Assembly (NCBI GenBank): GCA_949152475.1
Contig: OX424563.1
Span: 37,582,120-37,646,119, forward strand
Direction: 5' to 3'
DNA from: Terebella lapidaria
Taxonomy: Eukaryota; Annelida; Polychaeta; Terebellida; Terebellidae
Length of the DNA stretch: 64,000 nucleotides
Position numbers and translations under genes: made by a program. The notes under the pieces were generated by a model, which was not told where the DNA came from, made no database searches, and saw only the letters and a program-made list of their open reading frames with translations. This document shows, piece by piece, positions 1 through 64,000 of this stretch (position 1 is the stretch's first letter; every line of letters begins with the position of its first letter).

Positions 1-838
1 GCATCTTGTATGAGCGGATCCATGACGAGCGGGCCCTCATACTTCTTCAGGTTGTCGATATGGACCACCAGTACTCTGTCCGGATCGGAATCCCAACGTA
101 TCCGGTAGTCCACCTCTGTCACCTGTTTCAGTATGGTGAACGGGCCAATCCAAGGCTTCGCAAATTTGTTACCTTGCTTAGCCGGTGGATAATAATAACG
201 CACCTTGTCGCCTTCCGCAAAAACAAGCTTGCTCTTAGCATGTGCGTCATAGCCACGCTTCTGCCAGATGGCAGATTTGTCTAGGTGCGCTCGCGCGAAA
301 TCATGGGCGTTCGCCAGGGCGCGGCGAACCCACTTAACATACTCCGGACCGTGCTGGGGTACTGCACTGATTTCCACAGCAGTTAGATACATAATATCCA
401 TGGGCAGATTGTGTTCCTGGCCGTACAACATCGTGTGTGGAGTTACTCCGGTCGAAGAGAGGACCGACGACCTGTACGCCATCAAGATATATGGGAGGTG
501 GTCATCTCAATCATTCGCACGATCATTTACAAAGGCCGCCAGCATACTGAGGATGGATTGGTTGAACCATTCGACCTGTCCGTCAGACTGAGGCCTGTAA
601 GGGGTGGTCCGCACCTTGGTACTGCCCAGCATCTGTGCTAGGTTCCGGAACAGGTTGCTCTCAAATTGCGTGCCCTGATCCGAATGTAACTGTTTTGGTA
701 CACCATGGTAAACCACCCACCTATTCACCAGCAACCGAGCTACCTCGTCCGCAGTCTGGCGCCGCAGAGGGTTGGCATCGGTATATTCGGTAAAATATAA
801 TCCAAGATCACCAGGATGTACCGGAACCCATGTGGAGT
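1..838 (-). pseudogene. Ty3/gypsy integrase core and C-terminal domain (broken)
   Basis: The minus strand encodes the integrase catalytic core and C-terminal domain. Visible motifs are HSDQGTQFES around the second catalytic Asp (about 670), a PYRPQSDGQVEWFNQS stretch with the catalytic Glu position (about 600), a YRSS..STG..P segment (about 470) and a C-terminal GPF-type domain ending in DNLKKYEG (about 30). One TGA at 507-509 interrupts a frame that is otherwise continuous, at a position where the family normally has Trp. Near 800 a small indel shifts the frame at the beginning of the core. The N-terminal HHCC zinc-binding part and the first part of the core are missing because the RT sequence is fused directly upstream. 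The protein cannot be functional. Confidence 0.88.
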
Positions 839-1557
839 GACCCGATGAACGTCGCGGGGGCGTTGCAGAGCCCGAACGGCATTACCTTAAATTGGTAGAG
901 CCCGTTCTTGGTAACAAAGGCAGTTTTAGCCCTATCACTCTCGTCCATCTCGACCTGCCAATACCCGGAGGCCAGATCCAGAGCACAGAAGTAGTGTGAT
1001 CTGGCCAGGGCATCGAAGGTGTCCTCGATGTGCGAAAGAGGATATGAGTCCTTCCGCATGGCATCGTTGAGTTTACGATAATCCACGCAGAACCTCCACG
1101 AGCCGTCCTTCTTCTTCACCATAACCACAAGACTTGCCCAAGGGCTATCACTGGGTCCGTTGATGTCTAGCTCGAGCATCTTTTGCACCTCCTGGTCTAT
1201 GACCTCTTGGTGCACGATCGCTGCTCGTTGTAGACGCTATTTAATCGGACGCTCGTCCAGGAGGTCAATGCGGTGTTTGGCCACGTCTGTCTTGCCAACC
1301 ACACCATCCGGACTCATAAACACATCCGCATACTGCCGGAGCAGCTTGTGGAGAGCTTGATGCTGATCTTCATCCAGCCGGTCTTTTGGATCTCCGGCGA
1401 CTGCTGCCGAGCAAGCAGCACGACAAACAGGGTCGTTAGGGATAACCCGACTGGACGACGCGAGTGTAGCAGTAGCTGCCACCCAGCCACGTCGCAGTAC
1501 AACTGGAGCATCCGTGGGATTCACCACGAGGAAAGGCATCGTGCGGGTGTCGGACAT
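839..1557 (-). pseudogene. Ty3/gypsy reverse transcriptase, N-terminal half (broken)
   Basis: The minus strand carries the pre-RT linker and the fingers/palm start. Recognisable pieces are SPWASLVVMVKKKDG, FCVDYRKLN, the ALDLASGYWQVEM segment with the first catalytic Asp, and YQFKVMPFGLCNAPATF. Directly after this last motif (near 840) the sequence switches to integrase core, so the YxDD motif, the thumb and connection domains and all of RNase H are absent. A TAG at 1237-1239 breaks the frame where a Gln codon would be one transition away. Upstream, around 1538-1582, a short triplicated motif (CATCGTGCGGG) coincides with the frame change to protease. This is a non-functional remnant. Confidence 0.88.
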
Positions 1558-1661
1558 CGTGCGGGCATCGTGCGGGTGTCGGTTCCTCGGGGAAATTGCT
1601 CACCGGTTGCACTAAACACGGACGACCATCGAGGGGCATGTATGGACGATGCGGCCTCGCC

Positions 1662-2016
1662 TTAATGATCATCTCGCTCAAAGGCCATCCGGAGTTCGCC
1701 GGAGCTGAAATTGGCGATCACCCGGTGGCTCTGGAGAAAGTTCATCCCAATGATCCCGGGCGCTCCGGTATCCGCAACGATTGCCTCTGTTATGTACACC
1801 TTGTCTCCAAGAGTAACAGGCAAATCGATGATTCCATTGATACGGATGCTGTTGTTACCTGCTCCGTGGAGCGTGTAATGACTGGGATCCCGCAACACTA
1901 GGTTGCGGAGCGCTTGCTCTCACTTGAACGTTCCTGTGGCTACGAGGGTAACCTCTGAGCCGGAGTCTACGAGGAACCGAACTGGCTCCCGCCCAAAAGA
2001 CACCAGCATGGATCCC
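1662..2016 (-). pseudogene. Ty3/gypsy aspartic protease (broken)
   Basis: On the minus strand a retropepsin-like segment is visible: the active-site motif FLVDSGSEVT, with the catalytic Asp codon at 1965-1967, followed downstream by a GIIGMNFL motif that matches the conserved second half (hydrophobic-hydrophobic-Gly) of retrotransposon proteases. A TGA at 1920-1922 interrupts the domain between these motifs, and the frame differs from that of RT downstream. In a live element it would cleave the Gag-Pol polyprotein. Confidence 0.75.
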
Positions 2017-2237
2017 TCACCAGCGCGCACGTCGGATGATCGGAGTCACCCGGGGCGCTGGGTTCCGCTCCTCGCTATCTGCCTCAGCTGCGGAGGAGCT
2101 AGACGGATCCTCAAGGACCACTTCCGGAGAAGTTATATCTACTTGAGGGTTGTCCGGCTTGTCCGCAGATAGGGCAGCCTCAGGTGCCACGTAACAACTG
2201 TCCCCGGACGCGGTGTTGGTCGCCACCACGTCCAGTT

Positions 2238-3149
2238 TCAGTTTCCCTTACGCGAAGGTCGGCTTTGCTTTCCTCGAAGGACCTGACCGAAAGGAGGAAT
2301 TCCTCCGGCGCGGATCAGGGAGACTCCCGTGATATCCGCGTGCCCGCAGGCGTTCCAATAATTCCGGACACTCATGCCAAAAGTGTCCCTGCTTGCCGCA
2401 GAAGTAACAGGGACGGTCTGGGTCGGTCCGGAGGTGAACATGCAGCATTCCGCGGGTCCCGGAGCGTCGATTCCTGCGCAGTGCGCAATCCTCTGCGCCA
2501 CAGAGAAATGGTATTCCTCCAAGTCGAACTCATACGGGGACGAGAACGGCGCGACAGCTGGTGCCGCTTGCATGGGCATCCCTGTGGAGGATGCCGGTGT
2601 ACCAACCTGCTGAGGGTTGGGCTCCATGGCGGGCTCCCTGGGAGCCAGGGCAGGCCATGGGGCCACCTGCAATGCTTGTGCAGGAGAAGGGATTGCCGCC
2701 TGTGCGGGTACAGCCGGGGCCGAAGGCATCTGTCTGGGACAGACAGCTACCTCTATCGCGAGGGCGGAGTTAATCGCCTCCTCCATCGATCGCTTCTCAT
2801 GAGTGGCAAGACCATGAGATATATGGTATGGCTGCCCCTCAATGAACTGGTCGATCAGCATCGGCTCAAACCTACTGGCCTCTACGTCCGGATAGGCTCT
2901 CCGGCCAAGTACGCGCAAATTAAAAGCGTACTCGGTTACGGACTCAGTCGGTAGGCGGAGTTGAGCTTTGAACTGTCGCTCAAACATCCGCCTGACCGTT
3001 GTCGGCGTGAACGACAAACGAAGTTGCTGGGCAACCTCGCTGAACGTAGCCGTCCCCACCGGCAGACACTGCATAACCCGGAGGGCCTTTCTTTCCAGGC
3101 TCCCCGAGAGGATATGCCCAGCTTCCTCCTGGGTCCATCCTTCGTACAC
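2238..3149 (-). pseudogene. Ty3/gypsy gag, capsid-like and zinc-knuckle region (broken)
   Basis: The minus strand encodes a gag-like stretch of about 300 residues: a helical capsid-type segment with a VTEYAFNLRVLGRRAYP motif typical of the retrotransposon Gag domain, then a low-complexity Pro/Ala-rich linker. A CCHC zinc knuckle (CYFCGKQGHFWHEC, 2368-2409) lies in a different frame, so at least one frameshift separates it from the capsid part. Gag would form the particle and bind RNA. This copy is inactive because of the frameshift. Confidence 0.75.
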
Positions 3150-3242
3150 CGTCGTCCGCCATACCTGGAGTAAGTAGTCCTCCAGATCGGCGTTATCCTC
3201 GTTGAATTTCTTCCGCCAGGAAGATTGATCTGGCCTTCGGTC

Positions 3243-4073
3243 GCGCGATAAGCGCGCCCGGTTGGCAGATCCAGCTCAGAGGTCGGCAGTGTAAGACGGC
3301 AAGGTCCGAGCACTACCCGCTCCCGCGGCGGAGTCCGCAGCTGCAGACCCGTACGCCACGGACATGGGAGCCGGGAAGCTCACGCTCGCCATCGGGTGCA
3401 TACCCACAGGTAGCCCACCCTGACTTGGTGTGGTCGGGACTCCTGTCGATCCTAATGGATAGGATCCAGACGGGGCGGCATAAATGACGTAGCTGGGGGC
3501 AAAACCGCCGGTTGCCAGCTTGCTCTATGAGCACCTTAACTACCAGGATAGGCTGACCACGCGGCAGCCACTCAAGCCGTGGGAACGGTCGAAGCGGTGG
3601 CCAGCGTGGTGCCCCCAAGTCACGGAGCAGGTGCGGGTCCCATAGTTGAGACCATCGGCGCGATGAGCGCGCCCGGTTGGCAGATCCAGCTCAGGGGTCG
3701 GCAGTGTAAGACGGCAAGGTCCGAGCACTACCCGCTCCCGCGGCGGAGTCCGCAGCTGCACCCGTACGCCACGGACACGGGAGCCGGGAAGCTCACGCTC
3801 GCCGTCGGGTGCATACCCACAGGTAGCCCACCCTGACTTGGTGTGGTCGGGACTCCTGTCGATCCTAATGGATAGGATCCAGACGGGGTGGCATAAATGA
3901 CGTGGCTGGGGGCGAAACCGCCGGTTGCCAGCTTGCTCTTTGAGCACCTTAACTGCCAGGATAGGCTGACCACGTGGCAGCCACTCAAGCCGTGGGAACG
4001 GTCGAAGCGGTGGCCAGCGTGGTGCCCCCAAGTTGCGGAGCAGGTGCGGGTCCCATAGTTGAGACCATCGGCG
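3243..4073. repeat. Tandem duplication of about 415 bp inside gag
   Basis: Two direct copies (about 3243-3657 and 3658-4073) align almost base for base. The offset is 415 bp in the first part and 412 bp after a 3-bp indel in the CTGCAGACCC/CTGCACCC stretch near 3345 and 3758. Both copies end at GAGACCATCGGCG. The duplication is internal to the minus-strand retroelement, between its gag N-terminal and capsid-like parts, and adds to its loss of function unless the extra length was tolerated. Confidence 0.9.
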
Positions 4074-4199
4074 TCTGCGGACTTGGAAGGACTGGGGGAC
4101 AGGCCACAGGCCCAGTCATCCCTGGACTGTAGGGGATCGTCGGATCGTCACTCAAAGCAGCAGGCTGATTCCGCTTGTATTGTTCCAGCGTGACAGAAA

Positions 4200-4873
4200 T
4201 CAGCCCCTGCTCCCTCTCCGATATTGGCCCCGCAAGGCTTGGTGGGTTCGGGAGGGTGAGCGGTTCCGCCGATCTGGTCGTCTCTGATGAGGCGACCGGG
4301 CGCGGTCATAGCGCCCCAAAGGAGCCAGCTCATCTAAGGTGTTAGTGAGCTGGTCTATCACGCCCTGTACGGACCGTCCACCATCCAAGCTGGGAGCTCG
4401 CAAGGGAGTCCACCCAGCCGGTGTCGGTAGCCAGAACAGTTGGTCCATCTGCCCGAGGCCGACCGCGGTGACTGGCACTCGATTCCGGACGTCCGGACAC
4501 GTCCCGCGGAAGAGCGCCGGCCGATGAGGTTGTCCGGACCAGGGCTGGCGCAGAGTGAAGCCGATTCCAGCTCCGCCCACCGCGCCAAACTCGTCGAGGT
4601 TAGGCCTCGGCGGCAACGGCTGTTGCGGCCCTGCAGGGCTTGACTTTATGTCTGAAGACAGAGTCGTAGACGCTGGAGTTGACTCCGCAGACTGGGTCTG
4701 GTCAAGGGGGTCGTCCGGACGCCTTTGGCTATCGCCTGAGTCGCGCTTGGGGGACTCAAGACCGGCCGGCTTGCAATATAATATCCCTTATCTTTCTCTT
4801 TCTCTTTATCACTCATTTTGCTCAAGTGTCCCGGAGGAGGCAAGAGGTCCCCAGGGACGAGGGAGCCAAACAC
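4200..4873 (-). pseudogene. Probable gag N-terminal region of the degenerate element
   Basis: This lies between the primer-binding site and the capsid-like part, on the element's coding strand. Two overlapping frames look compositionally coding: a short one starting with MSDKEKEKDKGYY near 4816, and a longer one covering about 4200-4740 that is rich in Pro, Asp and Ser. They are offset, which implies a frameshift near 4700. No domain is recognised, so assignment to gag rests on position only. The exact start codon is undetermined. Confidence 0.45.
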
Positions 4874-4907
4874 TGCGACATTAGGCTCCGATGGAGCGCC
4901 GTCGGAC

Positions 4908-4927
4908 TGATCCTGGTCACGGCATCA
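4908..4927 (-). promoter_or_regulatory. Primer-binding site, tRNA-His type
   Basis: On the minus strand, immediately after the LTR end (ACTTTACA plus one base), the sequence TGATGCCGTGACCAGGAT matches the complement of the 3' end of a metazoan tRNA-His (TGGTGCCGTGACTCGGAT) at 15 of 18 positions by eye, including TGCCGTGAC. The tRNA sequence is recalled from known vertebrate genes. The position 1-2 nt from the LTR is as expected for minus-strand DNA priming. Confidence 0.65.
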
Positions 4928-4928
4928 T

Positions 4929-5484
4929 TGTAAAGTTTTAACGTCGTCCGCTATCTGGGATCCTCGAGGATAGTCCTTTCACGACAGGTCACCGCGGACG
5001 CTCATCCTTTATCCTCAGATCCTCGCGGATAGTTCGCTCACCGAGGGTCACTGCAGGCGCAGTAATTACTCTATCATTAGAACGTTAACCAGGTAGCAGC
5101 CCGCCCAGCGAGCCCAGACATGCGGACACCACTCAGATACAGGATCATCACCGTGGTGTTAACTGTAAGGCCGGCTCGCCGCGGTTCAGCCTCGGGGGAT
5201 GGAACCCTGGACAGCCCGACAGTCCGCCAGAGTCTGTGTCGCACCATCCCGGGTGGGAGACCGGTGATCCAGAGGGCATGCACCCCGGAGTCATCAAGGT
5301 CTTCGCAACCCGGGCCCCCTATTGAAGTCGTCCCCAGGGGCCCGTGAGGGCCTTAGCCACGGATCGAGGACGTAGAGCTCATGGCCGAGCCCTCCGTCGT
5401 CTCTCTCGCCTTGCTCTGAGACAACTTCTCTGAACAAAACGCCTCCAGAGTATATATAATACACTAGAGTGTTTAACAAAGACA
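4929..5484 (-). mobile_element. 5' LTR of the degenerate Ty3/gypsy element
   Basis: The boundary next to the primer-binding site is well defined (…ACTTTACA on the minus strand, plus coordinate 4929). The outer end is either TGTC at 5484 or TGTTAAAC at 5478. A TATA-like stretch TATTATATATACTC lies near 5445-5458 on the minus strand. The sequence aligns in reverse complement with 7190-7740 over several hundred bases, sharing GGCGAGCCGGCC, ACACCACGGTGATGAT and ATCTGAGTGGTGT, and both end in ACTTTACA. This supports the LTR call. Confidence 0.8.
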
Positions 5485-5734
5485 CCTGCCGCGATCTTTG
5501 GGCAAAATCGCCACATTTCAAAATGGCGTCCATTTTTGACGAAAAATGACCAATTTTGGACTTTGATGGCTGTTTCCTCAAAATTTGTTGCAGTAACTTT
5601 TTTTCTTTTTTCTTAATAATGCATAACACTCCTCATATATACCTTTGTGATTTGTATAAGTTTCGTTGGGAGATAATTATTGGGATTAATATTGTTAATA
5701 TTGGGATTAAATTAATATTGGGATTAGAGACTAG
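5485..5734. other. AT-rich spacer, no gene seen
   Basis: This lies between the LTR and the tandem repeat. I see AT-rich sequence with poly-T runs and short direct repeats of TTGGGATTA (about 5690-5720), and no coding potential. Confidence 0.6.
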
Positions 5735-6790
5735 GATTCAGTTCTGGACATATAGGAAATGATATATGCTGAATATTCTCTTGACCTTGAATTTGACCTC
5801 TGACCTCAGTTTCAAGGTCAGAGCACCAAATGGCTTATATCTCACTTATTATCGACTTTACATCTTACGAATCAATTGTGGACATACGGGACATGATATA
5901 TGCTGAATAATCTCATGACCTTGAATTTGACTTTTGACCTAAATTTCAAGATCACATGACAAAATGGCTAGTATCTCGCTTATTTTCGACTTCACAGCTT
6001 AGGAATCAATTGTTAACATTTAGGAAATGATATGTGCTAAATATTGCCATGACCTTGAGATCGACCTTTGACCTCATTTTCAAGGTCAAAGGACAAAATG
6101 GCTAATATCTTGCTCCTCCATTGACTCTATAGCTTGAGAACCAATTGTGGACATATAGAAAATGATATGTACACTGAATATTTTGATGCCCTTGAATTTG
6201 ACCTTGACCTTATTTTCAAGGTCAGAGCACAAAATGGCTAATATCTCGCTTATTATCAACTTTACAGCTTAGGAATCGATAGTGAACATATAGGAAATGA
6301 TATATGTTGAATATTTTGGTGACCTTGAGTTCGACCTTTGACCTCATTTTCAAGGTCAGGTCACAAATGGCTAATATCTCACTTATTATCAATTTTACAG
6401 CTTAGGAATCAATTGTGGTCAAACTCCATATGCTATATGCTGAATATTCACGTGACCTCGACTTGACCAATGACCTTATTTTCAAGTTTTCTTCGACCTG
6501 ATTTTACAAGGTGACAGGACAAAATGGCTAATATATCACTTATTGACTTCATAGTGTGGGAATCAATGATGGACATATAGGAAATGTTATACACCAAATA
6601 TTCTGATGACCTTGAATTTAGCCTTTGCCTTCGTTTTCAAGGCCACAGGACAATATTGCTAATATCTATCTGATTATTGAATTTACAGCTCAGCAATCAA
6701 CTGTGAACATGATATATGCTCAATATTATATATGCTGAATATTCTTTTGACTTTGAAATTAACCAGTGACATGGCTAACATCTAAAATAT
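5735..6790. repeat. Tandem repeat, about 135-bp unit, about 8 degenerate copies
   Basis: The motif TGGACATATAGGAAATGATA recurs at about 5744, 5879, 6013, 6147, 6283, 6416, 6571 and 6703, a spacing of about 135 bp. Each unit contains TGACCTTGA, usually followed by TTTGACCTTTGACCT and then TTTTCAAGGTCA, and then AAAATGGCTAATATCTC. The copies are old and diverged, with indels in the last two. No coding function is apparent. The half-site arrangement is discussed in the findings. Confidence 0.85.
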
Positions 6791-7189
6791 TAAACATATA
6801 TTGTCCGGTGACATATCTTTGGCCCTTGACCTAATTTTTGTGACTGAAGTCTGAAATTTGGTAAAAAAATTACCGTTTGACACCCAGGTGAAGTATACCA
6901 AGTTATAGAACGATACCATTTAGCATTGCAAAACTGTCGTCAAAAACGGTGTAAACAAGTTAGAAATATCAGAGTATAAGGCACCATCAGCCATCAAACG
7001 TCGTTAGATCAGATGGTAATTCAATATTTCCAAGTTGTGCAAAAGTAAATTTAGAAACATTTCATAGTGTTGTCTATTCTAGTGTTTTTCGAGTCTCGTC
7101 AATCGGAACTGTGACCTGTACTCGTTTCGGTAAATCGGAGCATATCCAATATACCCCATACAACAACGAAAACAACATTTTCTCCAAGC
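6791..7189. other. Intergenic spacer, no feature supported
   Basis: AT-rich unique-looking DNA between the 135-bp repeat and the plus-strand LTR. I found no open frame of note, RNA gene or repeat. Confidence 0.5.
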
Positions 7190-7740
7190 AAATGACATTT
7201 TATATACTCCTAGGCGTTACATTATATAAATAGGCACACGGGTCTCACATACTATCTGTTAAGCTGAATTTTGCCAACAATTTCTCTCACATGGCGAAAC
7301 AAACAAGCACACGTAAATCGCAACCAAACCGCCGTAAACCAATCTATATGGGACGGATAGTCCCCGTGCTTACGCTCGGCTAGAAGTGGGCCAGTAAGGC
7401 CCCGGTGACGATTTCCAGTCGGGGGCCCAGGAGGGGAACTGTGCTGAATCGGAGCTTGCCCTGTGATCACCAGTCTCTCGCACTGGGATGGAGCGACACA
7501 GGCTCTGGCAGCTCGTCGGGCTGTCCGGGGTTCTATCCCCGAGGCGGACCACGGCGAGCCGGCCAGCTACAACTAACACCACGGTGATGATGCTATATCT
7601 GAGTGGTGTCTCCGTCCGGGCTTGCTTAGCGGACTGCTACATAGTTAACGCTAGTACTAAAGTAATTACCTACATCCGCAATGACCCACGGTGAGTGGCC
7701 TAGCCACGAGGATCCGAAATAGTGGACGTCAAACTTTACA
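7190..7740 (+). mobile_element. Solo or partial LTR, plus orientation, related to the LTR at 4929-5484
   Basis: The plus strand here is homologous to the reverse complement of 4929-5484. Shared blocks include ATATACTC near the start, GGGGGCCC, TGATCACCAGTCTC, GGGATGGAGCGACACAG, GGCGAGCCGGCC, ACACCACGGTGATGATG and a final ACTTTACA ending exactly at 7740. A TATA-like ATTATATAAATAGG lies near 7222. No primer-binding site or gag follows, so it is a solo or truncated LTR. Its 5' boundary is approximate because similarity fades before about 7190. Confidence 0.75.
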
Positions 7741-7929
7741 CTATGTTCAATACCTTTTTCTAATACAAGCATTGCACTCCCCTTAAGTACCCTTGATATG
7801 TGAACAGTTTCATTGCTATTGAATTATCGGCCTGAGTGTGGTGGCCATTTTTTATTTTTTGACGGATAGCAAAAAAAAATGTTTTAAAATCACGTTACTA
7901 TTTATTTCGGACCATTTTTAGGCGAAAAA

Positions 7930-8517
7930 TACGGAGCCCCTGAGGTGACATACCAGATATATTTATTAATCCGTGCGCACGAATTAGTAAACCGTGCGCA
8001 CGAATTAGTAAACCGTGGCCACGAATTGGTAAACCGTGGCCACGAATTAGTAAACCGTGGCCACGAATTAGTAAACCATGCGCACGAATTAGTAAACTGT
8101 GCGCACGAATTAGTAAACCGTGGCCACGAATTGGTAAACTGTGGGCACAGATTACCTCAACTAATCTGTGGGCATGATTTAACAACCGTGAGCACGATTT
8201 AATAATTCGTGGGCACGATTTAACAATTCGTGAGCACGAATTAGTATTTCGTGGCCACGGATTGGTATAACTAATCCGTGGGCACGATTTACCAATTCGT
8301 GGGCACGAATTAATATTCCGTGCCCACGAATTAGTAAATCGTGCCCACGAATTGTTAATTCGTGGCCACGAATTGTTAAATTGTGCGCACGGTTTGGTAA
8401 ATCGTGCACACGGATTGGTAAACCGTGCACACGAATTGGTAAACCGTGCGCACGGATTGGTAAACCGTGCGCACGAATTAATAAATATTTTCGGTATGTC
8501 ACCTCAGGGGCTCCGTA
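7930..8517. mobile_element. Foldback/MITE-like element with inverted termini and internal 21-bp palindromic repeats
   Basis: The left end (TACGGAGCCCCTGAGGTG, continuing to ACATACC) is repeated exactly in reverse complement at the right end, 8493-8517. GAAAAA directly flanks both sides (7924-7929 and 8518-8523), a plausible 6-bp target duplication although A-rich. Between the ends are roughly 27 units of 20-21 bp, each with a self-complementary core such as GTGCGCAC or GTGGCCAC followed by GAATTAGTAAACC or variants. There is no transposase, so the element is non-autonomous. Open frames through this repeat on both strands are artefacts of the 21-bp period. Confidence 0.85.
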
Positions 8518-9639
8518 GAAAAATATAACATCTTTGGAAAAAAAAAATTTGAATTTGAAAAATTTTAGCCGTTTTTTTCTTCATTATGGGCACCTCAACT
8601 CTACTCTTAGAATGCTTGAAAATAGAGCTTAGATATTGGCATTTTCGGATCGGAAGTCATATATGGCGATTTGTGTGGTGACCTTGAATATGACCTTCGA
8701 TAACTTTGAAAGTTTAAGATAGCTATTTTGGGGTTAAAAATGGCCAAATTTGCAATTTGTTTGTTTGTTTTTTTCAAACTCAGAACGAGCCTATTGGGAT
8801 ATTTGATGTTGCCTTAAATTCCTAGACCATACATAGACCAGAAAGACCCTAAAAGACATGTGCACAATTTGGCCTTTGGTGCCAAAACACTTGTACATAG
8901 ACTTGTACTCAGGTTTGTAATATAATCATATAGGAAGTCTCACGTGGAGCATCTTTCGGTGACTTTGGCCAAAGCTGACCTTGAATGGTAATTGTCGAGG
9001 TTACGTTTGAAGTAGATAATGTAAATTGATCGATGCAGACTGCTTGTACATGAAGCTTGGGGTTGTATTACGAGCATATGGAAGTCAAATCAGATGATTC
9101 TTGGTAACTCTGAATTTTACCTTTATTGGATTTGAGGTTTTAAAGCAGCACTTTTACTGAAAAAAAGATTAATATGTCGAACTTTTGGCCCGATAACCTA
9201 CATCAGCACGGTGTTGCGACCATCGTCTGTTGCCTAGCCGTCCGACAACAGTTTTACCTTTGAAGTTTAATTACTTATTTCTTTAATTTTTTATGGGTTT
9301 GTTTCTCAATAATGGTGCACACAGTAAGCCTATATACATACACTCAAATTACAATATTCATAAATAAATACACAAAAGTTTATGATGGAATCTTTATGAA
9401 ATTTTGCACGGAAATACCTAAAGAAATAAGTAGAGAAAGAGGTATTTTTCTGTTTCGGATTTCCGAGCTCTTTTTTCAAAATGGCGGCCGTTTTAGATGA
9501 ATCCTTTTACTCAAGAACTGTTCAAACAGTTTTCATAGTTTTATTTCAAAACATGGGATCCATGACATTGTGTAGAAAAATGGAATGCATTGAATTGTTC
9601 GGAAGGCCCGAAATCAAAAAGCAACTAAAAGGCAAAAAA
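8518..9639. other. Intergenic AT-rich DNA, no feature supported
   Basis: Scattered TGACCTTGAA motifs occur (for example near 8680 and 8980) but no clear period. Short open frames at 9312-9756 have no recognisable motif and atypical AT-rich composition; I do not call them genes. Confidence 0.5.
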
Positions 9640-10180
9640 AATTCCCGAAATTCAGATACAAACCTAAATTCTATCTACAGCGTTTTGTATGCAAAGACCA
9701 AATTACACAATTTAGACCAGATACGACCTTCGGATTCGCCGTTCAAGGTCATTTGAGGTCAACTTCCTGACTAACAAAAGATCCTCAATATATTACTTCC
9801 TATTAGTTCATTAATTAAACTAAGCTTTGTCTACAACAGTGATGTACGCAGAGTCCAATTACACAGGTCAGATGTGACCTTCTGATTCACAACTCAAGGT
9901 CATCTGAGGTCAACTTCAAGACTACCAAAAGATCCGCAATATATGACTTCCTGTACGTTCATAATACAAACCTAAGCTCTATCTGCAATCGTCTCGTAAG
10001 TAGAGGTCAAATTACACATTTAAATTTGGACGTGACCTTGAGATTCACCATTCAAAATCATGTGTTGTCAAATTCAAAGTCAACAAAAGGTCCGTCATAT
10101 ATTACTTCCTATATGTCCATAATACATGCTAAAGTTGTATCTGCAATCGCTTTGTCTACAGGGGCCAACTTGTGCATTTA
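9640..10180. repeat. Degenerate tandem repeat, about 150-bp unit, about 3-4 copies
   Basis: The stretch AACAAAAGATCC…ATATTACTTCCT recurs near 9773, 9925 and 10082 (spacing 151 and about 158). Each is followed by ATAATACAAACCTAAGCTCTATCTGCAAT-like sequence, CAAATTACACA, and a GACCTT…ATTCAC…CAAGGTCAT block. The copies are diverged and no coding potential is seen. Confidence 0.75.
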
Positions 10181-10394
10181 AGGCCGTTTGGGCCATTTGA
10201 GCCATTTGAGTGATATGATGCATCTTTATACACAAAATAAACAAAACATAATGTCGTAAATATTTGAAATTAGAGAGAAAGTCACTGAATAAGCTTCAAG
10301 CGAAGTTTTGGGGTTACTTATCCAGCCTTTTGAACGATTCAAGGTCCTATTTCGTCTTTCACAAGGTAACCGGTTGCTAAATGCTATTCACTTG
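10181..10394. other. Spacer, nothing recognised
   Basis: Unique-looking AT-rich DNA between the 150-bp repeat and the SINE. Confidence 0.4.
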
Positions 10395-10722
10395 GGAAGT
10401 TAAAGAAAAAGTTAAAGTTGAAGTTAAAGTTATCACGTTTGATATAGCGCTCTTTTCAGCCGAACTTAATCCGCTTTCAAAGGCGCTTTACACTTTAACC
10501 CCAGTCTGAGTGATTGTACTTGCAGCAGCCACACTCAAAGCGCTCTATACAACACCCATTATCAACCAGTATCCATTTAATGCTGAGTGAAGATAGACAC
10601 ATCAGTGGTAAATGCCTTGCATAGGGACATTGAAATAGCACAGCAGTCCAGCTCGAGACTCAAACCCATGATCTTTGGATTACGAGTCCGACGCCTGATC
10701 CACTGCGCCACTCACTCCACTT
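10395..10722 (-). mobile_element. tRNA-derived SINE
   Basis: On the minus strand the element begins with a tRNA-like head. A box-A-like motif TGGCGCAGTGG (10700-10710) and a box-B-like GGGTTTGAGTC (10657-10667) are about 33 bp apart, matching internal RNA polymerase III promoters. It ends with a stretch resembling the shared 3' tail of several metazoan SINEs/LINEs (TGTAAAGCGCCTTTGAAAGC and AGCGCTATATCAAA), and then a (TTTAAC)n-like simple tail at 10398-10432. The length of about 325 bp is typical. No target duplication could be assigned. Confidence 0.75.
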
Positions 10723-10869
10723 AAGTTACTGAATATATATCGAGTAAAGTGCTTAAAGGTGCAACCTTGGCAATTTTGGGCCATTTGGCACAAAGAGCTC
10801 TTTCTCCTCACAGAAGATAACAGTCCCAAACGCGATCCATGTGTGAGTTTAGAGACAAATTCTCTCTCG

Positions 10870-11135
10870 CCATTGTGTCAAGTACCACAAGTACGCTGAT
10901 GATTGTCGAATCTACATTGAGTGCAAGCCCCATGACTTTCTCTCTGCAAAAATGGTGCTTGAAAAATGTCTCGCTGAGGTCCGAGCATGGATGTTACGGT
11001 GGAAATACATGACAGTAAGACGGAGTACATTTTCTTTCATAACTGTGCAACGAAGGTTCGAATGTCACCTTACATCTTAGCTGACAGTGATATACCGTCT
11101 GCTGCTTCCGTCAGAAACCTGGACTCCACTCTCAG
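10870..11135 (+). pseudogene. Non-LTR retrotransposon reverse transcriptase fragment (L2/CR1-like)
   Basis: The plus-strand translation contains KYADDCRIYIECKP, with the YADD catalytic motif of LINE RTs, then CLAEVRAWM. After a frameshift near 10990 it continues as DSKTEYIFF and VRNLDSTLS, which match the KTE and VRNLG blocks that follow YxDD in L2/CR1/jockey-type RTs. The fragment is truncated on both sides. It runs directly into the 20-bp minisatellite, which appears to have expanded from its last codons. It is inactive. Confidence 0.75.
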
Positions 11136-11434
11136 TCGATCACCACATGTGACAGTAGATCACCACATGTGACAGTCGATCACCACATGTGACAGTCGAT
11201 CGCCACTTGTGACAGTCGATCACCACATGTGACAGTCGATCACCACATGTGACAGTCGATCACCACATGTGACAGTCGATCGCCACATGTGACAGTCGAT
11301 CGCCACATGTGACAGTCGATCACCACTTGTGACAGTCGATCGCCACTTGTGACAGTCGATCACCACATGTGACGGTCAATCACCACATGTGACAGTCGAT
11401 CGCCACTTGTGACAGTCGATTGCCACATGTGACA

Positions 11435-11436
<2 letters not shown>
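11133..11436. repeat. 20-bp minisatellite, about 15 units
   Basis: The unit CACCACATGTGACAGTCGAT repeats in perfect 20-bp register from 11141 to about 11436, with single-base variants (CGCC for CACC, ACTTGT for ACATGT). Each unit contains CACATGTG or its variant. The array begins inside the LINE RT fragment and ends in the (AAT)n tract. Confidence 0.95.

Positions 11437-11508
<72 letters not shown>
11437..11508. repeat. (AAT)n microsatellite
   Basis: About 24 uninterrupted AAT units. It sits at the 3' end of the minus-strand LINE that follows, so it may have grown from that element's (ATT)n tail. Confidence 0.95.
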
Positions 11509-12345
11509 TATTTTGTATAGCGTAAAATCCACCGAAGTGCTCTAAAACGCTCTGTACAAAGAGATAAAACGATATATAAGAAACGGAAATGGAAAAAGGA
11601 GATGAATATGATTAGTTGATAAAATGTTCAGTAAACAAATATGGCTTTAGCTTAGGTTTGAACGTGTCGAAGGTGGTCGATTCCCTGATCCCACTGGGCA
11701 GTCTATGTCACATGCAAGGTCCAGCAATGTTGAATGCCCGTGATTTACAGCCGTGGATCTGGTGAAAAGCACAACTAGCAAGTTGAGGCTAGAAGATCGC
11801 AGATTGCGAGATGGAACATGTCTTTTGACCATTGATTGTATGTAGCCTGGTGCAGTTCGATTTACGGCCTTGAATACCATCACAAGGATTTTGAATTACA
11901 CCCGCTTGGCGATGGGGAGCCAGTGGAGGGATCGAAGTATTGGAGTAACGTGCTCATATTTTGATGACCCAGTTATGAGACGGGCAGCTACGTTTTGGAC
12001 GCGTTGTAGTCGTGAGATCTTCGACGGGGACATTCCGCACAGCAACGTATTGCAATAGTCCAATTTTGAAGAAACGAGCGCATGGACAACCATTTCAAGA
12101 GAGCGTGGGTCGAGTAGCTTCTTGATGTGGTAGATGTTACGGAGATGTGACTGGGATGATTTGCAGACAGCAGAGATATGATTGGTCATGGCTAAATGCA
12201 AGTCAAAACACAACGCCAATATTTTTGGCAGCAGATGAGGGATTGATGATATCAGCGCCGACTTTAATTGTCGGGATGCCTATCTGCTGTGATAGGTGTG
12301 GCGAGCTTATGACAATCAACTCAGTTTTACTATTGTTATCCATCG
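11509..12345 (-). pseudogene. L2/CR1-like LINE, RT C-terminal part (5'-truncated)
   Basis: The minus strand encodes the familiar C-terminal part of L2/CR1-type ORF2. NSKTELIVI lies near 12320, then HISAVCKSSQSHLRNIYHIK, LVSSKLDYCNTLLCGM, LQRVQNVAARLI and HVTPILRSLHWLPI, ending near 11650. A stop at about 11908 and a frame change near 12205 break it. It is truncated at its 5' end near 12345, where the 335-bp repeat begins, and its 3' end abuts the (AAT)n tract, consistent with target-primed insertion. It is not functional. Confidence 0.85.
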
Positions 12346-12389
12346 CCCCTGGTTGGGGCGAGGGTATTGCATTTGGGTCTGTCTGTTTG

Positions 12390-13370
12390 TTTGTTTCACC
12401 TTTTGTCCGTCTGTCTGCGCGCATAACTCGGAAACAAATGGTCCTATCGATGTGAAATTTATAGGGATGAAGAGGTATGTCAGTGGCTCGGTCCTCACCG
12501 AATTTTATCAAAATCGGATAAAAACGGTTGCCATGGCAACGGAAAAAGTGAAAATCACATAATTCGCTCTAGCTCCGGTTCTACTTGATATTAATTTTTC
12601 CAACTAGTTTGGTATTTTTCTTTGGCCAATGCTTAATCGTATGGTGTACGACCGATGGTCATACGATGAAAACTCTCCATTATCGCCCGATGTCGAAAAA
12701 TTCGGGGTCACGATTTCGGTAATTTTTACCAGCGACGTTTCCGTGCAAATGTCTGGGCTCATCACTCAAAATCAAACGGTCCGATCGATCTAAAATGTAT
12801 AGGACTGGAGTGCTATGATAGTGGCTCGGCCCCTTTCAAATTTTGTCACAATCGAATAAAAACGGTTGCCATGGCAACGGAAAAAGTGAAAATCACATAA
12901 TTGGCTCTAGCTCCGGTTTCACTTGATATTAATTTTTCGAACTATTTTCGTATTTTTCTTTGGTCAATTCCCAATCGTACGTTGTACGACCGATGGTCAT
13001 ACGACGAAAACTCTCCATTATCGCCCGATGTCAAAAAATTGGGGGTCACGATCTCGGTAATTTTTTGCCGGCGACGTTTCAGTGCAAATGTCTGCCCCCA
13101 TAACTCAGAGGCAAACGGTCCGATCAATCTAGAATTTATAGGACTGGAAGTGGCTCGGCCCCTTTCAAATTTTGTCAAAATTGGATAAAAAAAAACGGTT
13201 GCCATAGAAACGGAAAAAATTAAATCACATAATCGGTTATAACTCCGGTTCTAATCAATATCAGACTTTCAACTTATTTTTTGTACTTTTCTTTGGCCAA
13301 TTCCCGATCATATGACCAAAACTCGCCCAAGGTCGAATATTTGGGGGTCACGTTTTTACGACTTGTGAGT
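12390..13370. repeat. Tandem repeat, about 335-bp unit, about 3 copies
   Basis: The block AAAAACGGTTGCCATGGCAA recurs at about 12522, 12860 and 13194 (spacing 338 and 333; the third copy is altered). It is preceded by GTGGCTCGG…TTTTGTCA and followed by GAAAAAGTGAAAATCACATA, CTCTAGCTCCGGTT and TACGACCGATGGTCATACGA. It looks like a dispersed invertebrate repeat present here in tandem. Short open frames across it on both strands carry no domain. A partial, more diverged continuation is visible to about 13700. Confidence 0.85.
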
Positions 13371-13765
13371 GTTCTGAGATTCGAGACCATATTGTGAAGC
13401 CAGTTTTCGTTCATGAGATGTGCCTTGATAATAGAAACATTATGGTGAAAAATTACAGCTCAATTTTGAACGACGGGGTCAAGGTCACAGAAGAAGTCAA
13501 AATCGAAAAGTTGCGATAACTCCGTTTATATTCATGATTGATTTTTCCCTAATAAGTTTGTAATTTTTCTGTGGTCAATTCTCCATCATTTGCTATATGC
13601 CCATTGGTCGTACGTGGAAATTCCCCATTATCGCCCAAGGTCGAGAATGTAAAGGTCATCAGCTGAAATTACCGATTCGTCATATTTCAAGTAGTAATAA
13701 TTCAGAAACCACTGAAGTTATTTAATAGGAAATTTTACACAGTATAAATCTGAGTGAGCCTGCAT
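13371..13765. other. Diverged continuation of the 335-bp repeat and spacer
   Basis: Fragments such as TTTTTCTGTGGTCAATTC and CCCATTGGTCGTACG near 13560-13610 still resemble the 335-bp unit. Nothing else is recognised. Confidence 0.5.
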
Positions 13766-14044
13766 TCACATAATAATAATGTATGCAGATTTATTGCATA
13801 CTGACCAAGGATTCAATGCACAAAGTTTTAATTTGTCAGCACGTAGCGGCTCCACATGTCTGGTATCTTTAAAGTCAGTTTGTTGGGTAATCCCAGTCTG
13901 ATTAGTGACTGGAGCAGATATCGAGCTGTCGCAGGAGACGGTAGACGGGCCTTGCCAGTCCAGTTTTACGAGCTGAGCATAATGTTCCGGCCCAAGTACC
14001 GTACACTGCTCCTTAATACTACTCGTCCACTTAAAACATACCAT
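13766..14044 (-). pseudogene. Possible LINE ORF2 N-terminal (endonuclease start) fragment
   Basis: The minus-strand frame ends with KLKLCALNPWSVCNKSAY, which resembles the beginning of the APE-type endonuclease of L2/CR1 LINEs (an LN..S..NK motif). Only about 20 residues support this, and the catalytic residues lie beyond the fragment. It may be the 5' part of the same family as the nearby LINE remnants. The call is weak. Confidence 0.35.
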
Positions 14045-14420
14045 TTAATCCGTATCGCACCTTTTTAATCCTTACTGAATATAGAGGAAGGCGCAGGATA
14101 TGATACTTGCGCCAATGTGGCAATCAATTTCAGACTATCTGCAGTATACAACATTGCTGTAGTAATCCAGTGGTAATCCAAATAGTCCCAAACACCTCAA
14201 GCACAACACAACAAGTGTGGTTGAAATATGGCGTTCCGAGTTCAGAAACAGTCAGAAACTTTATCCACCATTATGTTGCAGCGGCTCCAAAATAGCTACA
14301 AAGAACAAAATCGCTACCAAGCGTTTTTTTGCTCCACTCCATTGCTCCAACAACTGAGTTGATTAACTGTGAAGCACTGAACCATTTTTGGTGCACTCTG
14401 GTGCACTCTGTGTGTAACCA
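14045..14420. other. Spacer, nothing recognised
   Basis: No coding potential or repeat was seen apart from a direct repeat of GTGCACTCTG at about 14392-14411, just before the satellite. Confidence 0.45.
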
Positions 14421-17400
14421 GGCTATTGACATCATCAAAACGTAAATGTATTGGTGGGATAGCTTAATACATACCAAGATTTGGCCCATGGCATTGCTAG
14501 TTACATCATCAAAACGTACATGTATTGTAGGATAGCTTGATACATAGCACGATACGGCCCATGGCATTGCTAGTTACATCATCATAACGTAAATGTATTG
14601 TAGGATATCTTGATACATACCACGATACGGCAAGGCATTGCTAGTTACATCATCAAAACGTGAATGTATTTGTGGGATAGCTTGATACATACCACGATAC
14701 GGCCCATGGCATTGCTAGTTACATCATCAAAACGCAAATGTATTGGTGGGATAGCTTAATACATACCACGATACGGCCCATGGCATTGCTAGTTACATCA
14801 TCAAAACGTGAATGTATTGTAGGATATCTTGATACATACCACGATACGGCAAGGCATTGCTAGTTACATCATCAAAACGTGAATGTATTGTAGGATATCT
14901 TGATACATACCACGATACGGCAAGGCATTGATAGTTACATCATCAAAACGTGAATGTACTAGTGGGATAGCTCGATACATACCCCGATACATACCCCAAT
15001 ACGGCCCATGGCATTGCTAGTTACATCATCAAAACGCAAATGTATTGGTGGGATAGCTTAATACATACCACGATATGGCCCATGGCATTGCTAGTTACAT
15101 CATCAAAACGTGAATGTATTGGTGGGATAGCTTAAAACATATCACGATACGGCCCATGGCATTGCTAGTTACATCATCAAAACGTAAATGTATTGTAGGA
15201 TAGCTTGATACATACCACGATATGGCCCATGGCATTGCTAGTTACATCATCAAAACGCAAATGTATTGGTGGGATAGCTTAATACATATCACGATACGGC
15301 CCATGGCATTGCTAGTTACATCATCAAAACGCAAATGTATTGTAGGATAGCTTGATACATACCACGATATGGCCCATGGCATTGCTAGTTACATCATCAA
15401 AACGTAAAGGTATTGGTGTGATAGCTTAATACCTACCACGATATGGCCCATGGCATTGCTAGTTACATCATCAAAACGCAAATGTATTGGTGGGATAGCT
15501 TAATACATATCACGATACGGCCCATGGCATTGGTAGTTACATCATCAAAACGTAAATGTATTGTAGGATAGCTTAATACATATCACGATACGGCCCATGG
15601 CATTGCTAGTTACATCATCAAAACGTAAATGTATTGTAGGATAGCTTAATACATATCACGATACGGCCCATGGCATTGCTAGTTACATCATCAAAACGTA
15701 AATGTATTGTAGGATAGCTTGATACATACCACGATATGGCCCATGGCATTGCTAGTTACATCATCAAAACGTGAATGTATTGGTGGGATAGCTTGATACA
15801 TACCACGATATGGCCCATGGCATTGCTAGTTACATCATCAAAACGTGAATGTATTGGTTTGATAGCTTAATACATATCAGGATACGGCCCATGGCATTGC
15901 TAGTTACATCATCAAAACTTAAATGTATTGTAGGATAGCTTGATACATAGCACGATACGGCCCATGGCATTGCTAGTTACATCATCAACACGTAAATGTA
16001 TTGTAGGATAGCTCGATACATACCACGATACGGCCCATGGCATTGATAGTTACATCATCAAAACGTGAATGTATTGGTGGGACAGCTTGATACATACCAC
16101 GATATGGCCCATGGCATTGATAGTTACATCATTAAAACGTGAATGTATTGTAGGATAGCTTGATACATACCACGATATGGCCCATGGCATTGCTAGTTAC
16201 ATCATCATAACGTAAATGTATCGGTGGGATAGCTTAATACATACCACGATATGGCCCATGGCATTGCTAGTTACATCATTAAAACGTAAATGTATTGGGG
16301 GATAGCTTGATACATACCACGATATGGCCCATGGCATTGCTAGTTACATCATTAAAACGTAAATGTATTGGGGGATAGCTTAATACATACCACGATAAGG
16401 CCCATGGCATTGCTAGTTACATCATCAAAACTTAAATGTATTGTAGGATAGCTTGATACATACCACGATACGGCCCATGGCATTGCTAGTTACATCATCA
16501 ACACGTGAATGTATTGGTTTGATAGCTTGATACATACCACGATACGGCCCATGGCATTGCTAGTTACATCATCAACACGTGAATGTATTGGTTTGATAGC
16601 TTAATACAGATCACGATACGGCCCATGGCATTGCTAGTTACATCATCAACACGTGAATGTATTGGTTTGATAGCTTGATACATACCACGATACGGCCGAT
16701 GGCATTGCTAGTTACATCATCAAAACGTAAATGTATTGGTTGGATAGTTTAATACATACCACGATACGGCCGATGGCATTGATAGTTACATCATCAAAAC
16801 GTGAATGTATTGTAGGATAGCTTAATACATACCACGATACGGCCCATGGCATTGCTAGTTACATCCACAAAGCGTAAATGTATTGTAGGATAGTTTGATA
16901 CATACCACGATATGGCCCATGGCATTGATAGTTACATCATCAAAACGTGCATGTATTGGTGGTTCAGCTTGATACATACCACGATACGGCCCATGGCATT
17001 GCTAGTTACATCATCAAAACGTAAATGTTTTGGTGGGATAGCTTGATACATACCACGATACGGCCCATGGCATTGCTAGTTACATCATCAAAACGTAAAT
17101 GTTTTGGTGGGATAGCTTGATACATACCACGATACGGCCCATGGCATTGCTAGTTACATCATCAAAACGTAAATGTATTGTAGGATAGCTTGATACATAC
17201 CACGATACGGCCCATGGCATTGCTAGTTACATCATCAAAACGTAAATGTATTGTGAGATAGCTTGATACATACCACGATATGGCCCATGACATTGCTAGT
17301 TACATCATCAAAACGTAAATGTATTGTAAGATAGCTTGATACATACCACGATATGGCCCATGACATTGCTAGTTACATCAGTAAAACGTAAATGTATTGT

Positions 17401-18225
17401 AAGATAGCTTGATACATACCACGATACGGCCCATGGCATTGCTAGTTACATCATCAAAACTTAAATGTATTGTAGGATAGCTTGATACATACCACGATAT
17501 GGCCCATGGCATTGCTAGTTACATCATCAAAACTTAAATGTATTGTAGGATAGCTTGATACATACCACGATACGGCCCATGGCATTGCTAGTTACATCAT
17601 CAACACGTGAATGTATTGGTTTGATAGCTTAATACATATCAGGATACGGCCCATGGCATTGCTAGTTACATCATCAAAACTTAAATGTATTGTAGGATAG
17701 CTTGATACATACCACGATATGGCCCATGGCATTGATAGTTACATCATCAAAACTTAAATGTATTGTAGGATAGCTTGATACATACCACGATACGGCCCAT
17801 GGCATTGCTAGTTACATCATCAACACGTGAATGTATTGTAGGATAGCTTGATACATACCACGATACGGCCCATGGCATTGCTAGTTACATCATCAAAACG
17901 TGAATGTTTCGTAGGATATGGCCCATGGCATTATTAGTTACATCATCAAAACGTGAATGCATTGTAGGATAGCTCGATACATACCACGATACGACCCATG
18001 GCATTGCTAGTTACATCATCAAAACTTAAATGTATTGTAGGATAGCTTGATACATACCACGATATGGCCCATGGCATTGCTAGTTACATCATCAAAACGT
18101 AAATGTATTGGTGGGATAGCTTGATACATACCACGATACGGCCCATGGCATTGCTAGTTACATCATCAAACCGCAAATGTATTGGTGGGATAGCTTGATA
18201 CATACCACGATATGGCCCATGGCAC
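14421..18225. repeat. 73/74-bp satellite, about 50 units
   Basis: The unit runs CCCATGGCATTGCTAGTTAC, then ATCATCAAAACGTAAATGTA, then TTGTAGGATAGCTTGATACA, then TACCACGATACGG: 73 bp, or 74 bp in the GGTGGG variant. It repeats head to tail from about 14421 to 18225. Variation is concentrated in the TGTAGG/GGTGGG position, GCTTGATAC/GCTTAATAC and CGATACGG/CGATATGG. A few units are shortened (near 14640, 14850 and 17905). No coding function is apparent. Confidence 0.97.
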
Positions 18226-19136
18226 TGCTCATGGTAGTCTAGTCGGAGCAGAGCGCGCCTCTGAATGCGAGTATTCCGTTCGTTATGCCAGTCATGACTG
18301 AGATATCAACCTGGTGGGGGACGTGGCATTTGCTGAGAGGGTTCAATGGAATGCTGATTAGACGGACAGTAATTTACTTCTAAAATTTATGCACTAGATA
18401 CACGATAATACAGGAAATAGAAACTAACAAGCTTTATGCAAAATTCTAAGTCGTTTATAGATCTAGTGTTTCTTTTTATCTTTTTTTAGCCCTCTCACCC
18501 CCTAACAATATCTCCCCCCCCCCATCCGTTTCTCTCTCTCTCTCTCTCTCTCTCCAAAAATACAATAAAAGTGGATGATAGTAACTTGAGCAACGACTTA
18601 CTCGCTCTGTTCGAACTACGGGATTTATTGCAAACACCAGAGACCGAACACAAAGTGACACAAATCGTTTCCGCATGCCAGATAATCTGTCTCGAATCGG
18701 ATCAATGCTGATGTGCTGCTTGTATCAGATAGGTTCAGTGTGACTCGAGCAGCAGTCAGCTTGCCCCAAGCACTGATATTTAACACAACTGACTCTTTGC
18801 GATGCCAAAATAAACCATTGATTCATGGAGTTGATGCTGCTCTGGTGATCAATGTGTCATGTAAAAATGAGCAGATATGCAACTCCACCATCACGCATTG
18901 CACTCGATCGACGGACGGCCTTTGATTGATCACCAATCGATACAAATCAACCAGCTGATGGACCCAACCTCGTGCATCATCGTCAACACTACACACTCAA
19001 CTTCGATATTGATGTACCAGGTCAGATTTTTGATGAGCTATAATAATGAATCCAGCACACAGTCAATGTGGATCCAATAGTGAACCATTCGTTCATACCA
19101 GGTCCAAAAATTCGCACGTGGCGGATCCAATAGTAT
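18226..19136. other. Unique spacer with (CT)n microsatellite and satellite fringe
   Basis: Mostly unique sequence. There is a C-run followed by (TC)n at about 18516-18555. Near the right end, GTGGATCCAATAGTG (about 19068) and GCGGATCCAATAGT (19121-19134) are isolated, diverged copies of the 30-bp satellite that resumes after the retroelement. This shows the element inserted at the edge of that array. Short open frames at 18476-19080 have no recognisable product. Confidence 0.6.
19133..19136. other. Target-site duplication, left copy (GTAT)
   Basis: GTAT directly precedes the first TGTAACGG and is repeated after the last CCGTTACA. Removing the element and one copy restores a 30-bp satellite monomer with only a 2-bp excess. 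Confidence 0.85.
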
Positions 19137-19512
19137 TGTAACGGTTTTGGGGCGTACCCAAAAGTTTCCCCTAGGTAATTCTATTAGTGTTTTGTGATAT
19201 TATGATTAAATAACCGTTTATTAAAATGTATATTTGTTTAAAGGTTCATACGGTTCCGTATTGTTAATGTTTTAAAGGTTTTCCGTCTCGGAACTTAGTA
19301 ATTTATGATGTCGGTAAAGCCGGAGACGGAGCCGGAACCGGAGACGGAACCGGACACGGAGCCGGAACAATGGAGTACAAAAACGTAATGACGTTATTTC
19401 CGGAAGGTCATGTGATCAGCCTCGTTTTCTGTTTAAAAGGTGACGTGTCAGCCACTGATTGGTTCTAGAGTGTTTTTAGAAATCCGGAAAATATCAGTGT
19501 TTTGGCGGACTA

Positions 19513-19562
19513 TGACGTCACAATAGGTTGGTCACGTGACATGGGTCTCAGGTCTATAAAAG
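19513..19562 (+). promoter_or_regulatory. LTR promoter: CRE, E-box, TATA
   Basis: TGACGTCA (19513-19520), GTCACGTGAC (CACGTG at 19533-19538) and TATAAAAG (19555-19562) form a compact RNA polymerase II promoter. An inverted CCAAT (GATTGG) lies upstream near 19458. Transcription would start near 19585 and give the genomic RNA. The motifs are seen directly; their use is inferred. Confidence 0.8.
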
Positions 19563-19764
19563 CCCCCGCTTCACAGCGGACGGCGGAGTTGGTGTCCTGA
19601 CGTCGACCTGTGCAGACCCCTTCTCCCATAGCAGAGTACTCCCTTGTTCCGGATAGAGTCATCCAGATGATAGCAGTTAAGTCTTCCGACTGTGAACTTG
19701 GAAAATAAACATGAAAACTTCAACCGAGTTGTTTTTCCGTGTTCGTTAGGGAACTGGAATTTAT

Positions 19765-19770
19765 AATAAA
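19765..19770 (+). terminator. LTR polyadenylation signal AATAAA
   Basis: AATAAA lies in GGAATTTATAATAAAGTTAG, about 210 bp downstream of the TATA box, and is conserved in all three LTRs. This matches the expected position of an R-region polyadenylation signal. Confidence 0.6.
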
Positions 19771-20030
19771 GTTAGTTCACCGGAAAAGAAAGTAATACGG
19801 AGTAAAGGGAGAAAAGACCACAGTCGGTTAAGACCAAGTTGTAACGACGTCTTAGGGTGATCTAAGAACCCAGATCACCGAGGAAGGAGACGGAGACGGA
19901 GACGGAGGTGGAATTCGACGGAGCAACTACGGAGGCGGTATCGGACGGAACAGTTGCAGAGACGGGAACGACGAAGCAGTTGCAGAGGCGGTACCGGACG
20001 ACGGAGTTGCAGAGGCAGTACCTGACGGAG

Positions 20031-20330
20031 CGGTTGCGGTAACCGGAAGTGGGAACACTTCCGAGATACTCCATTTCAGGTGCAGTCGCAGGTTGCGGTG
20101 AGGCGGAGCCAACCGGAGCAGATTGCAGTGCGGCGGAACCTGGCAGAGCGGTTGCAGTATTCGGAAACGGCAACGTTCCCGGATTCTTTATTCCAGGCGC
20201 AGTCGCAGTTTGCAGTAAGACGGAAAACGACGGAGCTGTTGCAGTAAAGCGGTTTCCCGACGGAGCAGTTGCAGTACCCGGAGACGGAAACGCCTCCGGA
20301 TCCTTACTTTACAGGTGCAGTTGCAGATTA
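20031..20330 (+). ncRNA. U5 leader repeat with three GNRA-loop hairpins
   Basis: A roughly 118-bp sequence is repeated three times (starts near 20031, 20149 and 20266). Each copy holds a hairpin with 8-nt arms and a 4-nt loop. Hairpin 1 is 20044-20063 (arm CGGAAGTG, loop GGAA, perfect). Hairpin 2 is 20162-20181 (arm CGGAAACG, loop GCAA, one A-C mismatch). Hairpin 3 is 20279-20298 (arm CGGAGACG, loop GAAA, one A-C mismatch). All loops fit GNRA, and stem positions differ in a partly compensatory way. This is a leader RNA structure, not a separate gene; a packaging or dimerisation role is a guess. Confidence 0.6.
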
Positions 20331-20530
20331 GCAGTCGGACAACGGTTAAGAGGTCCATTCCAGACCACGCTACCAACCTTAGAGACTTCTAGCCGGAGTT
20401 CAACCGTACAGCAGTAGCAGTTTCCCGGAGTTTTACCGTTTCAGCTCCGGTTGAACAACAACTCACCCACCTCCATAGAAAACCGGTTCATCAAGACGTC
20501 ACAGAAGGGTGCAAACCCGTTACAACTTTT

Positions 20531-20548
20531 TGGTGGCAGCGGTGGGAT
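20531..20548 (+). promoter_or_regulatory. Primer-binding site, tRNA-Leu
   Basis: TGGTGGCAGCGGTGGGAT, 6 nt after the LTR end, is complementary at all 18 positions to the 3' end, including CCA, of the metazoan tRNA-Leu (AAG/UAG) as I recall it from vertebrates. It would prime minus-strand synthesis. Confidence 0.85.
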
Positions 20549-20558
20549 CATCTGCAGT

Positions 20559-21839
20559 ATGACTACTAGACGGGGCAAATTGGCGGAACAGCAGCTGAAG
20601 GCAGCCGTGTCGGACACGGAGCAGCCTGTAGGAGCAGTAGGGGCTGAGCCGTTGCAGATGCCGGTTGCGGAAAAGGAAGCAGTTCGTCCTGCCGAGCGAA
20701 AGGTGTTGCAGCCGGAAATGCAGAAAGCAGTTGCAGAAGAGCCCCTTCGGGTTCCTCAAGGAGTACAGCCTGCAGAGCAGTTAGCAGAAGCGGAAATTAA
20801 CTTTCCGGACCAGGCTGGCGATCGGGAACCGGATGCGGAACCGGAAGGCGGAGAGAATTTAGTCGACAATCTGACCAGATTATTGGCGACCCAAATGGAG
20901 GTGTTTCAGCAGCACCTGGCAGTAACCGGAAAGCAGCAGCAGGCAGAAGCAGTACAACAACCAGCACCAAGGGCAGGAGTAGCCAGATTAATGACGTACG
21001 ACGGAACTGATCCGTGGCCGGAGTATGAGGCTCACCTCCTTGAATACGCTCGGTACTACCGTTGGACAGCAGAGGAAAAGGCGCTGAACTTATGTGTCAG
21101 TTTGAGAGGTAACGCCCGCAGCATACTACTGGATCTGTCCGCGGAGCAGAGACGCAGCTTTGATACGGTTGTGGCGGCATTAAAACAGCAGTTTTGTCCG
21201 GGGGAGAAAACATTTGTTTTCCAGGCGGAATTGCAGACACGGAAATTGCAGCCGGAGGAGGAGCTGTCCGAGCTGGCCAGAGACATACGGAGCAAGACGC
21301 GGCTAGCTTACCCAAAAGCAGATCCGGCAACAACAGAAGTGCTCATGAAGATGCATTTCTGCAACAGCCTGACTAACCGAGATATGCGGTTGTCGGTATT
21401 GAAAAGCCACCCGGAAACGCTGGCGCAGGCCCTGGCTTCCGCTACCGAGTATGAGAGCATCATGAAAACGGACAACAGCAGACCAGCGGAGCGACACCGG
21501 ACGAGGCAGCTGAACACGGAGCCGGAGTGGAGCCAGCAGGTGAACGAATTGCGGAAGCAAGCCGAGCAGACTCAGCAGCAGTTGGCGGATCTGATGACTC
21601 AGGTCAAGGAAGCGGTTAGCCGGCAGCAGCAGCAGCGCAGTTCCCGAGCAGATTTAGAATGCTTCAACTGTAACCGGAAGGGGCATTTTGCCCGAGACTG
21701 TAGGCAGCCGAAGCAGCAGCAGCAGCGGCGTCAACCACAACAGCAGCAGTCGCCGCGACAACAGCAGCAGCAGCCGCAGCAGCAGCAGCAGCAACAACTG
21801 CAGCAGCCACGACAGCAGCAGCAGCAGCCGGAAAACTAG
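20559..21839 (+). CDS. gag: Gag polyprotein
   Basis: 426 residues starting at the first ATG after the primer-binding site (MTTRRGKLAEQQ). An upstream extension of the open frame crosses the LTR end and the primer-binding site and is not used here. The N-terminal third is acidic and Ala/Glu-rich. The middle (residues about 150-310) is a capsid-type Gag domain with MTYDGTDPWPEYEAHLLEYA and LSELARDIRSKTRLAYP. A coiled-coil-like Gln-rich stretch follows, then a CCHC zinc knuckle CFNCNRKGHFARDC near residue 370, then a long poly-Gln tail encoded by CAG repeats. Gag builds the particle and binds RNA. Pol lies in the -1 frame and overlaps the CAG tail. No inactivating change is seen. Confidence 0.95.
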   Translation: MTTRRGKLAEQQLKAAVSDTEQPVGAVGAEPLQMPVAEKEAVRPAERKVLQPEMQKAVAEEPLRVPQGVQPAEQLAEAEINFPDQAGDREPDAEPEGGENLVDNLTRLLATQMEVFQQHLAVTGKQQQAEAVQQPAPRAGVARLMTYDGTDPWPEYEAHLLEYARYYRWTAEEKALNLCVSLRGNARSILLDLSAEQRRSFDTVVAALKQQFCPGEKTFVFQAELQTRKLQPEEELSELARDIRSKTRLAYPKADPATTEVLMKMHFCNSLTNRDMRLSVLKSHPETLAQALASATEYESIMKTDNSRPAERHRTRQLNTEPEWSQQVNELRKQAEQTQQQLADLMTQVKEAVSRQQQQRSSRADLECFNCNRKGHFARDCRQPKQQQQRRQPQQQQSPRQQQQQPQQQQQQQLQQPRQQQQQPEN

Positions 21840-21890
21840 AGCGGGTCGCGGAAAAGGGGAAATCCGGGACCCGGAAGAGAGGACACCCCC
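21830..21890 (+). promoter_or_regulatory. Candidate -1 ribosomal frameshift region at gag-pol junction
   Basis: Gag ends CCG GAA AAC TAG at 21839. Pol is in the -1 frame, which is already open from about 21706 and reads through the Gag stop. GGAAAAC just before the stop lets the A-site tRNA re-pair after a -1 slip (AAC to AAA), although the P-site pairing is imperfect, so it is not a canonical slippery heptamer. Downstream, GGGG (21856-21859) can pair with CCCC (about 21886-21890) around a small TCCGG/CCGGA hairpin. The CAG tract upstream is an alternative slip site. Confidence 0.4.
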
Positions 21891-21901
21891 ATAACCGGCA
21901 G

Positions 21902-24900
21902 GTGGTTCACGGACCCGGTCCCAGGGGCGAGGTGGGCATGTGTGTGACAGCCAGAGTATGCGGAGAGCCAGTAACGCTGATAATCGACACCGGCAGCACT
22001 GTCACAATGCTCAACCTACAAACCTGGGAACGGATCCGGAAACCCGGAATGAAGCTGAAGCGGTCGCCGATTCGTCTTTCAATGGTTGACGGAAGTAACA
22101 TACGGACACATGGCCGGAAAGAACTCCCACTCAACATCGCAGGAGTAGCTGAGACCGTGACGTTCGAGATTGCAGACTGTGAAGACGAAGGAATACTGGG
22201 AATGGATTTCATCCGTTCCCGGATATCCGGCATAAATTTTGACCGAATGACCATGCAGATGGGCAGCCAGGAGGTGTTCCTCACCATGTTCGAGCAGACC
22301 AGGGAGCCGTTTCCGATCATCGCTGTAGCAGATTACCAAATTCCGCCGGAAACGGAACAGCTGATTATAGGACAAGCAGAGAGTGTCCGTGAAGCAGAAG
22401 GAGTACTAGAAATGCCGCAGGAGCCTACTGAGAAAAGACCTTGGCTGATCGGGAGAACTTTATCCCGGATAAAGCAAGGAACAGTCCCGGTTCGAGTGAT
22501 CAACGTGATGGCAGAGCCGGTAATCATCAAGAAAGGAGCGCAGTTGGCGACGATGACCACCTTAGCAGCCGGTTGCAGTGTTGTGCCGTTGGCGGAGCGG
22601 AGCCGGAAGGTGCAGATTTCCACGGAGTCGGAGGCCGGGCGGAATTGGAGCGGGTACGAGAAGCTGCGGCAGTTAGCAGAGCAGACCCAGGATGCAGTGC
22701 CGAGTCATTTCCGCGAGAGAGTAACCGACCTCCTATTTCGGAATAAGCCGACCTTCAGTAATGATGCCGGAGAACTGGGGCAGACCAACGAGGTACAACA
22801 TCAGATAAACACGGGCAGTCACCGGCCGATTAAGCAGCCAGCCAGACGAATTCCGCCAGACAAGAGAGAGCTGGTGAGCAGTCTGATTCAGGAGATGAAA
22901 GACAAGAACGTCATTGAAGAAAGTAGCAGTCCGTGGGCTTCCCCGATTGTCCTCGTGAAGAAAAAGGATGGGACCACCCGGTTCTGCGTCGATTACCGGC
23001 GGTTAAATGCAGTCACGGAGAAAGATGCTTATCCGTTGCCGAGAATAGACGACACCATAGCAGCCTGTGCAGACGCCAAATGGTTCTCCACTCTCGACCT
23101 GACCAGTGGCTACTGGCAGGTCGGGATGGATGAAGACGCCCGGAAAAAGTCGGCCTTCTGTGTTCCTGGCGGCCTTTACCAGTTCAAAGTAATGAGTTTC
23201 GGCTTGTGCAATGCTCCGGGTACGTTCGAGCGGTTGATGGAGAAGGTGCTAGGCGGTTTGTCCTGGAAGACCTGCCTCATATATCTGGACGACATCATAG
23301 TCTACAGCAAGACCCTGGAGGATCACATCCGTGATCTTCAGGAGGTGTTCAGCAAGCTGAGAGAGGCAGACCTAAAAGTCAAACCGTCAAAATGCAAGTT
23401 CTTCCAGCCGGAGGTGTCTTTCCTAGGTCACATAGTCGGCAGAGACGGTATCCGCACCGACCCGGCAAAAACGGAGGCAGTACGGAAGTGGCGGACACCC
23501 ACCAACCTGACGGAGCTGCGCAGTTTTCTGGGACTTTGCTCCTATTACCGGAAGTTCGTGCCGAAGTTCTCCGAGATTGCAGCGCCGCTGAATCACTTGA
23601 CGGAAAAAGGGGTGCAGTTTCGGTGGCAGACGGAGCAAGAGCAGGCATTTGCAGAGCTGAAGAACCGCCTAGTATCGGCACCGATACTCGGGTACCCAAG
23701 GGAGCAAGGCCGATATATCCTGGACACGGACGCCAGTGACACCGGGCTGGGAGCAGTACTGTCACAGAAGCAGGGCAACCAGGAGCGGGTGATAACCTAC
23801 TTGAGCCGCAGTTTAACCAAAGAAGAACGGAGATATTGTGTCACCCGGAAGGAGCTCCTGGCGGTTGTGTTCGCGGTACAGAAGAATAAGCAGTACTTGC
23901 TGGGACGACACTTCCTCCTTCGCACAGATCATGGCAGTCTTACCTGGCTTATGAATTTCAAGGAGCCCCAGGGGCAGGTAGCCCGGTGGATTGAGCTCCT
24001 GAGTGAGTTTCATTTCGACATCGAACATCGTCCGGGGCGAATCCATAATAACGCAGATGCCTTGTCCAGATCCCCATGCAGCCAATGCGGAAAAATCGAC
24101 TGGAAACAAGCCAAGATAGACGCCTGGAACTACGGAGAAAGGATCCGGCAGACACGAAGTGAAGAAACTCCTCAGCCCAAGCCAAGGAAGGGGGGACGCC
24201 GGAAGCGGTCACGAAGATCGGGCGGAGAAGCAGAACTGACGGAGGAAGCAGCGTCCCGGAAGCCGGTTGCGGTTGCGGTTGCGGTGACGGAGGAAGCAGC
24301 GTCCCGGAAGCCGGTCGCGGTTGCGGTGACGGAGGAAGCAGCGTCCCGGAAGCCAGTTGCGATTGCGGTGACGGAGAAAGCAGCGTCCCGGAAGCCGGTT
24401 GCGGTTGCGGTGACGAAGGAAGCAGTCCCAAGGAAGGCGGTTGCAGTAGCGGAGAAAGCAGCGTCCCGGAAGCCGGTTGCGGTTGCGGTGACGGAGAAGG
24501 CAGTTCCAGGAAAAATGGATGCGGTTGCAGAGCAGATTAGGCTGGCGGAAAATGCGGACCAGGATACTGTGCTGGGGCAGAAATATCGACCCGATGATTT
24601 GCGGAGAATGCAGCAAGCAGAACCTTGGTACCCACTGGTGACGTCGCTGATCGACGGGAGCGGTACAGCTGGCAGTGCAGACTTTTCCAGCATGAGCAGC
24701 GAGGAGAAAGTGCTGTACTGGATGCGGAAGACCTTGCTGAAAGTCGACGGAGTAGTCTACCGGAAATGGAAAACGGCGGAAGGAACCAGCCGAATACAGT
24801 TAATAACCCCGAAGGAGCTGAGACAGGAGATTTTCCGTCTGGCCCATCAGAGCCGGACGGGAGGACACCTCGGAAGCAGAAGGATGGCGGCTAGCATTCG

Positions 24901-25993
24901 GAGGCGGTATTTCTGGCCGGCTATGATGCGGGACATAAAGCAGTGGGTGCTGAGCTGTGACGAATGTGCGTCAAGAAGTATGCAGAACTTGAAACGATCT
25001 CCGATGCAGAAATACCGGGTTGGAGCGCCCATGGAGAGGGTGGCAATGGACGTGATGGGTCCGTTACCTAAATCCACCCGGGGGAACCGGTACATCTTAG
25101 TAATCGGTGATTACTTCACCAAGTGGGTAGAGGCTTACCCGATGCCGAATCAGGAAGCGGTGACGGTTGCGGACATATTCGTCAACCAGTTTGCAGCGCG
25201 GTACGGTATCCCGATGGACATCCACACCGACCAAGGCAGAAATTTCGAGTCCGACTTGCTGAGAAATGTTTGCAGAATCCTGGGGATTCACAAGACACGG
25301 ACAACCGCTTTCCGACCTCAGTCGGACGGTTTCATTGAGCGATTCAACCGGACGCTGCAGCAGATCCTGAGCCTGTACGTAAGCGAGCGGCAGACCAACT
25401 GGGATCAGCTAGTTCCGTTGGCGATGGCAGCTTACCGGAGTACCCCGCAGGAGACAACCGGGCAGAGTCCCAATTTGCTGATGCTGGGCAGAGAAGTCAA
25501 CACTCCGGTAGAGTTACTGATTGGCAGGCCGCCGGGCGAATCGACAGCAGAAGTAACAGAGTACGGCAGTCAGCTCCGGGAGCGACTAGAAGCAGTATAC
25601 AAGGCGGTTCGAGCGAAATCTGGCAGAGAGATGGAACGGCATAAGAAGCTGTACGACCGGAGGAAGGTCGACAATCAGTTCCAGCCAGGAGACCGAGTGT
25701 GGATGGCGGTCAAAACACGAAAGAAGGGCAAAGCTCCCAAGTTGCAGAGGAAGTGGAGCGGTCCAAAGCTAGTGCTGAGCAGATTTACCGACGTAACCTA
25801 CGAGATTGCAGAGAGTGAAACTCGGCAGAAGGTGGTTCACTTCGATTTGCTGAAACCGTATAATGGTGTCAAGCATCCGAGATGGATGAAGCGGAGAATG
25901 GCGGATTCCTGGAGGCAGACGGAGCCGCCGAAGCAGAGTAGTGTTCCGGAGACGGAACAGACGGTCTCTGAGTCAGATACGGACTCGGAGTAA
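21902..25993 (+). CDS. pol: Pol polyprotein (protease, RT, RNase H, integrase)
   Basis: 1363 residues counted from the GTG at 21902; the frame is open back to about 21706, so it is probably made as a Gag-Pol fusion. Domains in order are: retropepsin with IIDTGST (Asp about residue 29) and GILGMDF near 99; RT about 300-560 with FCVDYRRLN, TLDLTSGYWQV and YLDD at 461-464; RNase H about 604-723 with TDASDTG, the RKELLAV Glu, TDHGSL and NADALSR; a tandem-repeat linker about 780-876; integrase with an HHCC zinc finger near 981-1025, a core with Asp about 1050, Asp about 1110 and Glu about 1146 (DD35E); and a GPF-type C-terminal domain ending in FDLLKPYN. No chromodomain is visible. All catalytic residues are present and no stop interrupts the frame, so the enzyme set looks functional. 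Confidence 0.97.
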   Translation: MVHGPGPRGEVGMCVTARVCGEPVTLIIDTGSTVTMLNLQTWERIRKPGMKLKRSPIRLSMVDGSNIRTHGRKELPLNIAGVAETVTFEIADCEDEGILGMDFIRSRISGINFDRMTMQMGSQEVFLTMFEQTREPFPIIAVADYQIPPETEQLIIGQAESVREAEGVLEMPQEPTEKRPWLIGRTLSRIKQGTVPVRVINVMAEPVIIKKGAQLATMTTLAAGCSVVPLAERSRKVQISTESEAGRNWSGYEKLRQLAEQTQDAVPSHFRERVTDLLFRNKPTFSNDAGELGQTNEVQHQINTGSHRPIKQPARRIPPDKRELVSSLIQEMKDKNVIEESSSPWASPIVLVKKKDGTTRFCVDYRRLNAVTEKDAYPLPRIDDTIAACADAKWFSTLDLTSGYWQVGMDEDARKKSAFCVPGGLYQFKVMSFGLCNAPGTFERLMEKVLGGLSWKTCLIYLDDIIVYSKTLEDHIRDLQEVFSKLREADLKVKPSKCKFFQPEVSFLGHIVGRDGIRTDPAKTEAVRKWRTPTNLTELRSFLGLCSYYRKFVPKFSEIAAPLNHLTEKGVQFRWQTEQEQAFAELKNRLVSAPILGYPREQGRYILDTDASDTGLGAVLSQKQGNQERVITYLSRSLTKEERRYCVTRKELLAVVFAVQKNKQYLLGRHFLLRTDHGSLTWLMNFKEPQGQVARWIELLSEFHFDIEHRPGRIHNNADALSRSPCSQCGKIDWKQAKIDAWNYGERIRQTRSEETPQPKPRKGGRRKRSRRSGGEAELTEEAASRKPVAVAVAVTEEAASRKPVAVAVTEEAASRKPVAIAVTEKAASRKPVAVAVTKEAVPRKAVAVAEKAASRKPVAVAVTEKAVPGKMDAVAEQIRLAENADQDTVLGQKYRPDDLRRMQQAEPWYPLVTSLIDGSGTAGSADFSSMSSEEKVLYWMRKTLLKVDGVVYRKWKTAEGTSRIQLITPKELRQEIFRLAHQSRTGGHLGSRRMAASIRRRYFWPAMMRDIKQWVLSCDECASRSMQNLKRSPMQKYRVGAPMERVAMDVMGPLPKSTRGNRYILVIGDYFTKWVEAYPMPNQEAVTVADIFVNQFAARYGIPMDIHTDQGRNFESDLLRNVCRILGIHKTRTTAFRPQSDGFIERFNRTLQQILSLYVSERQTNWDQLVPLAMAAYRSTPQETTGQSPNLLMLGREVNTPVELLIGRPPGESTAEVTEYGSQLRERLEAVYKAVRAKSGREMERHKKLYDRRKVDNQFQPGDRVWMAVKTRKKGKAPKLQRKWSGPKLVLSRFTDVTYEIAESETRQKVVHFDLLKPYNGVKHPRWMKRRMADSWRQTEPPKQSSVPETEQTVSESDTDSE
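24239..24530 (+). repeat. In-frame tandem repeat within pol (RNase H-integrase linker)
   Basis: About six imperfect units of 14-18 codons, each reading like EEAASRKPVAVAVT or a shorter variant, separate RNase H from integrase. At DNA level the unit is GACGGAGGAAGCAGCGTCCC followed by GGAAGCCGGTTGCGGTTGCG, with length differences in multiples of three. The peptide alternates a Glu-Ala-Ala-Ser-Arg-Lys-Pro block with Val-Ala runs. This is not part of any standard Pol domain. Confidence 0.9.
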
Positions 25994-26741
25994 AGCCGCA
26001 GAGGACGAAGAAATATGAGAAGATGGAGTGAGCTGTAGAGCAGGAGAAGGAGATAGCTGAGACCCTGGTAAAACGTTGAGTTCTGGCAGAGAGCGACCGC
26101 AAGAAGTCGGAGCAGTGAGCAAGTGCTGGTTCCGGAAACAGGGCGGAGAAAGGAAGCAGAGCGGAAAGCGGTGCAGAGACCGGATAGAGACATCCTAGAG
26201 GTTCTGACTGGGTTGAGCGCATAGTCAACCAGTCCAGGATAGTGGCCAGGGGTCCGGAAGAACCTGGGTTAGCGGTCTAGTATCTCCAGAGAAGCAGCTA
26301 CACGTCTTCCGTATACAGAGAATTAAGACGGAAAAGTTTTCCGGCTGTAGACATTCGACCGGAGTTTCCACTTAGCAGAGACAGTAAACCGACTGCAGAT
26401 CGACAGAAACGGAGAAACATCACCCCAGATAGGAAGGCGCCTCCTTCTGGACAGAATGTATGCAGTTTCCAGTGTCGACAAGCAGTAATACCAGTGAGCA
26501 GATATGCAGTTGACGAAGCAGTACAGATGGCGGAAACGCCCAACTTGCAGTCTAGATGTTCGTCTGAGAGGCAGATTCAACTGGCTGAGACTCTATTCAA
26601 CCCTCCTGATGGCAGAGATACTTCAAAATTGCAGATACTTCGCTCGGAGAAGCAGTTGAAAGGGAGCCGGAAAAACCCGGAGAAGCCGGTTGAGCCGGAG
26701 ACGGACACCTCTCGGTTAACGGTTGAGTTTTTGCATAATTG
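25994..26741 (+). other. Intergenic region between pol and the ORF3 promoter
   Basis: About 750 bp with the same GCAG/CGGAG-rich, purine-skewed composition as the rest of the element. A 99-codon frame at 26494-26793 shows no domain and runs through the promoter motifs, so I do not call it. The region presumably serves as 3' untranslated or spacer sequence. Confidence 0.5.
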
Positions 26742-26811
26742 TGACGTCACTCCTGAGGCAGCCAATCAGCGTGGAGCTTTTCAAGTCACGTGAGCAGAAA
26801 GGGTATAAAAG
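26742..26811 (+). promoter_or_regulatory. Internal promoter of ORF3: CRE, CCAAT, E-box, TATA
   Basis: TGACGTCA (26742-26749), CCAAT (26762-26766), CACGTG (26787-26792) and TATAAAAG (26804-26811) lie in that order about 235 bp before the ORF3 ATG. The same motifs, in the same order, occur in the LTR promoter, and the CCAAT-to-E-box spacing (25 bp) is identical in the ORF4 promoter. The motifs are seen; a separate ORF3 mRNA is inferred. Confidence 0.7.
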
Positions 26812-27044
26812 GGCCTTGAAATCGGGCTCTGACAGCAGTTGGAGAGCAGACCTCGAGCTGTGCACATCGCAGACAAAGTTTGGCGGAATCGAATCAAGTC
26901 CAGCATTTTCCGGCAGCGGCAGATTTTGCAGTGAAAAACGACTAAGTGTTTCCCGGAAGACCACCAGTCCGGAGAAGCGGTGCAGAAGCGGTGCAGTAAA
27001 AGCGGTGCAGTAGATCGACAATTTCAGTTTCCCGGCCTTCCGGA

Positions 27045-27746
27045 ATGGCCTACTCGGCGTTCCTTGAAAGACAAGATCGCGGCCGGAGCAGAGATTGGGC
27101 AAGCCCTCAGCCACTGGATTATAGCCGGCTGTGTAAGCGGTGTGACCGGATGTTCGAGAGTGCGACGGACAGGAGACGGCATGTGTGCCCAGCCCAGCGA
27201 TATCATTGCTGTTTGTGTGCCTTCTACGGCAACCGGGCGAACGACCTTAGGCGGCATCTTCGGGAGATGCACGGCTGGAAGTACCCTTCCGGGAACCGTC
27301 CTCCTCAGGACGAGGCAACCCTCAACCATGTGGGAACCTTTGATTCGGCCTGGCGGGGAACAGCAATGCAGTCCCGGCGAAGGCGGTTCCGGAGATTCTG
27401 CACACAGTCACCTAGGGAGAATCCAGTTCCGGAAACTTATGCGGACCAGCTTCCGTTTGGACCTGACTGGGATGCCGGAGCAGCCGCTCCCATCGAACAA
27501 CCGGAACCGATTGATCCTCCGGTTTGGGTTCCGGATCCGCAGGGCTGTCTTAGGGCAGCGGAAGACTCACCTCCGGAAGATTGGGAGCCGGAACTGGTGA
27601 TATCGACGGAACCAGAAGAGGAAGTTCAGCCGGTGGAAGACTGGGAGGCAGAGATCCGGGTGTGGGAATATAAACCACCTTCTCCCACCCCGGACACGGA
27701 ATCGGAGACTTCCGAGTACCACACCGCGGATGAGGAGGAACCCTGA
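27045..27746 (+). CDS. ORF3, accessory zinc-finger protein
   Basis: 233 residues from an ATG (MAYSAFLERQDRGR). The N-terminus carries two zinc-finger-like units. The first is C30-x2-C33-x12-H46, followed by C48 or H54 as the possible fourth ligand. The second is a classical C55-x2-C58-x12-H71-x4-H76 finger. The remainder is low-complexity: a short Arg-rich stretch (SRRRRFRRF) near residue 110, then a Pro/Glu/Asp-rich acidic tail ending HTADEEEP. The layout of fingers first, disordered charged tail after, resembles ORF4 downstream, suggesting an old duplication. It lies behind its own promoter block and outside pol, so it is probably made from a subgenomic mRNA. The family is not recognised; a nucleic-acid-binding role is inferred from the fingers. 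Only the last dozen codons recur in the second module. Confidence 0.75.
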   Translation: MAYSAFLERQDRGRSRDWASPQPLDYSRLCKRCDRMFESATDRRRHVCPAQRYHCCLCAFYGNRANDLRRHLREMHGWKYPSGNRPPQDEATLNHVGTFDSAWRGTAMQSRRRRFRRFCTQSPRENPVPETYADQLPFGPDWDAGAAAPIEQPEPIDPPVWVPDPQGCLRAAEDSPPEDWEPELVISTEPEEEVQPVEDWEAEIRVWEYKPPSPTPDTESETSEYHTADEEEP

Positions 27747-27897
27747 GGCGGATGGCAGAGTAGCGGTTGACGGAGGCGGATGGCAGAGTAGCGGTGGACG
27801 GAGGCGGTTGGCAGTGTAGCGGTAGACGGAGACGGTTGGCAGTTTGGCGGAGACGCAGAAGAAAGAGCGGTGGCAGTTAGCAGCAACAACAACACGG

Positions 27898-27924
27898 AAA
27901 AAAAAAAAAAAAAAAAAAAAAAAA
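27898..27924 (+). repeat. Internal A-tract (27 A)
   Basis: An uninterrupted run of A about 150 bp after the ORF3 stop and about 75 bp before the ORF4 promoter. It is repeated in the second module (31560-31587, 28 A). No AATAAA precedes it closely, so it is not an obvious fossil poly(A) tail. Confidence 0.95.
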
Positions 27925-27972
27925 TTATTCATTCAAGAAGACCACCAGGAGGAGTTGCAGTTTGCTGAGCAG

Positions 27973-28023
27973 CCAATCATCAAGCAGATAAGCCAGTCAC
28001 GTGACTTCCAGAGACTATAAAAG
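27973..28023 (+). promoter_or_regulatory. Internal promoter of ORF4: CCAAT, E-box, TATA
   Basis: CCAAT (27973-27977), GTCACGTGAC (CACGTG at 27998-28003) and TATAAAAG (28016-28023). CCAAT to E-box is 25 bp, exactly as in the ORF3 promoter, and E-box to TATA is 18 bp versus 17 bp. There is no CRE-like element immediately upstream. Confidence 0.7.
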
Positions 28024-28067
28024 GGGGCAGATAGCTGTTACCGGATGCAGAAGGCAGTTTGCTGTAG

Positions 28068-29978
28068 CTGAGTCAACATTGTCTCAAAGCAGAGAATCAG
28101 AATGCCGAAAGTAAAGACAACACCCGCAAGCCCCGCCCTCACCGGTGTGGAGACTGCAACCTAGAGTTCAAGAGCAAGCACACGTTGCTCCGGCATGTCA
28201 CGGAGCAGCACACGAGTGAAGTCACCGTCTTCGTCTGTCCGCAGTGTGAACATTGGAGCAGACGGAAAGAGGGGACACAGAAGCATCTGCAGTCCCGACA
28301 CGCAATGGACGCGAACCCGATTCGACTAAGGGTGGGCAGAGAGCAGTTTGAGGAGAAAAGCCTCCGGTCCAAGATGACCCCACGGAAAAGCAAGAAGCCG
28401 GTAACACGGCTTGACCAGTTGTCGGATACGGAGTCGGAGTCGGTAGGTTCGGTTTCGTCCCGGACCCGGTACCGTTCCGGTACCCAGTCGGTGGCCACAC
28501 TAGCAGCCGACGTTTCGTCCACGGAGGCGGAGAGCAGTTCGGAAGAGGAAGCGGAGCTGAAAATCATGGCAAGTGAAGACGAGTTGCAAGATCCAGGAGA
28601 CCCGAAGCCGGTTAAGCCGCCTGTGACCCGGAGTTCTTCCCGGAACACCTCCAGGAAAAACAGCCCAGACCCATCTCGAGGTACTGGAGCAGATCGAGAC
28701 CGCGGAAAGAAGCGGAGTCGCAGCCGTTCGCCGGATAAATCCGGACGCCATCAACGCCGAGAATATAGGAAGGAGAGCCCGGAGCGAGCCAAGGACCGAG
28801 GCGGAGAACGTGGCCGAGAGGAGAAACGACACACCCCACCCAAGTCTTCCGGAGGCAGCGTCAAGGGAAAAGGCAAGGTGGTGTATGACTACAAGTTCCG
28901 GCTGTTGGAGGAAGGTTCCAGCGGAGCAACGGCAGAAGTGGGAGTGGCGGACATTGCGGAAATGCAGAGCAGAGACGATGAGGAAGACCTTTTCCGGAGC
29001 CCACCTCCGAGAACGACTAGCAGTGGCAGGGTAGTGAGCAGCGTGATTGTCCGGCCCGGAGGCGGAGCAGGAAGCAGATCCAGCGGCCGAGCCGATAGCA
29101 GAGCAGATAGCCGAGCCGATAGCAGAGCAGATAACAGAGCAGATAGCCGAGCGGACAGCAGACCCATTGGCAGATCCGGAGGCAGATCGGAGACCAAAGC
29201 GGAAGGCGGAACCCGGAGCAGAGCTGGCAGTGAGACGGAGACCCGAGGATCCACGGAGAGAACATTGCCGGCAACCATTCAAGCAGTAGCCGGAAGCAGA
29301 ACCAGTTCAGCGGCTAGGGATGACGGAATGGAGTATTCCGCGTCTGACCGAGGCCATGCGGATGTGCAGAGAGCCCGGAGGGATCATGGGATCAGTATCC
29401 AGAGAGCCCGGAGGAGTATCCTGGTAGATCAAGCCAGGGCTACACCCGGAATCCTGTCTCCGGTGGAAACCCGACCTCGACAGTCTTCCAGTGAGCGGTC
29501 CGGGAGGAGCCAAGTCCGAGCACCAACCCAGAGTCCACCCTACACATTCTACCCGTTTGGCGGTCCTTCAACTCAACCGTGTCCGTCCCATTGTTTCCCG
29601 GTGAATATTGGGGGACGGAGCGCTTCCGTCTTTGCGCCTGCAGTCCCGGAGCACGCCAGATACTATGCAGTACGTTGGGGACCGGAGCAGTGGGGGCCAG
29701 CCGAGATGAGAGACTCCGGCGTCTACGTGGAGATCATGGAGCAGAGAGAGTCACCGTTTGGTCTCGTCCCGACCCGTCAGATCGTCCGGATTCCAGATTG
29801 GTCCATCCGGGACGAACGCCTCAGGAATGGGTTCTACGTCCCGCCCCAGTGGAGCCTCCATGATCCCGATCTTCTTCCGGTTGATGCCAGAGGAACAAGC
29901 TTTGATGCCAGAGGAACGACCGTTGGTACCGAATACCATTCCACCTCGTCCGCCGTCGGGAAGCAGTTCGCGCCGTGA
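28068..29978 (+). CDS. ORF4, accessory zinc-finger/RS-rich protein (copy 1)
   Basis: About 636 codons if counted from the first in-frame near-cognate codon (CTG) after the upstream stop; the true start is unknown. The first ATG downstream of the TATA (28102) is out of frame and ends after 20 codons, and there is no in-frame ATG before the fingers. Two classical C2H2 fingers lie at the N-terminus: C27-x2-C30-x12-H43-x4-H48 and C57-x2-C60-x12-H73-x4-H78. Then come an acidic Ser-rich part, an Arg/Ser-rich domain with KKRSRSRSPDKSG (about residues 205-260), a run of SRAD repeats (about 340-370) and a C-terminal part with ARYYAVRWGPEQWGP, YVEIMEQRESPFG and NGFYVPPQWSLHDPD that may be folded. It sits behind its own promoter. 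It is not recognised as a known family; RNA or DNA binding is inferred. Confidence 0.7.
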   Translation: MSQHCLKAENQNAESKDNTRKPRPHRCGDCNLEFKSKHTLLRHVTEQHTSEVTVFVCPQCEHWSRRKEGTQKHLQSRHAMDANPIRLRVGREQFEEKSLRSKMTPRKSKKPVTRLDQLSDTESESVGSVSSRTRYRSGTQSVATLAADVSSTEAESSSEEEAELKIMASEDELQDPGDPKPVKPPVTRSSSRNTSRKNSPDPSRGTGADRDRGKKRSRSRSPDKSGRHQRREYRKESPERAKDRGGERGREEKRHTPPKSSGGSVKGKGKVVYDYKFRLLEEGSSGATAEVGVADIAEMQSRDDEEDLFRSPPPRTTSSGRVVSSVIVRPGGGAGSRSSGRADSRADSRADSRADNRADSRADSRPIGRSGGRSETKAEGGTRSRAGSETETRGSTERTLPATIQAVAGSRTSSAARDDGMEYSASDRGHADVQRARRDHGISIQRARRSILVDQARATPGILSPVETRPRQSSSERSGRSQVRAPTQSPPYTFYPFGGPSTQPCPSHCFPVNIGGRSASVFAPAVPEHARYYAVRWGPEQWGPAEMRDSGVYVEIMEQRESPFGLVPTRQIVRIPDWSIRDERLRNGFYVPPQWSLHDPDLLPVDARGTSFDARGTTVGTEYHSTSSAVGKQFAP

Positions 29979-30263
29979 TGCTGGTGGGCAGTAGTCGTCG
30001 CAAGTTGTCGCAAGTCGTCGCAAGTCAAGTCGGCGCAAGGAGAAGAAAGAAAAACCGTTTCCCGGATTCTAGTATAATTAAGAGTTAAAAAGTGGGAAAC
30101 GGAACAAGCAAGATATCCGGGTACAGTGACGGTAAACTAGTTAAGAGGTACCAGTACCCGGATCACGGAAACAAGTTGTGTTTGATTTTACGGACAGTTT
30201 AACGGTTGACAATTTGTATATTTGTGATATGTGATATTGTTCTGTTCGGGACAAACAGAGTAT

Positions 30264-30276
30264 AAGGAAGGGGGAG
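30264..30276 (+). promoter_or_regulatory. Polypurine tract before LTR-b
   Basis: AAGGAAGGGGGAG directly precedes TGTAACGG. Position and composition fit the plus-strand primer site of LTR retroelements. The same tract precedes LTR-c. Confidence 0.85.
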
Positions 30277-31371
30277 TGTAACGGTTTTGGGGCGTACCCA
30301 AATGATTCCCCTAGGTAATTCTATTAGTGTTTTGTGATATTATGATTAAATAACCGTTTATTAAAATGTATATTTGTTTAAAGGTTCATACGGTTCCGTA
30401 TTGTTAATGTTTTAAAGGTTTTCCGTCTCGGAACTTAGTAATTTATGATGTCGGTAAAGCCGGAGACGGAGCCGGAACCGGAGACGGAACCGGACACGGA
30501 GCCGGAACAATGGAGTACAAAAACGTAATGACGTTATTTCCGGAAGGTCATGTGATCAGCCTCGTTTTCGGTTTAAAAGGTGACGTGTCAGCCACTGATT
30601 GGTTCTAGAGTGTTTTTAGAAATCCGGAAAATATCAGTGTTTTGGCGGACTATGACGTCACAATAGGTTGGTCACGTGACATGGGTCTCAGGTCTATAAA
30701 AGCCCCCGCTTCACAGCGGACGGCGGAGTTGGTGTCCTGACGTCGACCTGTGCAGACCCCTTCTCCCATAGCAGAGTACTCCCTTGTTCCGGATAGAGTC
30801 ATCCAGATGATAGCAGTTAAGTCTTCCGACTGTGAACTTCAACATGAAAACTTCAATCGAGTTGTTTTTCCGTGTTCGTTAGGGAACTGGAATTTATAAT
30901 AAAGTTAGTTCACCGGAAAAGAAAGTAATACGGAGTAAAGGGAGAAAAGACCACAGTCGGTTAAGACCAAGTTGTAACGACGTCTTAGGGTGATCTAAGA
31001 ACCCAGATCACCGAGGAAGGAGACGGAGACGGAGACGGAGGTGGAATTCAACGGAGCAACTACGGAGGCGGTATCGGACGGAGCAGTTGCAGAGACGGGA
31101 ACGACGAAGCAGTTGCAGAGGCGGTACCAGACGACGGAGTTGCAGAGGCAGTACCTGACGGAGCGGTTGCGGTAACCGGAAGTGGGAACACTTCCGAGAT
31201 ACTCCATTTCAGGTGCAGTCGCAGGTTGCGGTGAGGCGGAGCCAACCGGAGCAGATTGCAGTGCGGCGGAACCTGGCAGAGCGGTTGCAGTATTCGGAAA
31301 CGGCAACGTTCCCGGATTCTTTATTCCAGGCGCAGTCGCAGTTTGCAGTAAGACGGAAAACGACGAAGCTG
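30277..31371 (+). mobile_element. LTR-b, internal LTR truncated at its 3' end (1095 bp)
   Basis: It matches LTR-a from its first base to position 20238, then switches at 31371-31373 to sequence equal to 27711 onward (the last codons of ORF3). The final 286 bp of the LTR, including the third U5 hairpin, and the whole primer-binding site are missing. LTR-b shares with LTR-c, and not with LTR-a, the AAATGATTCCCC variant and the absence of the 7-bp insertion. Confidence 0.95.
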
Positions 31372-31372
31372 C

Positions 31373-31408
31373 TCCGAGTACCACACCGCGGATGAGGAGG
31401 AACCCTGA
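31373..31408 (+). pseudogene. ORF3 3' remnant in second module
   Basis: Only the last 11 codons of ORF3 (SEYHTADEEEP) and its stop are retained after the LTR-b junction. The fingers, the ATG and the ORF3 promoter are absent, so it cannot encode ORF3. Confidence 0.9.
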
Positions 31409-31635
31409 GGCGGATGGCAGAGTAGCGGTTGACGGAGGCGGATGGCAGAGTAGCGGTGGACGGAGGCGGTTGGCAGTGTAGCGGTAGACGGAGACGGTTG
31501 GCAGTTTGGCGGAGACGCAGAAGAAAGAGCGGTGGCAGTTAGCAGCAACAACAACACGGAAAAAAAAAAAAAAAAAAAAAAAAAAAATTATTCATTCAAG
31601 AAGACCACCAGGAGGAGTTGCAGTTTGCTGAGCAG

Positions 31636-31686
31636 CCAATCATCAAGCAGATAAGCCAGTCACGTGACTTCCAGAGACTATAAAAG
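31636..31686 (+). promoter_or_regulatory. Internal promoter of ORF4 copy 2: CCAAT, E-box, TATA
   Basis: CCAAT (31636), CACGTG (31661-31666) and TATAAAAG (31679-31686), with the same spacing as in copy 1 (offset 3663 bp). Confidence 0.7.
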
Positions 31687-31730
31687 GGGGCAGATAGCTG
31701 TTATCGGATGCAGAAGGCAGTTTGCTGTAG

Positions 31731-33641
31731 CTGAGTCAACATTGTCTCAAAGCAGAGAATCAGAATGCCGAAAGTAAAGACAACACCCGCAAGCCCCGCC
31801 CTCACCGGTGTGGAGACTGCAACCTAGAGTTGAAGAGCAAGCACACGTTGCTCCGGCATGTCACGGAGCAGCACACGAGTGAAGTCACCGTCTTCGTCTG
31901 TCCGCAGTGTGAACATTGGAGCAGACGGAAAGAGGGGACACAGAAGCATCTGCAGTCCCGACACGCAATGGACGCGAACCCGATTCGACTAAGGGTGGGC
32001 AGAGAGCAGTTTGAGGAGAAAAGCCTCCGGTCCAAGATGACCCCACGGAAAAGCAAGAAGCCGGTAACACGGCTTGACCAGTTGTCGGATACGGAGTCGG
32101 AGTCGGTAGGTTCGGTTTCGTCCCGGACCCGGTACCGTTCCGGTACCCAGTCGGTGGCCACACTAGCAGCCGACGTTTCGTCCACGGAGGCGGAGAGCAG
32201 TTCGGAAGAGGAAGCGGAGCTGAAAATCATGGCAAGTGAAGACGAGTTGCAAGATCCAGGAGACCCGAAGCCGGTTAAGCCGCCTGTGACCCGGAGTTCT
32301 TCCCGGAACACCTCCAGGAAAAACAGCCCAGACCCATCTCGAGGTACTGGAGCAGATCGAGACCGCGGAAAGAAGCGGAGTCGCAGCCGTTCGCCGGATA
32401 AATCCGGACGCCATCAACGCCGAGAATATAGGAAGGAGAGCCCGGAGCGAGCCAAGGACCGAGGCGGAGAACGTGGCCGAGAGGAGAAACGACACACCCC
32501 ACCCAAGTCTTCCGGAGGCAGCGTCAAGGGAAAAGGCAAGGTGGTGTATGACTACAAGTTCCGGCTGTTGGAGGAAGGTTCCAGCGGAGCAACGGCAGAA
32601 GTGGGAGTGGCGGACATTGCGGAAATGCAGAGCAGAGACGATGAGGAAGACCTTTTCCGGAGCCCACCTCCGAGAACGACTAGCAGTGGCAGAGTAGTGA
32701 GCAGCGTGATTGTCCGGCCCGGAGGCGGAGCAGGAAGCAGATCCAGCGGCCGAGCCGATAGCAGAGCAGATAGCCGAGCCGATAGCAGAGCAGATAACAG
32801 AGCAGATAGCCGAGCGGACAGCAGACCCATTGGCAGATCCGGAGGCAGATCGGAGACCAAAGCGGAAGGCGGAACCCGGAGCAGAGCTGGCAGTGAGACG
32901 GAGACCCGAGGATCCACGGAGAGAACATTGCCGGCAACCATTCAAGCAGTAGCCGGAAGCAGAACCAGTTCAGCGGCTAGGGATGACGGAATGGAGTATT
33001 CCGCGTCTGACCGAGGCCATGCGGATGTGCAGAGAGCCCGGAGGGATCATGGGATCAGTATCCAGAGAGCCCGGAGGAGTATCCTGGTAGATCAAGCCAG
33101 GGCTACACCCGGAATCCTGTCTCCGGTGGAAACCCGACCTCGACAGTCTTCCAGTGAGCGGTCCGGGAGGAGCCAAGTCCGAGCACCAACCCAGAGTCCA
33201 CCCTACACATTCTACCCGTTTGGCGGTCCTTCAACTCAACCGTGTCCGTCCCATTGTTTCCCGGTGAATATTGGGGGACGGAGCGCTTCCGTCTTTGCGC
33301 CTGCAGTCCCGGAGCACGCCAGATACTATGCAGTACGTTGGGGACCGGAGCAGTGGGGGCCAGCCGAGATGAGAGACTCCGGCGTCTACGTGGAGATCAT
33401 GGAGCAGAGAGAGTCACCGTTTGGTCTCGTCCCGACCCGTCAGATCGTCCGGATTCCAGATTGGTCCATCCGGGACGAACGCCTCAGGAATGGGTTCTAC
33501 GTCCCGCTCCAGTGGAGCCTCCATGATCCCGATCTTCTTCCGGTTGATGCCAGAGGAACAAGCTTTGATGCCAGAGGAACGACCGTTGGTACCGAATACC
33601 ATTCCACCTCGTCCGCCGTCGGGAAGCAGTTCGCGCCGTGA
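31731..33641 (+). CDS. ORF4, accessory zinc-finger/RS-rich protein (copy 2)
   Basis: A near-identical duplicate of 28068-29978, shifted by 3663 bp, with the same two C2H2 fingers, RS-rich domain, SRAD repeats and C-terminal region. I see two amino-acid differences, one in the first finger (F to L, TTC to TTG at 31830) and one near the C-terminus (VPPQWS to VPLQWS), plus a few silent changes. The same lack of an in-frame ATG applies. It is flanked by truncated LTR-b and full LTR-c. Because the two copies are so recent, their shared open frame says little about selection. Confidence 0.7.
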   Translation: MSQHCLKAENQNAESKDNTRKPRPHRCGDCNLELKSKHTLLRHVTEQHTSEVTVFVCPQCEHWSRRKEGTQKHLQSRHAMDANPIRLRVGREQFEEKSLRSKMTPRKSKKPVTRLDQLSDTESESVGSVSSRTRYRSGTQSVATLAADVSSTEAESSSEEEAELKIMASEDELQDPGDPKPVKPPVTRSSSRNTSRKNSPDPSRGTGADRDRGKKRSRSRSPDKSGRHQRREYRKESPERAKDRGGERGREEKRHTPPKSSGGSVKGKGKVVYDYKFRLLEEGSSGATAEVGVADIAEMQSRDDEEDLFRSPPPRTTSSGRVVSSVIVRPGGGAGSRSSGRADSRADSRADSRADNRADSRADSRPIGRSGGRSETKAEGGTRSRAGSETETRGSTERTLPATIQAVAGSRTSSAARDDGMEYSASDRGHADVQRARRDHGISIQRARRSILVDQARATPGILSPVETRPRQSSSERSGRSQVRAPTQSPPYTFYPFGGPSTQPCPSHCFPVNIGGRSASVFAPAVPEHARYYAVRWGPEQWGPAEMRDSGVYVEIMEQRESPFGLVPTRQIVRIPDWSIRDERLRNGFYVPLQWSLHDPDLLPVDARGTSFDARGTTVGTEYHSTSSAVGKQFAP

Positions 33642-33926
33642 TGCTGGTGGGCAGTAGTCGTCGCAAGTTGTCGCAAGTCGTCGCAAGTCAAGTCGGCGCA
33701 AGGAGAAGAAAGAAAAACCGTTTCCCGGATTCTAGTATAATTAAGAGTTAAAAAGTGGGAAACGGAACAAGCAAGATATCCGGGTACAGTGACGGTAAAC
33801 TAGTTAAGAGGTACCAGTACCCGGATCACGGAAACAAGTTGTGTTTGATTTTACGGACAGTTTAACGGTTGACAATTTGTATATTTGTGATATGTGATAT
33901 TGTTCTGTTCGGGACAAACAGAGTCT

Positions 33927-33939
33927 AAGGAAGGGGGAG
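33927..33939 (+). promoter_or_regulatory. Polypurine tract before LTR-c
   Basis: AAGGAAGGGGGAG directly precedes the last LTR, identical to the tract at 30264-30276. Confidence 0.85.
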
Positions 33940-35320
33940 TGTAACGGTTTTGGGGCGTACCCAAATGATTCCCCTAGGTAATTCTATTAGTGTTTTGTGA
34001 TATTATGATTAAATAACCGTTTATTAAAATGTATATTTGTTTAAAGGTTCATACGGTTCCGTATTGTTAATGTTTTAAAGGTTTTCCGTCTCGGAACTTA
34101 GTAATTTATGATGTCGGTAAAGCCGGAGACGGAGCCGGAACCGGAGACGGAACCGGACACGGAGCCGGAACAATGGAGTACAAAAACGTAATGACGTTAT
34201 TTCCGGAAGGTCATGTGATCAGCCTCGTTTTCGGTTTAAAAGGTGACGTGTCAGCCACTGATTGGTTCTAGAGTGTTTTTAGAAATCCGGAAAATATCAG
34301 TGTTTTGGCGGACTATGACGTCACAATAGGTTGGTCACGTGACATGGGTCTCAGGTCTATAAAAGCCCCCGCTTCACAGCGGACGGCGGAGTTGGTGTCC
34401 TGACGTCGACCTGTGCAGACCCCTTCTCCCATAGCAGAGTACTCCCTTGTTCCGGATAGAGTCATCCAGATGATAGCAGTTAAGTCTTCCGACTGTGAAC
34501 TTCAACATGAAAACTTCAACCGAGTTGTTTTTCCGTGTTCGTTAGGGAACTGGAATTTATAATAAAGTTAGTTCACCGGAAAAGAAAGTAATACGGAGTA
34601 AAGGGAGAAAAGACCACAGTCGGTTAAGACCAAGTTGTAACGACGTCTTAGGGTGATCTAAGAACCCAGATCACCGAGGAAGGAGACGGAGACGGAGACG
34701 GAGGTGGAATTCAACGGAGCAACTACGGAGGCGGTATCGGACGGAGCAGTTGCAGAGACGGGAACGACGAAGCAGTTGCAGAGGCGGTACCAGACGACGG
34801 AGTTGCAGAGGCAGTACCTGACGGAGCGGTTGCGGTAACCGGAAGTGGGAACACTTCCGAGATACTCCATTTCAGGTGCAGTCGCAGGTTGCGGTGAGGC
34901 GGAGCCAACCGGAGCAGATTGCAGTGCGGCGGAACCTGGCAGAGCGGTTGCAGTATTCGGAAACGGCAACGTTCCCGGATTCTTTATTCCAGGCGCAGTC
35001 GCAGTTTGCAGTAAGACGGAAAACGACGGAGCTGTTGCAGTAAAGCGGTATCCCGACGGGGCAGTTGCAGTACCCGGAGACGGAAACGCCTCCGGATCCT
35101 TACTTTACAGGTGCAGTTGCAGATTAGCAGTCGGACAACGGTTAAGAGGTCCATTCCAGACCACGCTACCAACCTTAGAGACTTCTAGCCGGAGTTTAAC
35201 TGTACAGCAGTAGCAGTTTCCCGGAGTTTTACCGTTTCAGCTCCGGTTAAATAACAACTCACCCACCTCCCTAGAAAACCGGTTCATCAAGACGTCACAG
35301 AAGGGTGCAAACCCGTTACA
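33940..35320 (+). mobile_element. LTR-c (3' LTR), 1381 bp
   Basis: A full-length LTR, TGTAACGG to CCGTTACA. By hand comparison it differs from LTR-a by roughly a dozen substitutions (about 1%) and lacks the 7-bp insertion that carries the extra AATAAA. It contains the promoter block, the R-region AATAAA and all three U5 hairpins (hairpin 1 starts at 34840). Confidence 0.95.
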
Positions 35321-35324
35321 GTAT
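35321..35324. other. Target-site duplication, right copy (GTAT)
   Basis: It directly follows the end of LTR-c and matches the left flank. Confidence 0.85.
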
Positions 35325-35930
35325 ATACTATTTACTCGAGTCGGATCCAATAGTGTACTATTGATTGGAGGTGGATTCAATAGTATACTATTTACACGAG
35401 TCGGATCCAATAGTGTACTATTTACTCGAGTCGGATCCAATAGTGTACTATTTACTCGAGGCGGATCTAATAGTGTACTGTTTACTTGAGTCGGATCCAA
35501 TAGTGTATTATTCACTTGAGGCGGATCCAATAGTGTACTATTTACTCGAGTCGGATCCAATAGTGTACTATTTACTCGAAGCGGATCCAATAGTGTACTA
35601 TTTACTTGAGTCGGATCCAATAGTGTATTATTCACTTGAGGCGGATCCAATAGTGTATTATTCACTTGATGCGGATCCAATAGTGTACTATTTACTTGAG
35701 TCGGATCCAATAGTGTATTATTCACTTGAGGCGGATCCAATAGTGTACTATTTACTTGAGTCGGATCCAATAGTCTATTATTCACTTGAGGCGGATCCAA
35801 TAGTGTACTATTTACTCGAGTCGGATCCAATAGTGGACAATTCACTCGAGGCGGATCCAATAGTGTACCATTTACTCGAGGTGGATCCGATAGTGTACTA
35901 TTTACTTGAGATGGATCCTAGCGTGTTATT
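35325..35930. repeat. 30-bp satellite, about 20 units
   Basis: The unit is TCGGATCCAATAGTGTACTA followed by TTTACTCGAG, exactly 30 bp, with TCGG/GCGG, TACT/TATT and CTCGAG/CTTGAG variants. The period is a multiple of three, so both strands stay open for 190-207 codons; those frames are not genes. The array changes into the 65-bp repeat near 35930. Confidence 0.97.
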
Positions 35931-38900
35931 TACTCGAGGCTGATCCAAGTGTATGCTATATGATTTACCGATGACAGATCCAATGGTGTGTTATTTACTC
36001 GAGGCTGATCCAAGTGTATGCTATATGATTTACCCATGACATATCCACTGGTGTGTTATTTACTCGAGGCTGATCCAAGTGTATGCTATATGATTTACCC
36101 ATGACAGATCCACTGGTGTGTTATTTACTCGAGGCTGATCCAAGTATATGCTGTATGATTTACCCATGACAGATCCACTGGTGTGTTATTTACTCGAGGC
36201 TGATCCAAATGTATGCTATATGATTTACCCATGACAGATCCACTGGTGTGTTATTTACTCGAGGCTAATCCAAGTGTATGCTATATGATTAACCCATGAC
36301 AGATCCACTGGTGTGTTATTTACTCGAGGCTGATCCAAGTGTATGCTATGATTTATCCATGACAGATCCACTGGTGTGTTATTTACTTGAGGCTGATCCA
36401 AGTGTATGCTATATGATTTACCCATGACAGATCCAATGGTGTGTTATTTACTCGAGGCTGATCCAAGTGTATGCTATATGATTTACCCATGACAGATCCA
36501 CTGGTGTGTTATTTACTCGAGGCTGATCCAAGTGTATGCTATGACTTACCCATGACAGATCCACTGGTGTGTTATTTACTCGAGGCTGATCCAAGTATAT
36601 GCTGTATGATTTACCCATGACAGATCCACTGGTGTGTTATTTACTCGAGGCTGATCCAAATGTATGCTATATGATTTACCCATGACAGATCCACTGGTGT
36701 GTTATTTACTCGAGGCTAATCCAAGTGTATGCTATATGATTAACCCATGACAGATCCACTGGTGTGTTATTTACTCGAGGCTGATCCAAGTGTATGCTAT
36801 GATTTATCCATGACAGATCCACTGGTGTGTTATTTACTTGAGGCTGATCCGAGTGTATGCTATATGATTTACCCATGACAGATCCAATGGTGTGTTATTT
36901 ACTCGAGGCTGATCCAAGTGTATGCTATATGATTTACCCATGACAGATCCACTGGTGTGTTATTTACTCGAGGCTGATCCAAGTGTATGCTATGACTTAC
37001 CCATGACAGATCCACTGGTGTGTTATTTACTCGAGGCTGATCCAAGTGTATGCTATATGATTTACCCATGACAGATCCACTGGTGTGTTATTTACTCGAG
37101 GCTGATCCAAGTGTATGCTATGATTTACCCATGACAGATCCACTGGTGTGTTATTTACTCGAGGCTGATCCAAGTGTATGCTATTTGATTTACCCATGAC
37201 AGATCCACTGGTGTGTTATTTACTCGAGGCTGATCCAAGTGTATGCTATATGATTTACCCATGACAGATCCACTGGTGTGTTATTTACTCGAGGCTGATC
37301 CAAGTGTATGCTATATGAATTACCCATGACAGATCCACTGGCGTGTTATTTACTCGAGGCTGATCCAAGTGTATGCTATATGATTTACCCATGACAGATC
37401 CACTGGTGTGTTATTTACTCGAGGCTGATCCAAGTGTATGCTATATGATTTACCCATGACAGATCCACTGGTGTGTTATTTACTCGAGGCTGATCCAAGT
37501 GTATGCTATATGAATTACCCATGACAGATCCACTGGCGTGTTATTTACTCGAGGCTGATCCAAGTGTATGCTATATGATTTACCCATGACAGATCCACTG
37601 GTGTGTTATTTACTCGAGGCTGATCCAAGTGTATGCTATATGAATTACCCATGACAGATCCACTGGCGTGTTATTTACTCGAGGCTGATCCAAGTGTATG
37701 CTATATGAATTACCCATGACAGATCCACTGGCGTGTTATTTACTCGAGGCTGATCCAAATGTATGCTATATGATATACCCATGACAGATCCACTGGCGTG
37801 TTATCTACTCGAGGCTGATCCAAGTGTATGCTATATGATTTACCCATGACAGATCCACTGGTGTGTTATTTACTCGAGGCTGATCCAAGTGTATGCTATA
37901 TGATTTACCCATGACAGATCCACTGGTGTGTTATTTACTTGAGGCTAATCAAAGTGTATGCTATATGATTTACCCATGACAGATCCACTGGTGTGTTATT
38001 CACTCGAGGCTGATCCAAGTGTATGCTATATTATTTACCCATGACAGATCCACAGGTGTGTTATTTACTCGAGGCTGATCCAAGTGTATGCTATTTGATT
38101 TACCCATGACAGATCCACTGGTGTGTTATTTACTTGAGGCTGATCCAAGTGTATGCTATGTGATTTACCCATGACAGATCCACTGGCGTGGTATCTACTC
38201 GAGGCTGATCCAAGTGTATGGTATATGATTTACCCATGACAGATCCGCTGGTGTGTTATTTACTCGAGGCTGATCCAAGTGTATGCTATATGATTTACCC
38301 ATGACAGATCCACTGGTGTGTTATTTACTCGAGGCTGATCCAAGTGTATGCTATATGATTTACCCATGACAGATCCACTGACGTGTTATTTATTCGAGGC
38401 TGATCCAAGTGTATGCTATATGATTTACCCATGACAGATCCACTGGTGTGTTATTTACTCGAGGCTGATCCAAGTGTATGCTATATGAATTACCCATGAC
38501 AGATCCACTGGCGTGTTATTTACTCGAGGCTGATCCAAGTGTATGCTATATGATTTACAGATGACAGATCCACTGGCGTGTTATTTACTCGACGCTGATC
38601 CAAGTGTATGCTATATGAATTACCCATGACAGATCCACTGGCGTGTTACTTACTCGAGGTTGATCCAAGTCTATGCTATATGATTTACCCATGACAGATC
38701 CACTGGTGTGTTATTTACTCGAGGCTGATCCAAGTGTATGCTATATGATTTACCCATGACAGATCCACTGGTGTGTTATTTACTCGAGGCTGATCCAAGT
38801 GTATGCTATATGAATTACCCATGACAGATCCACTGGCGTGTTATTTACTCGAGGTTGATCCAAGTCTATGCTATATGAATTACCCATGACAGATTCACTG

Positions 38901-41900
38901 GTGTGTTATTTACTCGAGGCTGATCCAAGTGTATGCTATATGATTTACCCATGACAGATCCACCGGTGTGTTATTTACTCGAGGCTGATCCAAGTGTATG
39001 CTATATGAATTACCCATGACAGATCCACTGGCGTGTTACTTACTCGAGGTTGATCCAAGTCTATGCTATATGATTTACCCATGACAGATCCACTGGTGTG
39101 TTATTTACTCGCGGCTGATCCAAGTGTATGCTATATGATTTACCCATGACAGATCCACTGGTGTGTTATTTACTCGAGGCTGATCCAAGTGTATGCTATA
39201 TGATTTACCCATGACAGATCCACTGGTGTGTTATTGACTCGAGGCTAATCCAAGTGTATGCTATATGATTTACCCATGACAGATCCACTGGTGTGTTATT
39301 TACTCGAGGCTGATCCAAGTGTAGGCTGTATGATTTACCCATGACAGATCCACTGGTGTGTTATTTACTAGAGGCTGATCAAAGTGTATGCTATATGATT
39401 TACCCATGACAGATCCACTGGTGTGTTACTTACTTGAGGCTGATCCAAGTGTATGCTATATGATTTACCCATGACAGATCCACTGGTGTGTTATTTACTC
39501 GAGGCTGATCTAAGTGTATGCTAAATGATTTACCCATGACAGATCCACTGGTGTGTTATTTACTCGAGGCTGATCCAAGTGTATGCTATGATTTACCCAT
39601 GACAGATCCACTGGTGTGTTATTTACTCGAGGCTGATCCAAGTGTATGCTATTTGATTTACCCATGACAGATCCACTGGTGTGTTATTTACTCGAGGCTG
39701 ATCCAAGTGTATGCTATATGATTTACCCATGACAGATCCACTGGTGTGTTATTTACTCGAGGCTGATCCAAGTGTATGCTATATGATTTACCCATGACAG
39801 ATCCACTGGTGTGTTATTTACTCGAGGCTGATCCAAGTGTATGCTATGATTTACCCATGACAGATCCACTGGTGTGTTATTTACTCGAGGCTAATCCAAG
39901 TGTATGCTATATGATTTACCCATGACAGATCCACTGGTGTGTTATTTACTCGAGGCTGATCCAAGTGTATGCTGTATGATTTACCCATGACAGATCCACT
40001 GGTGTGTTATTTACTTGAGGCTGATCAAAGTGTATGCTATATGATTTACCCATGACAGATCCACTGGTGTGTTATTTACTTGAGGCTGATCCAAGTGTAT
40101 GCTATATGATTTACCCATGACAGATCCACTGGTGTGTTACTTACTTGAGGCTGATCAAAGTGTATGCTATATGATTTACCCATGACAGATCCACTGGCGT
40201 GTTATTTACTCGAGGCTGATCCAAGTGTATGCTATATGAATTACCCATGACAGATCCACTGGCGTGTTATTTACTCGAGGCTGATCCAAGTGTATGCTGT
40301 ATGATTTACCCATGACAGATCCACTGGTGTGTTATTTACTCGAGGCTGATCCAAGTGTATGCTATATGATATACCCATGACAGATCCACTGGCGTGTTAT
40401 CTACTCGAGGCTGATCCAAGTGTATGCTATATGATTTACCCATGACAGATCCACTGGTGTGTTATTTACTCGAGGCTGATCCAAGTGTATGCTATATGAA
40501 TTACCCATGACAGATCCACTGGCGTGTTATTTACTCGAGGCTGATCCAAGTGTATGCTATATGATTTACAGATGACAGATCCACTGGCGTGTTATTTACT
40601 CGAGGCTGATCCAAGTGTATGCTATATGAATTACCCATGACAGATCCACTGGCGTGTTACTTACTCGAGGTTGATCCAAGTCTATGCTATATGATTTACC
40701 CATGACAGATCCACTGGTGGGTTATTTACTCGAGGCTGATCCAAGTGTATGCTATGACTTACCCATGACAGATCCACTGGTGTGTTATTTACTCGAGGCT
40801 GGTCCAAGTGTATGCTATATGATTTACCCATGACAGATCCACTGGTGTGTTATTTACTCGAGGCTGATCCAAGTGTATGCTATGATTTACCCATGACAGA
40901 TCCACTGGTGTGTTATTTACTCGAGGCTGATCCAAGTGTATGCTATTTGATTTACCCATGACAGATCCACTGGTGTGTTATTTACTCGAGGCTGATCCAA
41001 GTGTATGCTATATGAATTACCCATGACAGATCCACTGGCGTGTTATTTACTCGAGGCTGATCCAAGTGTATGCTGTATGATTTACCCATGACAGATCCAC
41101 TGGTGTGTTATTTACTCGAGGCTGATCCAAGTGTATGCTATATGATATACCCATGACAGATCCACTGGCGTGTTATCTACTCGAGGCTGATCCAAGTGTA
41201 TGCTATATGATTTACCCATGACAGATCCACTGGTGTGTTATTTACTCGAGGCTGATCCAAGTGTATGCTGTATGATTTACCCATGACAGATCCACTGGTG
41301 TGTTATTTACTTGAGGCTAATCAAAGTGTATGCTATATGATTTACCCATGACAGATCCACTGGTGTGTTATTTACTCGAGGCTGATCCAAGTGTATGCTA
41401 TATTATTTACCCATGACAGATCCACTGGTGTGTTATTTACTCGAGGCTGATCCAAGTGTATGCTATTTGATTTACCCATGACAGATCCACTGGTGTGTTA
41501 TTTACTTGAGGCTGATCCAAGTGTATGCTATATGATTTACCATGACAGATCCACTGGCGTGGTATCTACTCGAGGCTGATCCAAGTGTATGCTATATGAT
41601 TTACCCATGACAGATCCGCTGGTGTGTTATTTACTCGAGGCTGATCCAAGTGTATGCTATATGATTTACCCATGACAGATCCACTGACGTGTTATTTATT
41701 CGAGGCTGATCCAAGTGTATGCTATATGATTTACCCATGACAGATCCACTGGTGTGTTATTTACTCGAGGCTGATCCAAGTGTATGCTATATGAATTACC
41801 CATGACAGATCCACTGGCGTGTTATTTACTCGAGGCTGATCCAAGTGTATGCTATATGATTTACAGATGACAGATCCACTGGCGTGTTATTTACTCGAGG

Positions 41901-44900
41901 CTGATCCAAGTGTATGCTATATGAATTACCCATGACAGATCCACTGGCGTGTTACTTACTCGAGGTTGATCCAAGTCTATGCTATATGATTTACCCATGA
42001 CAGATCCACTGGTGTGTTATTTACTCGAGGCTGATCCAAGTGTATGCTATATGATTTACCCATGACAGATCCACTGGTGTGTTATTTACTCGAGGCTGAT
42101 CCAAGTGTATGCTATATGAATTACCCATGACAGATCCACTGGCGTGTTATTTACTCGAGGTTGATCCAAGTCTATGCTATATGAATTACCCATGACAGAT
42201 TCACTGGTGTGTTATTTACTCGAGGCTGATCCAAGTGTATGCTATATGATTTACCCATGACAGATCCACTGGTGTGTTATTTACTCGAGGCTGATCCAAG
42301 TGTATGCTATATGATTTACCCATGACAGATCCACTGGTGTGTTATTTACTTGAGGCTGATCCAAGTGTATGCTATATGATTTACCCATGACAGATCCACT
42401 GGTGTGTTATTGACTCGAGGCTAATCCAAGTGTATGCTATATGATTTACCCATGACAGATCCACTGGTGTGTTATTTACTCGAGGCTGATCCAAGTGTAG
42501 GCTGTATGATTTACCCATGACAGATCCACTGGCGTGTTATTTACTCGAGGCTGATCAAAGTGTATGCTATATGATTTACCCAAGACAGATCCACTGGTGT
42601 GTTACTTACTTGAGGCTGATCCAAGTGTATGCTATATGATTTACCCATGACAGATCCACTGGTGTGTTATTTACTCGAGGCTGATCTAAGTGTATGCTAA
42701 ATGATTTACCCATGACAGATCCACTGGTGTGTTATTTACTCGAGGCTGATCCAAGTGTATGCTATGATTTACCCATGACAGATCCACTGGTGTGTTATTT
42801 ACTCGAGGCTGATCCAAGTGTATGCTATTTGATTTACCCATGACAGATCCACTGGTGTGTTATTTACTCGAGGCTGATCCAAGTGTATGCTATATGATTT
42901 ACCCATGACAGATCCACTGGTGTGTTATTTACTTGAGGCTGATCCAAGTGTATGCTATATGATTTACCCATGACAGATCCACTGGTGTGTTATTTACTCG
43001 AGGCTGATCCAAGTGTATGCTATATGATTTACCCATGACAGATCCAATGGTGTGTTATTTACTCGAGGCTGATCCAAGTGTATGCTATATGCTTTACCCA
43101 TGACAGATCCACTGGTGTGTTATTTACTCGAGGCTGACCCAAGTGTATGCTATATGATTTACCCATGACAGATCCACTGGTGTGTTATTGACTCGAGGCT
43201 AATCCAAGTGTATGCTATATGATTTACCCATGACAGATCCACTGGTGTGTTATTTACTCGAGGCTGATCCAAGTGTATGCTATGATTTACCCATGACAGC
43301 TCCACTGGTGTGTTATTTACTCGAGGCTGATCCAAGTGTATGCTATATGATTTACCCATGACAGATCCACTGGGGTGTTATTTACTGGAGGCTGATCCAA
43401 GTGTATGCTATGATTTGACCATGACAGATCCACTGGTGTGTTATGTACTCGAGGCCGATCCAAGTGTATGCTATATGATTTACCCATGACAGATCCACTG
43501 GTGTGTTATTTACTCGAGGCTGATCCAAGTGTATGCTATATGATTTACCCATGACAGATCCACTGGTGTGGTATTTACTCGAGGCTGATCCAAGTGTATG
43601 CTATATGATTTACCCATGACAGATCCACTGGTGTGTTATTTACTCGAGGCTGATCCAAGTGTATGCTATGATTTACCCATGACAGATCCACTGGTGTGTT
43701 ATTTACTTGAGGCTGATCCAAGTGTATGCTATATGATTTACCCATGACAGATCCAATGGTGTGTTATTTACTCGAGGCTGATCCAAGAGTAAGCTATATG
43801 ATTTACTCATGACAGATCCACTGGTGTGTTATTTACTCGGGGCTGATCCAAGTGTATGCTATATGATTTACCCATGACAGATCCACTGGTGTGTTATTTA
43901 CTCGAGGCTGATCCAAGTGTATGCTATATGATTTACCCATGACAGATCCACTGGTGTGTTATTTACTCGAGGCTGATCCAAGTGTATGCTATATGATTTA
44001 CCCATGACAGATCCAATGGTGTGTTATTTACTCGAGGCTGATCCAAGTGTATGCTATATGATTTACCCATGACAGATCCACTGGTGTGTTATTTACTTGA
44101 GGCTGATCCAAGTGTATGCTATATGATTTACCCATGACAGATCCACTGGTGTGTTATTTACTCGAGGCTGATCCAAGTGTATGCTATATGATTTACCCAT
44201 GACAGATCCACTGGTGTGTTATTTACTCGAGGCTGATCCAAGTGTATGCTATATGATTTACCCATGACAGATCCACTGGTCTGTTATTTACTCGAGGCTG
44301 ATCCAAGTATATGCTATGACTTACCCATGACAGATCCACTGGTGTGTTATTTACTCGAGGCTGATCCAAGTGTATGCTATATGATTTACCCATGACAGGT
44401 CCACTGGTGTGTTTTTTACTCGAGGCTGATCCAAGTGTATGCTATGATTTACCCATGACAGATCCACTGGTGTGTTATTTACTCGAGGCTGATCCAAGTG
44501 TATGCTATATGATTTACCCATGACAGATCCACTGGTGTGTTATTTACTCGAGGCTGATCCAAGTGTATGCTATATGATTTACCCATGACAGATCCACTGG
44601 TGTGTTATTTACTCGAGGCTGATCCAAGTGTGTGCTATATGATTTACCCATGACAGATCCAATGGTGTGTTATTTACTCGAGGCTGATCCAAGTGTATGC
44701 TATATGATTTACCCATGACAGATCCACTCGTGTGTTATTTACTCGAGGCTGATCCAAGTGTATGCTATGACGTACCCATGACAGATCCACGGGTGTGTTA
44801 TTTACTCGAGGCTGATCCAAGTGTATGCTATATGATTTACCCATGACAGATCCACTGGTGTGTTATTTACTCGAGGCTGATCCAAGTGTATGCTATGATT

Positions 44901-47900
44901 TACCCATGACAGATCCACTGGTGTGTTATTTACTCGAGGCTGATCCAAGTGTATGCTATATGATTTACCCATGACAGATCCACTGGTGTGTTATTTACTC
45001 GAGGCTGATCCAAGTGTATGCTATATGATTTACCCATGACAGATCCACTGGTGTGTTATTTACTCGAGGCTGACCCAAGTGTATGCTATATGATTTACCC
45101 ATGACAGATCCACTGGTGTGTTATTTACTCAGGCTGATCCAAATGTATGCTACATATGATTTACCCATGACAGATCCACTGGTGTGTTATTTACTCGAGG
45201 CTGATCCAAGTGTATGCTATATGATTTACTCATGACAGATCCACTGTTGTGTTATTTACTCGAGGCTGATCCAAGTGTATCCTATTTGATTTACCCATGA
45301 CAGATCCACTGGTGTCTTTTTTACTCGAGGCTGATCCACGTGTATGCTGTATGATTTACCCATGACAGATCCACTGGTGTGTTATTTTCTCAAGGCTGAT
45401 CAAAGTGTATGCTATATGCTTTACCCATGACAGATCCACTGGTGTGTTATTTACTCGAGGCTGACCCAAGTGTATGCTATATGATTTACCCATGACAGAT
45501 CCACTGGTGTGTTATTGACTCGAGGCTAATCCAAGTGTATGCTATATGATTTACCCATGACAGATCCACTGGTGTGTTATTTACTTGAGGCTGATCCAAG
45601 TGTATGCTATATGATTTACCCATGACAGATCCACTGGTGTGTTATTTACTCGAGGCTGATCCAAGTGTATGCTATATGATTTACCCATGACAGATCCACT
45701 GGTGTGTTATTTACTCGAGGCTGATCCAAGTGTATGCTATGATTTACCCATGACAGATCCACTGGTGTGTTATTTACTCGAGGCTGATCCAAGTGTATGC
45801 TATATGATTTACCCATGACAGATCCACTGGTGTGTTATTTACTCGAGGCTGATCCCAGTGTATGCTATGATTTACCCATGACAGCTCCACTGGTGTGTTA
45901 TTTACTCGAGGCTGATCCAAGTGTACGCTATATGATTTACCCATGACAGATCGACTGGTGTGTTATTTACTTGAGGCTGATCCAAGTGTATGCTATGATT
46001 TGACCATGACAGATCCACTGGTGTGTTATGTACTCGAGGCCGATCCAAGTGTATGCTATATGATTTACCCATGACAGATCCACTGGTGTGTTATTTACTC
46101 GAGGCTGATCCAAGTGTATGCTATATGATTTACCCATGACAGATCCACTGGTGTGTTATTTACTCGAGGCTGATCCAAGTGTATGCTATATGATTTACCC
46201 ATGACAGATCCACTGGTGTGTTATTTACTCGAGGCTGATCCAAGTGTATGCTATGATTTACCCATGACAGATCCATTGGTGTGTTATTTACTTGAGGCTG
46301 ATCCAAGTGTATGCTATATGATTTACCCATGACAGATCCAATGGTGTGTTATTTACTCGAGGCCGATCCAAGAGTAAGCTATATGATTTACTCATGACAG
46401 ATCCACTGGTGTGTTATTTACTCGTGGCTGATCCAAGTGTATGCTATATGATTTACCCATGACAGATCCACTGGTGTGTTATTTACTCGAGGCTGATCCA
46501 AGTGTATGCTATATGATTTACCCATGACAGATCCACTGGTGTGTTATTTACTCGAGGCTGATCCAAGTGTATGCTATATGATTTACCCATGACAGATCCA
46601 ATGGTGTGTTATTTTCTGGAGGCTGATCCAAGTGTATGCTATATGATTTACCCATGACAGATCCACTGGTGTGTTATTTACTCGAGGCTGATCCAAGTGT
46701 ATGCTATATGATTTACCCATGACAGATCCACTGGTGTGTTATTTACTGGAGGCTGATCCAAGTGTATGCTATATGATTTACCCATGACAGATCCACTGGT
46801 GTGTTATTTACTCGAGGCTGATCCAAGTGTATGCTATATGATTTACCCATGACAGATCCAATGGTGTGTTATTTACTCGAGGCTGATCCAAGTGTATGCT
46901 ATATGATTTACCCATGACAGATCCACTGGTCTGTTATTTACTCGAGGCTGATCCAAGTATATGCTATGACTTACCCATGACAGATCCACTGGTGTGTTAT
47001 TTACTCGAGGCTGATCCAAGTGTATGCTATATGATTTACCCATGACAGGTCCACTGGTGTGTTTTTTACTCGAGGCTGATCCAAGTGTATGCTATATGAT
47101 TTACCCATGACAGATCCACTGGTGTGTTATTTACTCGAGGCTGATCCAAGTGTGTGCTATATGATTTACCCATGACAGATCCAATGGTGTGTTATTTACT
47201 CGAGGCTGATCCAAGTGTATGCTATATGATTTACCCATGACAGATCCACTCGTGTGTTATTTACTCGAGGCTGATCCAAGTGTATGCTATGACGTACCCA
47301 TGACAGATCCACGGGTGTGTTATTTACTCGAGGCTGATCCAAGTGTATGCTATATGATTTACCCATGACAGATCCACTGGTGTGTTATTTACTCGAGGCT
47401 GATCCAAGTGTATGCTATGATTTACCCATGACAGATCCACTGGTGTGTTATTTACTCGAGGCTGATCCAAGTGTATGCTATATGATTTACCCATGACAGA
47501 TCCACTGGTGTGTTATTTACTCGAGGCTGATCCAAGTGTATGCTATATGATTTACCCATGACAGATCCACTGGTGTGTTATTTACTCGAGGCTGATCCAA
47601 GTGTATGCTATATGATTTACCCATGACAGATCCACTGGTGTGTTATTTACTCGAGGCTGATCCAAATGTATGCTACATATGATTTACCCATGACAGATCC
47701 ACTGGTGTGTTATTTACTCGAGGCTGATCCAAGTGTATGCTATATGATTTACTCATGACAGATCCACTGTTGTGTTATTTACTCGAGGCTGATCCAAGTG
47801 TATCCTATTTGATTTACCCATGACAGATCCACTGGTGTCTTTTTTACTCGACGCTGATCCACGTGTATGCTGTATGATTTACCCATGACAGATCCACTGG

Positions 47901-50900
47901 TGTGTTATTTTCTCAAGGCTGATCAAAGTGTATGCTATATGCTTTACCCATGACAGATCCACTGGTGTGTTATTTACTCGAGGCTGACCCAAGTGTATGC
48001 TATATGATTTACCCATGACAGATCCACTGGTGTGTTATTGACTCGAGGCTAATCCAAGTGTATGCTATATGATTTACCCATGACAGATCCACTGGTGTGT
48101 TATTTACTTGAGGCTGATCCAAGTGTATGCTATAAGATTCACCCATGACAGATCCACTGGTGTGTTATTTACTCGAGGCTGATCCAAGTGTATGCTATAT
48201 GATTTACCCATGACAGATCCACTGGTGTGTTATTTACTCGAGGCTGATCCAAGTGTATGCTATGATTTACCCATGACAGATCCACTGGTGTGTTATTTAC
48301 TCGAGGCTGATCCAAGTGTATGCTATATGATTTACCCATGACAGATCCACTGGTGTGTTATATACTCGAGGCTGATCCAAGTGTATGCTATATGATTTAC
48401 CCATGACATATCCACTGGTGTGTTATTTACTCAAGGCTGATCCAAGTGTATGCTGTATGATTTACCCATGACAGATCCACTGGTGTGTTATTTACTCGAG
48501 GCTGATCCAAGTGTATGCTATATGATTTACCCATGACAGATCCACTGGTGTGTTATTTACTCGAGGCTGATCCAAGTGTATGCTATATGATTTACCCATG
48601 ACAGATCCACTGGTGTGTTATTCACTCGAGGCTGATCCAAGTGTATGCTATATGATTTACAAATGACAGATCCACTGGTGTGTTATTTACTCGAGGCTGA
48701 TCCAAGTGTATGCTATATGATTTACCCATGACCGATCCACTGGTGTGTTATTTACTCGAGGCTGATCCAAGTGTATGCTGTATGATTTACCCATGACAGA
48801 TCCACTGGTGTGTTATTCACTCAAGGCTGATCAAAGTTTATGCTGTATGATTTACCCATGACAGATCCACTGGTGTGTTATTTACTCGAGGCTGATCCAA
48901 GTGTATGCTGTATGTTTTACCCATGACAGATCCACTGGTGTGTTATTTACTTGAGGCTGATCAAAGTGTATGCTATATGATTTACCCATGACAGATCCAC
49001 AGGTGTGTTATTTACTCGAGGCTGATCCAAGTGTATGCTATATGATTTACCCATGACAGATCCACTGGTGTGTTATTCACTCAAGGCTGATCAAAGTGAA
49101 TGCTGTATGATTTACCCATGACAGATCCACTGGTGTGTTATTTACTCGAGGCTGATCCAAGTGTATGCTGTATGATTTAAACATGACAGATCCACTGGTG
49201 TGTTATTTACTTGAGGCTGATCAAAGTGTATGCTATATGATTTACCCATGACAGATCCACTGGTGTGTTATTTACTCGAGGCTGATCCAAGTGTATGGTA
49301 TATGATTTACCCATGACAGATCCACTGGTGTGTTATTTACTCGAGGCTGATCCAAATGTATGCTTTATGATTTACCCATGACAGATCCACTGGTGTGTTA
49401 TTTACTCGAAGCTGATCCAAGTGTATGCTATATGATTTACCCATGACAGATCCACTGGTGTGTTATTTACTCGAGGCTGATCCAAGTGTATGCTATATGA
49501 TTTACCCATGACAGATCCACTGGTGTGTTATTTACTCGAGGCTGATCCAAGTGTATGCTATATGATTTACCCATGTCAGATCCACTGGTGTGTTATTTAC
49601 TCGAGGCTGATCAAAGTGTATGCTATATGATTTACCCATGACAGATCCACTGGTGTGTTATTTACTCGAGGCTGATCCAAGTGTATGCTATATGATTTAC
49701 CCATGACAGATCCAATGGTGTGTTATTTACTCGAGGCTGATCCAAGTGTATGCTATATGATTTACCCATGACAGATCCACTGGTGTGTTATTTACTCGAG
49801 GCTGATCCAAGTGAATGCTATGTGATTTACCCATGACAGATCCACTGGTGTGTTATTTACTCGAGGCTGATCCAAGTGTATGCTATGATTTACCCATCAC
49901 AGATCCACTGGTGTTATTTACTCGAGGCTGATCCAAGTGTATGCTATATGATTTACACATGACAGATCCACTGGTGTGTTATTTACTCGAGGCTGATCCA
50001 AGTGTATGCTGTATGATTTACTCATGACAGATCCACTGGTGTGTTATTTACTCGAGGCTGATCCAAGTGTATGCTATGTGATTTACCCATGACAGATCCA
50101 CTGGTGTGTTATTTACTCGAGGCTGATCCAAGTGTATGCTATATGATTTACCCATGACAGATCCACTTTTGTGTTATTTACTCGAGGCTGATCCAAGTGT
50201 ATGCTATATGATTTACCCATGACAGATCCACTGGCGTGTTATTTACTCGAGGCTGATCCAAGTGTATGCTATATGATTTACCCATGACAGATCCACTGGT
50301 GTGTTATTTACTCGAGGCTGATCCAAGTGTATGCTATATGATTTACCCATGACAGATCCACTGGTGTGTTATTTACTCGAAGCTGATCCAAGTGTATGCT
50401 ATATGATTTACCCATGACAGATCCACTGGTGTGTTATTTACTCGAGGCTGATCCAAGTGTATGCTATATGATTTACCCATGACAGATCCACTGGTGTGTT
50501 ATTTACTCGAGGCTGATCCAAGTGTATGCTATATGAATTACCCATGACAGATCCACTGGCGTGTTATTTACTCGAGGCTGATCCAAGTGTATGCTATATG
50601 AATTACCCATGACAGATCCACTGGCGTGTTATTTACTCGAGGCTGATCCAAGTGTATGCTGTATGATTTACCCATGACAGATCCACTGGTGTGTTATTTA
50701 CTCGAGGCTGATCCAAGTGTATGCTATATGATATACCCATGACAGATCCACTGGCGTGTTATCTACTCGAGGCTGATCCAGGTGTATGCTATATGATTTA
50801 CCCATGACAGATCCACTGGTGTGTTATTTACTCGAGGCTGATCCAAGTGTATGCTATATGATTTACCCATGACAGATCCACTGGTGTGTTATTTACTTGA

Positions 50901-53900
50901 GGCTAATCAAAGTGTATGCTATATGATTTACCCATGACAGATCCACTGGTGTGTTATTTACTCGAGGCTGATCCAAGTGTATGCTATATTATTTACCCAT
51001 GACAGATCCACTGGTGTGTTATTTACTCGAGGCTGATCCAAGTGTATGCTATTTGATTTACCCATGACAGATCCACTGGTGTGTTATTTACTTGAGGCTG
51101 ATCCAAGTGTATGCTATATGATTTACCCATGACAGATCCACGGGCGTGGTATCTACTCGAGGCTGATCCAAGTGTATGCTATATGATTTACCCATGACAG
51201 ATCCGCTGGTGTGTTATTTACTCGAGGCTGATCCAAGTGTATGCTATATGATTTACCCATGACAGATCCACTGGTGTGTTATTTACTCGAGGCTGATCCA
51301 AGTGTATGCTATATGATTTACCCATGACAGATCCACTGACGTGTTATTTATTCGAGGCTGATCCAAGTGTATGCTATATGATTTACCCATGACAGATCCA
51401 CTGGTGTGTTATTTACTCGAGGCTGATCCAAGTGTATGCTATATGAATTACCCATGACAGATCCACTGGCGTGTTATTTACTCGAGGCTGATCCAAGTGT
51501 ATGCTATATGATTTACAGATGACAGATCCACTGGCGTGTTATTTACTCGAGGCTGATCCAAGTGTATGCTATATGAATTACCCATGACAGATCCACTAGC
51601 GTGTTACTTACTCGAGGCTGATCCAAGTCTATGCTATATGATTTACCCATGACAGATCCACTGGTGTGTTATTTACTCGAGGCTGATCCAAGTGTATGCT
51701 ATATGATTTACCCATGACAGATCCACTGGTGTGTTATTTACTCGAGGCTGATCCAAGTGTATGCTATATGAATTACCCATGACAGATCCACTGGCGTGTT
51801 ATTTACTCGAGGTTGATCCAAGTCTATGCTATATGAATTACCCATGACAGATTCACTGGTGTGTTATTTACTCGAGGCTGATCCAAGTGTATGCTATATG
51901 ATTTACCCATGACAGATCCACTGGTGTGTTATTTACTCGAGGCTGATCCAAGTGTATGCTATATGATTTACCCATGACAGATCCACTGGTGTGTTATTTA
52001 CTCAAGGCTGATCCAAGTGTATGCTATATGATTTACCCATGACAGATCCACTGGTGTGTTATTGACTCGAGGCTAATCCAAGTGTATGCTATATGATTTA
52101 CCCATGACAGATCCACTGGTGTGTTACTTACTTGAGGCTGATCCAAGTGTATGCTATATGATTTACCCATGACAGATCCACTGGTGTGTTATTTACTCGA
52201 GGCTGATCTAAGTGTATGCTAAATGATTTACCCATGACAGATCCACTGGTGTGTTATTTACTCGAGGCTGATCCAAGTGTATGCTGTATGATTTACCCAT
52301 GACAGATCCACTGGTGTGTTATTTACTTGAGGCTGATCAAAGTGTATGCTATATGATTTACCCATGACAGATCCACTGGTGTGTTATTTACTTGAGGCTG
52401 ATCCAAGTGTATGCTATATGATTTACCCATGACAGATCCACTGGTGTGTTATTTACTCGAGGCTGATCCAAGTGTATGCTATATGATTTACCCATGACAG
52501 ATCCACTGGTGTGATATTTACTCGAGGCTGATCCAAGTGTATGCTATGATTTACCCATGACAGATCCACTGGTGTGTTATTTACTCGAGGCTGATCCAAG
52601 TGTATGCTATGATTTACCCATGACAGCTCCACTGGTGTGTTATTTACTCGAGGCTGATCCAAGTGTATGCTATATGATTTACCCATGACAAATCCACTGG
52701 TGTGTTATTTACTTGAGGCTGATCCAAGTGTATGCTATGATTTGACCATGACAGATCCACTGGTGTGTTATGTACTCGAGGCCGATCCAAGTGTATGCTA
52801 TATGATTTACCCATGACAGATCCACCGGTGTGTTATCTACTCGAGGCTGATCCAAGTGTATGCTATATGATTTACCCATGACAGATCCAATGGTGTGTTA
52901 TTTACTCGAGGCTGATCCAAGTGTATGCTATGATTTACCCATGACAGATCCACTGGTGTGTTATTTACTTGAGGCTGATCCAAGTGTATGCTATATGATT
53001 TACCCATGACAGATCCAATGGTGTGTTATTTACTCGAGGCTGATCCAAGAGTAAGCTATATGATTTACTCATGACAGATCCACTGGTGTGTTATTTACTC
53101 GGGGCTGATTCAAGTGTATCCTATATGATTTACCCATGACAGATCCACTGGTGTGTTATTTACTCGAGGCTGATCCAAGTGTATGCTATATGATTTACCC
53201 ATGACAGATCCACTGGTGTGTTATTTACTCGAGGCTGATCCAAGTGTATGCTATATGATTTACCCATGACAGATCCAATGGTGTGTTATTTACTCGAGGC
53301 TGATCCAAGTGTATGCTATATGATTTACCCATGACAGATCCACTGGTGTGTTATTTACTCGAGGCTGATCCAAGTGTATGCTATATGATTTACCCATGAC
53401 AGATCCACTGGTGTGTTATTTACTTGAGGCTGATCCAAGTGTATGCTATATGATTTACCCATGACAGATCCACTGGTGTGTTATTTACTCGAGGCTGATC
53501 CAAGTGTATGCTATATGATTTACCCATGACAGATCCAATGGTGTGTTATTTACTCGAGGCTGATCCAAGTGTATGCTATATGATTTACCCATGACAGATC
53601 CACTGGTCTGTTATTTACTCGAGGCTGATCCAAGTATATGCTATGACTTACCCATGACAGATCCACTGGTGTGTTATTTACTCGAGGCTGATCCAAGTGT
53701 ATGCTATATGATTTACCCATGACAGGTCCACTGGTGTGTTTTTTACTCGAGGCTGATCCAAGTGTATGCTATGATTTACCCATGATAGATCCACTGGTGT
53801 GTTATTTACTTGAGGCTGATCCAAGTGTATGCTATATGATTTACCCATGACAGATCCAATGGTGTGTTATTTACTCGAGGCTGATCCAAGAGTAAGCTAT

Positions 53901-56900
53901 ATGATTTACTCATGACAGATCCACTGGTGTGTTATTTACTCGGGGCTGATTCAAGTGTATGCTATATGATTTACCCATGACAGATCCACTGGTGTGTTAT
54001 TTACTCGAGGCTGATCCAAGTGTATGCTATATGATTTACCCATGACAGATCCACTGGTGTGTTATTTACTCGAGGCTGATCCAAGTGTATGCTATATGAT
54101 TTACCCATGACAGATCCACGGGTGTGTTATTTACTCGAGGCTGATCCAAGTGTATGCTATATGATTTACCCATGACAGATCCACTGGTGTGTTATTTACT
54201 CGAGGCTGATCCAAGTGTATGCTATATGATTTACCCATGACAGATCCACTGGTGTGTTATTTACTTGAGGCTGATCCAAGTGTATGCTATATGATTTACC
54301 CATGACAGATCCACTGGTGTGTTATTTACTCGAGGCTGATCCAAGTGTATGCTATATGATTTACCCATGACAGATCAAATGGTGTGTTATTTACTCGAGG
54401 CTGATCCAAGTGTATGCTATATGATTTACCCATGACAGATCCACTGGTCTGTTATTTACTCGAGGCTGATCCAAGTATATGCTATGACTTACCCATGACA
54501 GATCCACTGGTGTGTTATTTACTCGAGGCTGATCCAAGTGTATGCTATATGATTTACCCATGACAGGTCCACTGGTGTGTTTTTTACTCGAGGCTGATCC
54601 AAGTGTATGCTATGATTTACCCATGATAGATCCACTGGTGTGTTATTTACTCGAGGCTGATCCAAGTGTATGCTATATGATTTACCCATGACAGATCCAC
54701 TGGTGTGTTATTTACTCGAGGCTGATCCAAGTGTATGCTATATGATTTACCCATGACAGATCCACTGGTGTGTTATTTACTCGAGGCTGATCCAAGTGTG
54801 TGCTATATGATTTACCCATGACAGATCCAATGGTGTGTTATTTACTCGAGGCTGATCCAAGTGTATGCTATATGATTTACCCATGACAGATCCACTCGTG
54901 TGTTATTTACTCGAGGCTGATCCAAGTGTATGCTATGACGTACCCATGACAGATCCACGGGTGTGTTATTTACTCGAGGCTGATCCAAGTGTATGCTATA
55001 TGATTTACCCATGACAGATCCACTGGTGTGTTATTTACTCGAGGCTGATCCAAGTGTATGCTATGATTTACCCATGACAGATCCACTGGTGTGTTATTTA
55101 CTCGAACCTGATCCAAGTGTATGCTATTTGATTTACCCATGACAGATCCACTGGTGTGTTATTTACTCGAGGCTGATCCAAGTGTATGCTATATGATTTA
55201 CTCATGACAGATCCACTGTTGTGTTATTTACTCGAGGCTGATCCAAGTGTATGCTGTATGATTTACCCATGACAGATCCACTGGTGTCTTTTTTACTCGA
55301 GGCTGATCCACGTGTATGCTGTATGATTTACCCATGACAGATCCACTGGTGTGTTATTTTCTCAAGGCTGATCAAAGTGTATGCTATATGCTTTACCCAT
55401 GACAGATCCACTGGTGTGTTATTTACTCGAGGCTGACCCAAGTGTATGCTATATGATTTACCCATAACAGATCCACTGGTGTGTTATTTACTCGAGGCTG
55501 ATCCAAATGTATGCTATATGATTTACCCATGACAGATAGACTGGTGTGTTATTTACTCGAGGCTGACCCAAGTGTATGCTATATGATTTACCCATGACAT
55601 ATCCACTGGTGTGTTATTTACTCAAGGCTGATCCAAGTGTATGCTGTATGATTTACCCATGACAGATCCACTGGTGTGTTATTTACTCGAGGCTGATCCA
55701 AGTGTATGCTATATGATTTACCCATGACAGATCCACTGGTGTGTTATTTACTCGAGGCTGATCCAAGTGTATGCTATATGATTTACCCATGACAGATCCA
55801 CTGGTGTGTTATTCACTCGAGGCTGATCCAAGTGTATGCTATATGATTTACAAATGACAGATCCACTGGTGTGTTATTTACTCGAGGTTGATCCAAGTGT
55901 ATGCTATATGATTTACCCATGACAGATCCACTGGTGTGTTATTTACTTGAGGCTGATCCAAGTGTATGCTGTATGATTTACCCATGACATATCCACTGGT
56001 GTGTTATTCACTCAAGGCTGATCAAAGTTTATGCTGTATGATTTACCCATGACAGATCCACTGGTGTGTTATTTACTCGAGGCTGATCCAAGTGTATGCT
56101 GTATGTTTTACCCATGACAGATCCACTGGTGTGTTATTTACTTGAGGCTGATCAAAGTGAATGCTGTATGATTTACCCATGACAGATCCACTGGTGTGTT
56201 ATTTACTCGAGGCTGATCCAAGTGTATGCTATATGATTTACACATGACAGATCCACTGGTGTGTTATTTACTCGAGGCTGATCAAAGTGTATGCTGTATG
56301 ATTTACCCATGACAGATCCACTGGTGTGTTATTTACTCGAGGCTGATCCAAGTGTATGCTATGTGATTTACCCATGACAGATCCACTGGTGTGTTATTTA
56401 CTCGAGGCTGATCCAAGTGTATGCTATATGATTTACCCATGACAGATCCACTTTTGTGTTATTTACTCGAGGCTGATCCAAGTGTATGCTATATGATTTA
56501 CCCATGACAGATCCACTGGCGTGTTATTTACTCGAGGCTGATCCAAGTGTATGCTATATGATTTACCCATGACAGATCCACTGGTGTGTTATTTACTCGA
56601 GGCTGATCCAAGTGTATGCTATATGATTTACCCATGACAGACCCACTGGTGTGTTATTTACTCGAAGCTGATCCAAGTGTATGCTATATGATTTACCCAT
56701 GACAGATCCACTGGTGTGTTATTTACTCGAGGCTGATCCAAGTGTATGCTATATGATTTACCCATGACAGATCCACTGGTGTGTTATTTACTCGAGGCTG
56801 ATCCAAGTGTATGCTATATGATTTACCCATGTCAGATCCACTGGTGTGTTATTTACTCGAGGCTGATCAAAGTGTATGCTATATGATTTACCCATGACAG

Positions 56901-59900
56901 ATCCACTGGTGTTTTATTTACTCGAGGCTGATCCAAGTGTATGCTATATGATTTACCCATGACAGATCCAATGGTGTGTTATTTACTCGAGGCTGATCCA
57001 AGTGTATGCTATATGATTTACCCATGACAGATCCACTGGTGTGTTATTTACTCGAGGCTGATCCAAGTGAATGCTATGTGATTTACCCATGACAGATCCA
57101 CTGGTGTGTTATTTACTCGAGGCTGATCCAAGTGTATGCTATGATTTACCCATCACAGATCCACTGGTGTTATTTAGTCGAGGCTGATCCAAGTGTATGC
57201 TATATGATTTACACAAGACAGATCCACTGGTGTGTTATTTACTCGAGGCTGATCCAAGTGTATGCTGTATGATTTACTCATGACAGATCCACTGGTGTGT
57301 TATTTACTCGAGGCTGATCCAAGTGTTTGCTATGTGATTTACCCATGACAGATCCACTGGTGTGTTATTTACTCGAGGCTGATCCAAGTGTATGCTATAT
57401 GATTTACCCATGACAGATCCACTGGTGTGTTATTTACTTGAGGCTGATCAAAGTGTATGCTATATAATTTACCCATGACAGATCCACTGGTGTGTTATTT
57501 ACTCGAGGCTGATCCAAGTGTATGCTATATGAATTACCCATGACAGATCCACTGACGTGTTATTTACTCGAGGCTGATCCAAGTGTATGCTATATGATTT
57601 ACCCATGACAGATCCACTGGTGTGTTATTTACTCGAGGCTGATCCAAGTGTATGCTGTATGATTTACCCATGACAGATCCACTGGTGTGTCATTTACTTG
57701 AGGCTGATCAAAGTGTATGCTATATGATTTACCAATGACAGATCCACTGGTGTGTTATTTACTCGAGGCTGATCCAAGTGTATGCTATGTGATTTACCCA
57801 TGACAGATCCACTGGTGTGTTATTTACTCGAGGCTGATCCAAGTGTATGCTATATGATTTACCCATGACAGATCCACTGGTCTGTTATTTACTCGAGGCT
57901 GATCAAAGTGTATGCTATATGATTTACCCATGACAGATCCACTGGTGTGTTATTTACTCGAGGCTGATCCCAGTGTATGCTATATGATTTGCCCATGACA
58001 GATCCAATGGTGTGTTATTTACTCGAGGCTGATCCAAGTGTATGCTATATGATTTACCCATGACAGATCCACTGGTGTGTTATTTACTCGAGGCTGATCC
58101 AAGTGAATGCTATGTGATTTACCCATGACAGATCCACTGGTGTGTTATTTACTCGAGGCTGATCCAAGTGTATGCTATGATTTACCCATGACAGATCCAC
58201 TGGTGTTATTTACTCGAGAATGATCCAAGTGTATGCTATATGATTTACACATGACAGATCCACTGGTGTGTTATTTACTCGAGGCTGATCCAAGTGTATG
58301 CTGTATGATTTACCCATGACAGATCCACTGGTGTGTTATTTACTCGAGGCTGATCCAAGTGTATGCTATATGATTTACCCATGACAGATCCACTGGTGTG
58401 TTATTTACTCGAGGCTGATCCAAGTGTATGCTATATGATTTACCCATGACAGATCCACTGGTGTGTTATTTACTTGAGGCTGATCAAAATGTATGCTATA
58501 TGATTTACCCATGACAGATCCACTGGTGTGTTATTTACTCGAGGCTGATCCAAGTGTATGCCATATGAATTACCCATGACAGATCCACTGACGTGTTATT
58601 TACTCGAGGCTGATCCAAATGTATGCTATATGATTTACCCATGACAGATCCACTGGTGTGTTATTTACTCGAGGCTGATCCAAGTGTATGCTGTATGATT
58701 TACCCATGTCAGATCCACTGGTGTGTTATTTACTTGAGGCTGATCAAAATGTATGCTATATGATTTACCAATGACAGATCCACTGGCGTGTTATTTACTC
58801 AAGGCTGATCCAAGTGTATGCTATATGAATTACCCATGACAGATCCACTGGCGTGTCATTTACTCGAGGTTGATCCAAGTCTATGCTATATGATTTACCC
58901 ATGACAGATCCACTGGTGTGTTATTTACTCGAGGCTGATCCAAGTGTATGCTGTATGATTTACCCATGACAGATCCACTGGTGTGTTATTTACTTGAGGC
59001 TGATCAAAGTGTATGCTATATGATTTACCCATGACATATCCACTGGTGTGATATTTACTTGAGGCTGATCCAAGTGTATGCTATATGATTTACCCATGAC
59101 AGATCCAATGGTGTGTTATTTACTCGAGGCTGATCCAAGTGTATGCTATGATTTACCCATGACAGATCCACTGGTGTGTTATTTACTCGAGGCTGATCCA
59201 AGTGTATGCTATATGATTTACCCATGACAGATCCACTGGTGTGTTATTTACTCGAGGCTGATCCAAGTGTATGCTATATGATTTACCCATGACAGATCCA
59301 CTGGTGTGTTATTTACTCGAGGCTGATCCAAGTGTATGCTATGATTTACCCATGACAGATCCACTGGTGTGTTATTTACTCGAGGCTGATCCAAGTGTAT
59401 GCTATATGATTTACCCATGACAGATCCACTGGTGTGTTATTTACTCGAGGCTGATCCAAGTGTATGCTATGATTTAAACATGACAGATCCACTGGTGTGT
59501 TATTTACTCGAGCCTGATCCAAGTGTATGCTATATGATTTACCCATGACAGATCCACTGGTGTGTTATTTACTCAAGGCTGATCCAAGTGTATGCTATGA
59601 TTTGACCATGACAGATCCACTGGTGTGTTATATACTCGAGGCCGATCCAAGTGTATGCTATATGATTTACCCATGACAGATCCAATGGTGTGTTATTTAC
59701 TTGAGGCTGATCCAAGTGTATGCTATATGATTTACCCATGACAGATCCAATGGTGTGTTATTTACTCGAGGCTGATCCAAGAGTAAGCTATATGATTTAC
59801 TCATGACAGATCCACTGGTGTGTTATTTACTCGGGGCTGATCCAAGTGTATGCTATATGATTCACCCATGACAGATCCACTGGTGTGTTATTTACTCGAG

Positions 59901-62900
59901 GGTGATCCAAGTGTATGCTTTGACTTACCCATGACAGATCCACTGGTGTGTTATTTACTCGGGGCTGATCCAAGTGTATGCTATATGATTTACCCATGAC
60001 AGATCCACTGGTGTGTTATTTACTCGAGGCTGATCCAAGTGTATGCTATGACTTACCCATGACAGATCCACTGGTGTGTTATTTACTCGAGGCTGATCCA
60101 AGTGTATGCTATGTGATTTACCCATGACAGATCCACTGGTGTGTTATTTACTCGAGGCTGATCCAAGTGTATGCTATATGATTTACCCATGACAGATCCA
60201 CTGGTGTGTTATTTACTCGAGGCTGATCCAAGTGTATGCTATATGATTTACCCATGACAGATCCAATGGTGTGTTATTTACTCGAGGCTGATCCAAGTGT
60301 ATGCTATATGATTTACCCATGACAGATCCACTGGTCTGTTATTTACTCGAGGCTGATCCAAGTGTATGCTATGACTTACCCATGACAGATCCACTGGTGT
60401 GTTATTTACTAGAGGCTGATCCAAGTGTATGCTATATGATTTACCCATGACAGGTCCACTGGTGTGTTTTTTACTCGAGGCTGATCCAAGTGTATGTTAT
60501 GATTTACCCATGACAGATCCACTGGTGTGTTATTTACTCGAGGCTGATCCAAGTGTACGCTATATGATTTACCCATGACAGATCCACTGGTGTGTTATTT
60601 ACTCGAGGCTGATCCAAGTGTATGCTATATGATTTACCCATGACAGATCCACTGGTGTGTTATTTACTCGAGGCTGATCCAAGTGTATGCTATATGATTT
60701 ACCCATGACAGATCCAATGGTGTGTTATTTACTCGAGGCTGATCCAAGTGTATTCTATATGATTTACCCATGACAGATCCACTCGTGTGTTATTTACTCG
60801 AGGCTGATCCAAGTGTATGCTATGACGTACCCATGACAGATCCACAGGTGTGTTATTTACTCGAGGCTGATCCAAGTGTATGCTATATGATTTACCCAGG
60901 ACAGATCCACTGGTGTGTTATTTACTCAAAACTAATCCAAGTGTATGCTATGATTTACCCATGACAGATCCACTGGTGTGTTATTTACTCGAGGCTGATC
61001 CAAGTGTATGCTATATGATTTACCCATGACAGATCCACTGGTGTGTTATTTACTCGAGGCTGATCCAGGTGTATGCTATATGATTTACCCATGACAGATC
61101 CACTGTTGTGTTATTTACTCGAGGCTGATCCAAGTGTATGCTATATGATTTACCCATGACAGATCCGCTGGTGTGTTATTTACTCGAGGCTGATCCAAAT
61201 GTATGCTATATATGATTTACCCATGACATATCCACTGGTGTGTTATTTACTCGAGGCTGATCCAAGTGTATGCTATATGATTTGCTCATGACAGATCCAC
61301 TGTTGTGTTATTTACTCGAGGCTGATCCAAGTGTATGCTATTTGATTTACCCATGACAGATCCACTGGTGTGTTATTTACTCGAGGCTGATCCAAGTGTA
61401 TGCTGTATGATTTACCCATGACAGATCCACTGGTGTGTTATTTACTCGAGGCTGATCCAAGTGTATGCTATATGATTTACCCATGACAGATCCACTGGTG
61501 TGTTATTCACTCGAGGCTGATCCAAGTGTATGCTATATTATTTACAAATGACAGATCCACTGGTGTCTTTTTTACTCGAGGCTGATCCAAGTGTATGCTG
61601 TATGATTTACCCATGACAGATCCACTGGTGTGTTATTTACTCCAGGCTGATCCAAGTGTATGCTATATGATTTACCCATGACAGATCCACTGGTGTGTTA
61701 TTTACTCGAGGCTGATCCAAGTGTATGCTATAGGATTTACAAATGACAGATCCACTGGTGTGTTATTTACTCGAGGCTGATCCAAGTGTATGCTATATGA
61801 TTTACCCATGACAGATCCACTGGTGTGTTATTTATTCGAGGCTGATCCAAGTGTATGCTATATGATTTACCCATGACAGATCCACTGGTGTGTTATTTAC
61901 TTGAGGCTGATCCAAGTGTATGCTATATGATTTACCCATGACATATCCAATGGTGTGTTATTTACTCGAGGCTGATCCAAGAGTAAGCTATATGATTTAC
62001 TCATGACAGATCCACTGGTGTGTTATTTACTCGGGGCTGATCCAAGTGTATGCTATATGATTTACCCATGACAGATCCACTGGTGTGTTATTTACTCGAG
62101 GCTGATCCAAGTGTATGCTATTTGATTAACCCATGACAGATCCACTGGTGTCTTCTTTACTCGAGGCTGATCCAAGTGTATGCTGTATGATTTACCCATG
62201 ACAGATCCACTGCTGTGTTATTTACTCGAGGCTGATCCAAGTGTATGCTATGACTTACCCATGACAGATCCACTGGTGTGTTATTTACTCGAGGCTGATC
62301 CAAGTGTATGCTATATGATTTACCCATGACAGGTCCACAAGTGTGTTTTTTACTCGAGGCTGATCCAAGTGTATGTTATGATTTACCCATGACAGATCCA
62401 CTGGTGTGTTATTTACTCGAGGCTGATCCAAGTGTATGCTATATGATTTACCCATGACAGATCCACTGGTGTGTTATTTACTCGAGGCTGATCCAAGTGT
62501 ATGCTATATGATTTACCCATGACAGATCCACTGGTGTGTTATTTACTCGAGGCTGATCCAAGTGTATGCTATATGATTTACCCATGACAGATCCAATGGT
62601 GTGTTATTTACTCGAGGCTGATCCAAGTGTATGCTATATGATTTACCCATGACAGATCCACTCGTGTGTTATTTACTCGAGGCTGATCCAAGTGTATGCT
62701 ATGACGTACCCATGACAGATCCACGGGTGTGTTATTTACTCGAGGCTGATCCAAGTGTATGCTATATGATTTACCCATGACAGATCCACTGGTGTGTTAT
62801 TTACTCAAAACTAATCCAAGTGTATGCTATGATTTACCCATGACAGATCCACTGGTGTGTTATTTACTCGAGGCTGATCCAAGTGTATGCTATATGATTT

Positions 62901-64000
62901 ACCCATGACAGATCCACTGGTGTGTTATTTACTCGAGGCTGATCCAGGTGTATGCTATATGATTTACCCATGACAGATCCACTGGTGTGTTATTTACTCG
63001 AGGCTGATCCAAGTGTATGCTATATGATTTACCCATGACAGATCCACTGGTGTGTTATTTACTCGAGGCTGATTGAAATGTATGTTATATATGATTTACC
63101 CATGACAGATCCACTGGTGTGTTATTTACTCGAGGCTGATCCAAGTGTATGCTATATGATTTGCTCATGACAGATCCACTGGTGTGTTATTTACTCGAGG
63201 CTGATCCAAGTGTATGCTATTTGATTTACCCATGACAGATCCACTGGTGTCTTTTTTACTCGAGGCTGATCCAAGTGTATGCTGTATGATTTACCCATGA
63301 CAGATCCACTGGTGTGTTATTTACTCGAGGCTGATCCAAGTGTATGCTATATGATTTACCCATGACAGATCCACTGGTGTGTTATTCACTCGAGGCTGAT
63401 CCAAGTGTATGCTATATGATTTACCCATGACAGATCCACTGGTGTGTTATTTACTTGAGGCTAATCCAAGTGTATGCTATATGAATTACCCATGACAGAT
63501 CCACTGGCGTGTTATTTACTCGAGGCTGATCAAAGTGTATGCTATATGATTTATCAATGACAGATCCACTGGTGTGTTATTTACTTGAGGCTGATCAAAG
63601 TGTATGCTATATGATTTACCAATGACAAATCCACTGGCGTGTTATTTACTCAAGACTGATCCAAGTGTATGCTATATGAATTACCCATGACAGATCCACT
63701 GGCGTGTTATTTACTCGAGGTTGATCCAAGTCTATGCTATATGATTTACCCATGACAGATCCACTGGTGTGTTATTTACTCGAGGCTGATCCAAGTGTAT
63801 GCTGTATGATTTACCCATGACAGATCCACTGGTGTGTTATTTACTTGAGGCTGATCAAAGTGTATGCTATATGATTTACCAATGACAGATCCACTGGTGT
63901 GTTATTTACTCGAGGCTGATCCAAGTGTATGCTGTATGATTTACCCATGACAGATCCACTGGTGTGTTATTTACTTGAGGCTGATCAAAGTGTATGCTAT
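35931..64000. repeat. 65-bp dimeric satellite, about 430 units, continues past window end
   Basis: The unit consists of GATCCAAGTGTATGCTATAT plus GATTTACCCATGACA (35 bp) and GATCCACTGGTGTGTTATTT plus ACTCGAGGCT (30 bp). Length variants of 62-67 bp arise mainly from GCTATATGATTT/GCTATGATTT. The 30-bp half is clearly related to the 30-bp satellite on its left. Kilobase-scale internal duplications are visible from shared rare variants. Most units contain one CTCGAG. No genes are embedded; the small open frames near 43159, 52453 and 60770 are repeat artefacts. Confidence 0.98.

Follow-up and report, generated by a model that had tools for sequence, protein, structure and literature searches.

A Ty3/gypsy element with boundaries exactly at 19137-35320 lies in the window (the whole 64,000-nucleotide stretch of Terebella lapidaria DNA analysed) and carries two further open frames, ORF3 and ORF4, between pol and the 3' LTR. 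Its ends are of the TG...CA type, with TGTAACGG at 19137 and CCGTTACA at 35320, and the 4-bp sequence GTAT flanks both sides. The copy adjoins the edge of a satellite array. The features of the element are as follows.

19133..19136 (left) and 35321-35324 (right), no strand: target duplication GTAT, read from the sequence
19137..20524, +: 5' LTR, with CRE at 19513, E-box TCACGTGA at 19532 and TATAAAAG at 19555
20531..20548, +: likely primer binding site, from the sequence
20559..21839, +: gag, 426 aa, with CCHC zinc knuckle (open frame and Pfam)
21938..25993, +: pol, 1351 aa, with protease, RT, RNase H and integrase (open frame and Pfam)
26742..26811, +: block preceding ORF3, with TGACGTCA, AGCCAAT, TCACGTGA and TATAAAAG (motif search)
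27045..27746, +: ORF3, 233 aa, with C2H2-like finger pair, basic middle and acidic tail
27898..27924, +: poly(A) run after ORF3 (at least 12 A long in 56 of 60 further copies)
27971..28023, +: block preceding ORF4, with AGCCAAT, TCACGTGA and TATAAAAG (motif search)
28068..29978, +: first copy of ORF4, a 636-codon stop-to-stop frame
about 28146-28304, +: ORF4 finger pair (C/H pattern)
30277..31373, +: third LTR fragment, cut short at the tandem-duplication junction (sequence comparison)
31373..33939, +: second copy of the ORF3 end, the ORF4 block (TATAAAAG at 31679) and ORF4 (31731-33641)
33927..33939, +: polypurine tract upstream of the 3' LTR, from the sequence
33940..35320, +: 3' LTR (LTR alignment and sequence)

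The order protease-RT-RNase H-integrase in pol and the CCHC knuckle in gag place the element in Ty3/gypsy. It does not belong with the chromoviruses, no chromodomain being present among the Pfam matches of pol, or with errantivirus-like elements, as neither an env Pfam match nor a membrane-like segment was found after pol. The primer binding site is presumably a match to the end of a leucine tRNA. An earlier note, made from the sequence alone, had described a young element with intact gag and pol, matching LTRs and a target duplication, and this description is borne out: both frames are open in the window copy, GTAT stands at either side, and the outer LTRs are 99.0% identical (14 of 1379 aligned bases differ, in addition to one 7-bp gap, with the 5' LTR start taken two bases late in the alignment), the divergence of 1.0% agreeing with a young age. 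However, the note overlooked that the 3' half of this copy is a 3.66-kb tandem duplication, which accounts for the truncated third LTR and the second ORF4.

ORF3 was found as the note had it, with 233 codons and a pair of C2H2-like fingers. The finger pair of ORF4 and its charged body were likewise recovered, the part past the fingers being Ser/Arg-rich, but a start at the fingers under a normal ATG was not: the first in-frame ATG of the window ORF4 lies downstream of them, at 28305, and 57 of 61 copies open the finger frame with an ATG that, in the window copy, is out of frame. As none of the Pfam finger models reaches cut-off in either protein, fingers were called from the C/H pattern, matches to solved fingers and constraint; the predicted structures of the accessory proteins (mean pLDDT 48.5 and 38.6) were unusable. 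The best match of the ORF4 fingers among sequences of solved structures is a finger pair of CTCF, over 54 residues without gaps; the best single stretch has an E-value of 5e-5, the whole-chain value of 1.6e-14 adding up several fingers. The likeness to CTCF is one of sequence, is confined to the finger pair (no match was found outside it) and does not imply common descent. Env-like accessory proteins were rejected, since neither frame has a Pfam family above cut-off or a membrane-like segment (peak 19-residue hydropathy 0.13 in ORF3 and 0.81 in the ORF4 of copy L035). Similarity was not significant between ORF3 and ORF4, which were considered as paralogues, or between ORF4 and gag, considered as its source.

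Both frames recur in the same genome and thus are not exons captured by the window copy only, a possibility that the note had raised. A search with ORF3 gave 203 matches, with an internal stop in 6 of the 150 listed, and 62 of the 69 scored ORF4 matches are free of internal stops; the copies listed and fetched were the best-matching or hand-picked ones. A search of the genome, meant to show whether host CTCF fingers are closer to ORF4 than other host fingers, was saturated by element-like copies, the 150 scored of 777 candidates all being 97-100% identical. The distance from the end of pol to ORF3 is about 1.05 kb in all eight loci compared. The dN/dS check proposed in the note gave values far below 1 across copies (0.21-0.31 for ORF3 and 0.11-0.15 for ORF4), and pN/pS was 0.294 for ORF3 (bootstrap 0.207-0.400, 60 copies) and 0.132 for ORF4 (bootstrap 0.097-0.176, 33 copies). 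Third codon positions are the most variable in both frames (53 copies), with no such bias in flanking non-coding controls; codon-usage scoring trained on gag-pol gave no clear preference for the ORF3 and ORF4 frames. No open run of 636 codons was obtained in 1000 dinucleotide shuffles of 25994-30276, so that the length of ORF4 is strong evidence in itself; runs of at least 248 codons appeared in 14 of the 1000, and the length of ORF3 alone is therefore weak evidence. ORF3 and ORF4 are real genes at the family level and are under purifying selection. The open copies and the low dN/dS thus uphold the proposal of a gypsy family with two C2H2 proteins, one of them RS-like, downstream of pol. The ORF4 finger pair is nearly invariant (pN/pS 0.010) and a specific target is therefore predicted for it, while the tail cassettes of ORF3 differ between copies much more than the remainder of the protein.

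The blocks preceding the accessory genes are built from the same CCAAT, TCACGTGA and TATA parts as the LTR promoter. An E-box-TATA pair is present upstream of ORF3 in 58 of 60 copies, upstream of ORF4 in 56 and in an LTR in 50. Genome-wide, 2584 exact pairs were counted as against 7 matches to the reversed pattern, and 92 of the first 100 show the length characteristic of the LTR, ORF3 or ORF4; in shuffles, the pair appeared in 6 of 2000 and never more than once per shuffle. The three blocks also align with one another better than shuffles do. A regulatory role, one of several functions suggested in the note, is favoured because promoter-like blocks precede the accessory genes, although the blocks themselves had been overlooked. 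An unlikely alternative is that the genes are real while the internal blocks are inactive, LTR-like relics, the proteins being translated from LTR transcripts that are spliced or read through. Common ancestry alone could explain the similarity of blocks and LTR, and conservation in the motif columns does not exceed that of the flanks (p 0.72 for the ORF3 block and 0.087 for the ORF4 block), which leaves motif conservation unsupported as proof of promoter function. Against this stand the E-box-TATA gap, fixed in 58/58 (ORF3) and 56/56 (ORF4) copies having the pair, and the position of the blocks upstream of both genes, at a distance usual for promoters.

Searches for relatives were made in several collections. 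The only relative returned by a protein search with ORF3, P0001, belongs to group C and shares 96.7% identity with copy L063; it probably comes from the same species or a closely related one, and hence provides no evidence from elsewhere. ORF4 was searched against 5.8 billion proteins (the 7988 candidates sharing most words being scored) and only a Rho-factor row was returned, which was rejected as a relative at E 0.38. No confirmed match to ORF3, ORF4 or pol was found in viral contigs, none to ORF4 in genome contigs and none to ORF3 in plasmids, and a literature search of partial coverage found no comparable zinc-finger gene pair in an LTR retrotransposon. The pol search of genome contigs identified seven distant loci, the best of which (L001) has its own 1058-codon frame downstream of pol with one finger-like motif; the frame shows no significant similarity to ORF4, the locus has no E-box-TATA pair, and the frame is treated as a lead only.

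Regulatory accessory genes are usually tied to complex retroviruses, and the usual picture of LTR retrotransposons is that of a single promoter driving gag-pol. The sequence data lean modestly towards the Terebella family being a multicopy, "complex" LTR retrotransposon with two putative nuclear regulators encoded between pol and the 3' LTR: the element probably encodes its own regulators, because promoter-like blocks are present and selection keeps the finger proteins intact across copies. Host factors reading CCAAT, CACGTG and TATA would initiate short messages internally, at the two blocks, as well as at the LTR, and all messages would end at the 3' LTR; that neither AATAAA nor ATTAAA occurs from 21179 to 30345 is counted in favour of this. 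The ORF4 finger pair would bind nucleic acid and its Ser/Arg-rich body might recruit host transcription or RNA machinery, while ORF3, whose fingers are followed by a basic middle and an acidic tail, could either activate element copies or antagonise their silencing; jointly, the two proteins may increase gag-pol expression or set its timing, acting in trans between copies.

The best reading by analogy is that the element would work like the internal promoter and Tas of foamy viruses, a likeness of function that implies no common ancestry. Foamy viruses have an internal promoter near the 3' end and a downstream regulator gene, Tas (PMC7828637), whereas the Terebella element lacks env and has two putative regulators and candidate internal promoters predicted from sequence; the likeness, promoter-like sequence directly upstream of accessory genes, is at the sequence level. 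The plant Ty3/gypsy element Retand has tandem repeats and accessory TRP28 ORFs, for which DNA binding is predicted and a regulatory role proposed, in a long region between pol and the 3' LTR; those ORFs are antisense (PMC11963269), whereas the conserved Terebella ORFs are sense, of C2H2 type, two per element and each with an LTR-like block, and have no Pfam match above cut-off in the sense frames searched. MDG1-group gypsy elements also have two accessory proteins, sORF1 and sORF2, whose ORFs are short, located for the most part upstream of gag and presumed to share the main start, one protein being nuclear with a possible DNA-binding fold and sORF2 a membrane fusogen (PMC11952523); the Terebella ORFs, in contrast, are longer, lie downstream of pol and lack membrane-like segments.

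A bolder and tentative version is that the logic of complex retroviruses evolved independently here: two zinc-finger trans-regulators, two dedicated internal promoters sharing the LTR grammar, a feedback circuit across copies, and an ORF3 tail cassette that is reshuffled among copies alike in other respects, in the manner of an arms race against silencing by the host. The family, with two selected finger proteins behind LTR-like blocks, has copies enough for direct testing, and opens to test whether transcription factors for retrotransposon promoters are encoded by the elements themselves and whether such proteins evolve against host silencing.

Post-transcriptional action, with ORF4 as an RS-type RNA-binding splicing or export factor for genomic RNA and ORF3 as its partner, is improbable to about the same degree as inactive blocks. 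It draws on the Ser/Arg-rich ORF4 body and on the precedent of CERV of Cer1, a nuclear protein made by splicing and needed for genomic RNA export (PMC10309623). CERV resembles the putative Terebella regulators in being an LTR retrotransposon's own nuclear regulator, and differs in its spliced origin and RNA-export action, no C2H2 pair being reported in the accessible part of that source (PMC10309623). However, among solved structures the ORF4 fingers resemble DNA-binding fingers best, though weakly, and the acidic tail of ORF3 suits transcription better. Somewhat less probable still is that the proteins are not ordinary activators and instead oppose silencing by the host or anchor integration to particular chromatin. 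The high copy number, the much greater variability of the ORF3 tail cassettes, as an arms race would predict, and the position of the window copy beside a satellite array speak for it, as do transposon-encoded anti-silencing proteins such as VANC, but a single insertion site is uninformative on preference. Above these two stands the reading of element-encoded transcriptional regulators. Functionless chance frames or captured exons are refuted at the family level: an A- and G-rich strand eases long frames, as the shuffles reaching 248 codons indicate, but chance is ruled out by the shuffles for ORF4 and by purifying selection for both genes, and the codon-position pattern and the many open copies agree.

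Judged by sequence comparison, ORF3 and ORF4, the two accessory frames with C2H2-like finger pairs lying downstream of pol and ahead of the 3' LTR, are genes. The element that carries them belongs to the Ty3/gypsy class because of its pol order and termini, and it is placed among the following features of the window.

14422-18229: satellite arrays of 73-74 bp units, left of the element
19137-35320 (exact): Ty3/gypsy element with LTR ends TGTAACGG...CCGTTACA and GTAT flanking both sides
27711-35036: tandem duplication of 3.66 kb within the element; the middle LTR is truncated
27898-27924: 27-base poly(A) run, after ORF3 and ahead of the ORF4 block
35326-64000: satellite arrays of 30 bp and 65 bp units, right of the element, >28 kb

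The earlier note had described intact gag and pol, matching LTRs and a target duplication, and all of these were recovered: both frames are open, pol encodes protease, reverse transcriptase (RT), RNase H and integrase, and the outer LTRs show 14 differences and one 7-bp gap over 1379 aligned bases, with GTAT on both sides. No chromodomain was found in the pol of the element, and its closest relatives in the protein search (P0003, P0005-P0009) share 56-70% identity over 30-98% of the query. A 20-bp word is common to the joined flanks and the 30-bp satellite on the right, and the insertion therefore took place at the edge of a satellite array. Elsewhere in the window, decayed gypsy-like gag and pol remnants were judged by eye on the minus strand at 1-5450, a region that includes a tandem repeat of 413 bp (3243-4073), and a minus-strand frame at 11896-12279 resembles, also by eye, a LINE reverse transcriptase end.

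The genome from which the window comes, 761.6 Mb in 438 contigs, contains 203 matches to ORF3, and an internal stop interrupts 6 of the 150 listed. Of the 69 scored ORF4 matches (the best 69 of 3538 candidates, two of them from the window itself), 62 have no stop. These results bear out the claim of two genes downstream of pol. A 60-residue finger piece is 97-100% identical in all scored matches (the best 150 of 777 candidates); as the scored matches are the best ones, the copy counts are lower bounds biased to intact copies. Among 60 copies fetched, picked by hand from the 150 listed ORF3 matches, and the window, the ORF3 ATG is present in 61/61 (open length 201-269 codons) and an ATG-to-finger ORF4 frame in 57/61, being 580-640 codons long in 33 of the 57 and shorter in the other 24. 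The end of pol lies ~1.05 kb upstream of ORF3 in 8/8 loci. Each frame had been said to begin with its finger pair; this fails for ORF4 of the window, one of the four copies without the ATG-to-finger frame. Here the ATG with which the frame begins in other copies does not share the reading frame of the fingers, and the first in-frame ATG (28305) comes after them. Its C-terminal residues are also unlike those of most copies, in which the main matches stop at residue 612-614, and intact ORF4 copies were found elsewhere in the genome.

Comparison between copies shows purifying selection on both genes. Subfamily comparisons by the Nei-Gojobori method put dN/dS at 0.21-0.31 for ORF3 (60/61 copies, whose recruitment on protein similarity depresses dN) and at 0.11-0.15 for ORF4 (33 copies, limited to long frames), with pN/pS of 0.294 (codon bootstrap 0.207-0.400) and 0.132 (0.097-0.176), respectively. 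By part, pN/pS is 0.010 in the ORF4 finger pair, 0.171 in the ORF3 fingers and 0.354 in the ORF3 acidic tail; it gave no N-terminal constraint at ORF3 1-29 (0.761) or at ORF4 1-15 (1.05, with almost no change there). In 53 copies, broken ORF4 frames kept in, variation at codon positions 1, 2 and 3 is 0.039, 0.042 and 0.116 for ORF3 and 0.016, 0.012 and 0.054 for ORF4 (0/5000 permutations reach either); this bias is absent from three non-coding stretches (p 0.74, 0.17, 0.80) and lacks significance in the ORF3 finger part by itself (p 0.13).

Both genes are preceded by promoter-like blocks. TATAAAAG occurs six times in the window, always inside the element (in three LTR pieces, at 26804 before ORF3, and at 28016 and 31679 before the ORF4 copies), each time with TCACGTGA directly upstream; CCAAT stands 24 bases upstream of the E-box in both the ORF3 and ORF4 blocks, and TGACGTCA is restricted to the LTR pieces and the position before ORF3. 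Shuffles of 25994-30276 yielded one E-box-TATA pair in 6/2000 and two in 0/2000, and block alignments as good arose in 0/1000 shuffles for ORF3/ORF4 and for LTR/ORF4 and in 2/1000 for LTR/ORF3. In the 60 other copies the pair is found before ORF3 in 58 (TATATAA allowed; gap 11 in 58/58), before ORF4 in 56 (gap 12 in 56/56) and in an LTR within the fetched stretch in 50 (gap 16 in 49/50). Genome-wide, the exact pattern occurs at 2584 places versus 7 for the reversed pattern; the first 100 of these have the length typical of the LTR (65), ORF3 (14) or ORF4 (13), or another length (8), and LTR-ORF3-ORF4-LTR is one of their recurring clusters. Recurrence at three places and fixed spacing suggest the promoter-like reading. 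Against it, conservation in the motif columns does not exceed that of the flanks (p 0.72 before ORF3, 0.087 before ORF4), and a rival reading has ORF3 and ORF4 as real genes behind inactive blocks. Neither AATAAA nor ATTAAA occurs within 21179-30345, and messages from all three putative starts would therefore end at the LTR. In 56/60 copies the DNA that separates ORF3 from the ORF4 block contains a run of at least 12 A, perhaps nucleosome-excluding.

We lean slightly towards ORF3 and ORF4 being nuclear regulators produced from these putative internal promoters. ORF3 consists of fingers, a basic middle and a tail in which 27 of the final 83 residues are acidic, and ORF4 (in copy L035) of fingers followed by Ser-rich acidic, Arg/Ser-rich and C-terminal parts; neither has a membrane-like segment. 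CTCF is the top match of the ORF4 finger pair among solved structures, the best single stretch reaching only E 5e-5, which is a lead and establishes no relationship; structure models were not usable. Alternatively, they may be RNA export or splicing factors, or act in anti-silencing or tethering.

The second half of ORF3 (27281-27746 and copies L016-L075) has a mean between-copy distance of 0.108 (maximum 0.208), and the upstream DNA, ORF3 first half, ORF4 and ORF4 3' UTR have means of 0.023-0.038. Its distances correlate at 0.09-0.10 with ORF4 and 0.62 with the ORF3 first half. Divergence is also raised in the repeat-rich ORF3 3' UTR, in a comparison whose sample, chosen by ORF3 similarity classes, overstates between-group contrasts. 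The pattern fits an exchange of ORF3 cassettes between lineages, the second half not being co-inherited with ORF4.

Owing to the tandem duplication, which the earlier note does not mention, the element has two ORF4 copies, whose 557-codon parts from ATG 28305 and 31968 are one residue apart. Sequence from ~27711 repeats from ~31373 (offset 3662-3663), and a third LTR piece (30277-31373) precedes the second duplicate and ends abruptly at the junction. Compared with the 3' LTR, this piece has 3/1095 bases changed; compared with the 5' LTR, it has 10/1095 changed plus the 7-bp gap. The internal halves differ at 5/2572 bases and three short gaps. On these counts, the duplication probably arose after the insertion. 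Comparable duplications are seen in L019 and L074, which have a second ORF4 stretch, and on three contigs: C3, with four ORF3 copies spaced ~2.26 kb, and C6 and C4, with finger pairs 2.7 kb and 2.5 kb apart.

A literature search of partial coverage turned up no pair of sense C2H2 genes each preceded by an LTR-like internal block. In the stretch from pol to the 3' LTR, plant Retand elements carry accessory ORFs proposed to be DNA-binding (PMC11963269); these TRP28 ORFs are antisense, whereas the present pair is sense. Of the two accessory products of MDG1 elements, sORF1 is nuclear and sORF2 a membrane protein (PMC11952523); Cer1 encodes the export factor CERV (PMC10309623), and foamy viruses combine an internal promoter with Tas (PMC7828637). 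A distant gypsy relative (L001:6894-10070) has a 1058-codon Arg/Ser-rich frame downstream of pol with one finger-like motif and no significant similarity to ORF4; its contig is filed under a Calditrichota MAG, and it has identical ends of 91 bases.
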